This document shows, piece by piece, positions 1 to 64,000 of a stretch of 64,000 nt of DNA. The stretch comes from Antedon bifida (Eukaryota > Echinodermata > Crinoidea > Comatulida > Antedonidae), in the NCBI GenBank assembly GCA_963402885.1, contig OY727097.1, positions 12,648,001-12,712,000 of the forward strand. The letters are read 5' to 3'. Within the stretch, counting starts at the first letter, position 1. Every line of letters starts with the position of its first letter. The position numbers and the translations under genes are program-made. A model generated the notes under the pieces. That model worked only from the letters and a program-made list of their open reading frames with translations. It was not told where the DNA came from and searched no databases.

Positions 1-413
1 TAACAAAGACATTCCCTAACATTCAGTGCTCTAAATGGTAAAAACTATTACGGAATCTATTTGCACGAGGGGTGATGGACCGCTTTCTTGAACTTCAAAA
101 ATAGTGCATATAAGATGGGTTGGGTCAAATGTGTTTTCTTAGTATAGTAGAGTGATCTATAATCAATCAAATTGAGATCTGCTCAATTCTAAGTATACGA
201 GAAGCATAATTAACAATACATTTGAGTTCCAACTTATCCCGGTAAACCATGCTTCAATGAAAAAAAGTGAGAATACTTTCAATGACCGATTTATATAAAA
301 AAAAAACATAGGCCTAATGGGAGGTTTAACTTCAAAATATGCAAAAAGTAAAAACGTTGAGCATGGGCCTTTTTGATAGCCTTAGTAATAATACTTATTG
401 TCGTGCCATTTAA

Positions 414-1009
414 AGCTCAGGTACAGGCATGAATTTTAAATATAATATCTGGTTAATTGTACATAAATCAAATATTTGTAACAGAAATCAAGACAAAAAA
501 CATGAATTTCCCTTAATATGGTCAAATACAAAATTTAGCAAAATTCTGCCATAAAAGCCAGGCATACCTTTTTTCAGTAGTTAGGTAGTTTAACCTAATG
601 TAATAACATGTCTGTTGACTCCCTAGAAGGTGAAAAAAATGGTGGATATACGGTGGATAATTATTGCTATATACCATGAAAATAAAAATCTGAAATTGAA
701 TAAAAAATACCAGAAATGTAAAATTCAAGTTATATTACCTATAATTCGTCATCTGATAACATTTTTTACCACACCGTTTATTTTTCATAGCTTTTTAAAA
801 TGCCTCTCTATTTACAAAATTTGTGTACAAAAGAATAGAGATTTTACTGTGTAATTTGAACTATCCCCCCACTGATAAGAAAGTGCTTATTTTCAACAAG
901 CTCGTGTAACACAAATAAAATCCCAAAAATTATGAAACATAGGGGAAACTATAGATCGATAATTATTGGAATGTATGATCAATAGAAATGTTTTGCCCGC
1001 ACCTGGCCT
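414..1009. mobile_element. TTAA-flanked short transposon (piggyBac-type MITE candidate), 596 bp
   Basis: TTAA stands on both sides (410-413 and 1010-1013). The paralogous intron at about 25035-25041 has the uninterrupted site with a single TTTAA, so this is a clean insertion. The ends form an imperfect inverted repeat: AGCTCAGGTACAGGCA at left matches the complement of the right end at 12 of 16 positions. No transposase frame is present, so it is non-autonomous. TTAA duplication is the hallmark of piggyBac, which is the basis of the family guess. Confidence 0.65.
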
Positions 1010-1606
1010 TTAAGATCTCTAGTGCTTTATTTACAATGTCAATTCCAGAGTGGGTATTTCATATTGTAGGTGATTTACATTTGTGTGTTATAATTATTTC
1101 GAGTGTTTCACCTGCTTTGATAGAAACTATACTGTAATGAGTTGAAAATGTAAACATATTAGTGTAGGCCTATTGGTAAACACATGATGTACTGCAAACC
1201 AAAATAGTGTATTTGTGCACATAATAGTAGGTGACATTTGTAATTGAGACCGTTTTATTTGACACGAAAAAGCATGTGAAGTCTTTAAAAACGTACGTAA
1301 TCATATAATGTAGTACATTTTGAATGTTGACATGACATGATAAACAATAAATATGTTCCTTCTAACAGAGTTCAACTTAGATTTTTCTCGGGTTACTTGG
1401 ATTTCGTTCTTAAATACGGTGTATTGTTGTATTTATTGTAATGCCATGTGTTCTCTACAGGTCGATATTACATAGTTTGGGTGCGGACATTTCTCTTAGT
1501 ATTATTGGGTAACACCGTGGCTTAAAAATATATTGTTTATTATAAAACATAGACCTCTTCAAAAACACTTTAAAATTCAGAGAGTTTTAGTATTATAGTA
1601 TTACAG

Positions 1607-1795
1607 TTGAACTTCCGTGAGCGGCCACCTCCCTTAACGGCCGTACTTTCAAAAAGCCTGTTTGTTCTTCATCTAATTAGTGGACCTCCTGTAAGCAGCC
1701 ATATGACGTGAGCGGCCGCGGCAAATTTGTTTACAATACATTAGATTGTTTGTATGGTAAATTACCTCCCTGTAAGCAGCCACCCCAAAAAATCG
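1607..1795. repeat. Cluster of GC-rich CCTCC-GTAAGCGGCCAC boxes
   Basis: Variants of CCTCCCGTAAGCGGCCAC occur near 1616, 1684, 1708 and 1766, with another at 2185. The same cluster is in R1 copy 2 near 25887, 25960 and 26037. CAGTTGAACTTCC followed by GCGGCCACC resembles the terminal repeats of pogo/Tigger-type Tc1-mariner elements, but I cannot find a matching opposite end, so the class is not settled. Confidence 0.4.
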
Positions 1796-1808
1796 TATTG
1801 ACTTTTGA

Positions 1809-1928
1809 CAACAAGGCCATTATACATGACTGCATTCACGTGCGCACATTTTAGTTAGTGTTTACCGACCGACCAACCGACCGACCGACATAGTGAGCTG
1901 TAGAGTCGCGTTTTGCACGCGATTAAAA
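1809..1928 (+). repeat. CCGACC element, short solo copy
   Basis: A roughly 120-bp unit. It starts CAAGGCCATTATACATG, contains a run of CCGA/CCAA tetramers, then GACATAGTGAGCTGTAGAG, and ends in a degenerate hairpin GTCGCG...CGCGAT followed by TAAAAA. A paralogous copy lies in R1 copy 2 at 26087-26205. Confidence 0.65.
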
Positions 1929-3719
1929 ATGCAATGTTGATACTTATATTGTGCTTTATATAATTATTAGCTTTATTTCGAAGCGGTTTTAAAAATATTC
2001 CTGTGTTTTTTAGATGAGATGAGAAAACTACAACTTTTGACCAACCGATTTTTCTGAAAATCATAAATAATACTAAACCATCTGATTATAAATTAAATGG
2101 AGAATATAGAGGCTAGTTGCGTTCAGAAAGCTGAAAAATATCGTGCATAGTCATAATACGTGATTTTGGCCCTCTATCGGCAGAACCTCCCGTAATCGGC
2201 CACTTTTCAATTCCATAAAATAAGGCAATTAATAGGAGTTGATACATTAGTGGTTACAACAGCCCAGGTCTATAGTCTACTTTAGGTAAGTATAGTCAAC
2301 AATATGAATTCCAAAAAAGTGAGTGACCTGCTACATAACAAACACTGAATGTATATAGTTTTCCAAAGAATGCGCTACCTTGCTAAATTAAACTAAATTT
2401 GAACTCATCAAGCCCAAAGACGTTCATTTTTGTCGCAAATACTGTAGTAGCAAATGCAAGCGTAAGCTTGATATTTAGGCCTAGCCTAGATGTCATAAGG
2501 AAGCCCATTAATTACAATTGTCACGGCTGGTCTCTTCAGAAAATAGCGAACCTACGAACCCCTCTTGCTATGGGCTTGCACTTCACAGTGAGTTATCCTC
2601 GTTAACGCACACCCTGTAACTAACATGAAATACACATACTCTATGACCCGTAAAAAAAATGTTTATAGTGTGTCTATTCTGTGTCATACAATATTAAGTG
2701 CGAATAGCCAATAAGAAAAGGTTAATATTCTATTCTAAATTTCACTCAGATGTGTTACTTTTCACTATGATCACACGATTACAAAATCTGCAACAGTTGA
2801 CCACATACGAATGACAATAGGTTCTTTTTAGAATTATTAACATTAATTGACTTAACGGCCACCAACTGTTAGTACTCAGTTTAATAAAAGTCCAAGTCTC
2901 GCTTGTACAGAGAACTTGAAATGAAAACTTTTACAGATACAATATCATTTCACTATAAATCATGTGTATATAAACAACACTGGATGTGTTTACAATTGCC
3001 ATTTCACGGCAATACGATTGAGTTTCATAGGAAACAAAGTTAGAGATTATAAGTTTCTGAAATATACTGTAGTGCTGCTGCTGTGTTATCTGAGAACGTT
3101 TATAATCTAATCACATTATGTGTTCAATTATCTCAACACAAATACCAATTGAAATGCCTTTTAAATATGTCTACTATAATCTTTTCCATACAAACAATGA
3201 AAACGCATATCCATCATTACTAGTAAGTAAGTTATCAGGGATAGTTATGGCTTCCATCTCATTGAACCCGTACGTTCTATCACTTAAACTATTAAGATTA
3301 CACACCTGTTCATGTGCGCCATATTATTGCTCATATATTTTATACCAAAAAAGAAATGTTACAAGCCCGGTTAATGTATTGATTCAACATTACTTTGTTT
3401 ACCAATTGGGGTTGCATATTCATGTGAAGTAATAATTATATTAATAAGGTCAACAATCGGGAAACCAAATTTCCAGATGTCTCTCTGTATGCAATATTCT
3501 GCTACCATTAGCATAAACTGCATTGTCAACTTTATTATTGGTTCTTAATAACAACAGAGGCTAAATTTGAACCAGAACACTGGGGTGGTAACCCCATTTC
3601 ATCACAAAAGATGCACTGGGTTCTTTATAATCCCGTTTAAAACTAGTTGTGGTGCCAGGATATTCGTGACAGGGGGATATGCGAGCGAAGCGAGCATCAC
3701 TTGGCTGATGGCCAGGGGA

Positions 3720-4480
3720 CAATAATGTTGTTAACAATAATAGCAGAACTTGTATTATCAAGATACTGATTTATGGCCTGGTGGCCCGTGTTGAATCCAC
3801 AAATGTGAACATTTGTGGTCGTTTTCACATTTGTAGGTCTTGGTTTTGTGTTGTTTTGTTTATGTCCTTTATTACTGTATGTTAATTTCATTGATATGTA
3901 TGCTTTTGCTGTTTTAGTGTTAGTCTTTGAAGTAAATGTATTTGTTAGAATGGGGCAAACCTTCAACTAGCGAATGCTATTAATTGTTTGCTCCAATTTG
4001 CTTTTGCTATTCGTGACTAGGAGAACGTAAAAAATACAACACCGTATTAATTATAATCAAGAAGTGATAAATAAACAAAACAATGCTTGGTAAATTGTAG
4101 ATATAGCAGTCAATAAATTCTTCTACAAATATAAATGTGTTTGTGTTATAATACAATATTGCGTTGATAAATACTATGTGGCGGGTTGTTTATGAGAGGG
4201 TGGATGTTGAATATCTTATCTAAAGATAGTTTATAGGGGAAAGGGCGTTTATTCAAATAAATGCGGTAGGCCTAATTGGATACTAATCAATACATTATTT
4301 ACTTTAATTCAAACACCAAATAATGACAATCATCAGTGGGCCATTTTGGAAAACACGTTTTAGACGGCTTGCAACATGGGTCAAAGCTCAATGGCGATAC
4401 ACATGCAGATAGTGTGCAACCTGTTCAAACCAAACATCAACTCAACAACTCGGCTATCATTCGGCTATATCGAGATTTTA
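3720..4480. repeat. Intron paralogue R2, copy 1
   Basis: Sequence such as GATATAGCAGTCAATAAATTC and TGTGTTATAATACAATATTG recurs at about 30940-31290, 44200-44550 and 56800-56960. It is non-coding. The R1-to-R2 junction near 3720 also marks where R1 copy 2 instead runs into the 21-bp minisatellite. Confidence 0.65.
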
Positions 4481-4714
4481 ATATAATATAATAATAGGCT
4501 ATAATCAGTTCTCCTGATGTAGGCATAATGTACTTTTTACCCGGTTTATAATATTTAAAATTGTATATACTGATTTCACAATTTCCCCCGCGATCGTTTT
4601 TTGCACAACCAAAAATGTGATGATGTCATATAACTACCATAGTTGGGCACATCACATTTTTTTTTTGTCAAACTAAGTTTATAGTGTAGAAAGAGCTTTA
4701 AATATTATGCGTGG

Positions 4715-4944
4715 ATCCCTTTGACCTGGAGGGAGAGTACCCGTCAGGGTCCCTACCAAGGGTTACAGGTCTCAGGTTTTTAGTTGTTTTTAAAATTAAT
4801 TAGTGTTCCATGACATTCCCATCAAAATTAACGTCTCTCATAAAATGAAGAAAAGTTGTGCTATGTCAACATAATGTCAATGACGGCGAAATGTCCCCAA
4901 TAATGGGGATAGCTATGAAAACAAGTAAGTAAGTAAGTAAGTGG
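4715..4944 (+). mobile_element. Short retroposon with (AAGT)n tail
   Basis: The sequence GCGTGGCCGTAA at 9975-9990 (block B) is split here by 230 bp beginning ATCCCTTTGACCTGGAGGG and ending in five AAGT repeats. GTGG stands at both junctions (4711-4714 and 4941-4944), a likely target duplication. The tail places the 3' end on the right. No tRNA-like promoter is visible, so a 5'-truncated LINE end is the best reading. Confidence 0.6.
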
Positions 4945-5046
4945 CCGTAAGAAAAAACAGTCGCAAAATAGTATTAGTGAAACGCGTAATAACATTTCAG
5001 TAATAATTATTAATTCATAAAGTTTATGACATAATTAAATTAAAAA

Positions 5047-5185
5047 ATGTATTACAAAGTGCGACAGACAGTTATTACAAAGTGTGACAGCTCGATTACT
5101 ACAAAGCTGCAAAGGTTATCAAAAAGTGTGCGCGACAGGTACTACAAAGTGTTATGTGACGATTATTATAAAGTGCGACAGTACA
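5047..5185. repeat. Degenerate minisatellite, ATTACAAAGTGCGACAG unit
   Basis: About six to seven imperfect 17-24-bp units. The equivalent stretch has two units in block B (10078-10122) and about two in blocks C (16140-16190) and E (45347-45385). The 73-codon open frame over it simply follows the repeat. Confidence 0.65.
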
Positions 5186-5588
5186 AACGGGGTTTACAGA
5201 TAGTAATTATATGCGATGTTTCAAGACAGTACTTATCAGGAATTGACCCTATTTGTGTTCTTTCTTGAATTTCGGGATCATAAATTTGCAAAATAATATT
5301 AGTGAGATCTTGCTTGGAAGTTCAAGGCTTTAAATGACCGCGACTTAAAAACTTTCTTTGATTGATCTGACTTCCCGATGTCAAGATTAACCTTGATAAG
5401 GCAACGGTGTTCCGAATCATGTGAGGGGTACCTTGCAGTTCTCGACAATACAGTTATCCTAACTACAAAGTAGGCCTTAGTTGGTTCATTTAGGTATGTT
5501 ATTACCGATACGCCCTTTAAATTGTAAAATTAGCATTTTGTTTTAATCACACTGAATTATAGCACATAATTAGTATTGTAACACTTAC

Positions 5589-5687
5589 ATTTTCCTGAAG
5601 ATCCAAATTAGCTCCAGCCTTGATCAAAATAGTGCAAACATCTGTGTGGCCTTTTACTGCAGCCACATGTAAAGGTGACGCTCCAGT
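5589..5687 (-). CDS. Ankyrin-repeat exon A (most downstream visible)
   Basis: A 99-bp phase 0/0 exon reading TGASPLHVAAVKGHTDVC, then TILIKAGANLDLQEN. The acceptor is TTTCAG|ACT and the donor is AAT|GTAAGTG. This copy has the most canonical ankyrin sequence (SPLHVAA, GHTDV). No further exon is recognisable between here and position 1, so the next downstream exon lies outside the window or belongs to a different domain type. Confidence 0.9.
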
Positions 5688-6479
5688 CTGAAATATTACA
5701 AACATTATGTTATAGTATGTTTCACTCTAAACAAAGTATTGTACTGAAATCAATGCGATGTGATCAATTAACAATAACGTTTTGGATTTAAGTATGCTAC
5801 ATTTTTAATTTAAATAAAGATTAATGTATTGTATACGTATACATTTTTCTTGCTTTTATAACTTTTATAGTACTTTATAAATGTAAAACATGTGTTTTTT
5901 TGCCTGAAATGTAAACACTTCATCCGGTAGTGCTAACTAGTCTCAGTGTAAATTATGATAAAGTGTTGACGGGAGGACGTTCTGCCGATAGAGGGCCAAA
6001 ATCACGTATTTTTTTCATTTATTTATTTATTCAATATATCGTAATCGCAGCACAATGCTGAATTAAAACAATATTAACATGATAATGTACACATCAAAAG
6101 GACAAAAAATCTAAAAAATTACAAATGTAAAAATATAAAGGTACAAAATTCAAGAATCGATAAAAATATACAAAATTGAAAATAGACAAAAAGTAGCACA
6201 AAAGCACGCGGGCAGAATTTGCACATGACGACCAATAAAACAAGAATCATTTGTCATTAAGGAGTTTGGTGAGAAAGGGTATAGCACTTTTGGCATATCT
6301 TTTGGTTCCTTCGGTTCGGTACCTTTATGCCAAATATGTATCTATATCGTTTTGAGAATGACAGAATTATTTTACTACTATACATTGGTTTGTAAATGAA
6401 TACGTTTATAAATACCTATTAAGTCATGTTAATGAAAATGAGAAGAAATTACAATAAAGGTGGGTGATTCCCATGAAAG

Positions 6480-7610
6480 TTAAAAAAAAAATATCTTTCG
6501 AGCACGGGGGATTAGAAATTCGTTGGATTTTCTAAGGAGCATACTGTGAGTACGAGAATTAATAGGAAACCACTCTTTGATGGAATTGGAACAGACGCGT
6601 CGATGTGCAAATTCTTTAAATAATTTAATTCTTCTCGTATCAAGCGTTTGAAGATTAGTACTTTTAAGTGCGTTAAGATATCTGTCGTACTTAGGTTCCA
6701 ATATAATCCGAAGCGCACTTTTTTTAATTCGTTCAATTATGAGAGACTGTTTTATAGTAATACAACTATGCCACGCTGTTGAGGCATTCTTGACAATAGG
6801 ACGAACGGACACCAAATCGCAAGCATAAACTCCAAAACGCTTGAGACGATTAAGTATATATAATCTACGGCTGCTATTAGAAATCATATTGCTAACAAGA
6901 GTATCCCATCTTAAATTTGCTTGTATAGGGATACCGAGAATTTTTATTTCATGCACAAAATCAAGCAATTTACCACCTATAACTAAGTTTGGAGGATCGG
7001 GAGGGTGTTTTTTAAAACAAACTTGCAAGGCTTTACATTTTGATGTATTTGGATTGAGTTTGAGAAAGTTGTGACTAGCCCAGTTATCTAGATCACAAAC
7101 GTCAGAATCAACAAAAGTGGGATCGCTAGCACGACGGACCTCAACAAGGCTAATATCGTCAACATACTTAAATTTAGATGATTGGGCGTTTACTGCAGCA
7201 TCGTTAATTATAACGTTAAAAATAATTGGTCCAAACTTAGTACCATGAGGGACGCCACAAGAGAGCGTTACCCATTCAGAGAGTTCGGAATGGTAACGAA
7301 CTCTTTGGCGTCTGTTGGTAAGAAAGTCAACTACCCAGGGCAATATTTCATTTCGAACACCAAGATCAAGAAGCTTTTGCATTGCAAGCGTATGATTGAC
7401 GGAATCAAAAGCCTTGATGAAGTCAGTCGCAACTAACGTACCGACTGTGTTTGGTTTGTCAGAGCCTTTATAAAGAGTATCCAACATCTCAACCAGACAA
7501 TGAGTTGTTGAAGATCCCTTAATTCCAACAAATTGATGATGATCAATTCGGGTGGGGGGGTTGGGGTGTGGAGATATCGTTACCGAACCATTTACAAACA
7601 AACTCCTCAT
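6480..7610 (-). pseudogene. LINE-A reverse transcriptase, C-terminal 376 codons
   Basis: The longest intact piece of LINE-A reverse transcriptase in the window. Palm motifs in order are TDFIKAFDSVNH (about residues 62-73), LSCGVPHGTKFGPIIFNVII (about 116-135) and catalytic YVDD (149-152). The CR1-type C-terminal segment TAWHSCITIKQS and the RRIKLFKEFAHR block follow. The first 20 or so residues are out of the ancestral frame because of the C-run shift. Fingers-domain sequence lies upstream in other frames. Confidence 0.85.
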
Positions 7611-8466
7611 AGACTTTTGCTAGAATCGACGTGAGGGATATAGGGCGAAGATTTGAAACAATAGCAGGTTTAAATTTAGGGATAGGTGTAATAGTGGCGT
7701 CTTCCACATTTGAGGAATGGAACCTTGGGCAAGGGATGCATTAAGAATACTAGTAACAGGGATACTAAATTCGCATGCAAATTCTTTAATCAAATTTCCA
7801 GGACGTCCATCGGGTCATGGGGCTTTTCTGGCGTTAATTAATAAGGCTGTGAACATTTCCCAGATCTGAATATATGGGGGTGGGGGGGGGGGGGGGGGTT
7901 GGTGGGGATGGGTGGGATGTAAGGTTGGAAGGTAGGCTGGTATCTTATGGCGTTAAATCGGGCGGCTATTATGTAAGATTGAGGCAAAACTCTGATTGAT
8001 TGCCTTAGCAATGGGGGACTCCGGGGACTGAAATGTTGGGAAGGGATTGTAATTTATTGCTCATAATTTGGATTCCTTTATGCCAATTGGATGGATCATT
8101 CTCTTTTAAATTTTAAAGGCGGTCTTGATAAAAGGATTTTTTGATTATTTGATAGAGAAAATGATTTTGTTTCTAAGGAAGCGCCACAGGTACGTTTTAT
8201 TTTGGCAAAAGGTTACTTGGCGCTTTTTAATGAGAATCTTAATTTCTGGGGTCATCCAAGGTTTGTCATTAGTATGCATTTTAGAAGTTTTTAGTGGAAA
8301 GTGAGTGTTAATAAAAAATTGACTGTACGATAAAATAAATCAGCCTTAGCTTGAGGTGACTTAGCTTCTAGGACTTCAACCCAAGATTGGCCAGTTATCC
8401 ACCTCCCAAATTCAAACATATGATGCTTAGGCATAGGTCTAAAAATATTTTTCCTAATACTACCCT

Positions 8467-9110
8467 TTAATTTAAGGCCGCTCGGAGCCCAAAAACAGTA
8501 TTATGGTCACTATTACAAATTGGTGCACAAACAACTGGTTTACAATAAACGTTATTAATGTTAGTAACAATAATGTCCAAAATAGCAAGTTCACGTGTAG
8601 GTGTCACGAACACTTGTTTCATAGAGTGAGCACGAAATGGGGTTGATATCAACTCTGTTAAAATCACCCAGTATGACGAAACCAATTTCCGGGTATATTG
8701 TCTTTAACTGATCAACAGTAAAAATTAAGTGGTCAACTAGCACTTGCTGATGTTCAGATTTTGGAGGTATATAAACAGCACAGACAGCTATCGCAGACAC
8801 CTTGCGTGGGAGTCGGTAAGGACGAACATACAGCCACAAACATTCAAGAACATTGGGAATAATAACATCTTTAATCGGCGTTGCATGCAGGGATATTGTC
8901 CGTTACGTAGACGGCAACTCCGCCACCAGTTTTTCCTCTCTTAATTTAGTGAAAACATTAAAGCCATCAATTGATAAGAAATCTGTCGAGATTGAATTCG
9001 ACTGCCATGTTTCTGTTACAACAGCTATATCAACAGGGCATATACAGTTATTCTTAATAACGGCTTCTAATTCGTCAATTTTGTTGTGTACGGAGCGAGT
9101 GTTTGTAAGT
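8467..9110 (-). pseudogene. LINE-A endonuclease domain, frameshifted
   Basis: Pieces in two frames give TNTRSVHNKIDELEAV, VVTETWQS, GGGVAVYVTDNIP, AVYIPPKSEHQQ, GFVILGDFN and TRELAILDIIVTN. These are the expected order of an apurinic/apyrimidinic-like endonuclease with catalytic-region motifs TETW and GDFN. A five-T instead of six-T run near 8930 breaks the frame relative to the other copies. Confidence 0.8.
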
Positions 9111-9114
9111 AAAA

Positions 9115-9950
9115 CAAGGCCATATACATGGCTGCAGTCGCGTGCTCAAGTTAGTGTTTACCGACCAACCGACCGACCGACCGACCAACCGACTGAAATT
9201 GCTGAACATTTTTAAAAATGTTGAAAATGTTTAAAAACATTTATGACAATGACAATGACAACTTCTTTTATTTTCTTTGTAAATAAAGTAAATAAATAAA
9301 CAACTAAATTAACATTTATAATTACAAAATTGATTTAACAAAGAAAAGGGGAAAATTCTTGAAGCAGATGCTTATATTTTTCAAATTTACACGTGCGTAG
9401 CCTGTCACTTTTTACGTGCTCGTATAACGTAATTTCGAGTTGTAAAGTGAATCAAATATGATGACATTAAAAAAAGGTTGTAAAACAGAAATCGGTCAAA
9501 AAGATTGCGTATTAACGTGCAGTGCGCGAGCAAAAATCTGCGCACTCATTTCAAATTTTTAAACGCTTAAAATTGACTGAAACGTACTCTAATTTCATTG
9601 AAAATAAATTTGACAATTTTGAAAATGTTAAGCGCGCGTACGCATGCGCTGTATGCGCTACGCACGTAATTGTATTGCCATAATATGATGAAAAATAACC
9701 TGAAATTTATGAGTACCAAATTTTATTTAATTGTGATTCATGCTTATGAAGATATGATTACAAACGTGATTTTGTTCAATCGTGCGTAGACCGCGTAATT
9801 TTTGATTGCGCACCGTGAAAAACATAACCACGTCAACAAATGGACTTAGCTAGATGAAACTTATATCAAGACAAGGCCATATACAAGTTAGTGTTTACCG
9901 ACCTACCGACCGACCAACCGACCGACATAGTGAGGTAGACCACCAACAGA
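9115..9950 (+). mobile_element. CCGACC composite element, copy 1
   Basis: A CAAGGCCATATACATGG start, a CCGA/CCAA tetramer run at 9160-9196, and about 670 bp of unique sequence (rich in GCGC words near 9630-9670). A second CAAGGCCATATACAAG plus tetramer run follows at about 9873-9930. This copy has lost the terminal hairpin (GACATAGTGAG joins straight to GTAGACC). No open frame. The same composite lies at 13764-14595, 20340-21158 and 49032-49836, and reversed at 56990-57694. Confidence 0.65.
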
Positions 9951-10543
9951 GACAGAGCTTTAAATATTATGCGTGGCCGTAAAAAAAACAGTCGCAAAAT
10001 ATTATTAGTGAAACGCGTAATAACATTGCAGTAATAATTATTAATTCATAAAGTTTATGACATAATCAAATTAAAAATGTATTACAAAGTGCGACAGACA
10101 GTTATTACAAAGTGCGACAGTACAAACGGGGTTTACAGATAGTAATTATATGCGATGTTTCAAGACAGTACTTATCAGGAATTGACCCTATTTGTGTTCT
10201 TTCTTGAATTTCGGGATCATTAATTTGCAAAATAATATTAGTTCTTTGGTGAGATCTTGCTTGGAAGTTCAAGGCTTTAAATGACCGCGACTTAAAAACT
10301 GTCTTAGATTGATCTTACTTCCCGATGTCAAGATTAACCTTGATGAGGCAACGGTGTTCCGAATCATGTGAGGGGTACATTGCAGTTCTCGACAATACAG
10401 TCATCTTCACTACAAAGTAGACCTGAGTTGGTTCATTTAGGTATGTTATTACCGATACGCCCTTTAAATTGTAAAATTAGCACTTTGTTTTAATCACACT
10501 GAATTATATAGCACATATTAGTATTAATGTTTGTAACACTTAC

Positions 10544-10642
10544 ATTCCTCTGAAGATCCAAATTAGCTCCAGCCTTGATCAAAATGGAGCAAACATCTGT
10601 TTGGCCGTTTTGTGCAGCCATATATAAAGGTGATGCCCCATC
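10544..10642 (-). CDS. Ankyrin-repeat exon B
   Basis: A 99-bp phase 0/0 exon reading DGASPLYMAAQNGQTDVC, then SILIKAGANLDLQRN. The acceptor is TTTCAG|GAT and the donor is AAT|GTAAGTG. The ankyrin GH pair is GQ here; otherwise the consensus positions (PL, AA, G, TDV, L, AGA, LDLQ) are kept. It lies in the second of two adjacent blocks of about 5.3 kb; exon A is the equivalent exon of the first. Confidence 0.88.
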
Positions 10643-10959
10643 CTGAAATATTACAAACATTATGTTATAGTATGTTTCACTCTAAACAAAGTATTGAACT
10701 GAAATCAATGCGATGTGATCAATTAACAATAACGTTATGGATTTAAGTATGCTACATTGTTAAATTAAATAAAGATTAATGTATTGTATACGTATACATT
10801 TGTCTTGCTTGTATAATTTTTATAGTACTTTATTAATGTAAAACAAGTGTTTCTTTGCCTGAAATGTAAACACTTCCGGTAGTGCTAACTAGTGTCAGTG
10901 TAAATTATGATAAAGTGTTGACGGGAGGACGTTCTGCCGATAGAGGGCCAACATCACGT

Positions 10960-13763
10960 TTTTTTTTTATTTATTTATTTTTTTTTTTATTCAATATATC
11001 GTAATCGCAGCACAAGGCTGAATTAAAACAATATTAACATGATAATGTACACATTAAAAGGACAAAAAATCTAAAAAGTTACAAATATAAAAATATAAAG
11101 GTACAAAATTCAAGAATCGATAAAAATATACAAAATTGAAAATAGACAAAAAGTAGCACACAAGCACGCGAGCAGAAATTGCACATGACGACCAATAAAA
11201 CATGAATCATTTGTCATTAAGGAGTTTGGCGAGAAAGGGTATAGCAGTTTTGGCATATCTTTCGGTTCCTTCGGTTCGGTACCTTTATGCCAAATATGTA
11301 TCTATATCGTTTTGAGAATGACAGAATTATTTTACTACTATACATTGGTTTGTAAATGAATACATTTATAAATACTTATCAAGTCATGTTAATGAAAATG
11401 AGAAGAAATTACAATAAAAAGTGGGTGATTCCCACGAAAGATAAACATATATCTTTCGGTTCGAGCACGGAGGATTAGAAATTCGTTGGATTTTCTAAGG
11501 AGCATAAAGTGAGAACGAGAATTAATAGGAAACCACTCTTTGATGGAATTGGAACAGACGCATCGATGTGCAAATTCTTTACATAATTTAATTCTTCTCG
11601 TAACCAAGCGTCTGAAGATTAATACTTTTAAGTGCGTTAAGATATGTGTCGTACTTAGGTCCCAATATAATCCGAAGCGCTCTTTTTTGAATTCGCTCAA
11701 TCATGAGAGACTGTTTTATAGTAATACAACTATGCCACGCTGTTGAGGCATACTCGACAATAGGACACCAAATCGCAAGCAGAAACTCCAAAACGCTTGA
11801 GACGATTGAGTATATATAATCTACGGCTACTATTAGAAATCATATTGCTAACAAGAGTATCCCATCTTAAATTTGCTTGTATAGGGATACCGAGAATTTT
11901 TATTTCATGCACAAAATCCAGCAATTTACCACCTATAACTAAGTTTGGAGGATCAACAAACTTGCAAGGCTTTACATTTTGATGGATTGAGTTTGAGAAA
12001 GTTGTGACTAGCCCAGTTATCTAGATCACAAACGTCAGAATCAACAAAAGTGGGATCGCTAGCACGACGGACCTCAACAAGGATAATATCGTCAACATAC
12101 TTAAATTTAGATGATTGGGCGTTTACGGCAGCATCGTTAATTATAACGTTAAAAATAATTGGTCCAAACTTAGTACCATGAGGGACGCCACAAGAGAGCG
12201 TTACCCATTCGTTCGGAATGGTAACGAACTCTTTGGCGTCGGAGATATCGTTACCGAACCATTTACAAACAAACTCCTCACATACTTTTGCTAGAATCGA
12301 CGTGAGGGATATAGGGCGAAGATTTGAAACAATAACAGGTTTAGATTTAGGGATAGGGGTAATAGTGGCGTCTTTCCACATTTGAGGAATGGAACCTTGG
12401 GCAAGGGATGCATTAGTAATACTAGTAACAGGGATACTAAATTCGCATGCAAATTCTTTAATCAATTTTACAGGAAGTTCATTGGGTCCTGGGGCTTTTC
12501 TGGCGTTAATTAATAAGGCTGTGAACATTTCCCAGATTTGAATCTGGGGGAGGGGGGAGATGTAAGGTTGGAAGGTAGGCTGGTAGCTTATGGCGTTCAA
12601 TCGGGCGGCTATTATGTGAGATTGAGGCAAAATTCTGATAGATTGCCTTAACTTTGGGGGACTCCGGGGACTGAAATGTTGGGATGGGATGGGATTGTAA
12701 TGTATTGCTCATAATTTGCATTCCTTTATGCCAATTGGATGGATCATTCTTTTTTAAATTTGAAAGGCGGTCTTGATAAAAGGATTTTTTGCTGATTTGA
12801 TAGAGAAAATGATTTTGTTTCTAAGGAAGCGCCACAGGTACGTTTTATTTTGGCAAAAGGCTACTTGGCGCTTTTTAATGAGAATCTTAATTTCTGGGTC
12901 ATCCAAGGTTTGTCATTAGTATGCATTTTAGAAGTTTTTAGTGGAAAGTGAGTATTAATAGCGCTATTGACTGTACGATAAAATAAATCAGCCTTAGCTT
13001 GGGGTGACTTAGCTTCTAGGACTTCCACCCAAGATTGGCCAGTTATCCACCTCCCAAATTCAAACATACGATGCTTAGGCAAAGGTCTAAAATACTTTTC
13101 CTAATACTACCATTTAATTTAAGGCCGCTCGGGGCCCAAAAAACAGTATTATGGTCATTATTACAAATTGATGCACCAACAACTGGTTTACAATAAACGT
13201 TATTAATGTTAGTAACAATAATGTCCAAAATAGCAAGTTCATGTGTAGGTGTCACGAACACTTGTTTCATAGAGTGAGCACAAAATGGGGTTGATATCAA
13301 CTCTGTTAAAATCGCCCAGTATGACGAAACCAATTTCCGGGTATATTGTCTTTAACTGATCAACATTAAAAATTATGTGGTCAACTAGCACTTGCTGATG
13401 TTCAGATTTTGGAGGTATATAAACAGCACAGACAGCTATCGCAGACACCTTGCGTGGGAGTCGTTAAGGATGAACATACAGCCACAAACATTCAAGAACA
13501 TTGAGAATAATAACATCTTTAATCGGCGTTGCATATGGGGATATTGTCCGTTACGTAGACGGCAACTCCGCCACCAGTTTTTTCCTCTCTTAATTTAGTG
13601 AAAACATTAAAGCCATCAATTGATAAGAAATCTGTCGAGATTGAATTCGACTGCCATGTTTCTGCTACAACAGCTATATCAACAGGGCATATACAGTTAT
13701 TCTTAATAACGGCTTCTAATTCGTCAATTTTGTTGAATACGGAGCGAGTGTTTGTAAGTAAAA
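10960..13763 (-). mobile_element. LINE-A copy 2
   Basis: Same organisation as copy 1, with endonuclease pieces at about 13239-13750, linker 12861-13333 and reverse transcriptase at about 11389-12630. It has lost 257 bp (equivalent to 7313-7569 of copy 1, removing part of the palm) and about 17 bp near 11955. Copy 3 has both of these losses too. The tail at 10960-10990 is T-rich on the plus strand with ATTT units. Confidence 0.85.
11953..12630 (-). pseudogene. LINE-A copy 2 reverse transcriptase, internally deleted
   Basis: One 225-codon frame joins fingers motifs (ARKAPGPNELPVKLIKEF, WKDATITPIPKSKP, SNLRPISLTS) to the palm motifs SCGVPHGTKFGPIIFNVI and YVDD. The FIKAFDSVNH segment has been removed by the deletion. 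It therefore lacks a catalytic aspartate region despite being open. Confidence 0.8.
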
Positions 13764-14595
13764 CAAGGCCATATACATGGCTGCAGTTGCGTGCTCAAGT
13801 TAGTGTTTAGCGACCAACCAACCGACCGACCGACCAACCGACCGAAACTGCTGAACATGTTTAAAAATGTTGAAAATGTTTAAAAACATTTATGATAATG
13901 ACAATGACAACTTCTTTTATTTTCTTTGTAAATAAAGTAAATAAATAAACAACAAAATTAACATTTATAATTACGAAATTGATTTAACAAAGAAAAGGGG
14001 AAAATTCTTGAAGCAGATGCTTATATTTTTTTAATTTACACGTGCGTAGCCTGTCACTTTTGACGTGCTCGTATAACGTAATTTCGAATTGTAAAGTGAA
14101 TCAAATATGATGACATTAAAGAAAGGTTGGAAAATAGAAATTGAGCAAAAAGATTGCGTATTAAAGTGCAATGCGCGTGCAAAAATCTGCGCACTCATTA
14201 CAATTTTTTAAACGCTTAAAATTGACTGAAACGTACTCTAATTTCATCGAAAATAAATTAGACAATTTTGAAAATTTTAAGCGCGCGTATGCATGCGTTA
14301 TATGCGCTACGCACGTAGTTGTATTGCCATATGAAATATGAGTACCAAATTTTATTTAATTGTGATTCATGCTTGTGAAGATATGATTACAAACGTGATT
14401 TCGTTAAATCGTGCGTAGACCGCGTATTTTTGATTGCGCACCGTGAAAAACATAACCACATCGAAAAATGGACTTAACTAGATGAAACTGATATCAAGAC
14501 AAGGCCATATACAAGTTAGTGTTTACCGACCGACCGACTGACCAACCGACCGACATAGTGAGCTGGAAAGTCGCGTTGCACGCGACTAAAAACAG
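13764..14595 (+). mobile_element. CCGACC composite element, copy 2
   Basis: Two CAAGGCCATATAC starts (13764 and about 14501), each followed by a CCGA/CCAA run. The right end is complete: GACATAGTGAGCTGG, then the hairpin AGTCGCGT-TGC-ACGCGACT and AAAAAC. The hairpin arms are a perfect 8-bp complement. Confidence 0.65.
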
Positions 14596-14679
14596 GTAGA
14601 CCACCAACGGTTTTGGGAGCGAAATGAAGTGTTCTTACCCAAATCCGCCAGATGCTTGAGAGATCGTGTTTACATATAT

Positions 14680-15285
14680 TACAAGATAACTTTAATGTCA
14701 AATAGTTTATCAACGAAAAATTTGAAATTGGTTTTTCTCATGGCAACTTAATAAATATAGAAATAGAATAAAATCAGTAAACTGTTAAAACACAAAGTAA
14801 AATACACAGAACTGTAAAATATGTACAGATAAGGATAAATGCTATCAGGTGTTCCCAGGTGTTTGAAAATACAATTATTTGTGTTTGTAGTCATTAGATT
14901 TAAATATACATTGTGGGACAAATGACAGTCGGTACCGTGCTGTCCGTAACCTTGATATTATTCTTAGTCTACACCCAGTACGATTAAACACGAAGGATGT
15001 ACGGAGTGGATGAGTATCATCGTTCATAATTGCAATTCTTTTCTGTTCCATTCGATTAACATACATTTCCATAACACTAGGCAGATTATTATCTCCATTT
15101 ATGCATTTCTTAGCTCTTTTAACTATGCGTTCAAATTGATTTTTATTGTATTCATACGTGTTACCATAGTAGCAAGTTAAGTTAAACATTGAAACACTTT
15201 GTATAACGGCTTTGTAGAAAAGTACAAGTATTTCTTCATTTACCCTAAAGTTTTTGAGTTTCCTAATGAAATACAAACGTATTAA
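14680..15285 (-). mobile_element. LINE-B fragment in block B (3' part only)
   Basis: Minus-strand C-terminal segment of LINE-B: FIRKLKNFRVNEEILVLFYK, NLTCYYGNTYEYNKNQ, RAKKCINGDNNLPSV and the LRTSFVFNRTGCRLR end, followed by 3' UTR and an ACAAGATA tail near 14680. The reverse transcriptase palm and the endonuclease are absent; the element stops abruptly at 15285 against intron sequence. Confidence 0.8.
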
Positions 15286-16540
15286 ATAATTCAATATTGT
15301 GTGTATAAATATACGTGGCGGGCGTTTATTAGAGGGTGGATGTTGCATATTACAAAGATGTTTTATGGGAGATAGAACCCGGGTCTCAATGGCGATACAG
15401 TACATGCAGAGTACCAGAACGTAACAGTTCCAGAAACGGATGAAACAAGAATTTAATTAAGTATGAAAGCAAACATACAACGGACAATGATTAATAGTTT
15501 CCCATCACCGTGATTAGTTCGGGATATCCGCGTTAACGCACACAGTGTATCAAACATCTTAAAATACGCACATACTCTCTGACCTGAAAAAAAACTATTT
15601 ATAGAGCTGAATTATGTATATTTTGTGTCATACAGTACGGTATTAAGTGCGAATAACCAATAAAGTTAATAGTGTATGTTTTCTTCGTAAAAAACCCAAT
15701 GTATTGTATGTGATATTTTTCTTGATAGTATAATATTCATTTGTTGGTGGATATGATGCATTCTGAAAGTCCTTTAAGGGTTTTGTTAAAAGAAACATCA
15801 ACAACGATTTAATTTTAAACAATGTTAATATATGTTTTGGTATCGGAAAATGTCATATTAAAAATACAAATTTTGATAGCTAAAAGATGTGTATTCAACT
15901 GTAACATTTCAGAGGACCCACAAATTTCAGGTCATTGTTAAAAGAAATATTGAAAAAAATATATTGCTTTTGAAAATTATAATTTGCATGCATATAACCT
16001 AAAATAGAAAAATGTATGAGTATAGTCTGTCTTTTAACTACTCATGATAAGTATACATTTTTGCTTGATTGGTTTTGTATCTTGTTGTTGAAAACGAAAG
16101 TGCGAAGGTTTTTGGCAGTTTTGTCACCAAGTGCGCGCGACAGGTATTACAAAGTGTTATGTGACGATTATTACAAAGTTCGAAAGGGAGTTTACAGATA
16201 GTTATTATATATGCGATGTTTTTTTTCTCAAGACAGTTTATCCGGAATCGACTCTATTTTTGTCCTTTCTTGAGTTTCGGGATCATAAATTTGATGAGAT
16301 CTTGCTTGGAGGTATCCAAGTCCAAGTAAATGACTGCGACTTTTAAACTATCTTTGATGGGGCAGCGTTGTTTCGAATCATGTGCAGTTCTCGACAATAC
16401 AGTTATCCTCACTACAAAGTAGACATGAGTTGGTTCATTTAGGTATGTTATTACCGATACGCCCTTTAAATTGTAAAATTAGCACTTTGTTTTAATCACA
16501 CTGAATTATATAGCACATATTAGTATTAATGTTTGTAACA
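15286..16540. repeat. Intron segment paired with 44300-45780
   Basis: Left part of duplication block C. Words such as GTACCAGAACGTAACAG, TTAACGCACACAGTGTA and GTTTTGTCACCAAGTGCGCG recur in the same order at 44560-45340, and part of it also at 39120-39470. Non-coding. It leads directly into exon C, as the partner leads into exon E. Confidence 0.75.
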
Positions 16541-16545
16541 CTTAC

Positions 16546-16644
16546 ATTTTTCTGAAGATCCACATTAGCTCCAGCCTTGATCAAAATAGTGCAAACATCT
16601 GTGTGGCCGTTTTGTGCAGCCACATATAAAGATGACGCTCCAGT
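16546..16644 (-). CDS. Ankyrin-repeat exon C
   Basis: A 99-bp phase 0/0 exon reading TGASSLYVAAQNGHTDVC, then TILIKAGANVDLQKN. The acceptor is TTTCAG|ACT and the donor is AAT|GTAAGTG. It is nearly identical to exon E, 29 kb away. The intron on its acceptor side carries a TTAA-flanked insertion (16771-17396) that exon E's intron lacks, so that insertion is younger than the C/E duplication. Confidence 0.88.
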
Positions 16645-16770
16645 CTGAAATATTACAAACATTATGTTATAGTATGTTTCACTCTAAACAAAGTATTGCA
16701 CTGAAATCAATACGATGTGATCAATTAACAATAACGTTATGGATTTAAGTATGCTACATTGTTAAATTAA

Positions 16771-17396
16771 AGACCCCTTACCTGCAATTTTGGACGTTTT
16801 TTGGAAAATAATACATATATATCACTTTAAAAACATTAAACCATGTCATTCCTTGTCTTAAATGTACGTTTTATGGTAAATTATGATAAAAAGTGAGAAA
16901 CAATGCACTACCTAAGTAGCTCGCGGCGATCGACCTCTCGTGGACGGTCTTAGGCCTAGCCTAGCTAGGCTTAGTTTTGTAGGCCTAGCTGGTAAACATC
17001 GGTAACGTACGAACATCGTACGCTAGCTATATACCTAGCCTGACGTTGTATAGTTGCTGCATTAATTGTCTTTCTATTTTTGCCAGACTCCGTTGATACA
17101 AATTGGGGAAAACCCGGTATTTTCGCTGAAAAGTTAGGAGTCTTCCATTTGTTTTGGCCTCACGATCGATCGAAAAGTGGGCGAATTACAGGTGAAAAAC
17201 AAAAATATCAATCCGCGCGCAATGCATTTTGGGATTTATAGCGGGCCGCTATAATTATTAGAATCGACTTATTTTTCACATTTTTAACCGTTTAAAGACG
17301 AAAAAAGTTATCGCAATAGGACCATATAGTATTATTTTTACATTAAATATAGTTTGTGATCTTAAATTAGATCTAAAAAACGTAGGGAAGGGGGCT
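16771..17396. mobile_element. TTAA-flanked short transposon (piggyBac-type MITE candidate), 626 bp
   Basis: TTAA at 16767-16770 and 17397-17400. The paralogous introns at about 10770 and 46010 show the intact site (TTAAATTAAATAAAG). Ends AGACCCCTTACCT and, reversed, AGCCCCCTTCCCT form an imperfect inverted repeat. No transposase frame is present. The interior holds several TAGGCCTAG words near 16950-16990. Confidence 0.7.
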
Positions 17397-17592
17397 TTAA
17401 ATAAAGAGTAATGTATTGTATACGTATACATTTGTCTTGCTTGTATAACTTTTATAGTACTTTATAAATGTAAAACAAGTGTTTCTTTGCCTGAAATGTA
17501 AACACTTCATCCGGTAGTGCTAACTAGTCTTAGTGTAAATTATGATAAAGTGTTGACGGGAAGACGTTCTGCCGATAGAGGGCCAAAATCAC

Positions 17593-20339
17593 GTTTTTTT
17601 TAAATGTATTTATTTATTTATTCAATATATCGTAATCGCAGCACAAGGCTGAATTAAAACAATATTACCATGATAATGTACACATCAAAAGGACAAAAAA
17701 TCTAAAAAAATTACAAATATAAAAATATAAAGGTACAAAATTAAAGAATCGATAAAAATATACAAAATTAAAAATAGACAAAAAGTAGCATACAAGCACG
17801 CGAGCAGAATTTGCACATGACGACCAATAAAACAAGAATCATTTGTCATTAAGGATTTTGGCGAGAAAGGGTATAGCACTTTTAGCATATCTTTCGGTTC
17901 CTTCGGTTCGGTACCTTTATGCCAAACATGTATCTATATTGTTTTCAGAATGACAGAATTATTTTACTACTATACATTGGTTTGTAAATGAATACGTTTA
18001 TAAATACCTATTAAGTCATGTTAATGAAAATGAGAAGAAATTACAATAAAAGTGGGTGATTCCGACGAAAGATAAAAAAAATATCTTTCGGTTCGAGCAC
18101 GGTGGATTAGAAATTCGTTGGATTTTCTAAGGAGCATACTGTGAGAACAAGAATTAATAGGAAACCACTCTTTGATGGAATTGGGACAGACGCATCGATG
18201 TACAAATTCTTTAAATAATGTAATTCTTCTCGTATCAAGCGTCTGAAGATTAGTACTTTTAAGTGCGTTAAGATATGTGTCGTACTTAGGTTCCAATATA
18301 ATCCGAAGCGCTCTTTCTTTAATTCGCTCAATCATGAGAGATTGTTTTATAGTAATACAACTATGCCACGCTGTTGAGGCATACACGAAAATAGGACAAA
18401 CGTACCCCACATAAACGGACACCAAATCGCCTGCAGAAACTCCAAAACGCTTGAGACGATTAAGCATATATAATCTACGGCTACTATTAGAAATCATATT
18501 GCTAACAAGAGTATCCCATCTTAAATTTGCTTGTATAGGGATACCGAGAATTTTTATTTCATGCACAAAATCCAGCAATTTACCACCTAAAACTAAGTTT
18601 GGAGGATCAACAAACTTGCAAGGCTTTACATTTTGATGGATTGAGTTTGAGAAAGTTGTGACTAGCCCAGTTATCTAGATCACAAACGTCAGAATCAACA
18701 AAAGTGGGATCGCTAGCACGACGGACCTCAACAAGGATAATATCGTCAACATACTTAAATTTAGATGATTGGGCGTTTACGGCAGCATCGTTAATTATAA
18801 CGTTAAAAATAATTGGTATAAACTTAGTACCATGAGGGACGCCACAAGAGAGCGTTACCCATTCGTTCGGAATGGTAACGAACTCTTTGGCGTCGGAGAT
18901 ATCGTTACCGAACCATTTACAAACAAACTCCTCACATACTTTTGCTAGAATCTACGTGAGGTATATAGGGCGAAGATTTGAAACAATAGCAGGTTTAAAT
19001 TTAGGGATAGGGGTAATAGTGGCGTCTTTCCACATTTGAGGAATGGAACCTTGGGCAAGTGATGCATTAAGAATACTAGTAACAGGGATACTAAATTCGA
19101 ATCCAAATTCTTTAATCAATTTTCCAAAAAGTCCATAGGGGGTCCAGGGGCTTTTCTGTAAACATTTGGTTGGAAGGAAGGCTGGTAGCTTATGGCGTTC
19201 AATCAGGCGGCTATTATGTGAGATTGAGGGGACTTTGGGGGACTCCGGGGACTGAAATGTTGGAATGGGATTGTAATTTATTGCTCATAATTTGGATTCC
19301 TTTATGCCAACTGGATGGATCATTCTTTTCTAAATTTGAAAGGCTGTCTTGATAAAAGGATTTTTTGCTAATTTGATTGAGAAAATGATTTTGTTTCTAA
19401 GGAAGCGCCACAGGTACGTTTTATTTTGGCAAAAGGCTACTTGGCGCTTTTTAATGAGAATCTTAATTTCTGGGGTCATCCAAGGTTTGTCATTAGTATG
19501 CATTTTAGAAGTTTTTAGTGGAAAGTGAGTGTTAATAGCGCTATTGACTGTACGATAAAATAAATCAGCCTTAGCTTGGGGTGACTTAGCTTCTAGGACT
19601 TTAACCCAAGATTGGCTAGTTATCCACCTACCAAATTCAAACATACGATGCTTAGGCAGGTCTAAAAATACTTTTTCTAATATTACCATTTAATTTAAGG
19701 CCGCTCGGGGCCCAAAAAACAGTATTATGGTCACTATTACAAATTGGTGCACCAACAACTGGTTTACAATAAACGTTATTAATGTTAGTAACAATAATGT
19801 CCAAAATAGCAAGTTCACGTGTAGGTGTCACGAACACTTGTTTCATAGAGTGAGCAGGAAATGGGGTTGATATTAACTCTGTTAAAATCGCCCAGTATGA
19901 CAAAACCAATTTCCGGGTATATTGTCTTTAACTGATCAACAGTAAAAATTATGTGGTCAACTAGCACTTGCTGATGTTCAGATTTTGGAGGTATATAAAC
20001 AGCACAGACAGCTATCGCAGACACCTTGCGTAGGAGTCGGTAAGGACGAACAAACAGCCACAAACATTCAAGAACATTAGGAATAATAACATCTTTAATC
20101 GGCGTTGCATGCAGGGATATTGTCCGTTACGTAGACGGCAATCCCGCCACCAGTTTTTTCCTCTCATAATTTAGTGAAAACATTAAAGCCATCAATTGAT
20201 AAGAATTCTGTCGAGATTGAATTCGACTGCCATGTTTCTGTTACAACAGCTATATCAACAAATCATATACAGTAATTCTTAAAAACGGCTTCTAATTCGT
20301 CAATTTTGTTGAGTACGGAGCGAGTGTTTGTAAGTAAAA
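17593..20339 (-). mobile_element. LINE-A copy 3
   Basis: Minus-strand LINE-A with C-terminal frame at 18021-18578 (185 codons), linker and endonuclease frames at 19330-20063, and tail at 17593-17625. It shares the 257-bp and 17-bp deletions with copy 2, but over about 18948-19120 it shares base changes with copy 4 (see findings). It also lost sequence around 19150 in the fingers region. Confidence 0.85.
18021..18578 (-). pseudogene. LINE-A copy 3 reverse transcriptase C-terminus
   Basis: 185 open codons from MLDFVHEIKILGIPIQANL through TAWHSCITIKQS, PKYDTYLNALKS and RTERYFFYLS. This is the thumb/C-terminal region after the palm, with no catalytic residues. The intact VYVGYVCPIFVYASTAW stretch shows what copies 1 and 2 lost near 6790 and 11765. 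Confidence 0.8.
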
Positions 20340-21158
20340 CAAGGCCATATACATGGCTGCAGTCGCGTGCTCAAGTTAGTGTTTACCGACCAACCAACCA
20401 ACCGACCGACCGACCAACCAACTGAAATTGCTGAACATTAAAAATGTTGAAAATGTTTAAAAGCATTTATGACAATGACAATGACAACTTCTTTCATTTT
20501 CTTTGTAAATAAAGTAAATAAATTAACATTTATAATTACAAAATTGATTTAACAAAGAAAAGGGGAAAATTCTTGAAGCATTTCCCCTTTTTTTTAATTT
20601 ACACGTGCGTAGCCTGTCACTTTTGACGTGTTCGTATAACGTAATTTCGAATTGTAAAGTGAATCAAATATGATGACATTAAAGAAAGGCTGTAAATCAA
20701 AAATCGGGCAAAAAGATTGCGTAATAACGTGCAGTGCGCGTGCAACGTTCTGCGCACTCATTACAATTTTTTAAACGTTTAAAATTGACTGAAACGTACT
20801 CTAATTTCATCGAAAATAAATTAGACAATTTTGAAAATTGTATGCGCGCGTACGCATGCGTTATATGCGCTACGCACGTAGTTGTATTGCCATAATGATA
20901 AAAAATGACCTAAAATTTATGAGTACCAAATTTTATTTAATTGTGATTCATGCTTGTGAAGATATGATTACAAACGTGATTTCGTTAAATCGTGCGTAGA
21001 CCGCGTAATTTTTGATTGCGCACCGTGAAAAACATAACATCGAAAAATGAACTTAGCTAGATGAAACTAATATCAAGACAAGGCCATATACAAGTTGGTG
21101 TTTACCGACCGACCGACCGACATAGTGAGCTGTAAAGTCGCGTTGCACGCGACTAAAA
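20340..21158 (+). mobile_element. CCGACC composite element, copy 3
   Basis: Same two-part structure as copy 2: tetramer runs at about 20386-20422 and 21107-21122, GCGC-rich interior, and the terminal perfect hairpin AGTCGCGT-TGC-ACGCGACT at about 21134-21152 followed by AAAAAC. Confidence 0.65.
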
Positions 21159-22199
21159 ACAGGTAGACCACCAACGGTTTTGGGAGCGAAATGAAAAGTG
21201 TTCTTACCCAAATCCGCCAGATGCTTGAGAGATCGTGTTTACATATATTAAATTGGCATTAGGCCTACGTATCATGGAGTTGGCATTACGAAAATTAGCG
21301 ATATTTCCATAGCACAAATAAAACAACACGTATTCTACGCTAATTAGTACCACCACGTTGGCCTCGTTTTCTTCGTTTAACCCGCTTGCAGGTGGTACGC
21401 AAATAGTTCGTCGAGTTCACGTTGTTCCACATGTGCACTACGCTGCTTCCGTGATATGCATAACAATTAAACAAGATACAAGATAACTTTAATGTCAAAT
21501 AGTTCATCAACGAAAAATTTGAAATTGGTTTTTCTCATGGAAACTTAATATAAAAATATAATAAAATCAGTAAACTGTTGAAACACAAAGTAAAATACAC
21601 AGAACTGTAAAATATGTACAGATAAGGATAAATGCTATCAGGTGTTTGAAAATACAATTATGTGTGTTTGTAGTCATTATATTTAAATATACATTGTGGG
21701 ACAAATGACAGTCGGTACCGTGCTGTCCGTAACTTCGATATTACTCTTAGTCTACACCCAGTACGATTAAACACGAAGGATGTACGGAGTGGATGAGTAA
21801 GCATCGTTCATAATTGCATTTCTTTTCTGTTCCATTCGATTAACATACATTTTCATAACACTAGGCAGATTATTATCTCCATTTATGCATTTCTTAGCTC
21901 TTTTAACTATGTGTTCATATTGATTTTTATTGTATTCATACGTGTTACCATAGTAGCAAGTTAAGTTAAACATTAAAACACTTTGTATAACGGCTTTGTA
22001 GAAGAGTACAAGTATTTCTTCATTTACCCTAAAGTTTTTGAGTTTCCTAATGAAATACAAACGTTGATTAGCTTTGCGAACAGTTGTTGCAGCCTGGTCT
22101 GTCCAGGTAAGTTTCTCATCAATCATGGTTCCTAAATATTTATATTTGTCAATATTTCAACAACTGCTCCTTCGATTATAAGTGGTTTATTTGAGGTTT

Positions 22200-23005
22200 T
22201 TAAATTCTGAAATCAATAAATAATTCTTTAGTTTTCTTAATATTAAGCTCTAAGTAATTATCGCCACACCATTTTGCAAATCTATTTACTTCATCGAAGT
22301 AACCGTTAGGTTTGTCTGACATGAAACCCGTTATTACAGTATCATCTGCATACTTGATGATGGAGCATTTAGGGTCTTCACATACATAGTCACTCGTATA
22401 GAGTGTAAATAAAATGGGGGATAATACAGCCTTGTGGGGCTTTAGACTGCTCATCTTCTATCTTAACATACTGTGATCGTTCCCTAAGGTAACTGATAAG
22501 CCATAACAACATTTTAGTATTGACATTTACTTTATACAATTTATCGATAAGTAAGTGAGACATGGATACAATTGAAAGCACTGGAAAAGTCAATAAAAGT
22601 TGATCTGATGAAAGATCTAGGCACATCAAGGTGTTTATATACACTATCAGTATACACCATCACTGCATCATCAACACCTCTGTTTTGACTATATGCAAAC
22701 TGATTAACATCATTATCAATATCATCATTCGACATAATCATTTTAAGCATTATTCTTTCCAAACATTTTATTGGATTTGGTGTCAAAGCTATGGGACGGT
22801 AATCGTTTAAGGAAGTAATTTGTTTAGTTTTAGGCAATGGTGCTAATAATGAAGTCTTCCAAATAGTTGGGATAACTCCAGTATCAATAGTACGTTGGAA
22901 AAAACTTGTAAATACTGGAGAGAGTTGGTGACCACAAAACTTCAGCACTTTATTGCTAATACCGTCAGGACCCGTAGCTTTGTTCACCTTAACACCTGAG
23001 AACAC
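22200..23005 (-). pseudogene. LINE-B reverse transcriptase, broken
   Basis: Three overlapping frames give KVNKATGPDGISNKVLKF, GVIPTIWKTSLLAPLPK, LNDYRPIALTPNPIKCLER, FIDFSSAFNC, SPILFTLYTSD and KYADDTVITG, then NYLELNIKKTKELFIDF. These are the ordered fingers and palm motifs with catalytic YADD. The QGC motif region is deleted or shifted near 22440, splitting the domain. Confidence 0.85.
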
Positions 23006-23725
23006 CTGCCCGACTAAAGTTTCATCAATACTTAAAATAGTGGACTCTTTATTGGTTTCGTTTTCTAATTACCTTATGTTATCGCTAAAATCATGTTTAT
23101 CAAATCGGCAGTAAAATTCATTTAGGTCATTTGCGAGTTTAAAATTAAAATTGTTAGTATTACTATTATCATTACTTTCTTTACAGTTAAAACCAGACAT
23201 TGTTCGCATTGCCTTCCATGCTCCGCGGCTATCACAGTTCTTAAATTTTTTCTTTCTGTTCTACTATATTCAGCTTTACCGGATTTGATTAACTTGTTGA
23301 TTTCTTTTTGTTTTAGTTTGACAAGACTGCTTTTGTTATCTGCAAAAGCCCGTTTTTTTCTTAATTAATAGCAGTCTTATGTTTCTCGACATCCATGGTT
23401 TGTTATTTGCGTACACTTTCTTGTATTTGATCGGGATCACATTTCCAACACAATATTTAATGTACTCATTTACAGCAGTAACATTAGTGTCGATATTATT
23501 ATCGTCGAACATCGACCAGTCCGTACATTCGAAGCATGTGTCCACTGCATCTTCCGTCCAGGCGCGGTATTCAATTGTGATTGGCTTGAATTGCTTTTAA
23601 AACGCTGTCTGTATTTCGGCAGCATACACATTGTATTATGATCAGATGCTCCTAATGGCACTCGCGATTTCACATTATATTCACACTTAATGTTTCTAAA
23701 ACATTTGTCTAAGATCGTAGTGCCT

Positions 23726-24283
23726 CTAGTTGGTTTGGTAATATATTGCACATAACCCGGATCTAAAGCGGTATTTGTTAAAATCACCCAGTACGAGTGT
23801 AATGGAATCCGGTGATTTACTTTCGAGATCGTTTAACCTGCGTCTTAGCTCTTTGTTTACAATCGCCTTATTTGCATTTGGGTGTATGTAGAGAACAACA
23901 ACAAATACCTGGGGTAATTCACACGGCAAATAAAATGGCCGCAAACCAACTATAATCAACTCTATGTCGGGTGAACAATAACGTTCTTTAACGGATGAAT
24001 TATTGCACCATTTATTGTTGAAGTAAAGACATACACCACCACCTCTGTTTTTGTCCGTTTCACTGGTTCTGTCACCTCTAATAAGCTCATAATTTGGTAT
24101 GTGTAATGCACTATTGGGAACGTCTACCCCCAGCCAGGTCTCGCTAAAACACATTAAATTAACATCACGAAACTCCTGTAAATATCTCAGATTACTGCTA
24201 ATTTCATCAATTTTATTTGGTAGCGATCTAACCTTTGCAAGGAGGATGGAGGAGAGTGGACTCTTATTACCACTTTTCCTCAT
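23726..24283 (-). pseudogene. LINE-B endonuclease, 185 codons
   Basis: Open frame with AKVRSLPNKIDEI (about residues 17-29), CFSETWLGVD (about 44-53), NRGGGVCLYFNNKW and TLVLGDFNKYR (about 163-173). These are the order and motifs of an apurinic-like LINE endonuclease. The frame then shifts; the rest (ASDHNTMC and onward) continues at 23470-23787. Confidence 0.85.
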
Positions 24284-24329
24284 TTTTACCCGAGCCCTAT
24301 GGAACTTTTAAAGTTAAAAGCCCCAAATC

Positions 24330-24616
24330 ATATATATTATGATAAAGTGGTGTTTGCATTTGAACTGGCAGTTACGACAACAAAATGTATCCAGGCTCCA
24401 AAATGTGTTCAGGTAACATATTTTGACTGCTAAATTCTTAACTATTGGTTTCATTTTGCCGTTACTGGGAGGGGATACGTTTAAAAAAAAATGTTTTAAC
24501 AAATCAAATGGATACCTCGATCATATCTATTTAGTGTACCATTTTCATAAAATAGTGTTGCTCTGTAGGCTACATCACAATACAATGCAAAAAAACAGAA
24601 AAATCACCATTGAAAA
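24330..24616. repeat. Intron paralogue next to R1 copy 2
   Basis: TTGAACTGGCAGTTACGAC and GGTTTCATTTT-CC with ACTGGGAGGGGATACG recur at about 36030-36170, 40995-41090 and 58715-58860. It normally follows AGTGCTAACTAGTCTGAGTG in the intron on the acceptor side of the older exons. Non-coding. Confidence 0.7.
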
Positions 24617-27600
24617 AGACATTCCCTAACATTCAGTGCTCTAAATGGTAAAAACTATTACGGAATCTATTTGTACGAGGGGTGATGGACCGCTTCCTTG
24701 AACTTCAAAAATAGTGCATATGAGATGGGTTGGGTCTTGCAAAATCAAATGTGTTTTCTTAGTAGAGTGATCTCTAATCAATCAAATTGAGATCTGCTCA
24801 ATTCTAAGTATACGTGAAGCATAATTAACAATACATTTGAGTTCCAACTTATCCTTACATGTGGTCCCGGTAAACCATGCAACAATGAAAAAAAGTGAGA
24901 ATACTTTTAATGACCGATTTATATAAAAAAAAAAACGTAGGCCTAATGGGAGGAGTAACTTCAAAATATGCAAAAAGTAAAAACGTTGAGCATGGGCCTT
25001 TTTGATAGCCTTAGTAATAATACTTATTGTCGCGCCATTTAAGATCTCTAGTGCTTTATTTACAATGTCAATTCCAGAGTGGGTATTTCATATTGTAGGT
25101 AATTTAAATTTGTGTGTTATAATTATTTCGAGTGTTTCACCTGCTTTGATAGAAACTATACTGTAATGAGTTGAAAATGTAAACATATTAGTGTATTGGT
25201 AAACACATGATGTACTGCAAACCAAAATAGTGTATTTGTGCACATAATAGTAGGTGACATTTGTAATTGAGACCGTTTTATTTGACACGAAAAAGCATGT
25301 GAAGTCCTAAAAAACGTACATAATCATATAATGTAGTACATTTTGAATGTTGACATGACATGATAAACATTAAAATTGCTCCTTCTAACAGAGTTAGAGT
25401 TAACTTAGATTTTCCACGTGTTACTTGGATTTCGTTCTTAATTAAGGTGTATTATTTTATTTATTGTAATGCGCTGTATTCTCTATAGGTCGATATTACA
25501 TAGTTTGGATACGCACATTTCTCTTATTATTACAGGGTAACACCGTGGCTTAAAAAGGTATTGTTTATTATAAAACATAGACCTCTGCAAACACACAACT
25601 TAGTTTATTAATGAAAAAGATCATAATTAAAATATACATTTGCATTAGCTGTAGGCCTACGTGTGGAAATAAATGTTCTAGGCCTAAATGAATATGTATT
25701 TACAAAAAGCTACAATTATGTCTTCGTGAATTGTTGTTTTTTTTAGACCACACTAAGTGGTTGGTGTAACTTCACATTAATGATATATTGAAACATTATA
25801 TGTTAATTAGTCACCTTAACATGGACCTTTGCCATATACGATGATTTAAAATTCAGAGAGTTTTAGTATTATAGTACTAAAGTTGAACCTCCGTGAGCGG
25901 CCACCTCCCTTTACGGCCGTACTTTCAAATGCTCGTTTGTTCTTCATCTAATTGGTGGACCTCCTGTAAGCAGCCATCTCACGTGAGAGGCCGCGGCAAA
26001 TTTGTTTACAATACATTAGATTGTTTGTATGGTAAATTACCTCCCTGTAAGCAGCCACCCAAAAATAATCGTATTGACTTTTGACAACAAGGCCATATAC
26101 ATGGCTGCATTCACGTGCGCAAATTTTAGTTAGTGTTTACCAACTGACCAACCGACCGACCGACATAGTGAGCTGTAGAGTCGCGTTTTGCACGGGACTA
26201 AAAATACAATGTTGATACTTATATTGTGCATTTATATTATCTTTATTTCGAAGTGGTTTTAAAAATATTCCTGTGTTTTTTTAGATGAGATGAGAAAACT
26301 ACACAGATTTTGACCAACCGAATTGTCTAAAAATCATAAATAATACTAAACCATCTGATTATAAATTAAATGGAGAATATAGAGGCTAGTTGCGTTCAGA
26401 AAGCCGAAAAATGTCGTGTATAGTCATAATACGTGATTTTGGCCCTCTATCGGCAGAACCTCCCGTAATCAGTGGTCCCGCAATTAATAGAAATTGATAC
26501 CTTATTGGTTATAACAGCCCAGGACTACTTTAGTTAAGTATAGTCAACAACATGAATTCCCGAAAAGTGAGTGACCTGCTACATAACCAACACTGAATGT
26601 ATAGTTTTCCAAAGAATGCTGCATTGCTACTCATTGGACTCATCAAGCCCAAAGACGTTCATTTTTGTCGCAAATACTGTAGGAGCAAATGCAAGCGTAA
26701 GCAACTGAAGAAAAGATATTTAGGCCGATCCTAGATGTCATAAGGAAGCCCATTAATTGCAATTGTCACGGCTGCTCTCTTCAGAAAATAGCGAAACTAC
26801 GAACCGCTCTTGCTATGGGCTTGCACTTCACCGTGAGTTATCCTCGTTAACGCACACCCTGTAACTAACATGAAATACACATACTCTATGACCCGTAAAC
26901 AAAATGTTTATAGTGTGTCTATTCTGTGTCATACAATATTAAGTGCAAATAACCAATAAGTAAAGGTTAATATTCTATTCTGTTCCGTTTATTCAGTAAG
27001 GCCTAAATTTCACTCAGATACGTGTTACTTTTCACTATGATCACACGATTACGAAATCAGCAACAGTCGACCACATACGAATGACAATCGGTTCTTTTTA
27101 GAATTATTATCCCTAATTGACTTAAACGGCCACCAACTGTCAGTACTCAGTTTAATAAAAGTCCAAGTCCCGCTTGTACAGAGAACTTGACATGAACACT
27201 TTTACATGCAGATACAATATCATTTCACTATAAATCTTTGATATCATGTGTATATAAACAACACTGGATGTGTTTACAATTGTAAATGTCACGGCAATAC
27301 GGTTGAGTTTCATAGGAAACAAAGTTGTAGAGATTATAAGTTTCTGAAATATAATGTAGTGCTGCTGTGTTATCTGAGAAAGTTTATAATCTAATCACAT
27401 TATGTGTTCAATTATCTCAAATACCAATTGAAATGCCTTTTAAATATGTCTACTATAATCTTTTCCATACAAACAATGAAAACGCATATCCATCATTACT
27501 AACAAGTAAGTTATCAGGGATAGTTATTGCTTCAGGTTCCATCACTTTGAACCATTACGTACTCTATCACTTAAACTATTAAGATTAAACACCTTTTCAT

Positions 27601-27840
27601 GTGCGCCATATTATTGCTCATATATTTTACCATTAGCATAAACTGTCAACTTTATTCTTGGTTCTTAATAACAACAGGGGCTAAATTTGAACCAGAACAC
27701 TGGGGTGGTAACCCCATTTCATTACAAAAGATGCACTGGGTTCTTTATAATCCCGTTTAAAACTAGTTGTGGCGGCAGGATATTCGTGACAGGGGGATAT
27801 GCGAGCGAAGCGAGCATCACTTGGCTGATGGCCAGGGGAC
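24617..27840. repeat. Intron paralogue R1, copy 2
   Basis: Second large copy of 1-3720, collinear with it. It lacks the 414-1009 insertion and retains about 280 bp near 25575-25850 that copy 1 has lost (the retained part recurs near 60120-60210). No supported exon. Confidence 0.8.
26087..26205 (+). repeat. CCGACC element, short solo copy (in R1 copy 2)
   Basis: Paralogue of 1809-1928: CAAGGCCATATACATGGC, tetramer run, GACATAGTGAGCTGTAGAG, imperfect terminal hairpin, then TAAAAAT. Confidence 0.65.
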
Positions 27841-27892
27841 TGCCAAGGGGCCCGCGCCCCAGTATGGGTGAATCGAGTGTTACTTCAATGCA

Positions 27893-28329
27893 AGTTGCGA
27901 GTCGAAAAGTGCGAGTTGCGAGTCGGAAAGTGCGAGTTGCGAGTCGGAAAGTGCGAGTTGCGAGTCGGAAAGTGCGAGTTTCGAGTCGAAAAGTGCGAGT
28001 TGCAAAGTCGGAAAGTGCGAGTTGCGAGTCGGAAAATGCGAGTTGCGAGTCAGAAAGTGCGAGTTGCGGGTCGGAAATTGCGAGTTGCGAGTCGGAAAGT
28101 GCGAGTTGCGAGTAGGAAAGTGCGAGTTGCGGGTCGGAAAATGCGAGTTGCGGGTCGGAAAATGCGAGTTGCGGGTCGGAAAATGCGAGTTGCGGGTGGA
28201 AAATGCGAGTTTCGGGTCGGAAAGTGCGAGTTGCGAGTCGGAAAGTGCGAGTTGCGAGTTGGAAAGTGCGAGTTGCGGGTCGGAAAATGCGAGTTGCGGG
28301 TCGGAAAATGCGAGTTGCTGGTCGGAAAA
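27893..28329. repeat. 21-bp minisatellite, about 21 units
   Basis: Unit GTGCGAGTTGCGAGTCGGAAA with A/G, G/T and single-base indel variants. Because 21 is a multiple of three and the unit has no stop in most frames, open frames of 70-236 codons run through it on both strands. They are periodic shadows, with no start context, splice site or conserved flank suggesting translation. R1 copy 1 has no such array at the equivalent point (3720). Confidence 0.9.
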
Positions 28330-28626
28330 TGACACCAGTCCTACATAAACAAAATAAAGTCATCATTATTAAATCATTAAATTTGATCTGCATTTTTGCT
28401 CGCATATATGCGACCAGTGCGACATGATACAACCCACCCAGGTGTGTAGACTCTGTACATAGTGCAAAAACGCCACCAGATGAGCCCGTAACGATTTAAC
28501 CCCATACGACACAGAAGGTTTGATCCCTAATGGTAATACTCCCAAAAACATTTTAAAAACAAGTTTGCCAGCTTGACCCCGGGGGTCGGGTCTGGTTTCC
28601 AGACCTCCTCGAAAACCCCCCAAAAA

Positions 28627-28850
28627 TGGTTTATTTCACTCCATTAATCCCTGGACCAAAATTTGTACAAACATAGAAGTGTGTGAGGAAATAACAAAAA
28701 AACAAAAACTGACAAAATATCAGGTTGGAAAGGTCATGTCAGCCCCCTAATATCCATGAACTAAATGTTGTCAAAACATAGTGGTATGTGAGTAAATAAG
28801 AAACAAAATTAAAACTGACAAAATATCAGGTCGAAAATGTCGTCCATTAA
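28627..28850. repeat. Imperfect tandem duplication, about 115-bp unit
   Basis: AAACATAG, GTGAG-AAATAA and AACTGACAAAATATCAGGT each occur twice in the same order (first half to about 28740, second half after it). The stretch 28330-28626 and the stretch 28851-29440 hold nothing I recognise. Confidence 0.55.
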
Positions 28851-29449
28851 AGTGACCCCTTCATGTTAATTTCAACCCACGTCATCTAATATAGTACTTT
28901 ATTTAGCCTCAGTCACTTGTGTCTTCAAAGGGTTAAGTAAAACCTAACTTTTAACATAACGATCATGACTAAAATAGTTGACCACATTCAAATATTTGAA
29001 CATTGTCACTGCACTGCAATGTAGAACATGAAAGAAAAGCTAACATGAACTAAACAAACTTTCTTATTCCTTGATAAGACTAATTACTGTATGGGTCATT
29101 CATAGACTGTATGCACGATCTGGTGGCTGTGTAGGTGTTACAGTAGTTTTGTTTCATTTTTTACCAAATCAGCCCTACTACAAGATAATTCTGATAGTAC
29201 AGTGCTGTACAAAGTTAATGCACTAATTTAAAGATAGTTTCATAAAATACTAGATTCATAAAAGAAGGAATATAATATATTTTTTCTATATTATAATTTA
29301 AAGAGAGAAATGGGATTTAAAATCAGTTACAAAAGCCGACGATCCGAGCGAATCACATTAAAACCCGGAAAACACCTACTTGTTATTTTTAAAACACATT
29401 GCACGTCGGCGAGGTCCGATGACTGGCGCAACAACGCAACAAAAAAAAA

Positions 29450-29640
29450 ACGAAAATGGCATGTTTTGTTGTAATAGGCCAGAAGGTCCCGGGTTCGAGT
29501 CTCGGTTGGTGTGACCTTTTCTCATTCTCATTGATTTCCTGATCTTTGTCGTTTAAAATTAATTACATTTCAGTATATCACAGGCCGGTTTAGAATTAAT
29601 GTTCTATGCCTAATGTGTTTATATAAATAAAAGTATATAT
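29450..29640 (+). repeat. Truncated tRNA-derived repeat
   Basis: Keeps AGAAGGTCCCGGGTTCGAGTC (T arm of a tRNA, split here for length) and then the same tail as the downstream copy (TTTTCTCATTCTCA, GATTTCCTGATCTT, GGTTTAGAATTAATGTT). The D arm and anticodon arm are missing. Confidence 0.55.
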
Positions 29641-29811
29641 CCGGAGATCCCGCTTCGTGAATAAAAAATACTGATGGATGATCCTATATGGGCCTATCAA
29701 TTTGATCTCTGGTGCGCCTGCGTACAATTGAGGGACTCGTGCTGTTCCGCCGTGCCACGCCAAGAATGTTAAAGAGTCGCTATCCAATCGGGTTTGAACT
29801 AAATTATGAAA

Positions 29812-29882
29812 GCCCCAGTGGTCTAACGGTTAGGACATTTGAATATCAAGCAGAAGGTCCGAGTTCGAATCTCAGTTGGGGC
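29812..29882 (+). tRNA. tRNA-like gene or pseudogene, anticodon AUC by position
   Basis: 71 nt fold as a cloverleaf. The acceptor GCCCCAG pairs with TTGGGGC over 7 bp including one G-T. The D arm is GTC...GAC. The anticodon stem TTTGA/GCAGA has 4 of 5 pairs, with loop ATATCAA (T33, anticodon ATC). The T arm is CCGAG-TTCGAAT-CTCAG with 4 of 5 pairs. TGGTCTAACGGTTAGGA is the Asp/Glu-type A box, and TTTTT follows at 29886. AUC would read the Asp codon GAU, but animals use GUC, so this is probably a mutated copy or a SINE head. Its tail is shared with the truncated copy at 29450. Confidence 0.5.
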
Positions 29883-30189
29883 GACTTTTTCTCATTCTCA
29901 CAGATTTCCTGATCTTATCGTTTAAAAGTAATTAATTAAATTTCATCGAGCGGTTTAGAATTAATGTTTTATATGCCTGATGTGCTCATAATATGATAAT
30001 ATTTGCTTATACAGCGTTTTTTCACATTGATGAAAGCGATTGACGTTATGATTACAATGTAATAGCAGTTATATAGATCTCAATTATGTATTGAATGACA
30101 TTTAAAATCACTTCGTTTTAATACGTAATACGTTCTTTTTAAAAGTTCTTTTAAACAAAAATGTCGATTTAACCAGTCTAGTTTGTGCT

Positions 30190-30500
30190 GGAAGAGCAAT
30201 TCAGAGCACAGGGTAGGCTACAAAATGCATGACGATCACCCCAAATCCGCCTAGTATTTAGATTGTTAAAAAACGTGGTATCATCCTCAGACCTAAGTCC
30301 CCTTCTTTTACAACCATAGGGTCTAATAAAATATTGAAGGTACTCTGACGCTAGGTTAGCGAGACAATGTGCCTTAAATTGAATTCTACAATGTAAAGGA
30401 AGCCAATGAAGTTCGAAACACTTAGTGACAACTCACATAATTAGCCTTTCGGCCCGGTTGTGTAATATTTGCAGTTTTTGTTAACAAAGATACCAACAAA
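30190..30500 (-). pseudogene. Fossil C-terminus of an L2/CR1-like reverse transcriptase
   Basis: On the minus strand the frame reads KCFELHWLPLHCRIQFKAHC, then LASEYLQ and GCKRRGLRSEDDTTFF. It matches the well-known C-terminal block of L2/CR1 polymerases (LHWLPV--RI-FK, Y-P-R-LRS). No palm motif remains, and stops occur upstream. It is a third LINE family, distinct from LINE-A and LINE-B. Confidence 0.7.
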
Positions 30501-30639
30501 TAGCGTGTCACATTAGTCCAGTCTATAAAGGGACCAGTGGCATCATTGCACGTCGTATTACCTAAAACTGTCTAATTCTGCAGACCTCTCGCTCACCATC
30601 TAGTAAGTGTGGACGATGGATCTCGGAATAAATAATAAC

Positions 30640-31300
30640 TCGGTTAAAAACATTGGTTACCATATTTATTGCAATGCTTGTTATTCGTTAAAATAAACCT
30701 AATCTGTTTGCCAGTGTCTTTTTTAGACTAAATAAGATGAGGAATATAACATTTTAAAGTACCATGTTTATTATTCGGGGCGGGGTGGGTGTTAGGGGTG
30801 GCGGCGTTCATTCGAGGGAGGCGTTTGTCGGTAACATTTCATAATTAATAAATTCCTCTAGATATGAAAAAGATATAGATATTATAGATATAAAGAATAT
30901 TAAGACTAACAATGATTTTGTTAAAAATATAGCAGAACTTATCAAGATACTGATTTGGAGTGGCCCATATTGGTTTTGTGTTGTCCTTTATTACTGTATG
31001 TTAATTTCATTTATATGTATGTCTATGTTATTTTAGTGTTAGTCTTTGAAGTAAATGTATTTGTTACAGTAGTATGGGGCAAACCTTCAACAAATTTTGC
31101 TATTGGTGACTAAAGAGAACGTAAAAATACAACACCGTATTTAATATAATCAAGAAGTGATGAATAAATAAACAATTGTATCAAAATGCTTGGTAAATTG
31201 TAGATATAGCAGTCAATAAATTCTTCTACAAATATAATTGTGTTTGTGTTATAGTACAATATTGCGTTAATAAATATTATGTGGCGGGGCGCGATTTTTT
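30640..31300. repeat. Intron paralogue R2, copy 2
   Basis: Matches 3840-4180 and, in part, 44090-44330 and 56690-56940 (GTGTTAGGGGTGGCGGCG, GCTTGGTAAATTGTAGATA, TATAGCAGTCAATAAATTC). Non-coding. Confidence 0.6.
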
Positions 31301-31529
31301 TGTTCGTACATAAGTTGGGGACCCCTCATGAAACGTCACAAAATAAACATGAATAATTCATTAATTTAATTTTTTTTTTCCTTTTTCCGTGTGCACCCAA
31401 GCGTATAGCAACAAGTGATTACAACTGCGATACGATTCTAGGACTATTTCCGCTGTGGTTGCGGCGTGCGATTTCATAAAAGAACAGCGGCGTTTTGTGT
31501 GGATTATCGAAATAATCAGCCTTTAGTTT

Positions 31530-32835
31530 ATAGTGTTTTTTGATGAGATGAGAAAACTACACAAATTTTGACCAACCGATTTGTCTGAAAATCATAAATA
31601 ATACTAAACCATCTGATTATAAATTAAATGGAGAATATAGAGGCTAGTTGCGTTCAGAAAGCCGAAAAATATCGTGCATAGTCATAGTACGTGATTTTGG
31701 CCCTCTATCGGCAGAACTGATCCCGTAATCGGCCACTTTTCAATTCCATAAAATAAGGCAATTAATAGGAGTTGATACCTCAGTGGTTACAACAGCCCAT
31801 GTCTATAGTCTACTTTAGTTAAGTATAGTCAACAATATGAATTCCAAAAAAGTGAGTGACCTGCTACATAACAAACACTGAATGTATAGTTTTCCAAAGA
31901 ATGCGCTACATTGCTAAATTAAACTAAATTTGAACTCATCAAGCCCAAAGACCTTCATTTTTGTCGCAAATACTGTAGTAGCAAATGCAAGCGTAAGCAA
32001 CTGAAAAAAGATATTTAGGCCTAGCCTAGATGTCATAAAAAAGCCCATTAATTACACTTGTCACGGCTGGTCTCTTCAGAAAATAGCGAACCTACGAACC
32101 CCTCTTTCTATGGGCTTGCACTTGCACCGTGAGTTATCCTCGTTAACGCTCACCCTGTAACTAAAATGAAATACACATACTCTATGACCCGAAAAAAAAA
32201 TGTGTATATTGTGTCTATTCTGTGTTATACAATATTAAGTGCGAATAACCAATAAGTAAAGGTTAATATTCTATTCTGTTCCGTTTATTCAGTAAGGCCT
32301 ACATTTCATTTTACTTTTCACTATGATCACACGATTACGAGATCAGCAACAGTTGACCACATAAGAATGACAATCGGTTCTTTAGTGGGCTGAATTATTA
32401 AAAATAATTGATTTAAACGGCCACCAACTGTCAGTACTCAGTTAATAAAAGTCCAAGTCCCGCTTGTACAGTGAACTTGACATGAAAACTTTTACAGATA
32501 CAATATCATTTCACTATAAATCTTTGATATCATGTGTATAATAAACAACACTGGATGTGTTTACAATTGTCATGTCACGGAAATACGATTGAGTTTCATA
32601 GGAAACAAAGTTGTAGAGATTATAAGTTTCTGAAATATACTGTAGTGCTGCTGCTGTGTTATCTGAGAAAGTTTATAATCTAATCACATTATGTGTTCAA
32701 TTATCTCAACACAAATACCAATTGAAATGCCTTTTAAATATGTCTACTATAATCTTTTCCATACAAACAATGAAAACGCATATCCATCATTACTAACAAG
32801 TAAGTTATCAGGGATAGTTATGGCTTCAGGTTGAT
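31530..32835. repeat. Intron paralogue R1, partial copy 3
   Basis: Collinear with 1990-3250 and 26270-27535, from GATGAGATGAGAAAACTAC to AAGTTATCAGGGATAGTTATG. It ends sharply there, and unrelated sequence begins at about 32836. Confidence 0.8.
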
Positions 32836-33170
32836 GTGCGTACTTACATTAATTGTATAAATGTTTCTTACAAAGGGACACCGCCAGACAAGTACGTCAT
32901 ATCACTAGTAAGTAACTTGATTCACATTTTGATTCCTGTAACTTTGATACAGCACAGATATCGACGCGTGAACCGCAATGAAAATGTGTTTGTGAATTAG
33001 ACGTTTTACTGGAATATTAAATATATATATTACTAGAAATTAGTTTGATAAAATAAATTCTACAAAATTAGTAGGCCTAATAATTTTGTTCCCTCAGAAA
33101 TTAAAATCAATAACGCATTTAATTAAAATGCTGACCGTCTTAAATTTACTTGACATGTTTCGATAAATAG

Positions 33171-34256
33171 ATCATCAGAACTGAATCAAAGCCTAGAGTA
33201 CTTGTATACCTACTACACTGAGTAGTTAAAGTTAAATTTAAAGTTAAATTACGTGACATGTTTCGAGAAATATATTCTCATGATAATTATTGACTCATTT
33301 AGTAGGCAACGTTCTATCGTTATTTGAGGCCGTTTTAATCAGATTTAGAATAGGAAACTGTTGTCACTTTTTATGGTACATGTAAATAAAATACCGTGTG
33401 GGCAAAATACATTGCACGAGGTCCGATGGTATGCGTGACTGTGTTTAAATAAATGCTTTCAATTTTTTTATTTAAAGTTCAGTATAAGTCTATATTTATC
33501 GGCAAAATTTTATCATAGAACATTAATTATACGAACCGCGAACGTAAGATGTACCAACGCACAGTGGGCAAGAATCAAAATTGTGCCAAACGTCCAAAAT
33601 GGTAATGTGACAATTCAAACTTGTTAATATTGTGTTAGGAGAAGATATCTTAAATTATATAAATCCACTAATAATTTTATGTTTGGTAAATTTTAATAGT
33701 GTCTTGTAACCATGGAAACTGTGAGAAACCATAAAATTTCAATTAAAAAGAGCAAAAAAACAACAGTTTTGATAAATTCGCTGTTATTTTTTTCTAGAAA
33801 AAAGCAATGGATTTGATACTGCATGATATTTTGTTATGTTATTAACCATATTAGGCAGTAAAAATAAATGTTAATTATTGCTTTATTTTGGGGTTAAAGG
33901 TCACCAAATGCACCAAATACCAAAAAATCGTATTTTTAAAATAAAACCATTAAAATAGTTTTGATTCACGGCAATTCTAGAAAAAATAACAGCGAATTTA
34001 TCAAAACTGTTGTTTTTACTCTTTTTAAGTGAAATTTACCAAATATAAAATTATTAGTGGATTTATATAATTTAAGATGTCTTCTTCCTAATATAATATT
34101 AAAAAGTTTGAATTGCCACATTTACCATTTTTTAACTTTTGGCACATCATCAGAACTGTAATCAAAGCCTAGAGTACTTGTATACCTACTACACAGTTGC
34201 GTTTAAATGAGTCAATAATTATCATGAGAATATATTTCTCGAAACATGTCACGTAA
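33171..34256. repeat. Nested foldback structure with perfect 52-bp outer arms
   Basis: Outer arms 33249-33300 and 34205-34256 are perfect reverse complements over 52 bp. Inside them, 33583-33800 and 33974-34147 form a second, imperfect inverted repeat of about 175-215 bp (left arm has an extra ~45 bp near 33700) around a loop of about 170 bp. A 48-bp direct repeat (AAGCCTAGAGTACTTGTATA and flanks) sits at 33171-33218 and again at 34146-34194. No open frame. Confidence 0.8.
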
Positions 34257-34261
34257 TTTTA

Positions 34262-34314
34262 ACAGGGGCGGATCCAGGATTTTGTGAAGATGGGGGGGGG
34301 GGGGGGGGGGGGGG
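34262..34314 (+). mobile_element. Transposon-end-like sequence with 23-bp G run
   Basis: CAGGGGCGGATCCAGGATTT resembles the 5' end of hAT-type DNA transposons and is followed by an unbroken G run at 34292-34314. No matching opposite end (GGATCCGCCCCTG) is found nearby, so only one terminus can be supported. Confidence 0.35.
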
Positions 34315-35640
34315 TGGCGCGCAACTGTAGCAAATCCGCACGATTTTGAAAATGTAACACCTCTAGATGGTCGGAAATGGCACTCTCACGTTGATTAAAT
34401 GTATTAAAAATTGATATTTTAAATATGAAAACTGAGGTACTAGCCTAAAGGGTGACATTTTCCCTATAGGTCTATTTTGAGTAAAAGCGTCACAACAGGG
34501 CGTTTCACGCAAGTCAGCGTTTGCACGTACATGGCATAAAAAGGTGCTTGTCCAGGGCCGTCGACGGGACCTGTGGCGAAGCGAAGTTTGTTAAATGACG
34601 CCCCAGATGGCCCGAATAAAAATGGTACTTTCGCACTTAAAATTCATGATAAATGGCAGCTCTAATTTGCAGGAAAATACACTCTCATATGTAGCATGCT
34701 ACCAATGAACAAAACGATCATACTTTTTCCCTCCAATAAACACACGTGACTAATTACAGGACGATATAACAGTTTGTTGCCGATTTCATTCACTCAGTAT
34801 TTAGTTTTGATTGCGTTGCGTTCAAGTTCAATGCGAACGTACATCTAGGGGAAGCCCCAAAAAAAGCGCACATTTAATGCTTATTATAGCTCAATATTTA
34901 TTTATGTACAGCAATTTGTTGAAGAAATTAAATATATAAATATAAATAGGTATTGATACAGTTGTGTGGGTGGCCTAGGAAAAAAAGCGGTTGCTACACT
35001 ATATACTACATAGTACACAGTTACCACAGTTAGTGTACTATATTATTAATAACATTATTATCCTCTATGATGATGATGTGTATGTAATCACGGCGTTCCA
35101 TTTTTGACGTATATACACTTTTATTTATGCTTGCTGACTGCCAGCGATCTAAACAATAGGTGCCTACGCGGTTGTATGGCGGTGTTCTTTGTACGAATCG
35201 TTCGTGCCCCGAGTATGGAGTATGGGTACGATACACGCGTCAATATCATGTTACATCCAGGGATCAAAATGCGTTTCAGGTGAAAATAGGCTATTCATTT
35301 CGCAACTCTTAGAAATTTACAGACAGCAACGGCAATGGTGACCTCTAATAAAAAGTAAATTAGCACGGCGCTGAAACAAAGTGTTTTAATCAAAAGTGAA
35401 AGTACTTTACTCTTTTTTACGCTTTTGTCACATTTTTTTTCCTTATGGTAGGATAGTTTTTTTTTCTCCAGATTTATAGCCCAATGTAGACCTAATGTAA
35501 TATTTACCCGATTTCGGATATTTAAAATTTTATATACTGATTTTACAATTTCCCGGCAATATACTTCAATGATGTTTTAATATAATCGATTTGATCGGTT
35601 TTTTTTTTTGGTTTTTTTTTGCAGTATAATTATATTTTGT
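34315..35640. other. Unrecognised intronic sequence
   Basis: No exon, RNA gene or repeat paralogue recognised. It contains T-rich runs near 35430-35465 and 35600-35620. Short open frames here have no recognisable domains. Confidence 0.4.
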
Positions 35641-35711
35641 TTAAGCTCAGTCTACACTATCAAACTTTATGTACAAAAAATGTGCACATCACACTTTGTG
35701 TAGACAGAGCC
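35641..35711. mobile_element. Very short inverted-repeat element
   Basis: GCTCAGTCTACACTATCAAA at left and TGTGTAGACAGAGC at right are imperfect reverse complements. A related right end (TATAGTGTAGAAAGAGC) lies at 4681-4697, suggesting a MITE family. Confidence 0.45.
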
Positions 35712-35984
35712 AACGGCAAACAGTCGAGGGGAGCAACATTTCGGAAGTCCCTTTAGTGATTACATCAACCCGGAAATCACTTTTATACCGCTGACGGCAG
35801 AATATCTACCGATTAAATAAGACATTTTGTTTTAAAACCCTTTATAATACAGACTTATCTTCCTAAGAAATATGGAACAATATCGTTGTGCTCGCCTATA
35901 TCAGAATTTAGTATTATTTGTTGTATATAGACACGCTAACATTGATCTCATGGAGCACATTTAGCTCGTAGTACCATGAAAATA

Positions 35985-36250
35985 AAACACTTCATCCGGT
36001 AGTGCTAACTAGTCTGAGTGTAAATTATGATAATGTGACGTTTGAACTGGCAGTTACGACTAAAAATATCTAGACTCCAAATTCTTTTCAGGTAACACAT
36101 TTTGACTGCTAAATTCGTACTACTATTGGTTTCATTTTACCATTACTTGGAGGAGATATGTTTTTTTTAAATTGTTTTACAAAATCAAATGGAAATCTCG
36201 ATTCATATCCATTTATTGTATAATTTTGCATAAAAACAGTGTTGTATGGC
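35985..36250. repeat. Intron paralogue (acceptor-side segment)
   Basis: ACTTCATCCGGTAGTGCTAA and TTGAACTGGCAGTTACGAC match the segment that follows exons D and F on the plus strand. No ankyrin exon is found in the expected place some 600 bp to its left, so an ancestral unit here has lost its exon or been cut by rearrangement. Confidence 0.6.
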
Positions 36251-36271
36251 ACGCCAGGACGGACATAACTA

Positions 36272-37017
36272 TGTCAAGTTGACCTCGCTCTTGTTATGTG
36301 GACATCGCTCGTGTTGAGTTTACACATCGCTCGTGTTATGGAGACATCGCTCGAGTTGAGTTTACACATTGCTCGTGATTGATCGCGAGAATCGAAAGCG
36401 ACATGCTATACGCATGCGTATTTGAGTTTCTGTCTGTCATACTCCCTTCTGCGACGAATTCTAGTTCCTTTGATTTTTCGCTTCAGCGAAATTTACTAGT
36501 TCGAATTGTTTCTACTTTTTGCGAAGCGAAATATTGCGCAACCAATCAGAGCTCAGGAAATGAGCTATGGCGCTTCTATGAGCACTCATGCGAATCGAAA
36601 TGCTCAGCAACCACGCGAGGAACATGAACGTCGAAGCTATTCGCTCATGTAGTGGAAAGAGAGTTAACGATTTTTTTCTCTTCGAAACGTTGGATTCGCG
36701 CGAACAAATTCGGCTAGTGGAAAATCGGCTTTATGGAGACATCGCACGAGTTGAGTTTACACATCGCTCGTGTTATGGAGACATCGCACGAGTTGAGTTT
36801 ACACATCGCTCGTGTTATGTTGACATCGCTCGTGTTGAATTTACACATCGCTCGTGTTATGTTGCCATCGCGAGTGTTGAGTTTTTACACATCGCGCGTG
36901 TTGAGTTTTAACACATCGCGCATGTTGAGTTTTACACGTCGCGCGTGTTGAGTTTTAACACATCGCGCATGTTGAGTTTTACACATCGCGCGTGTTGAGT
37001 TTTTACATATCGCGCAT
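36272..37017 (+). repeat. ACATCGCTCGTGTTGAG minisatellite, forward block
   Basis: Imperfect units of about 22 and 42 bp built from ACATCGCTCGTGTTGAGTTT and GTTATGGAGACATCGCTCG, becoming ACATCGCGCGTGTTGAG towards the right. It is interrupted at 36379-36729 by a MITE-like segment. The block occurs again in reverse orientation at 37893-38302. Confidence 0.8.
36379..36729. mobile_element. MITE-like segment related to 37037-37185
   Basis: The right end GGATTCGCGCGAACAAATTC with GGCTAGTGGAAAATCGGC matches the right arm of the smaller element. The left side GCGAGAATCGAAAGCG matches only the inner part of the left arm, so the left terminus is missing. The interior of about 250 bp is unique. Confidence 0.5.
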
Positions 37018-37036
37018 CTCTCTCAAGCATAGTAAA

Positions 37037-37185
37037 GCTGATTTTCCACTAGGCGAATTTGTTAGCGCGAATCGAAAGCGTCAGCTTATACACATGCGTA
37101 TTCATGTTTCCATCTTCCAAATCCCTATCTACGCATGCTGACGCATTCGATTCGCGCGAACAAATTCGCCTAGTGGAAAATCGAC
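37037..37185. mobile_element. MITE with 49-bp terminal inverted repeats
   Basis: Arms 37037-37085 and 37137-37185 are reverse complements at about 45 of 49 positions (core TTTTCCACTAGGCGAATTTG) around a spacer of about 51 bp. No coding potential. The target duplication is not clear. Confidence 0.65.
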
Positions 37186-37202
37186 TTAAAGTCAGCATTT
37201 TT

Positions 37203-37310
37203 CTCTCCAGCTCACTATGTCGGTCGGTTGGTCGGTCGGTTGGTTGGTCGGTCGGTCGGTAAACACTAACTTGAGCACGCGACTGCAGCCATCTCTATAT
37301 GGCCTTGTTA
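37203..37310 (-). repeat. CCGACC element, short copy in reverse orientation
   Basis: CAGCTCACTATGTCGGTCGG, a GGTC/GGTT run, GTAAACACTAACTTGAGC, and GCAGCCATCTCTATATGGCC. This is the reverse complement of the short element, lacking the terminal hairpin. Confidence 0.65.
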
Positions 37311-37580
37311 TTTATTTATTTAGCCAGTTATATTGCATATTTTAACTAATTATTGGAACCTGTATAATGTAATGTTTATAGTATTTTTGATGTTATTATA
37401 ATATGTTGCTTTTAAAATGTTGTATCCCTGTAGTATTCAAGTCTGTTTTTAATATATTGATTGTTTTAAATAATATAAATATTGTTTATAGTAATAACTT
37501 TATTAATATACATTTTAAATTTTGAAAATGTACTCATATTATTTCCATTTTAATTGGTGAAATAAAATTGAATTTTGAAT
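37311..37580 (+). mobile_element. Probable LINE 3' end
   Basis: AT-rich sequence without a frame, ending GTGAAATAAAATTGAATTTT, a form typical of non-LTR 3' ends. No coding part is attached. Confidence 0.35.
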
Positions 37581-37892
37581 CATCATCAGAGAGGAGGAGA
37601 GGAGGCGTGGTTAGAATGTCCCGTTCGTCCCTTCTTCTCTTGCTTGTCATCAGAGAGTAGAAATCAGAGTAGAAATGGTGTTTAATGAATACACTGAAGG
37701 AATCATAGATCTATTGGGTGAATTTATTAGATTGAATGATTCATTTATTATTAATTATGCCCATGCCCAGTCAGCCTAAAAGGCCTAGGTCTGGTGTAAA
37801 AATCAGGATAAGCTTAGGCTAGGCCTATAGCCTAGGCCTGACCGATGACAGAAATTATGCCTAGCTAGGAGGCAGGGAGGGCCTAATAATAG

Positions 37893-38302
37893 TAAACTCG
37901 ATATGCGCGATATGTAAAAACTCAACACGCGCGATGTGTAAAAACTCAACACGCGCGATATGTATAAACTCAACACGAGCGATGTCAACATAACACGAGC
38001 GATGTGTAAACTCAACACGAGCGATGTCAACATAACACGAGCGATTTTTAAACTCAACTCAACTCGAGCAATGTCTCCATAAAACGAGCGATGTGTAAAC
38101 TCAACTCAAGCGATGTCAACATAACACGAGCGATTTTTAAACTCAACACAACTCGAGCGATGTCTCCATAAAACGAGCGATGTGTAAACTCAACTCGAGC
38201 GATGTCTCCATAACACGAGCGATGTTTAAACTCAACTCGAGCAATGTCTCCATAACACGAGCGATGTGTAAACTCAACGCGAACGATGTCAACATAACAA
38301 TA
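37893..38302 (-). repeat. ACATCGCTCGTGTTGAG minisatellite, reversed block
   Basis: The reverse complement of the 36.3-37.0 kb array (AACTCAACACGAGCGATGT, GCGATGTCTCCATAACACG). It progresses from the GCGCG-type to the CGAGC-type unit, mirroring the forward block. Together they form a large inverted repeat with about 0.9 kb between. Confidence 0.8.
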
Positions 38303-39726
38303 ATTATAATAATAATATTTAAAGTATGATAAATTGTAAAAATTGCCAAATATATTTTATTAATTTGTGATATTTTCGTTGTAAAGTGCATTACAAACGC
38401 ATTTGCTTGCATGGTATTCTTGTGGATGGTACACTTAATAATAACTGTGGCATTTATAAACTGTTACCAATTGTGTAAAATATGGTGTTTCTTTTTTTTT
38501 TGACTCAACCTTTATTATTTTTCTTACCAGTAGAATTATTCTAAATATATTGACACCTTTGAACAATTTCAAATTTTGGAATGTTATGCACATTTTCATT
38601 ATAGATCTAATGTGATCAAATATAGGTCTAATATATTCAGATTGATCAGTAAAAATAAGAAATGCGTTATTATTATGTTATTTAATTTCAAACAACTGTA
38701 ATCCGTTACGAGATTTACACGGACACGTTATATATCCGATAGGACTTATTTTATATACAATCTCTTATTTCAAGATTTTATTGACTTCTGCATTACAGTT
38801 ATTTATTGTAAGAGAGTAAACCGTAACGAACTGTACAAAGTACAGATCACATTTTTTGTGGTCATTCTTGATCAAATAATCAATCAATTGATTAATTAGG
38901 CCTAATACGTTTTGTCTCCACACGTTAACAGTATATTTGTTTCATGTACAAAACAACATGCATTTTAAATGTGTTACATGTGTTGCAATCAACGGAAATA
39001 TTTATGAATCGAAATGAATCTTTTGTGTCTAATTTATCCAAAACAATATTATTTTAATTATAAACTTTTAATATTAAATCATTGGACAGTTTGTGTGATA
39101 TGTGTAATGTACTTCCTAATTTAATAATAAGTATGAAAGCAAACATAACAACGGACAATGATTAATATTTTCCCGAAGAATTGTTGAATTAAACTAAAAT
39201 TTGATCACCGTGATGAGTTCGGGATATCCGCCTTAACGCACACAGTGTAACAAACATCTTAAAATACGTACATACTCTATGACCTAAAAAAAAAAATGTA
39301 TAGTGCTGAATTATTTTTATGTGTTTTATGTGTCATACAGTACTAAGTGCGAAAAACCAATAAAGTAAATAGTGTTTGTTTTCTTCGTAAAAAAAACAAT
39401 GCCTTTTATTTAATATTGTTCTTAATAGTATAATATTAAATGTGTTGGTGTATATCACTGTTACGAGTCCAGTTAAGCACAACTGTGACATCTTGTCTAC
39501 AAACGTCTATAAATTCCAAGTCCTCTATTGTCTGACTTCATTTTTAATGAAGTTATAGGCCTTCAAATTCAAATGTCAAATGAATACTAATATTGGTGTC
39601 CTTTCTGCATGATTTCAAGCTCTTCCGCTAGTCGACCTTATTGACCAACTCATTGCTTTTGGCCAGTAGTTTACTACACCGCAACATCACATCCATGTTA
39701 TTATATTATTATTACTGGCACGCCCT
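38303..39726. other. Intronic sequence, partly paralogous
   Basis: 38303-39110 holds nothing I recognise. 39120-39470 is a diverged copy of 15460-15740 and 44610-44935 (GGACAATGATTAATA, GTGATGAGTTCGGGATATCC). 39470-39726 is unrecognised. Confidence 0.5.
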
Positions 39727-39730
39727 TTAA

Positions 39731-40273
39731 AGATATATTGTCCCTTGAAACACAAAAAATGAAAGTCAACATATTCTAAATTTAAATTGGCCATATCAAA
39801 GTAATATTAAAGTAATTCACTTTAAGTCGAAAATTCGAGCCAAAAACAACAAGTTTACGTAATTAACAGGTAAATTAATTTGATTACATTTCGTCTGGAA
39901 AATCGTCGCTAGCGAAAGTAAACAAATATTTCAAACCACGAGTATGCATTATGCATAATGCTAATTAGGATTGTTTACAACTCGTCACGGTTGAGAAGGT
40001 GTTTTCACACAGATCACGACGAAGTTTTATGATTATGCATACAGAGCAGCCAAACAAGCGCGTTGCATTATGAGATAGGCCTATGTTTTGATCGAAAACT
40101 TATTAAAAGTTATTTTTTGAACAAAAAAACGTCTGCATTTCAGTTAAATGATTTTTTTTCCGACTAATTTTTGGTGGAAGTTAATAACTATTATGATACT
40201 TCAAAATGACCCACTTTTTTCGAAATCTTTTTTTTTTATTTTTTGGGAATTTAGTCAAAGGGACAATACATCT
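39731..40273. mobile_element. TTAA-flanked short transposon (piggyBac-type MITE candidate), 543 bp
   Basis: TTAA at 39727-39730 and 40274-40277. The empty site CCCTTTAAATTGTAAAAT is seen at 5513, 10459, 16461 and 58227. Terminal inverted repeat AGATATATTGTCCCTT matches the complement of the right end at 15 of 16 positions. No transposase frame; the 93-codon frame across its right boundary is accidental. Confidence 0.75.
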
Positions 40274-40345
40274 TTAAATTGTAAAATTTTTTTAATCACA
40301 CTGAATTATATAGCACATGTTATTAATAATGTATGTAACACTTAC

Positions 40346-40444
40346 TTTGTCCTGAAGATCCAATTTAGCACCAGCCTTCAGCAAAATGGAGCAAACATCC
40401 GTGTGGCCGTTCTGTGCAGCCACTTCTAAAGGTGACCATCCATC
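40346..40444 (-). CDS. Ankyrin-repeat exon D
   Basis: A 99-bp phase 0/0 exon reading DGWSPLEVAAQNGHTDVC, then SILLKAGAKLDLQDK. The acceptor is TTTCAG|GAT and the donor is AAA|GTAAGTG. The repeat core (SPL-VAA-NGHTDV--LLKAGA-LDLQD) is intact; His of PLH is Glu here. It is more diverged from A/B/C/E than they are from one another and shares the KLDLQ end with decayed exon F, so D and F probably descend from an older duplication. Its intron lacks LINE-A and LINE-B but carries a TTAA-flanked element on one side and a tRNA-derived SINE on the other. Confidence 0.88.
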
Positions 40445-40708
40445 CTGAAATATTACAAACATTATTATAATTATGTCAAAGTATTGTAATATTGTCCTGA
40501 AATCACTACGATGTGATCAATTAAAAATGACCTTATAGATTTAAATAATGCTAAATTGTTAAATTAAATAAAGAGTATAAACCCTTGATGTTTTCTTTAA
40601 AATAATGTATTGTATACGTATACATTTGTCTTTTTTGTATAACATTTTTTCATAGTACTTTATAAATGTAAAACAAAGTGTTTTTTTCTGAAAAATAAAC
40701 ACTTCATC

Positions 40709-40958
40709 AGGAGTGGAGTTGTGGCTTGGTGGTTATGATGCTTGGCTACCACTCCAAGGGTCCTGGGTTCAAGTCCCGTCACATGTCAGGATTTTTTCTA
40801 AGGACAAAATTACAACTCCACTCCCTAAGACTTGTAATAAGACTTTGTTTATGTAGAGCATCTCGTGTATATGTTTGTCTTGTGAACCTCTGAGGGTCCC
40901 TAATGATCAGCAATTGCTGAATGGATCACCCTCTTTAAATATGGTAAAAAAAAAAAAA
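40709..40958 (+). mobile_element. tRNA-derived SINE, full length (250 bp)
   Basis: The tRNA-like head has A box GTGGCTTGGTGGTTATG, a stem-loop CTTGG...CCAAG at the anticodon position, and B box GGGTTCAAGTCCC. A body and an A tail (40946-40958) follow. It splits ACTTCATC|CGGTAG, intact in blocks A, C and E, with ATC or TC repeated at the junction. GGAGTGGAGTTGT (40710-40722) and ACAACTCCACTCC (40812-40824) are a perfect 13-bp inverted repeat enclosing the tRNA-like part. Confidence 0.8.
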
Positions 40959-40959
40959 T

Positions 40960-43600
40960 CCGGTAGTGCTAACTAGTCTGAGTGTAAATTATGATAAAGT
41001 GGCGTTTGAACTGGCAGATACGACTAAAATATCTAGGCTTCAAATTCTGTTCAGGTAACACACTTTGACTGCTAAATTCTTACTGAGTTGCCAAATTTAC
41101 TCTTCCAATTCTTATATTTATTTGCTCAATCCATTATCTTTCGAAATTGTCTTCTACAAGTTTATTTTGATAATTTCATCATACCAAAAAACTAAAACAT
41201 GATGTGTGTCCCGTAAGTTCACCTATGCTACACTGTATATAGATATATAGTATATACTGTACATATTGTATATGGCATATAATAGGCACAACTCAGCACT
41301 ATAAGCGTATAATAGGATGGCATACATCAACATTTTCCGATCGTATGTTAACGTACGTGCATGTTTAAAAAAAATTAATTTCAGTAAAATGATAAAAATG
41401 ATCACCTATAATTCGTCAAAGTGTTATTGTAATCGAATTAGACATTTTGTCATGATTTGAAATCAGTTGCATCAGGTTTAGTAGTATTATATTATTATTG
41501 TAACCGAATTAACATTTTTAAAGATTTATAGAATACAAATACTGGTTCGTAATGTCCGACACTCCACACTAAACATGGCCATGCATTTAATACTGAACAT
41601 TGTATTACATTGACATGTCAGAATGTTATAATGTACTTGGTATCGAAACTATACTAAATGACCAAAAGATGACATACACTTTTGTCAAATCATATCCTGT
41701 TTTGTATCGTTGGATAGATTTAAACTATGAAATTATTTAAAAAATAATATTGTTTGTACATTATACGTATGCTGTAGTAATTCTTTGTTTATCATTGAAA
41801 GTAATGGTAAATGTATAATTTGTATAGTGTCCCATATCGTTTATGAACGCGTTATAATGTTTTGCTTCTGTTCTGGTTCAAGTAAAATATGTGATCTTTG
41901 AAATTATAATCATGAATATTGTCTCAATGTTATTATTTAAAGTAACCTTTCTTTATTTTATATGTCATTTGACCCAAGCCTAAATAATATGAAAGTAATC
42001 TTTAGAAAATAAATAGTATATATCTATAATCCGAATGTGGATATTGGTATAATATGAATAATTAAATGACTTTCTCTCTGGGCTTCCGCTTTAAGTGAAG
42101 TAGGCATTATTTTATTATGACTGTATCGTTTAGGATATTTGAAGTACGCCCTCTATGTTTATGTTGTGATTTTTTATGTTAGTGTAGGTAACGAGAAGCA
42201 GTAATAAGACGCACGTGTGTGATTTTCTGAGACACGGCATATTATTGTTAACTACAGTTTAATTTTCGGTTGTTAATTGAGAGCTCAAGAGTGAGTATTA
42301 GTATAGTTAATCATTGTTAGATCATAATTAGAATCAATGTTATAATATTTAATAATTAGTCTATGCATAAAGGCTGGTTTCCTGTCGACGTAAGAACATC
42401 ACTTTTGTTGCGACTACGTCGATATGTCGTCAGAAAATGCGGATTTTACAGGAAACCGATTACGATCGAAAATGTATAAAATCGACACAACGTAAGAAAA
42501 ATGGTAACGACAAACGATTTTACAGGAAACCGATGACCTAACAATTGTTACGTTACGACGTTTTCTTCCGATTTTACAGGAAACCGGGATTTTTGATCTT
42601 ACGCTTGAATGAACGCCCTTGCGTCACGTTTCTTACGTCTCTTACGAAAGTTGACTTGAAGTCAACTTTCGCAAGAGACGTAAGCGCAATCGTAACAAGT
42701 AACCAATGAACGACAAGAGTTATGACGTAATGTGTATGTCCTTATAGTGAAATAAAGCCGGACAATAACATTTGTATGTATTTACTACTATAATTTTAGC
42801 CCACTTTACGATGTTGTACATACTTTACAAATGAACAGTAGTTTCAATATAGGCCTAATAATGTTCTAATCAGGGAGTTTACAACTCATATCAAAATATA
42901 ATACTCTTATTTATGGACGTGCAATAAACAATCAGCATCGGTAGAAACGTAGCGAAAATGAACATTTGCAACAAGATAAGATATAGGCTAGAAAGCCCCT
43001 TTGTAAGCAATATAATATTATTATGTAACTTTAAAAAAAAATTGTTTGCTTGATTTTGTATAATTTATATTGTTTTGTTAAATTTATTCTTATTATAGGC
43101 CTGTAAATAATGGGTATCTTACTGCGGTAGTACTATCTCATGCTCGATTAGATATGCTTATAGGCCCATAGGCCAATGCCTAGTCTAGGGCCTAGGTAGG
43201 TCTAATAATAATAATAGGAAGTCTCGAAATGATTTGCCTTTTTTTAATTTTGAAAACTATTTAAGGCTAGGCCTAGAGGGCCAGGATAATTAATTCATAT
43301 TTTGATTCATACAAATAATACATAGGCCTACGAGTTTGATTATTTGGTCAAATCAATTCCTATTAGTACAGTATTAATTAAGTATTTTACTAATACTAGG
43401 GCCTAGCCTATCTACTGAAAATAACATGTTGGTGTGCTGCACTGACACTGCTGCTGAGTAGCTACAGGTACAATAACAACATTCAACATTTCGCGCGAAA
43501 AATGATAAAACCCGCTCTAAAAAGGAACACCAATCAGAGATGTTGTTTTAAATACGTCATAAATCCGACCGACGTAAGAGATTGAGTCGTATAACAACAG
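40960..43600. other. Intronic sequence between exons D and E
   Basis: 40960-41095 is the conserved acceptor-side intron segment. 41450-41575 matches 60370-60485 (TTATAGAATACAAATACTGG, TTCGTAATGTCCGACACTCC). TAGGCCTA words cluster at 43095-43420. No exon seen; the ORFs here lack any domain. Confidence 0.5.
42372..42684. repeat. Foldback / short-repeat cluster with 53-bp palindrome
   Basis: GATTTTACAGGAAACCG occurs at 42442, 42516 and 42570, with the partial inverse GGTTTCCTGT at 42376. The end is a palindrome at 42632-42684 with 26-bp arms, one centre base and one mismatch (CTTACGTCTCTTACGAAAG and its complement). Likely a degraded foldback or MITE. Confidence 0.6.
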
Positions 43601-43659
43601 TGAGGGCGCAGTGTATTCTTTTTTGTGTCTTACAATTATCAATCATAATTTGGTGGTAT

Positions 43660-44550
43660 TAGTTAAATTGAATTTGAATTGCGTGTTTATTGTATTAACA
43701 ATTGTCTGTAATTTTAGTATTAATTTTAATTTAATTTTAAATGAATCTTATGAGGGTTAGTTTTATAGGAACAATAGTACAATAGTTTTATTTGTTTTGG
43801 CAATTAGTGCAATTACAGCGTAATTAATTCAGCAATCGTCATATTCCATTTGGAATACTACGTCCTGTAAAATGACTAGAATGTTCTCATGGTTGTATTG
43901 CGGCGCCTTTCCACGTATCATTTTTATCGCATCCCATCCTATTACTATTGAAACTGAATTGAAACATTTTTAAAAAGTTTTTTATGATGGTCACAAAATG
44001 CCAAGATACATTAAAGGAACGCTCATCGTCAGATATATGTAATGAGAAATATACAAACAATGATGTTGTTGTGATGTCGTGGGTGGGTGTTATGTGTGGC
44101 GGCGTTCATTCGGGGAGGCATTTGTTGGTAACATTTTATAATAAAATAAATTCCCCTAGATATGAACAAGTACAACATCGTATTTGATATTATCAGAAAA
44201 TGATAACAGTCAACAATTGTATGAACATGCTTGGTAAATAAATATATAGCAGTCAATGAATTATTCAACAAATACAATTGTGTTTGTGTTATAATACAAT
44301 ATTGTGTGTATAATAATACGTTGCGGGGCGTTTATTAGAGGGTGGTGGTTGCATATTACAAACATGTTTTGGGGGAGAGGGCGTTTATTCAAATACATTC
44401 GGTATCGCCTAATTGGTATAATCAATACATTATTTATTTTAAATCAAACACCAATAATGAAAATCATCAGTGAGCTGTTTCGGCATAAGGAAAACGTTTT
44501 AAACGGCTTGCAACATGGGCCAAAGAACCCCGGGTCTCAATGGCGATAAA
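43660..44550. repeat. Intron paralogue, paired with 56280-57000
   Basis: TTGAATTTGAATTGCGTG, AATGACTAGAATGTTCTC and AAAATGCCAAGATACATTAA occur in the same order in both. The tail from about 44200 is R2-type sequence. Confidence 0.75.
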
Positions 44551-44559
44551 GTACATGCA

Positions 44560-45780
44560 GAGTACCAGAACGTAACAGTTCCAGAAACGGATGAAACATG
44601 AATTTAATTAAGTATGAAAGCAAACATAACAACGGACAATGATTAATAGTTTCCCGAAGAATTGTTGAACTAAACTAAAATTTGAGCTCATCATCACCGT
44701 GATTAGTTCGGGCTATCCGCGTTAACGCACACAGTGTAACAAACATCTTAAAATACGCACATACTCTATGACCTGAAAAAAAACTATTTATAGTGCTGAA
44801 TTATGTATTTTTTGTGTCATACAATATTAAGTGCGAATAACCAATAAAGTTAATAGTGTATGTTTTCTTCGTAAAAAACCCAATGTATTGTATGTGATAT
44901 TTTTCTTGATAGTATAATATTCAATTTGTTGGTGGATATGATGCATTCTGAAAGTCCTTTAAAGGTTTTGTTAATAGAAACATCAACTACGATTTAATTT
45001 TAAACAATGTTAATAGGCTATATGTTTTGGTATCGGAAAATTTCATAGTTTCGATGCATTAAAAATACAAATTTTGATAGCTAAAAGATGTGTATTCAAC
45101 TGTAACATTTCAGAGGACCCACAAATTTAAAGTCATTGTTAAAAGAAATATTGAAAAAAAATTATTGCTTTTGAAAATTATAATTTGCATGCATATAACC
45201 TAAAATAGAAAATTTATGAGTATAGTCTGTCTTTTAACTACTCATGATATGTATACATTTTTGCTTGATTGGTTTTGTATCTTGTTGTTGAAAACGAAAG
45301 TGCGAAGATGTTGGACAGTTTTGTCACCAAGTGCGCGCGACTGGTATTACAAAGTGTTATGTGACGATTATTACAAAGTGCGACAGGGAGTTTAGGCCTA
45401 CAGATAGTTATTATATATGCGATGTTTTTTTTCTCAAGACAGTTTATCCGGAATCGATTCTATTTTTTGTCCTTTCTTGAGTTTCGGGATCATAAATTTG
45501 ATGAGATCTTGCTTGGAGGTATCCAAGTCCAAGTAAATGACTGCGACTTTTAAACTATCTTTGGTTGATCTGACTTCTCAATGTCAAGATTAACCTTGAT
45601 GGGGCAGCGTTGTTTCGAATCATGTGCAGTTCTCGACAATACAGTTATCCTCACTACAACGTAGACCTGAGTTGGTTCATTTAGGTATGTTATTACCGAT
45701 ACGCACTTTAAATTGTAAAATCAGCACTTTGTTTTAATCACACTGAATTATATAGCACATATTAGTATTAACGTTTGTAA
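44560..45780. repeat. Left part of duplication block E (pairs with 15380-16540)
   Basis: Collinear with block C up to exon E. It includes GTTTTGTCACCAAGTGCGCG and the two-unit ATTACAAAGTG repeat. Block E retains 60 or so bases near 45560-45610 that block C has lost next to TGATGGGGCAGCG. Confidence 0.75.
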
Positions 45781-45787
45781 CACTTAC

Positions 45788-45886
45788 ATTTTTCTGAAGA
45801 TCCAAATTAGCTCCAGCCTTGATCAAAATAGTGCAAACATCTGTGTGGCCGTTTTGTGCAGCCACATATAAAGATGACGCTCCAGT
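45788..45886 (-). CDS. Ankyrin-repeat exon E
   Basis: A 99-bp phase 0/0 exon reading TGASSLYVAAQNGHTDVC, then TILIKAGANLDLQKN. The acceptor is TTTCAG|ACT and the donor is AAT|GTAAGTG. It differs from exon C by a single base, which changes one residue (Leu here, Val in C, in the segment AN-x-DLQ). Exons E and C sit in the two members of a roughly 9-kb segmental duplication. The PLH motif of canonical ankyrin repeats is SLY in both, a change that remains compatible with the fold. The exon is followed in the genome by LINE-A, the CCGACC element and LINE-B, all in the intron. Confidence 0.88.
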
Positions 45887-46585
45887 CTGAAATATTACAA
45901 ACATTATGTTATAGTATGTTTCACTCTAAACAAAGTATTGTACTGAAATCAATACGATGTGATTAATTAACAATAACGTTATGGCTTTAAGTATGCTACA
46001 TTGTTAAATTAAATAAAGATTAATGTATTGTATACGTATACATTTGTCTTGCTTGTATAACTGTTATAGTACTTTATAAATGTAAAACAAGTGTTTCTTT
46101 GCCTGAAAATGTAAACACTTCATCCGGTAGTGCTAACTAGTCTCAGTGTAAATTATGATAAAGTGTTGACGGGAAGACGTTCTGCCGATAGAGGGCCAAA
46201 ATCACGTTTTTTTTTTATTTATTTATTTATTTATTTATTTATTCAATATCGTAATCGCAGCACAAGGCTGAATTAAAACAATATTAACATGATAATGTAC
46301 ACATCAAAAGGACAAAAAATCTAAAAAATTACAAATATAAAAATATAAAGGTAAAAAATTCAAGAATCGATAAAAATATACAAAATTGAAAATAGACAAA
46401 AAGTAGCACACAAGCACGAGCAGAATTTGCACATGACGACCAATAAAACAAGAATCATTTGTCATTAAGGAGTTTGGCGAGAAAGGGTATAGCACTTTTA
46501 GCATATCTTTCGGTTCCTTCGCTTCGGTACCTTTATGCCAAATATGTATCTATATTGTTTTGAGAATGACAGAATTATTTTACTA

Positions 46586-47215
46586 CTATACATTGGTTTG
46601 TAAATGAGAAGAAATTACAATAAAAGTGGGTGATTCCGACGAAAGATAAAAAAAATATCTTTCGATTCGAGCACGGGGGATTAGAAATTCGCTGGATTTT
46701 CTAAGGAGCATACTGTGAGAACAAGAATTAATAGGAAACCACTCTTTGATGGAATTGGGACAGACGCATCGATGGGCAAATTCTTTAAATAATTTAATTC
46801 TTCTCGTATCAAGCGTCTGAAGATTAGTACTTTTAAGTGCGTTAAGATATGTGTTGTACTTAGGTTTCAATATAATCCGAAGCGCTCTTTTTTTTTTAAT
46901 TCGCTCAATCATGAGAGACTGTTTTATAGTAATACAACTATGCCACGCTGTTGAGGCATACACGACAATAGGACAAACGTACCCCACATAAACGGACACC
47001 AAATCGCAAGGAGAAACTCCAAAACGCTTGAGACGATTAAGCATATATAATCTACGGCTACTATTAAAAATCATATTGCTAACAAGAGTATCCCATCTTA
47101 TATTTGCTTGTATAGGGATACCGATACTTTTTATTTCATGCACAAAATCCAGCAATTTACCACCTATAACTAAGTTTGGAGAATCGGGAGGGTATTTTTT
47201 AAAACAAACTTGCAA
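46586..47215 (-). pseudogene. LINE-A copy 4 reverse transcriptase C-terminus, 209 codons
   Basis: Begins MQVCFKKYPPDSPNLVIGGK and runs through VSVYVGYVCPIVVYASTAWH, the ALRIILKPKYNTYLNALKS block and RIERYFFYLS. It is post-palm sequence, and the longest version of this region in the window. Confidence 0.8.
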
Positions 47216-47565
47216 GGCTTTACATTTTGATGGATTGAGTTTGAGAAAATTGTTACTAGCCCAGTTATCTAGATCACAAACGTCAGAATCAACAAAAGTG
47301 GGATCGCTAGCACGACGGACCTCAACAAGGCTAATATCGTCAACATACCCAGCTTTTGGATTGCAAGCGTATGATTGACGGAATCAAAAGCCTTGGTGAA
47401 GTCAGTCGCAACTAACATACCGACTGTGTTTGATTTTTCAGAGCCTTTATAAAGAGTATCTAACATCTCAACCCTTAATTCAGACAAATTGATGATGATC
47501 AATTCGGGGGAGATATCGTTACCGACCCATTTACAAACAAACTCCTCACAGACTTTTGCTAGAAT

Positions 47566-48201
47566 CTACGTGAGGTATATAGGGCGAAGATTTGAAACAA
47601 TAGCAGGTTTAAATTTAGGGATAGGGGTAATAGTGGCGTCTTTCCACATTTGAGGAATGGAACCTTGGGCAAGTGATGCATTAAGAATACTAGTAACAGG
47701 GATACTAAATTCGAATCCAAATTCTTTAATCAATTTTCTAAAAAGTCCATCGGATCCTAGGGCTTTTCTGGCGTTAATTAATAAGGCTGTGAACATTTCC
47801 CAGATTTGAATCTGGGGGGGATGTAAGGTTGGAAGGTAGGCTGGTAGCTTATGGCGTTCAATCAGGCGGCTATTATGTGAGATTGAGGCAAAACTCTGAT
47901 TGATTGCCTTAGCAATTTCAAAGTGGTCACTTTGGGGGACTCCGGGGACTGAAATGTTGGAATGGGATTGTAATTTATTGCTCATAATTTGGATTCCTTT
48001 ATGCCAATTGGATGGATCATTCTTTTCTAAATTTGAAAGGCTGTCTTGATAAAAGGATTTTTTGCTGATTTGACAGAGAAAATGATTTTTTTTTCTAAGG
48101 AAGCGCCACAGGTACGTTTTATTTTGAAAAAAGGCTACTTGGCGCTTTTTAATGAGAATCTTAATTTTTGGGGTCATCCAAGATTTGTCATTAGTATGCA
48201 T
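47566..48201 (-). pseudogene. LINE-A copy 4 linker and reverse-transcriptase fingers, 211 codons
   Basis: MHTNDKSWMTPKIKILIKKR, a basic linker, NARKALGSDGLFRKLIKEF, GSIPQMWKDATITPIPKFKP and NLRPIYLT. It stops just before the palm; the next segment (FTKAFDSVNH) is in the frame at 47269-47502. Confidence 0.8.
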
Positions 48202-49031
48202 TTTAGAAGTTTTTAGTGGAAAGTGAGTGTTAATATAGCGCTATTGACTGTACGATAACATAAATCATTCTTACCTTGGGGTGACTTAGCTTCTAGGACT
48301 TCAACCCAAGATTGGCCAGTTATCCACCTCCCAAATTCAAACATACGATGCTTAGGCATAGGTCTAAATATACTTTTCCTAATACTACCATTTAATTTAA
48401 GGCCGCTCGGGGCCCAAAAAACATAATGATGGTCACTATTACAAATTGGTGCACCAACAACTGGTTTACAATAAACGTTATTAATGTTAGTAACAATAAT
48501 GTCCAAAATAGCAAGTTCACGTGTAGGTGTCACGAACACTTGTTTCGTAGAGTGAGCACGAAATGGGGTTGATATCAACTCTGTTAAAAACGCTCAATAT
48601 GACGAAATCAATTTCCGGGTATATTGTCTTTAACTGATCAACAGTAAAAATTATGTGGTCAACTAGCACTTGCTGATGTTCAGATTTTGGAGGTATATAA
48701 ACAGCACAGACAGCGATCGCAGACACCTTGCGTGGGAGTCGTTAAGGACGAACAAACAGCCACAAACATTGGGAATAATAACATCTTTAATCGGCGTTGC
48801 ATGCAGGGATATTGTCCGTTACGTAGACGGCAACCCCGCCACCAGTTTTTTCCTCTCTTAATTTAGTGAAAACATTAAAGCCATCAATTGATAAGAAATC
48901 TGTCGAGATTGAATTCGACTGCCATGTTTCTGTTACAACAGCTATATCAACAGGGCATATACAGTAATTCTTAAAAACGGCTTCTAATTCGTCAATTTTG
49001 TTGAGTACGGAGCGAGTGTTTGTAAGTAAAA

Positions 49032-49836
49032 CAAGGCCATATACATGGCTGCAGTCGCGTGCTCAAGTTAGTGTTTACCGACCGACCGACCAACCGACTG
49101 AAATTGCTGAACATGTTTAAAAATTTTGAAAATGTTTAAAAGCATTTATGACAATGACAATGACAACTTCTTTCATTTTCTTTGTAAATAAAGTAAATAA
49201 ATTAACATTTATAATTACAAAATTGATTTAACAAAGAAAAGGGGAAAATTCTTGAAGCAGATGCTTATATTTTTTTAATTTACACGTGCATAGCCTGTCA
49301 CTTGTCACGACGTGTTCGTTTAACGTAATTTCGAATTGTAAAGTGAATCAAATATGATGACATTAAAGAAAGGCTGTAAAACAGAAATCGGGCAAAAGGA
49401 TTACGTATTAACGTGCAGTGCGCGTGCAAAAATATGCGCACTCATTACAATTTTTTAAACGCTTAAAATTGACTGAAACGTACTCTAATTTCATCGAAAA
49501 TAAATTAGACAATTTTGAAAATTTTAAGCGCGCGTACGCATGCGTTATATGCGCTACGCAGGTAGTTGTATTGTCATATGATAAAAAATGACCTAAAATT
49601 TATGAGTACCAAATTTTATTTAATTGTGATTCATGCTTGTGAAGATATGATTAAATCGTGCGTAGACCGCGTAATTTTTTATTGCGCACCGTGAAAAACA
49701 TAACAACATCGAAAAATGGACTTAGCTAAATGAAACTGATATCAAGACAAGGCCATATACAAGTTAGTGTTTACCGACCGACCGACCAACCGACCGACAT
49801 AGTGAGCTGTAAAGTCGCGTTGCACGCGACTAAAAA
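49032..49836 (+). mobile_element. CCGACC composite element, copy 4
   Basis: Same layout as copies 2 and 3, with shorter tetramer runs (about 49079-49098 and 49784-49797) and the intact terminal hairpin AGTCGCGT-TGC-ACGCGACT at about 49813-49831. Confidence 0.65.
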
Positions 49837-51920
49837 CAGGTAGACCACCAACGGTTCTGGGAGCGAAATGAAAAGTGTTCTTATCCAAATCCGCCAGATG
49901 CTGGAGAGATCGTGTTTACATATAATATTAAATTGGCATTAGGCCTACGTATCATGGAGTTGGCATCACGAAAATTAGCGATATGTCCATAGCACGAATA
50001 AAACAACACGTATTCTACGCTTAGTACCACCACGTTGGCCTCGTTTTCTTCGTTTAACCCGCTTGCAGGTGGTACGCAAATAGTTCGTCGAGTTCACGTT
50101 GTTCCACATGTGTACTACGCTGCTCCCGTGGTATGCATAACATTTAAACAAAATACAAGATACAAGATAACGTTATTGTCAAATAGTTCATCAACGAAAA
50201 ATTTGATTGGTTTTTCTCATGGCAACTTAATATAAAAATAGAATAAAATCAGTAAAATGTTAAAACACAAAGTAAAATACACAGAACTGTAAAATATGTA
50301 CAGATAAGGATAAATGCTATCTGGTGTTCCCAGGTGTTCGAAAATACAATTATTTGTGTTTGTCGTCATTATATTTAAATATACATTGTGGGACAAGTGA
50401 CAGTCGGTACTGTGCTGTCCGTAACCTTGATATTACTCTTAGTCTACACCCAGTACGATTAAACACGAAGGATGTACGGAGTGGATGAGTATCATCGTTC
50501 ATAATTGCAATTCTTTTCTGTTCCATTCGATTAACATACATTTTCATAACACTAGGCAGATTATTATCTCCATTTATGCATTTCTTAGCTATTTTAACTA
50601 TGCGTTCAAATTGATTTTTATTGTATTCATACGTGTTACCATAGTAGCAAGTTAAGTTAAACATTAAAACACTTTGTATAACGGCTTTGTAGAAGAGTAC
50701 AAGTATTTCTTCATTTACCCTAAAGTTTTTGAGTTTCCTAATGAAATTCTTTGCGAACAGTTGTTGCAGCCTGGTCTGTCCAGGTAAGTTTCCCATCAAT
50801 CATAGTTCCTAAATATTTATATTTGTCAATATTTCAACAACTGCTCCGTCGATTATAAGTGGTTCAATTTGAGGTTTTTTAATTCTGAAATCAATAATTA
50901 ATTCTTTAGTTTTCTTAATATTAAGATCTAAGTATAGAGTGTAAATAAAATGGGGGATAATACACAGCCTTGTGGGGCGCCTGTGCTGACTTTGCATACT
51001 TTAGATTGCGCATCTTCTATCTTAACATACTGTGGTCGTTCCCTAAGGTAACTGATAAGCCATAACAACATTTTAGTATTGACATTTAATTTATACAATT
51101 TATCGATAAGTAAGTGAGACTGGATACAATTGAAAGCACTGGAAAAGCCAATAAAAGTTGATCTGATGAAAGATCTTGGCACATCAAGGTGTTTATATAC
51201 ACTATCAGTATACACCATCACTGCATCATCTACACCACTGTTTTTGACTATATGCAAACTGATTAACATCATTATCAATATCATCATTCGACATAATCAT
51301 TTTAAGCATTATTCTTTCCAAACATTTCATTGGATTTGGTGTCAAAGCTATGGGACGGTAATCATTTAAGGAAGTAATTTGTTTAGTTTTAGGCAATGGT
51401 GCTATTAATGAAATCTTCCAAATAGTTGGGATAACTCCAGTATCAATAGTACGTTGGAAAAAACCTGCCCGACTAAAGTTTCATCAATACTTAAAATAGT
51501 GGACTCTTTATTGGTTTCGTTTTCTAATGACCTTATGTTATCGCTAAAATCATGTTTATCAAATCGGCAGTAAAATTCATTTAGGTCATTTGCGAGTTTA
51601 AAATTAAAATTGTTAGTATTACTATTATCATTACTTTCTTTACAGTTAAAACCAGACATTGTTCGCATTGCCTTCCATGCTCCGCGGCTATCACAGTTCA
51701 ATTTATTTTCAAGAGTTCTACCATCTTCAGCTTTACCAGATTTGATTAACTCGATTTCTTTTTGTTTCAGTTTGACTACTTTGTTAATGTTATCTGCAAA
51801 AGCCCGTTGTTTCTCAATTAATAGCAGTCTTATGTTTCTCGACATCTATGGTTTGTTATTTGCGTACACTTTCTTGTATCACATTTCCAACACAATATTT
51901 TACTTAATTATATTTTTACA

Positions 51921-53033
51921 ATGTTGCCAAACCCTACTACAGCTTATCTAAGTGAACTTAATAGGATGTTTTTTAATTTTGTCTGGAAGGGAAAGGACAA
52001 AATCAAAAGAAATAAGCTAATTAGAGAGTATAAGGATGGCGGAATTAACATGATCGATATCTTCAGTTACATAAAGGCAGTTAAGATTAGTTGGATGCGA
52101 AGAATTCGTAACAACACTGGAATTCTCAATGTAGTTTTCAACAAAATATGCCATGGTAAAAAAACTGAATCAATCTTTGAATACGGCTCATGCATGATTC
52201 AGAGGCTGTCGAAAAATATGAACAATTTGTTCTGGAGAGATGTTCTCCATTCATGGTCCGAGTTTATTGCTATTCATAATTCAACAGCATCTGCAAACTA
52301 TAACGTACTAAAAGAACCAATATGGTTGAATGATTCGATTCTAATCAATAACTTTCCAATTTTTTACACCAATTATTATGAGTGTGGCGTAAGGTTCATA
52401 AATGATTTAATCTCGGATAGAGGAACCTTGCTTAGTTATGAAAACTTCAAAACACACTATAAGGTGAAAAAAAATAATTTCCTTAAATACTATGGATTAA
52501 TTGATGCAATTATAACTAAATACCCTTCTTTGGGTACAGAAATAAATACTAAATTACAAAACCCAATAAATTTACCCATACTTGAAACCATAACCAAACC
52601 CCAAACAGGATGTAAAGCTTTTTATAGTAAGTTTATTCAAAACAAAGACTTTAACTGTAAAGCTAAACAAAAGTGGGGTAAAATCTTAAATGTTGAATTC
52701 TCGGAACATGAATGGGAAGGAATTAATGTTGCAACTTTTAATGTGACCGACAACATAAAATTACGATGGTTTCAATACAGACTTAACAACAGTATCCTCA
52801 CAACTAAAGTCTACCTTAAGATTATTAAGTATATCGACGAAGATAACTGCTCTTTTTGTAACATTAGAAGAGAAACAGTTTATCATTTATTCTGTAAATG
52901 TAATATCAGTATTGTAATTTTTTTTTTCAATGGTGTTCTCGAAATCTTGATATTCGCATATGTGTTTCGGAAAGTGAACTGCTTTTTAGTAATACACCAT
53001 CCAATAGGATTAATTTACTTTTGTCAATACTAA
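51921..53033 (+). pseudogene. L1/Tx1-type polymerase C-terminal region, 370 codons open
   Basis: It begins at ATG near the truncation point: ELNRMFFNFVWKGKDKIKRN (about residues 11-30), then REYKDGGINMIDIFSYIKAV and KISWMRRI. These are the standard block that follows the palm in L1/Tx1 polymerases. CSFCNIRRETVYHLFCKC (about residues 314-331) is the Cys/His-rich motif near the usual C-terminus; residues after it are probably a frameshift tail. Endonuclease and catalytic palm are missing, so no enzyme is encoded despite the intact frame. Confidence 0.8.
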
Positions 53034-53505
53034 AGTTGTATATATATAAGAGTAAGTTTTCGGGCCTCCTCTCACCCACCGGCCTCATAAGCTTTGTAAA
53101 ATATTACTTTACAATTAAAAAGTTTAGATGTTTGATTAATAATAGAGCCGAAGAATGGGAAGAGTGGAGTGCCTGGGATAATCTTCTGTAACATAGATTT
53201 GTATCACTCTACTGACTTGATGTACACAATTGTATTTATTTTATAAGTAATACACCATCCAATAGGATTAATTTACTTTTGTCAATACTAAAGTTGTATA
53301 TAAATAAGAGTAAGTTTTCGGGCCTCCTCTCACCCACCGGCCACTTACGCTTTGTAAAATATTACTTTACAATTAAAAAGTTTAGAGGTTGATTAATAAT
53401 AGAGCCGAAGAATGGGAAGAGTGGAGTGCCTGGGATAATCTTCTCTAACATAGATTTGTATCACTATTTTCTGACTTGATGTGCACAACTGTATTTATTT
53501 TATAA
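52988..53505. repeat. Two tandem copies of a 258-bp segment in the L1-like 3' region
   Basis: AGTAATACACCATCCAATAG starts at 52988 and again at 53246. Shared words include TTTTCGGGCCTCCTCTCACC and GGGAAGAGTGGAGTGCCTGG. A few base differences separate the copies. Confidence 0.85.
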
Positions 53506-54200
53506 GAAGGTGTTTATATAGGAGAATTGATTATGTATAATTTTTTTTCTTTTTTTACTCTGTCTGCTTTTTTTTGTATTCCGATGTAAAAAAGAAAAGA
53601 AAAAAAAAAAAAAAAAAAAAAAAAATATTTAATGTACTCATTTACAGCAGTAGCATTAGTGTCGATATTATTATCGTCGACCACTGACCACCAGTCCGTA
53701 CATTCGAAGCAACCGTGTAATGTATCCACTGCATCTTCCGTCCAGGCGCGGTATTCAATTGTGATTGGCTTGAATTGCTTTTAAAACGTTGTCTGTATTT
53801 CGGCAGCATACACATTGTATTATGATCAGATGCTCCTAGTGGCACTCGCGATTTCACATTATATTCACACTTAATATTTCTGTTTCTAATTTCATCAATT
53901 TTATTTGGTAGCGATCTAACGTTTGCAAGAATGATGGAGGGGAGTGGGCTCTTATTACCACTTTTCCTCATTTTTACCCGAGCCCCTCCTTTCGTACCTC
54001 GTAGGAAACTTAGGTTTGGCAACAAATAACATCAGAAAAAACAGTAACGTATTCCAGCAAAACACACGAAAGGGACATCAAAAACACATACAAGATAGAC
54101 ATCAATTCAATGACTAAAAAACATCACAAATACAACAGGAAACTAAAGTCCGGAGAGAAGCTGAAAATGTAGCGCTACCGCGACGACGAAACTACTGTCT

Positions 54201-54764
54201 TATGGCTATGCACAATATTTGTTGGCGTTCCAGATAATTATATTTTATTGTTTAGGTGGTTTAGTATTATTTATCATTTTCAAACAAATTTTAAAAGCTT
54301 ATTTATGCATGGAAATAGTGTAGATTTCTCATCTTCTAAATTAAATGTCAACTGTATACGTTAAGCATAATTATCAATACATTTCAGTTCCAACTTATCT
54401 TTACATACATAAACTGCATTATCAAACTTGGTTCTTAATTGATATGACAATCCTTATTGCAGCTTAAAAGAATACGCACACGTATTCGTTTTCGTAAGCC
54501 AGTAAAAATCTGTTTCGCATGGCAACGAAATATTGAGGGCGCCATCCAAAATATGACTGCGGTAAATTTGAGCGAAGCGCAGGTACGTGTTGCTTGGTGC
54601 TTGGCTGCCTAGGCCTAGCGTAACATCAAAGCAAGTGAGGACTTTAAAAACTGCTATTTATCAAAATTGACCTGCATTTTAGTAAATTACTTTAGTAAAT
54701 TACTTTCAATAAATCTATAATTATATTATAATCATGAATCGTTCCTGATATATTTTCACCCCTG
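54201..54764. other. Unrecognised intronic sequence
   Basis: No exon, RNA or paralogous intron recognised. One TAGGCCTAG word near 54611. Confidence 0.4.
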
Positions 54765-55280
54765 TATGTTTGTGTGTGTGTCTGTGAACAGCCTGGAGGC
54801 CACAGTTTTTATCCGATTCTCACCAAATTTGGCCACAATAATCTATGCCCAAAAAGCTCGGACGAATTCGAATTTGAAGGGAAAAGGTCATAGGTCAAGG
54901 TCACAACTAACAAAAAACTATTTTACTGCCTAGTTTTTATCCGATTCTCACCAAACTTAGCCACAATGATCAATGACTCATCATATAATTGTGGTTACAT
55001 TTTGAAGGGTCAGGGTCAAAGATCAAGGTCCACAAAAAACAAATAAAAAAATAATTAAAAAAAAAAATCTCAGCGGGACTTGGACCATCAATCTCAACTG
55101 TGAGAGGCTGGATACATAACCATTACACCAAACTTTCATCCACAACTTTGTAGTGTGCAGTTAGCCTATTTACACTTAGAACTAATAAAAAAAATGTAAA
55201 AAAATATATAGATACATTTTATGTAGGGGAATTTTACAGTAGGCGGAGGTTTGTACTCTCGGAGTACCCTCTAGTTATAC
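54765..55280. repeat. Interspersed repeat with two CAGTTTTTATCCGATTCTC modules
   Basis: TTTTTATCCGATTCTCACCA occurs at about 54810 and 54937, each followed by GCCACAAT and a GGTCA-rich stretch (AAAGGTCATAGGTCAAGGTC at 54883). The right end carries GGCGGAGGTTTGTACTCTC. Modules like this are common in marine invertebrate genomes. The class is unknown to me. Confidence 0.5.
55069..55140 (-). pseudogene. tRNA-like sequence (degraded)
   Basis: On the minus strand, TTTGGTGTAATGGTTATG (A-box-like) and GGTCCAAGTCCCGC (B-box-like) are spaced as in a tRNA, with CTCTCAC where a Glu-type anticodon loop would be, and a T run follows. The acceptor ends do not pair, so it is a pseudogene or SINE head. Confidence 0.45.
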
Positions 55281-56270
55281 ATATTATTGTCAACATAATC
55301 GCGTTGAAGGTATTGCTGTAAATGTACGTAAATATCATAGTACAGCATACGGACAAAAAAAGTTACATGATGAAACTAGTCTATCTTCGTATACTAAGCG
55401 ACTTACATTATCATACCTGACATAATTATTTGAAGTATGTATATCCCAATATATTTGGTTGGTGTCATATGGGCGATTTTAAACTCACACGTTATTGGAA
55501 AAAAAAACAGTATTATTTTAAGCTTATACACTACAGTATATTTAAATTATCTACTTATTAATATTTATATATTTTTTTCTCTTTTTACTTTTGGTTATAT
55601 AAACATGTTACCGAGAAACGGAAAACATTCTAGTTGAAATTCACACAGATTGCACTATTTTCTGTATACTTAAATAGGTTCTCTTTTCGTACATGTGTTG
55701 GGAATAGAAAATATTTCAATTCAAACATTTTCCAAAATAGTGGTACACAACAATGACAAAAATGTGTGTTACGTTCTTGTCACTAGAACCATTCTTGCGA
55801 CTGAGTTGAACTTCGAAAATGCCGATCAGATGTAAAAAAAACGTTACGGTACAAAGAGAATAAATTAGCAATTGTCACTGCATACTCATCAAACTAGCCG
55901 CCATCGAGCAAATACTCAATTCACAGTCATTCAGATTAACAAAAAATGCACTTATTTTCGGGTGATTTTTTTTCTTATTTAATTTGTGTATTGTTTTATA
56001 TTATTGTAGATCGTTGTTAGAAATAAGGATGTGATCGAGTCGACTTTAGATTTGCAAGTAACAAAGGTGCATTTCTCTTGTCCGTTGTCAGATTGTTATT
56101 GAATCTTTGTTGTTGATTTCTCTAATACTTATGTAATTAACCACTTTTCGTCACCCTGCATAGTAGGTATTAACAATATGTATTAGAACTCTAGTAACTG
56201 TCCTTTTCCGATATCTATTTTTCGACTCAATGTATTTCATTTCTTTTATGAATATGAACAGCTTGTCTTA
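55281..56270. other. Unrecognised intronic sequence
   Basis: I see no exon, RNA gene or paralogue. The 66-codon frame near 55437 is hydrophobic by AT-richness alone. Confidence 0.4.
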
Positions 56271-56274
56271 AATG

Positions 56275-56975
56275 AAAGTTAAATTGAATTTGAATTGCGT
56301 GTTTATTGTATTAACAATTGTCTGTAATTTTAGTATTAATTTGTTTAAAATGAATCTTTTGAGGGTTAGTTTTATAGGGACAATACTACTATTTTGATTT
56401 GTTTAGGCCATTAGTGCAATTAAAGCGTAATTAATTCAGCAATCGTCGTATTCCATTTAGAAATACTACGTCCTGTAAATGACTAGAATGTTCTCATGGT
56501 TGTATCGCGCCTTTCCACGTATCATTTTATCGCATCCCATCATATTACTATTGAAACCGAATTGAACATTTTTAAAAAGCTTTTTATGATGGTCACAAAA
56601 TGCCAAGATACATTAAAGGAACGCTCATCGACAGATCTATGTATAGTAATGACAAATATACAAACAATGATGTTGTTGTGATGTCGGGGGTGGGTGTTAG
56701 GTGTGGCGCCGTTTATTCGAGGGAGGCGTTTGTTGGTAACATGTTATAATAAATTAAATTCCCCTAGATATGAACAAGTACAACACCGTATTTGATATTT
56801 TAAAGAAATAATAACAGTAAACAATTGTATGAAAATGCTTGGTAAATAAATAGATATAGCAGTCAATGAATTATTCAACACATATAATTGTGTTTGTGTT
56901 ATAATACAATGTTACAAAATACAATGGCGGGGCGTTTATTAGAGGGTGGAGGTTGCATTATTATATTGAAAATAT
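56275..56975. repeat. Intron paralogue of 43660-44350
   Basis: Collinear with the 43.7-44.3 kb segment, including R2-type sequence up to AGAGGGTGGAGGTTGCAT at about 56940. Then the reversed CCGACC element interrupts it. Confidence 0.75.
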
Positions 56976-56989
56976 GTTTTTAGTCGCGT

Positions 56990-57694
56990 GCAACGCGACT
57001 CTACAGCTCACTATGTCGGTCGGTTGGTCGGTCGGTAAACACTAACTTATGACCTTATCTTGATATCAGTTTAATCTAGCTTAGTCAATTTTTCACAGTA
57101 TATTCTTTATGGCCATGAATCGTTGTGGTTATGTTTTCACGGTACGCAATAAAAAAATACGCGGTCTACGCACGATTTAACGAAATCACGTTTGTAATCA
57201 TATCTTCACAAGCATGAATCACAATTAAATAAAATTTGGTACTCATAAATTTCAGGGCATAAATCATCATATGGCAATACAATTACGTGCGTAGCGCATG
57301 TAACGCATGCGTACGCGCGCTTAAAATTTTTAAAATTGTCAACATTTATTTTCGATGAAAAAAGAGTACGTTTTAGGCAATTTTAAGCGTTTAAAAAATT
57401 GACATGAGTGCGCAGATTTCTGCACGCGCACTGCGCGTTAAAATGTTAATACGCACTCTTTTTGCCCGATTTTTGTTTTCTTGACTTACTTTTCAACTCG
57501 AAATTACGTTATACGAGCACGTCAAAAGTGACAGTCTACGCACGTGTAAATTTAAAAAAATATAAATGTTTTTAAACATTTTCAACATGTTTAGCAATTT
57601 CGGTCGGTTGGTCGATCGGTTGCTAGGTTGGTCGGTCGGTCGGTCGGTAAACACTAACTTGAGCACGCGACTGCAGCCATCTATATGGCCTTGT
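56990..57694 (-). mobile_element. CCGACC composite element, copy 5, reversed
   Basis: Starts with the perfect hairpin AGTCGCGT-GCA-ACGCGACT (56991-57009), then CTCACTATGTCGGTCGG, the GCGC-rich interior in reverse, a second GGTCGG run (57600-57648), and ends ATCTATATGGCCTTG. It has no LINE-A beside it, so the element is mobile in its own right and not part of the LINE. Confidence 0.7.
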
Positions 57695-57762
57695 TTCAAA
57701 TAAATGCGATAGGCCTAATTGGTATAACCCTTCCTCCATGGTATAATCAATACATTATTTAG

Positions 57763-57815
57763 TTTAAACATGGAGGAAATATACAGATATTTGTATATTT
57801 CCTCCATGGTTTAAA
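57763..57815. repeat. Stem-loop of about 23 bp
   Basis: CATGGAGGAAATATACA (57769-57785) and TGTATATTTCCTCCATG (57792-57808) are perfect reverse complements around a 6-base loop, extended by AAA/TTT with one bulged G. The paralogous intron at 44425-44450 lacks it. A third TTCCTCCATGG lies at 57731. Confidence 0.75.
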
Positions 57816-58306
57816 TCAAACACCAAATCATCAGTAAGCGGTTTCGGCATAAATCAAACGTTTTAAACGGCTTGCAACAAGATATGAACAAGTACAACAC
57901 CGATTTGATTTATCAAGAAGTGATAACAGTAAACAATTGTATGAAAAAGCTTGGTAATTGTATTGCAGTGTTTGTGTAATGTTGTAATAGGCATACAATA
58001 TTGTGTGTATACGTGGCGGGGCGTTTATTAATGGGTTGTTACAAAACTTTGGTTAATCTGACTTCCTAATGTCAAGATTAACCTTGACGAGGTAGCGGTG
58101 TTTCGAACCATGTGAGGGGTACAACCGTGCAGTTCTTTACAATTCAGTCATCTTCGCAACAAAGATGATCTGTAATATGACTCGCTATGTGGTTGCTTCA
58201 TTTAGGTATGTTATTACTGGCATGTCCTTTAAATTGTAAAATTTAACACTTTTTTAATCACACTGAATTATATAGCACATATTATTATTAATTTGTGTAA
58301 CACTTA

Positions 58307-58399
58307 GTTTGGTGCCAATTTAGCACCTGCCTTGAGCAAAATAGTGCAAACATCTGTGTGGCCGTTTTGTGAAACAAAATGTAAAGGTGACAATCCATC
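58307..58399 (-). pseudogene. Decayed ankyrin-repeat exon F
   Basis: The acceptor (TTTCAG|GAT) and the first part are intact and read DGLSPLHF, then QNGHTDVCTILLKAGAKL in frame. After the codon pair for KL the expected DLQDK end is missing: several bases are deleted, the donor GTAAGTG has become CTAAGTG, and the frame runs directly into TAA. The usual AA of the first helix is also changed to VS. The flanking intron is homologous to that of exons A-E, so this was once a normal unit. It is most likely skipped in splicing. If retained it would truncate the protein. A cryptic donor further along could rescue it, but none is obvious. Confidence 0.75.
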
Positions 58400-58679
58400 C
58401 TGAAATATTTCAAACATTATGTTATAGTATTTTCTCTCTAAACAAAGTATTATAATAATTGTCCTGAAATCAATACGATGTGATCAATTAAAAATGACGT
58501 TAGAGATTTAAATAATGCTACATCGTTAAATTAAATAAAGAGTATTAACCCTTTTCTTTAAGATAATGTACTGTATACGTATACATTTGTCTTTCTTGTA
58601 TAACATTTTTTTATAGTGCTTTATAAATGTATAAAACATATAAGTGTTTTTTTTTGCCTGAAAAGTAAACACTTCATCC

Positions 58680-60485
58680 GGTATAGTGAACTAGTCTGAG
58701 TGTAAATTATGATAAAGTGACCTTTGAACTGGCAGTTACAGCTAAAAATTATATCCAGGCTCCAAATTCTGTTCAGGTAACACATTTTGACTGCTAAATT
58801 CTTACTATTGGTTTCATTTTACCGCTACTTGGAGGGGATATGTTTTTTTAAATGTTTTATAAAATCAAATGAAAATCTCGATTCATATTCATCTCTTATA
58901 TCATTTTGCATAAAATACAGTGTTGCTCTACAGAACAATACAATGCAAAAACAGAAAACTGAAAACTGAAAAAGCCACGAAATATCATTCTCTAACATTT
59001 AGTGCCCTAAAGGCATATGGTAACAATGATTACGGAATCTATTACGAGAGGTGATGGACCCTTTCTCTGAACGTCAACATAGTGCATTGGATAGGTTGGG
59101 TCCTCAGTAAAGTCTCTTATAAAAATGAATCAAATTAAGATCTGCTCAATTATAAGTACTGTAGTCCTATAAGTGATGCATAACTAACAATACGTTCCTG
59201 CTAATTCCTACATGTGGTCCCGGTAAACTATAAAACAATGAATAACGAGAATACTTTCAATGACAGATTTATAAAAAAAGACGTATGCCTAATGGGAGGG
59301 TTAACTCCAAAAGATTTGAGTCTACGCAACAGTAAAGCTTATTTGATACTCTCAGTAATGAGGTCGTGCCATGTAAGATCACTCGTGATTTATTTGCAAT
59401 ATCAACTTCAGAGTGGGTACCGTATTTCATTTTTTAGGTGATTATCCTTTTTTTTTGTGGGTTACTGTATGGATTGAAAATACTGTATGGGTTGAGAAAG
59501 GTCGTAAGATGTTAGTTTATTAGTATATAGAGTACTGGTAGGTAACATTTGTAATTGAGAGCGTTTTATTTGACACGACAAAGTATGTGAACTCCCCAAA
59601 AACGTACCGTATCATAATGTAGTATATTTTAAATTTTGACATGACATAATAAACATTGAAAGTTCTTTCTAACAGAGTTTTTTCTCGTGTTACTCGGATG
59701 TTGTACTTTGTACTTTTGTTTTATTTATTGTAATGCGCAGTGTTCTTATTCTTATTCTAATTTCTCTTAGTATTAAAGGGTAACACCGCGGCGTTAAAAC
59801 GTATGCTTATTATAAAAATAAACCTTTTATTCAACATTGGTAATAACCTTGCCTAATTTTAGACAGCACTCAGGCAAAAGCTAAGTCGCTTCTTTAAAAA
59901 AAAAAGTTGTTCTATAAGACAATACCACAGTATGCATGTGAAGTGGAACTAATTCGTCTTAAAAATACTAGTTTAAAAATATCATAATTAAACTCAACCT
60001 TTTAAATATCTGATAATTAGAGCTGTGCGCGCGCGCAAATTAACAATATAAATGAATATTTATTTACTATAAAGCTAACATTATGTTTTCTATTCGAGAA
60101 ACGTTGTTGTTATGGGAACACACTAAGTGGTTGGTGTAACTTCACACTAACGATATATTGAAACATTATATTAATTAGTCTTCTTTACATAGACCTTTGT
60201 TATATGTGATGATTTGAAATTCAGTTTTAGTATTGATATTATGTTACTGAGGTGTAGTAGTATGCCACATCCAGTGTGGATTGTTGTTGAACATTTTAAT
60301 TTATTGATGATAAAAAGTATATTATTATTGTAACCGAATTAGTCATGACATACGATGAATTTTTAAATCAGTTATTGCATCATGTTATGAGGTATAGTAG
60401 TATTATATTATTATTGTAACCGAATTAACATTTTTAAAGTTTTATAGAATACAAATACTGGTTCGTAATGTCCGACACTCCGCAC
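58680..60485. repeat. Older, diverged intron paralogue (acceptor-side segment plus R1-like)
   Basis: Follows decayed exon F. TTGAACTGGCAGTTACAGC, GGAGGGGATATG, TACGGAATCTATTACGAG and CACACTAAGTGGTTGGTGTA show it to be the same order as 24340-25850, with many substitutions and gaps. Non-coding. Confidence 0.7.
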
Positions 60486-60489
60486 AATG

Positions 60490-62094
60490 TGAGCATTTGA
60501 GTTTGGATTTGATTTACGCATTATCTTTCTGAGCTTAATTGTTGAATCACGTACAGCTATTACTGCATAGGAAACAACATTTTAGATATTAAAATTTAAC
60601 TAAAATATACCATAGTACCGCTTTGTTATCGGAGAAATATTCGGGAAAATATTACAAAGCTGTAAGTATAAGTGCGCCATCATATTGCTTATAATAATTT
60701 TGAAAGCACGCTTCGGTATTGCCAATCACAATGGTTTAGAACAGGACGCCAAACATACTGATTGCATATCAGTAAATGGTCGGACACATTATCAACATGA
60801 TTGCCGCTCAAACGAAGCTATATGATTGGGTACAACTAAACCTGATATAAACATCAGGCCCCGGTGGTAACTGATGTAACATCAACAGGGCTTAATTCTA
60901 ACGAAAACACGGGGTAACCACAAATTCATCAAGAAAGACGCCCTTGATCATCCTTTTTTAAATACGATGTAATTATAATTATATGGACCTCAACAACATC
61001 CATTCAAAGTACCAGCAGCATTGGTTGACAAACTCTTAATCTTAACATACTGACTGTCATTAAGCTTTATAACCAGTTTCATCAATAAGTTACTTAATTA
61101 CACAGTGCATTGTTTGCAGACTGGTATGTAATACAACCAAAAAATTGTCATGATGTAATTAGTAAGAGGGAACAAAATGGCTTCTTTCATTGAAACATCA
61201 ATTAAATACATACTTGAGGAGCTATTTTGGCTTGGTATTATGTACGACAGCCCTATAAAACATTTCATTATATTTTTTTAGTTTTCTTCAGAAATGTAAC
61301 CTTTGATTTCATATTTTAAACACGGTATTCGAGTATTATAATACAGTATGTATAATATGTCAATACATGTAGTGTTTTGTTTTTTCGTCTACTTGCCTAA
61401 TTTCTGTTTCAAAACGCTGCGATGGAAATGTTTCTTTCCACGTGAACCTACGGAAAGGGCCGATGTTGAAGAGAGTCCATGGTCAGAAGTGAGAGAAATA
61501 TTATTTTCGCGAAACTTTCTAATCAACAAATAAAATGCAGTTGTATGAAACCAGTTAAATGTGCTGAAAAATAATATGCAAGACAAGTAGCATCATCGCT
61601 TCCTTTGGTCGGTAGAAAAAGAAAGAAAAATCAATCGATACATCTTCTTGATCGATTCAAAATAAACAAGAAGAGACATGTATCGGCAAATTCACTTGCC
61701 TTCTTCTAAGCAACATTTTGATTAAGTGAAGTAACAGTTACTGCCTAAATAGATGTGTGAATAGATAATTATAGGTATTGTCGTTTCGTATTTAATTACT
61801 GTAAGTATATAGCCTCTTCTCTAGTACCCATATATACTCTTGACTTTAGATGGTGGACATGATTAAGTGACTTGTAACCGCGTTTTTTAAATCAACTAAT
61901 ATGAGACAAACTCAAGCATACTGTTCTTGAAAACACAACTACCTTGGGCTTAATACCTGAAATAATTCAGTTTACACAAGTTATTTAACTCTCTCTTATC
62001 CTTGTGGGTCTATCACTTTTTACTTTTAAAATGGAATTCTCGGACGCGATAAGCTAAAACACGCAAATAACTGCGTTTTTTTGTATTTTTTGTT
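60490..62094. other. Intronic sequence, mostly unrecognised
   Basis: 60870-60960 faintly matches the R1 segment near 3560-3640 (ACAGGGCTTAATTCTAACGA, GGGGTAACCACAAATTC). Otherwise no exon, RNA or repeat recognised. The 61-codon frame at 61348 has no recognisable domain and an overlapping frame on the other strand. Confidence 0.4.
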
Positions 62095-62225
62095 TGGTTT
62101 TTTTTTTCCATATTTAATGAGGGTGATCAATCCAGCAATTGCTGATTACAAGTCTTTGGGAGTGAAGTTGTAATTTTGTCCTTAGAAAAAATCCTGACAT
62201 GTGACGGGACTTGAACCCAGGAAAG
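62095..62225 (-). mobile_element. tRNA-derived SINE, internally deleted copy
   Basis: Reverse complement of the 40.7-kb SINE: T run at 62095-62108 (its A tail), GATCAATCCAGCAATTGCTG, TTTTGTCCTTAGAAAAAATC, and the B box GGGACTTGAACCC. About 90 bp of the body and most of the tRNA-like head are missing. Confidence 0.75.
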
Positions 62226-62299
62226 CATCAGCATAAGAAAGCAAAATAAAAATACAAAGATGAATAGAGACGAAGGTGCGCACCAACTATCTCACATTT

Positions 62300-63050
62300 A
62301 CGATCAGCTTCTGACGACGGCTGGTCCCCTAGGCTACACAACAAAAACATCTAGTGGCTGGAAAGGACACCAGTCGGCGTCATAACGCATCATAGCAACT
62401 GAAGATGTCAAGCTGACAGCTAGACGAAACTGTCTTGCCAACGTAAGTTTTATTGGTTTACTATCAAAGAACTACTTATATTATTACAGCATCAGGTGTA
62501 TAGTTTCCATATCTCTTTGTTAAGACAGGGATAACAAGTGATCATCACATTATATGCTTACTAGTTGGCCTTTTTTTCTACCAAACAAAGCCTGATATTT
62601 TCAAAGTACAAAATGCAATTTCTGAGGACCTCAGCTCTATTTTGTTCAAAATGTTCTTAACTCAGCCCCAATCAAACCTGCAATTTGTTTTAGACTGGAT
62701 GATAAAGATTTCGATAATTAGGAAACAATCGTCCGTATTATACATAACGTTATGAAACACGTATATAAATATACATACAGTAGTTAAGTTTGCTCATACG
62801 TACGGTCATCACAAGTGAGATAGACAGCCATTTCACGACAGTAATTGTAATAATATGATGAACATGATAAGAGAATTGGAAAATAAGTTAGTTTTATTGT
62901 GTTACTTATTTGAGTTTATGTTGTGTTTGAAACTATAGGCTTTGCTTGCTTTGGTCGTCTCAACGTTGAGTAGACTACGGGTACTAACATGAATTGAAGG
63001 CACTAGCTAACTTTATTATAGTTACTAATTGTTTTGGATGTGTTCCTGTC
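62300..63050. other. Unrecognised intronic sequence
   Basis: No exon, RNA gene or repeat paralogue recognised. Confidence 0.35.
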
Positions 63051-63393
63051 CTAAATACAAAGAAAGTAAATACGCAACAAAACATAATTCAACATTTTCA
63101 AAAAACTTTATATTTTTAGTGAATACCTTTAATTGTTATTGTAATTTTATACCTTTTCAATGTATTTTACTGTAATATTATTGTATACATTCAATTTTTA
63201 AGGTATTTTCATACATTTTAAACATATTATCTTTTATGACTGTATTTTTTCAATATTTTATCTCATGCTTTCTGCGCTTATGGTTTTATTAACATTTTAT
63301 ACCATTTTAAATCCATTTTATGTGTATTTTCCTTGTTATCTTGTATACATATGTTGACAATGATTTTGAACAAATAAAATGAATGAATGAATA
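63050..63393 (+). mobile_element. Probable LINE 3' end with GAAT tail
   Basis: T-rich non-coding sequence ending AACAAATAAAATGAATGAAT, a simple-repeat tail typical of non-LTR elements. No coding part is present, so the family is unknown. Confidence 0.4.
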
Positions 63394-63605
63394 CGTATTT
63401 CATCCTACACAAAAATAAGAATGTGCGTGTTTAATAATTTGAACACGTTTATAAACAATACTAATGCAATAAATATAATCCTTAGCCTATTTCACATTGT
63501 ATGCATTCACGTATCATGTACAATAATACCATAATAATGCCATTTTTTTAATGAATGTTTAATTCAAATAAATAATCCACAAGTTTATAAACACACACGG
63601 CCTAC

Positions 63606-63704
63606 CTTATTCTGAACATTCACATCCGATCCTGCTATATGCAGAATATTGCAAATATCTGTACAACCTTCTTGTGCAGCACAATGCAACGGCGCATTTC
63701 CATC
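63606..63704 (-). CDS. Ankyrin-repeat exon G (most upstream, most diverged)
   Basis: Reads in phase 0 as 33 residues beginning DGNAPLHCAAQEG, then CTDICNIL, and ending DVNVQNK. This matches the ankyrin pattern G-PLH-AA--G---I---L---G-DVN-Q. The acceptor is CAG|GAT on the minus strand, copied from ctg at 63705-63707. The donor is AAG|GTAGG, copied from 63601-63605. Unlike the other exons it has Cys at the usual GH position (GCTD instead of GHTD), and its flanking introns do not resemble those of the other six. It is therefore the oldest paralogue here, or belongs to a different part of the array. It is too short to call as a stand-alone ORF; the splice sites and repeat periodicity support it. 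Confidence 0.85.
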
Positions 63705-64000
63705 CTGAAATAGATCAAACACGTATAGGCATTGAAAATTGTATCACTGCATGTAGGCATTGCAGAAAATTTAAATGTGTTTTTAATTTGAATTTAAATT
63801 CTACCGTATTTTACATTTCTATTACTAAATATTATTTAGTTTATCGTTCTGCCAAAAAAAGCTAACACTGTTGATGGTGTTTAGTTTATAGTGTAATGTT
63901 CAATTATTGTAAGAATATAATATATTAATATATTATATTATACATTATCATGATTTTTAAACCAATTTAGCTATACTACGTTTTCTCATAAATAACGTTG

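Follow-up and report, generated by a model that had tools for sequence, protein, structure and literature searches.

The window, a 64,000-nucleotide stretch of DNA (C10:12648001–12712000), is probably the middle of one gene in a tandem array of ∼28 ankyrin (ANK)-ROC-COR-Death (ROCO) genes on C10, a putative cytoplasmic immune-sensor family whose binding and signalling halves evolve as separable cassettes. Each gene would consist of a short ATG exon, a series of ankyrin exons that encode one 33-residue repeat apiece, and exons for a ROC GTPase, COR and Death domains. Both boundaries of each ankyrin exon are in phase 0, so an exon-plus-intron block could be duplicated, lost or exchanged with a change in the repeat stack but none in the frame. 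The basis for such traffic is the occurrence of duplicated blocks and of near-identical exons in different genes; the exchange itself may proceed by unequal crossing-over or gene conversion. In the encoded protein, the ankyrin stack may bind varied ligands, ROC-COR would provide the GTPase switch, and a cell-death or NF-kB-type pathway would be recruited through the Death domains. The immune role is one that we infer for the family by analogy.

Single-repeat ankyrin exons and their blocks

A scan of 264 kb (C10:12558001–12822000) for ankyrin-like stretches of 99 bp that are flanked by AG and GT and have an open phase-0 frame returned nine intact exons, all on the minus strand and with scores of 83–195. 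The next best score was −8 on either strand, and −21 in the reversed sequence. Six of these exons, each of 99 bp, lie within the window together with a broken seventh copy. The scan thus confirms, far above background, the earlier note's report of six 99-bp, phase-0, single-repeat ankyrin exons; the others lie outside the window, where that note had proposed to look for more. The exon at 45788, the only one tested alone, scores 28.6 bits with Pfam Ank (cut-off 21.1). The copies in the window are as follows:

5589..5687, minus strand, single-repeat ankyrin exon, 99 bp, phase 0/0 (264-kb scan)
10544..10642, minus strand, single-repeat ankyrin exon, 99 bp, phase 0/0 (264-kb scan)
16546..16644, minus strand, single-repeat ankyrin exon, 99 bp, phase 0/0 (264-kb scan)
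40346..40444, minus strand, single-repeat ankyrin exon, DGWSPL type, 99 bp, phase 0/0 (264-kb scan)
45788..45886, minus strand, single-repeat ankyrin exon, 99 bp, phase 0/0 (264-kb scan and Pfam Ank)
58316..58399, minus strand, broken copy of an ankyrin exon (lacks its 3′ end and its donor and runs into a stop)
63606..63704, minus strand, single-repeat ankyrin exon, DGNAPL type, 99 bp (coding exon 3 in the gene model)

Comparison of the surrounding sequence delimits four blocks of exon plus intron:

5299..9934, minus strand, block 1, with a reverse-transcriptase remnant
10245..14681, minus strand, block 2
16273..22500, minus strand, block 3 (its upper end is where the compared stretch stops)
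45480..51059, minus strand, block 4 (its lower end is where the compared stretch stops)

These four blocks share 89–93% identity across 3.8–5.5 kb. Around exons 40346 and 58316, matches to these four extend over only 0.4–1.4 kb (75–86%), and the two blocks match each other at 84% across 0.8 kb. The flanks of exon 63606, which lay outside the block comparison, are absent among the 20 repeat families listed of at least 60. The proposal that the exons expanded together with their introns therefore holds for four of the seven copies; two more share short flanks only. As a route to binding diversity, such duplication of repeat exons is plausible.

Gene model

The predicted gene that contains the window exons spans ∼118 kb, of which these exons form the middle part. 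An ATG exon of 17 residues and eight ankyrin exons join into a single 281-aa open frame, bearing out the suggestion that the phase-0 exons share one reading frame. ROC, COR and three Death exons lie downstream of the ankyrin exons on the same strand. They were found through diverged open frames, after nucleotide comparison of the intergenic gaps had returned mostly multi-copy sequence and SLC22-like pieces. Single COR exons fall below the Pfam cut-off; a 474-aa frame assembled by hand from seven ROC/COR exons in compatible phases matches COR-A (8.5e-16, 58.6 bits; cut-off 35.3). The three Death exons score 34.9–43.6 bits (cut-off 22.6). The motifs VGLENVGKTST and WDFGGQPIYH, spotted by eye (C10:12621144–12621311 and 12618876–12619054), are what we take to be the ROC P-loop and a DxGGQ-type switch II.

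Pfam Roc reached 16.3 bits in one exon, below its cut-off of 27, and had no match at 0.01 in the joined 474-aa frame; the model may miss another ROC exon. Automatic chaining over all eleven C-terminal exons yielded no full solution. The best splice sites of the last ankyrin exon and of ROC disagree in phase, as do those of the first two ROC exons, and for the first Death exon the analysis found no acceptor; the model therefore needs further, unseen exons. Genomic sequence nonetheless places the ATG-ankyrin half and the ROC-COR-Death half in one predicted gene. Searched against the PDB, the repeat stack has its best sequence match in the Ankyrin-1/2 chimera 5y4d (7e-146); only the repeats match, whereas the second half of the C10 gene is ROC-COR-Death. 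The joined ROC-COR frame returned a single PDB match (E 0.99).

Arrays on C10, C7 and other contigs

The window's gene is one of ∼28 such genes across 5 Mb of C10. A sister array lies on C7, and additional ROC exons occur on other contigs. In the same genome, the mitochondrial COX1 on C27 makes sense when AGR is translated as serine (code 5), which suggests a bilaterian invertebrate other than a tunicate or a cnidarian; a GH6 search had no match, which speaks only weakly against a tunicate, as its controls had none either. The C10 matches listed, all on the minus strand, comprise 25 first exons, 28 HGQ-type, 24 DGNA-type and 18 DGNT-type exons. The middle-exon pattern has 106 matches in the genome (105 reverse and one forward; none with the reversed-pattern control), and 99 of the 100 listed are on C10, all minus. 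In 25 of the 28 genes, a first exon precedes the HGQ exon by 2–12 kb. One ROC exon each was found in 24 genes (13 of class A, seven of class B and four of class C), and none was detected in four. Between 0 and 10 middle exons were detected per paralogous gene, as lower bounds.

The spread of listed matches on one strand over 5 Mb was initially read as a single giant gene with hundreds of ankyrin repeats. That reading is now scarcely credible: a first exon recurs in 25 of the 28 units and a ROC exon in 24, and SLC22-like transporter pieces sit on the opposite strand in both intergenic gaps read. We likewise consider it very improbable that assembly error produced false copies. A 5-Mb repeat array is difficult to assemble, but the four window blocks differ by 7–11% and exon-plus-flank pairs by 14% on average, an argument that leaves out very similar copies elsewhere in the array. 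Moreover, exon types follow one another in a recurring order in the 28 units, with variable spacing. An array of separate genes remains our preferred reading.

Constraint, decay and selection

An alternative is that the array is mostly decaying, with a few working genes amid a neutral macro-satellite of blocks, a product of duplication and not of selection for diversity. Overall dN/dS is ∼1.06 (64 C10 exons), and the exons diverge to an extent similar to that of their flanking introns, which carry LINE remnants. Ankyrin exons are broken at 58316 and in L091, and two of the 25 first exons contain stops. Yet 68 of 70 ankyrin exons examined keep 99 bp, the frame and AG/GT, in a sample that favours good matches (outside the 264-kb stretch, it consists of the best 60 of 107 C10 matches, which favours intact exons). 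The 33 copies of the ROC exon on C10 and C7 (92–100% alike) and the 23 copies of the Death exon (81–100% alike) are all without a stop. In the one C7–C10 ankyrin pair compared, synonymous differences are near saturation (20.8 of 22.3) and non-synonymous differences amount to 24.2 of 76.7, which points to long-term constraint on the ankyrin exon. On balance, we regard a mostly decaying array as unlikely.

Amino-acid change is clustered at a few repeat positions. Six positions chosen beforehand from DARPin design take more amino-acid change than random sets of six (P 0.014). dN/dS at these positions is 1.1–1.4, not above synonymous change (P 0.18–0.48); at the remaining positions it is 0.87–0.92, indicating weak constraint inside the C10 array. 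The ratio of 0.54–0.62 at conserved positions is no test, since these were picked after seeing the data. Likewise, the 64 aligned exons were picked for exact length, and their lack of indels is no independent evidence. Positive selection at repeat positions is thus suggested rather than proved.

Separate histories of the ankyrin and ROC halves

Between C7 and C10, ROC exons show differences at 2–5 of 156 nt, whereas an ankyrin exon 4 kb upstream of ROC differs at 45 of 99 nt (one pair). For 56 of 64 ankyrin exons the closest relative lies in another gene, so that growth inside one gene appears less important than duplication of whole genes or exchange among them. The exons are not grouped by ROC class: the nearest neighbour is of the same class for 28.2 of 52 labelled exons, versus 26.1 when shuffled (P 0.33; 12 of the 64 exons carry no class label). 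Ankyrin exons that are 99.7% alike, flanks included, are present in both class A and class B genes. These conflicting similarities show the ankyrin exons behaving as one pool across genes of three diverged ROC classes, and mark the binding and signalling halves as separable cassettes in evolution.

These histories also bear on function. An ordinary tandem family with a developmental or housekeeping role (e.g., as adaptor proteins) is a possible, if doubtful, alternative to immune sensing; non-immune roles are also known for animal ROCO proteins (PMC6337361). By analogy, however, the copy number, the arrays on several contigs and the Death domains resemble immune receptor families, as does the divergence of the recognition half beside a signalling half that is alike between C7 and C10. 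Immune sensing thus remains the role we favour. A bolder conjecture, which we hold to be distinctly unlikely as a whole, is that these animal cytoplasmic receptors share a store of interchangeable single-repeat ankyrin exons that extends over megabases. Germ-line recombination among genes, and perhaps also variable splicing or recombination in somatic cells, would reshuffle these exons and pair them with several exchangeable GTPase-Death cassettes, to generate individual- or cell-specific binding repertoires.

Comparison with known systems

Brown-algal LRR-ROCO genes, reportedly the subject of Zambounis 2012, and DAPK1, which carries ankyrin repeats, are the closest known systems. In plants and animals, NLR clusters are tandem families that combine a diversifying repeat half with a conserved nucleotide switch; they pair LRR with NB-ARC or NACHT, whereas the C10 genes pair ANK with ROC-COR. 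The LRR-ROCO genes of Ectocarpus and Saccharina have been presented as candidate immune receptors with frame-preserving exon shuffling (PMC11378527). Reported for them are 72-bp, phase-2 LRR exons, a simple LRR-ROC-COR architecture, mostly dispersed genes, splice variants, and positive selection (PAML) at four binding-face sites (PMC11378527). These genes share with the C10 genes a ROCO GTPase and one repeat per constant-length exon, and C10 indeed has symmetric repeat exons of constant length upstream of ROC/COR on the same strand. The C10 exons differ in encoding ankyrin instead of LRR and in their 99-bp length and phase 0. Moreover, the C10 genes are animal, include Death exons and form megabase tandem arrays, and positive selection on them is suggested rather than established.

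DAPK1, of animal ROCO group 3, likewise combines ROC-COR with a Death domain (PMC6337361). There, a kinase precedes ROC-COR; the C10 model instead has the 17-residue exon, then ankyrin, and three Death exons. No kinase of the DAPK1 type precedes ROC-COR in the gene model, and the ATG exon joins the ankyrin exons in phase. The open-licence titles and abstract openings covered describe no comparable animal array, although one may have been published elsewhere.

If expressed, the C10 genes would parallel, in an animal, the LRR-ROCO receptor candidates of brown algae, combining a recognition region of interchangeable one-repeat exons with a GTPase switch and Death domains. They would make varied intracellular recognition in an invertebrate, and the trading of repeat exons between genes, open to experimental test.

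Ankyrin exons and duplicated blocks

The window belongs to a eukaryotic genome of 315.6 Mb in 27 contigs, and the stretch analysed comprises 264 kb of contig C10: the window (C10:12648001–12712000) flanked by 90 kb on its lower side and 110 kb on its upper side. Scanning this stretch for the phase-0 pattern AG, 99 bp, GT identified nine ankyrin exons, all on the minus strand, with scores of 83–195; the next match on either strand scored −8. Six of the nine lie inside the window and match the six single-ankyrin exons described in the earlier note, and an additional seventh copy at window position 58316 is broken. The observation of near-alike surrounding blocks was likewise right: around the copies at 5589, 10544, 16546 and 45788, four blocks are 89–93% identical across 3.8–5.5 kb. 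These symmetric one-repeat exons were thus duplicated as blocks.

LINE-type open frames are present within the four blocks. Two block copies were tested; the frame at 6480–7616 matches RVT_1, and the copy at 46586–47383 has no profile match at 0.001. LINE-type remnants lie at 6480–7616, 22541–23068, 23726–24304 and 51828–53033 in the window. They include reverse transcriptase pieces, one above and one below cut-off, and endonuclease and zf-RVT pieces, both below cut-off. The window also contains a 21-bp tandem unit at 27842–28373 (19 overlapping copies in register, with several frames open on both strands) and a tRNA-like gene at 29812–29883, called Asp with anticodon ATC. This anticodon is unusual for Asp, and the gene is perhaps a tRNA-derived element.

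Gene model

Three exons outside the window extend the six intact window exons:

C10:12726817–12726867, first exon, upstream of the window: ATG plus 16 codons, GTAGGT donor, phase 0
C10:12723275, HGE-type ankyrin exon, joined in frame to the first exon
C10:12626026, DGNT-type ankyrin exon, joining after the six intact window exons

Together these nine exons encode 281 residues without a stop, forming eight ankyrin repeats. Exons for the ROC, COR and Death domains of a putative ROCO GTPase lie downstream on the same strand. From C10:12621311 to 12609155, open frames that are found again, diverged, in the next gene include a P-loop exon, COR-A-like exons and three Death exons. Seven ROC/COR exons, hand-joined at fitting phases, yield 474 residues, on which COR-A scores 58.6 bits (cut-off 35.3). 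An automatic chain across eleven C-terminal exons gave no full solution. The best splice sites are mismatched in phase at the joins from the last ankyrin exon to ROC and from the first to the second ROC exon, and a search for an acceptor between COR and the first Death exon found none. The model spans ∼118 kb.

A gene array on C10 and ROC exons elsewhere

The exon order of this gene is repeated across C10 11.3–16.35 Mb, with every listed match on the minus strand. Among the matches listed are 25 first exons, 28 HGQ-type, 24 DGNA-type and 18 DGNT-type exons; ROC and Death exons are likewise repeated. The first exon lies 1.9–3.9 kb from the HGQ-type exon in 22 of 25 genes, HGQ-to-DGNA distances are mostly 7–12 kb, and Death exons follow class A ROC exons after 9–20 kb. 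A 35-base pattern for the middle exons, the repeated 99-bp exons, has 106 genome matches (105 reverse, one forward; control, 0), including both known broken copies; of the 100 matches listed, 99 are on C10 and one is on C1. Between 0 and 10 middle exons were detected per gene, each count being a lower bound because 150 of 503 candidates were scored.

For the ROC exon of the window gene, scoring 150 of 247 candidates gave at least 144 listed matches; for a second ROC class, scoring 150 of 233 gave at least 133, and the two lists coincide in part. Matches cluster on C10 and on C1, C7, C8, C12, C15 and C16; ROC-type exons are therefore greatly multiplied across the genome. A further large set, ∼50 listed class B matches by hand count, occupies C8, chiefly at 3.36–3.73 Mb and 14.0–17.2 Mb. 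Outside the window, C13:5081111–5083494 holds 14 short ROC P-loop exon matches, many spaced 126 bp; this is a P-loop-like piece in a small tandem array.

The + strand, opposite to the ankyrin genes, carries SLC22-like transporter pieces in the gaps separating these genes, outside the window (C10:12601139–12602431, 12753217–12755363 and 12783215–12784452). They contain a LPETANRKLPDTMDE stretch, which we take to resemble an SLC22-type transporter. The one piece tested scores 17 bits against Pfam MFS_1, below cut-off, and one is apparently frameshifted. Elsewhere, mitochondrial COX1 (C27:10587–11927) gives a sensible reading when AGR is translated as serine (code 5).

Two halves with different histories

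Ankyrin exons are common to genes of different ROC classes. Across 28 genes, ROC is of class A in 13, B in seven and C in four, with none detected in four. ROC exons of classes A and B are 38–40% alike and those of A and C 70–72%, whereas the last ankyrin exons found in A, B and C genes match the window gene's at 78–88%. Middle exons show no grouping by ROC class: among the 52 class-labelled exons of 64 (12 are without class), 28.2 nearest neighbours share a class, versus 26.1 under shuffled gene labels (P 0.33). Some exon pairs, one member from an A gene and the other from a B gene, are 99.7% identical, flanks counted. The nearest relative lies inside the same gene for only 8 of 64 exons (shuffled mean 3.6, largest 13).

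The pattern is reversed between C10 and the sister array on C7, compared using three ROC exons from each and one ankyrin pair. Class A ROC exons differ at 2–5 of 156 nt, with 1–2 of ∼36 synonymous sites changed, whereas the ankyrin pair, ∼4 kb upstream of ROC, shows 45 differences in 99 nt, its synonymous sites being close to saturation. So few synonymous changes in ROC suggest that its similarity stems from recent exchange rather than from constraint alone. The simplest account would be recombination or conversion that has its boundary within the intron separating the ankyrin from the ROC exons.

Selection on the ankyrin exons

We examined 70 exons: ten within the 264 kb, and 60 retrieved from the 107 C10 hits that lie beyond it. 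All but two broken copies (68/70) retain length, frame and AG/GT; 66 passed the scoring threshold, and two HGQ-type exons fell below it yet are intact. Selection counts used 64 exons (52 distinct), all chosen for exact length, leaving out the exons at 63606 (DGNA type) and 12626026, the HGQ type and the broken copies. Non-synonymous difference peaks at repeat positions 1, 3, 7, 8, 11 and 32. Six positions were fixed beforehand from DARPin design (1, 3, 11, 12, 31 and 33 of this 33-residue repeat). Amino-acid changes are more frequent there than at randomly drawn sets (P 0.014), and these positions change at 3–4 times the rate of intron sites; exon synonymous change likewise exceeds the intron rate. 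dN/dS is 1.1–1.4 at the six positions (non-significant) and ∼1.06 across all positions. Pairwise pN/pS, uncorrected for shared ancestry, is 1.7–2.2 for pairs with ≤8 differences, 0.79–0.88 for distant pairs and 0.91 overall. Diversifying selection is likely, though unproved.

Comparison with known systems and a possible role

The nearest system found is the LRR-ROCO family of brown algae, in which shuffling, alternative splicing and positive selection of single LRR exons are reported, with 9–47 ROCO genes counted in the algae surveyed (PMC11378527). The C10 genes would work like this family but are not members, because they carry ankyrin repeats rather than LRRs. Animal DAPK1 shares ROC-COR and Death with the C10 gene model but bears a kinase ahead of ROC-COR (PMC6337361). 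Aplysia is reported to have ROC-COR fused to TLR- and MyD88-like proteins (PMC9334734), and Death-fold proteins with ankyrin repeats are reported to be expanded lineage-specifically in several animals (PMC8195603), although the latter are described as TRADD-N families, not ROCO. Titles and abstract openings of the open-licence papers listed yielded no arrayed animal family combining single-repeat ankyrin exons, ROC-COR and Death.

We propose that the ankyrin stack would bind varied ligands, that binding would set the GTPase switch, and that the Death domains would then trigger cell death or inflammation. These genes would probably serve as intracellular sensors that respond to microbes or to altered self.
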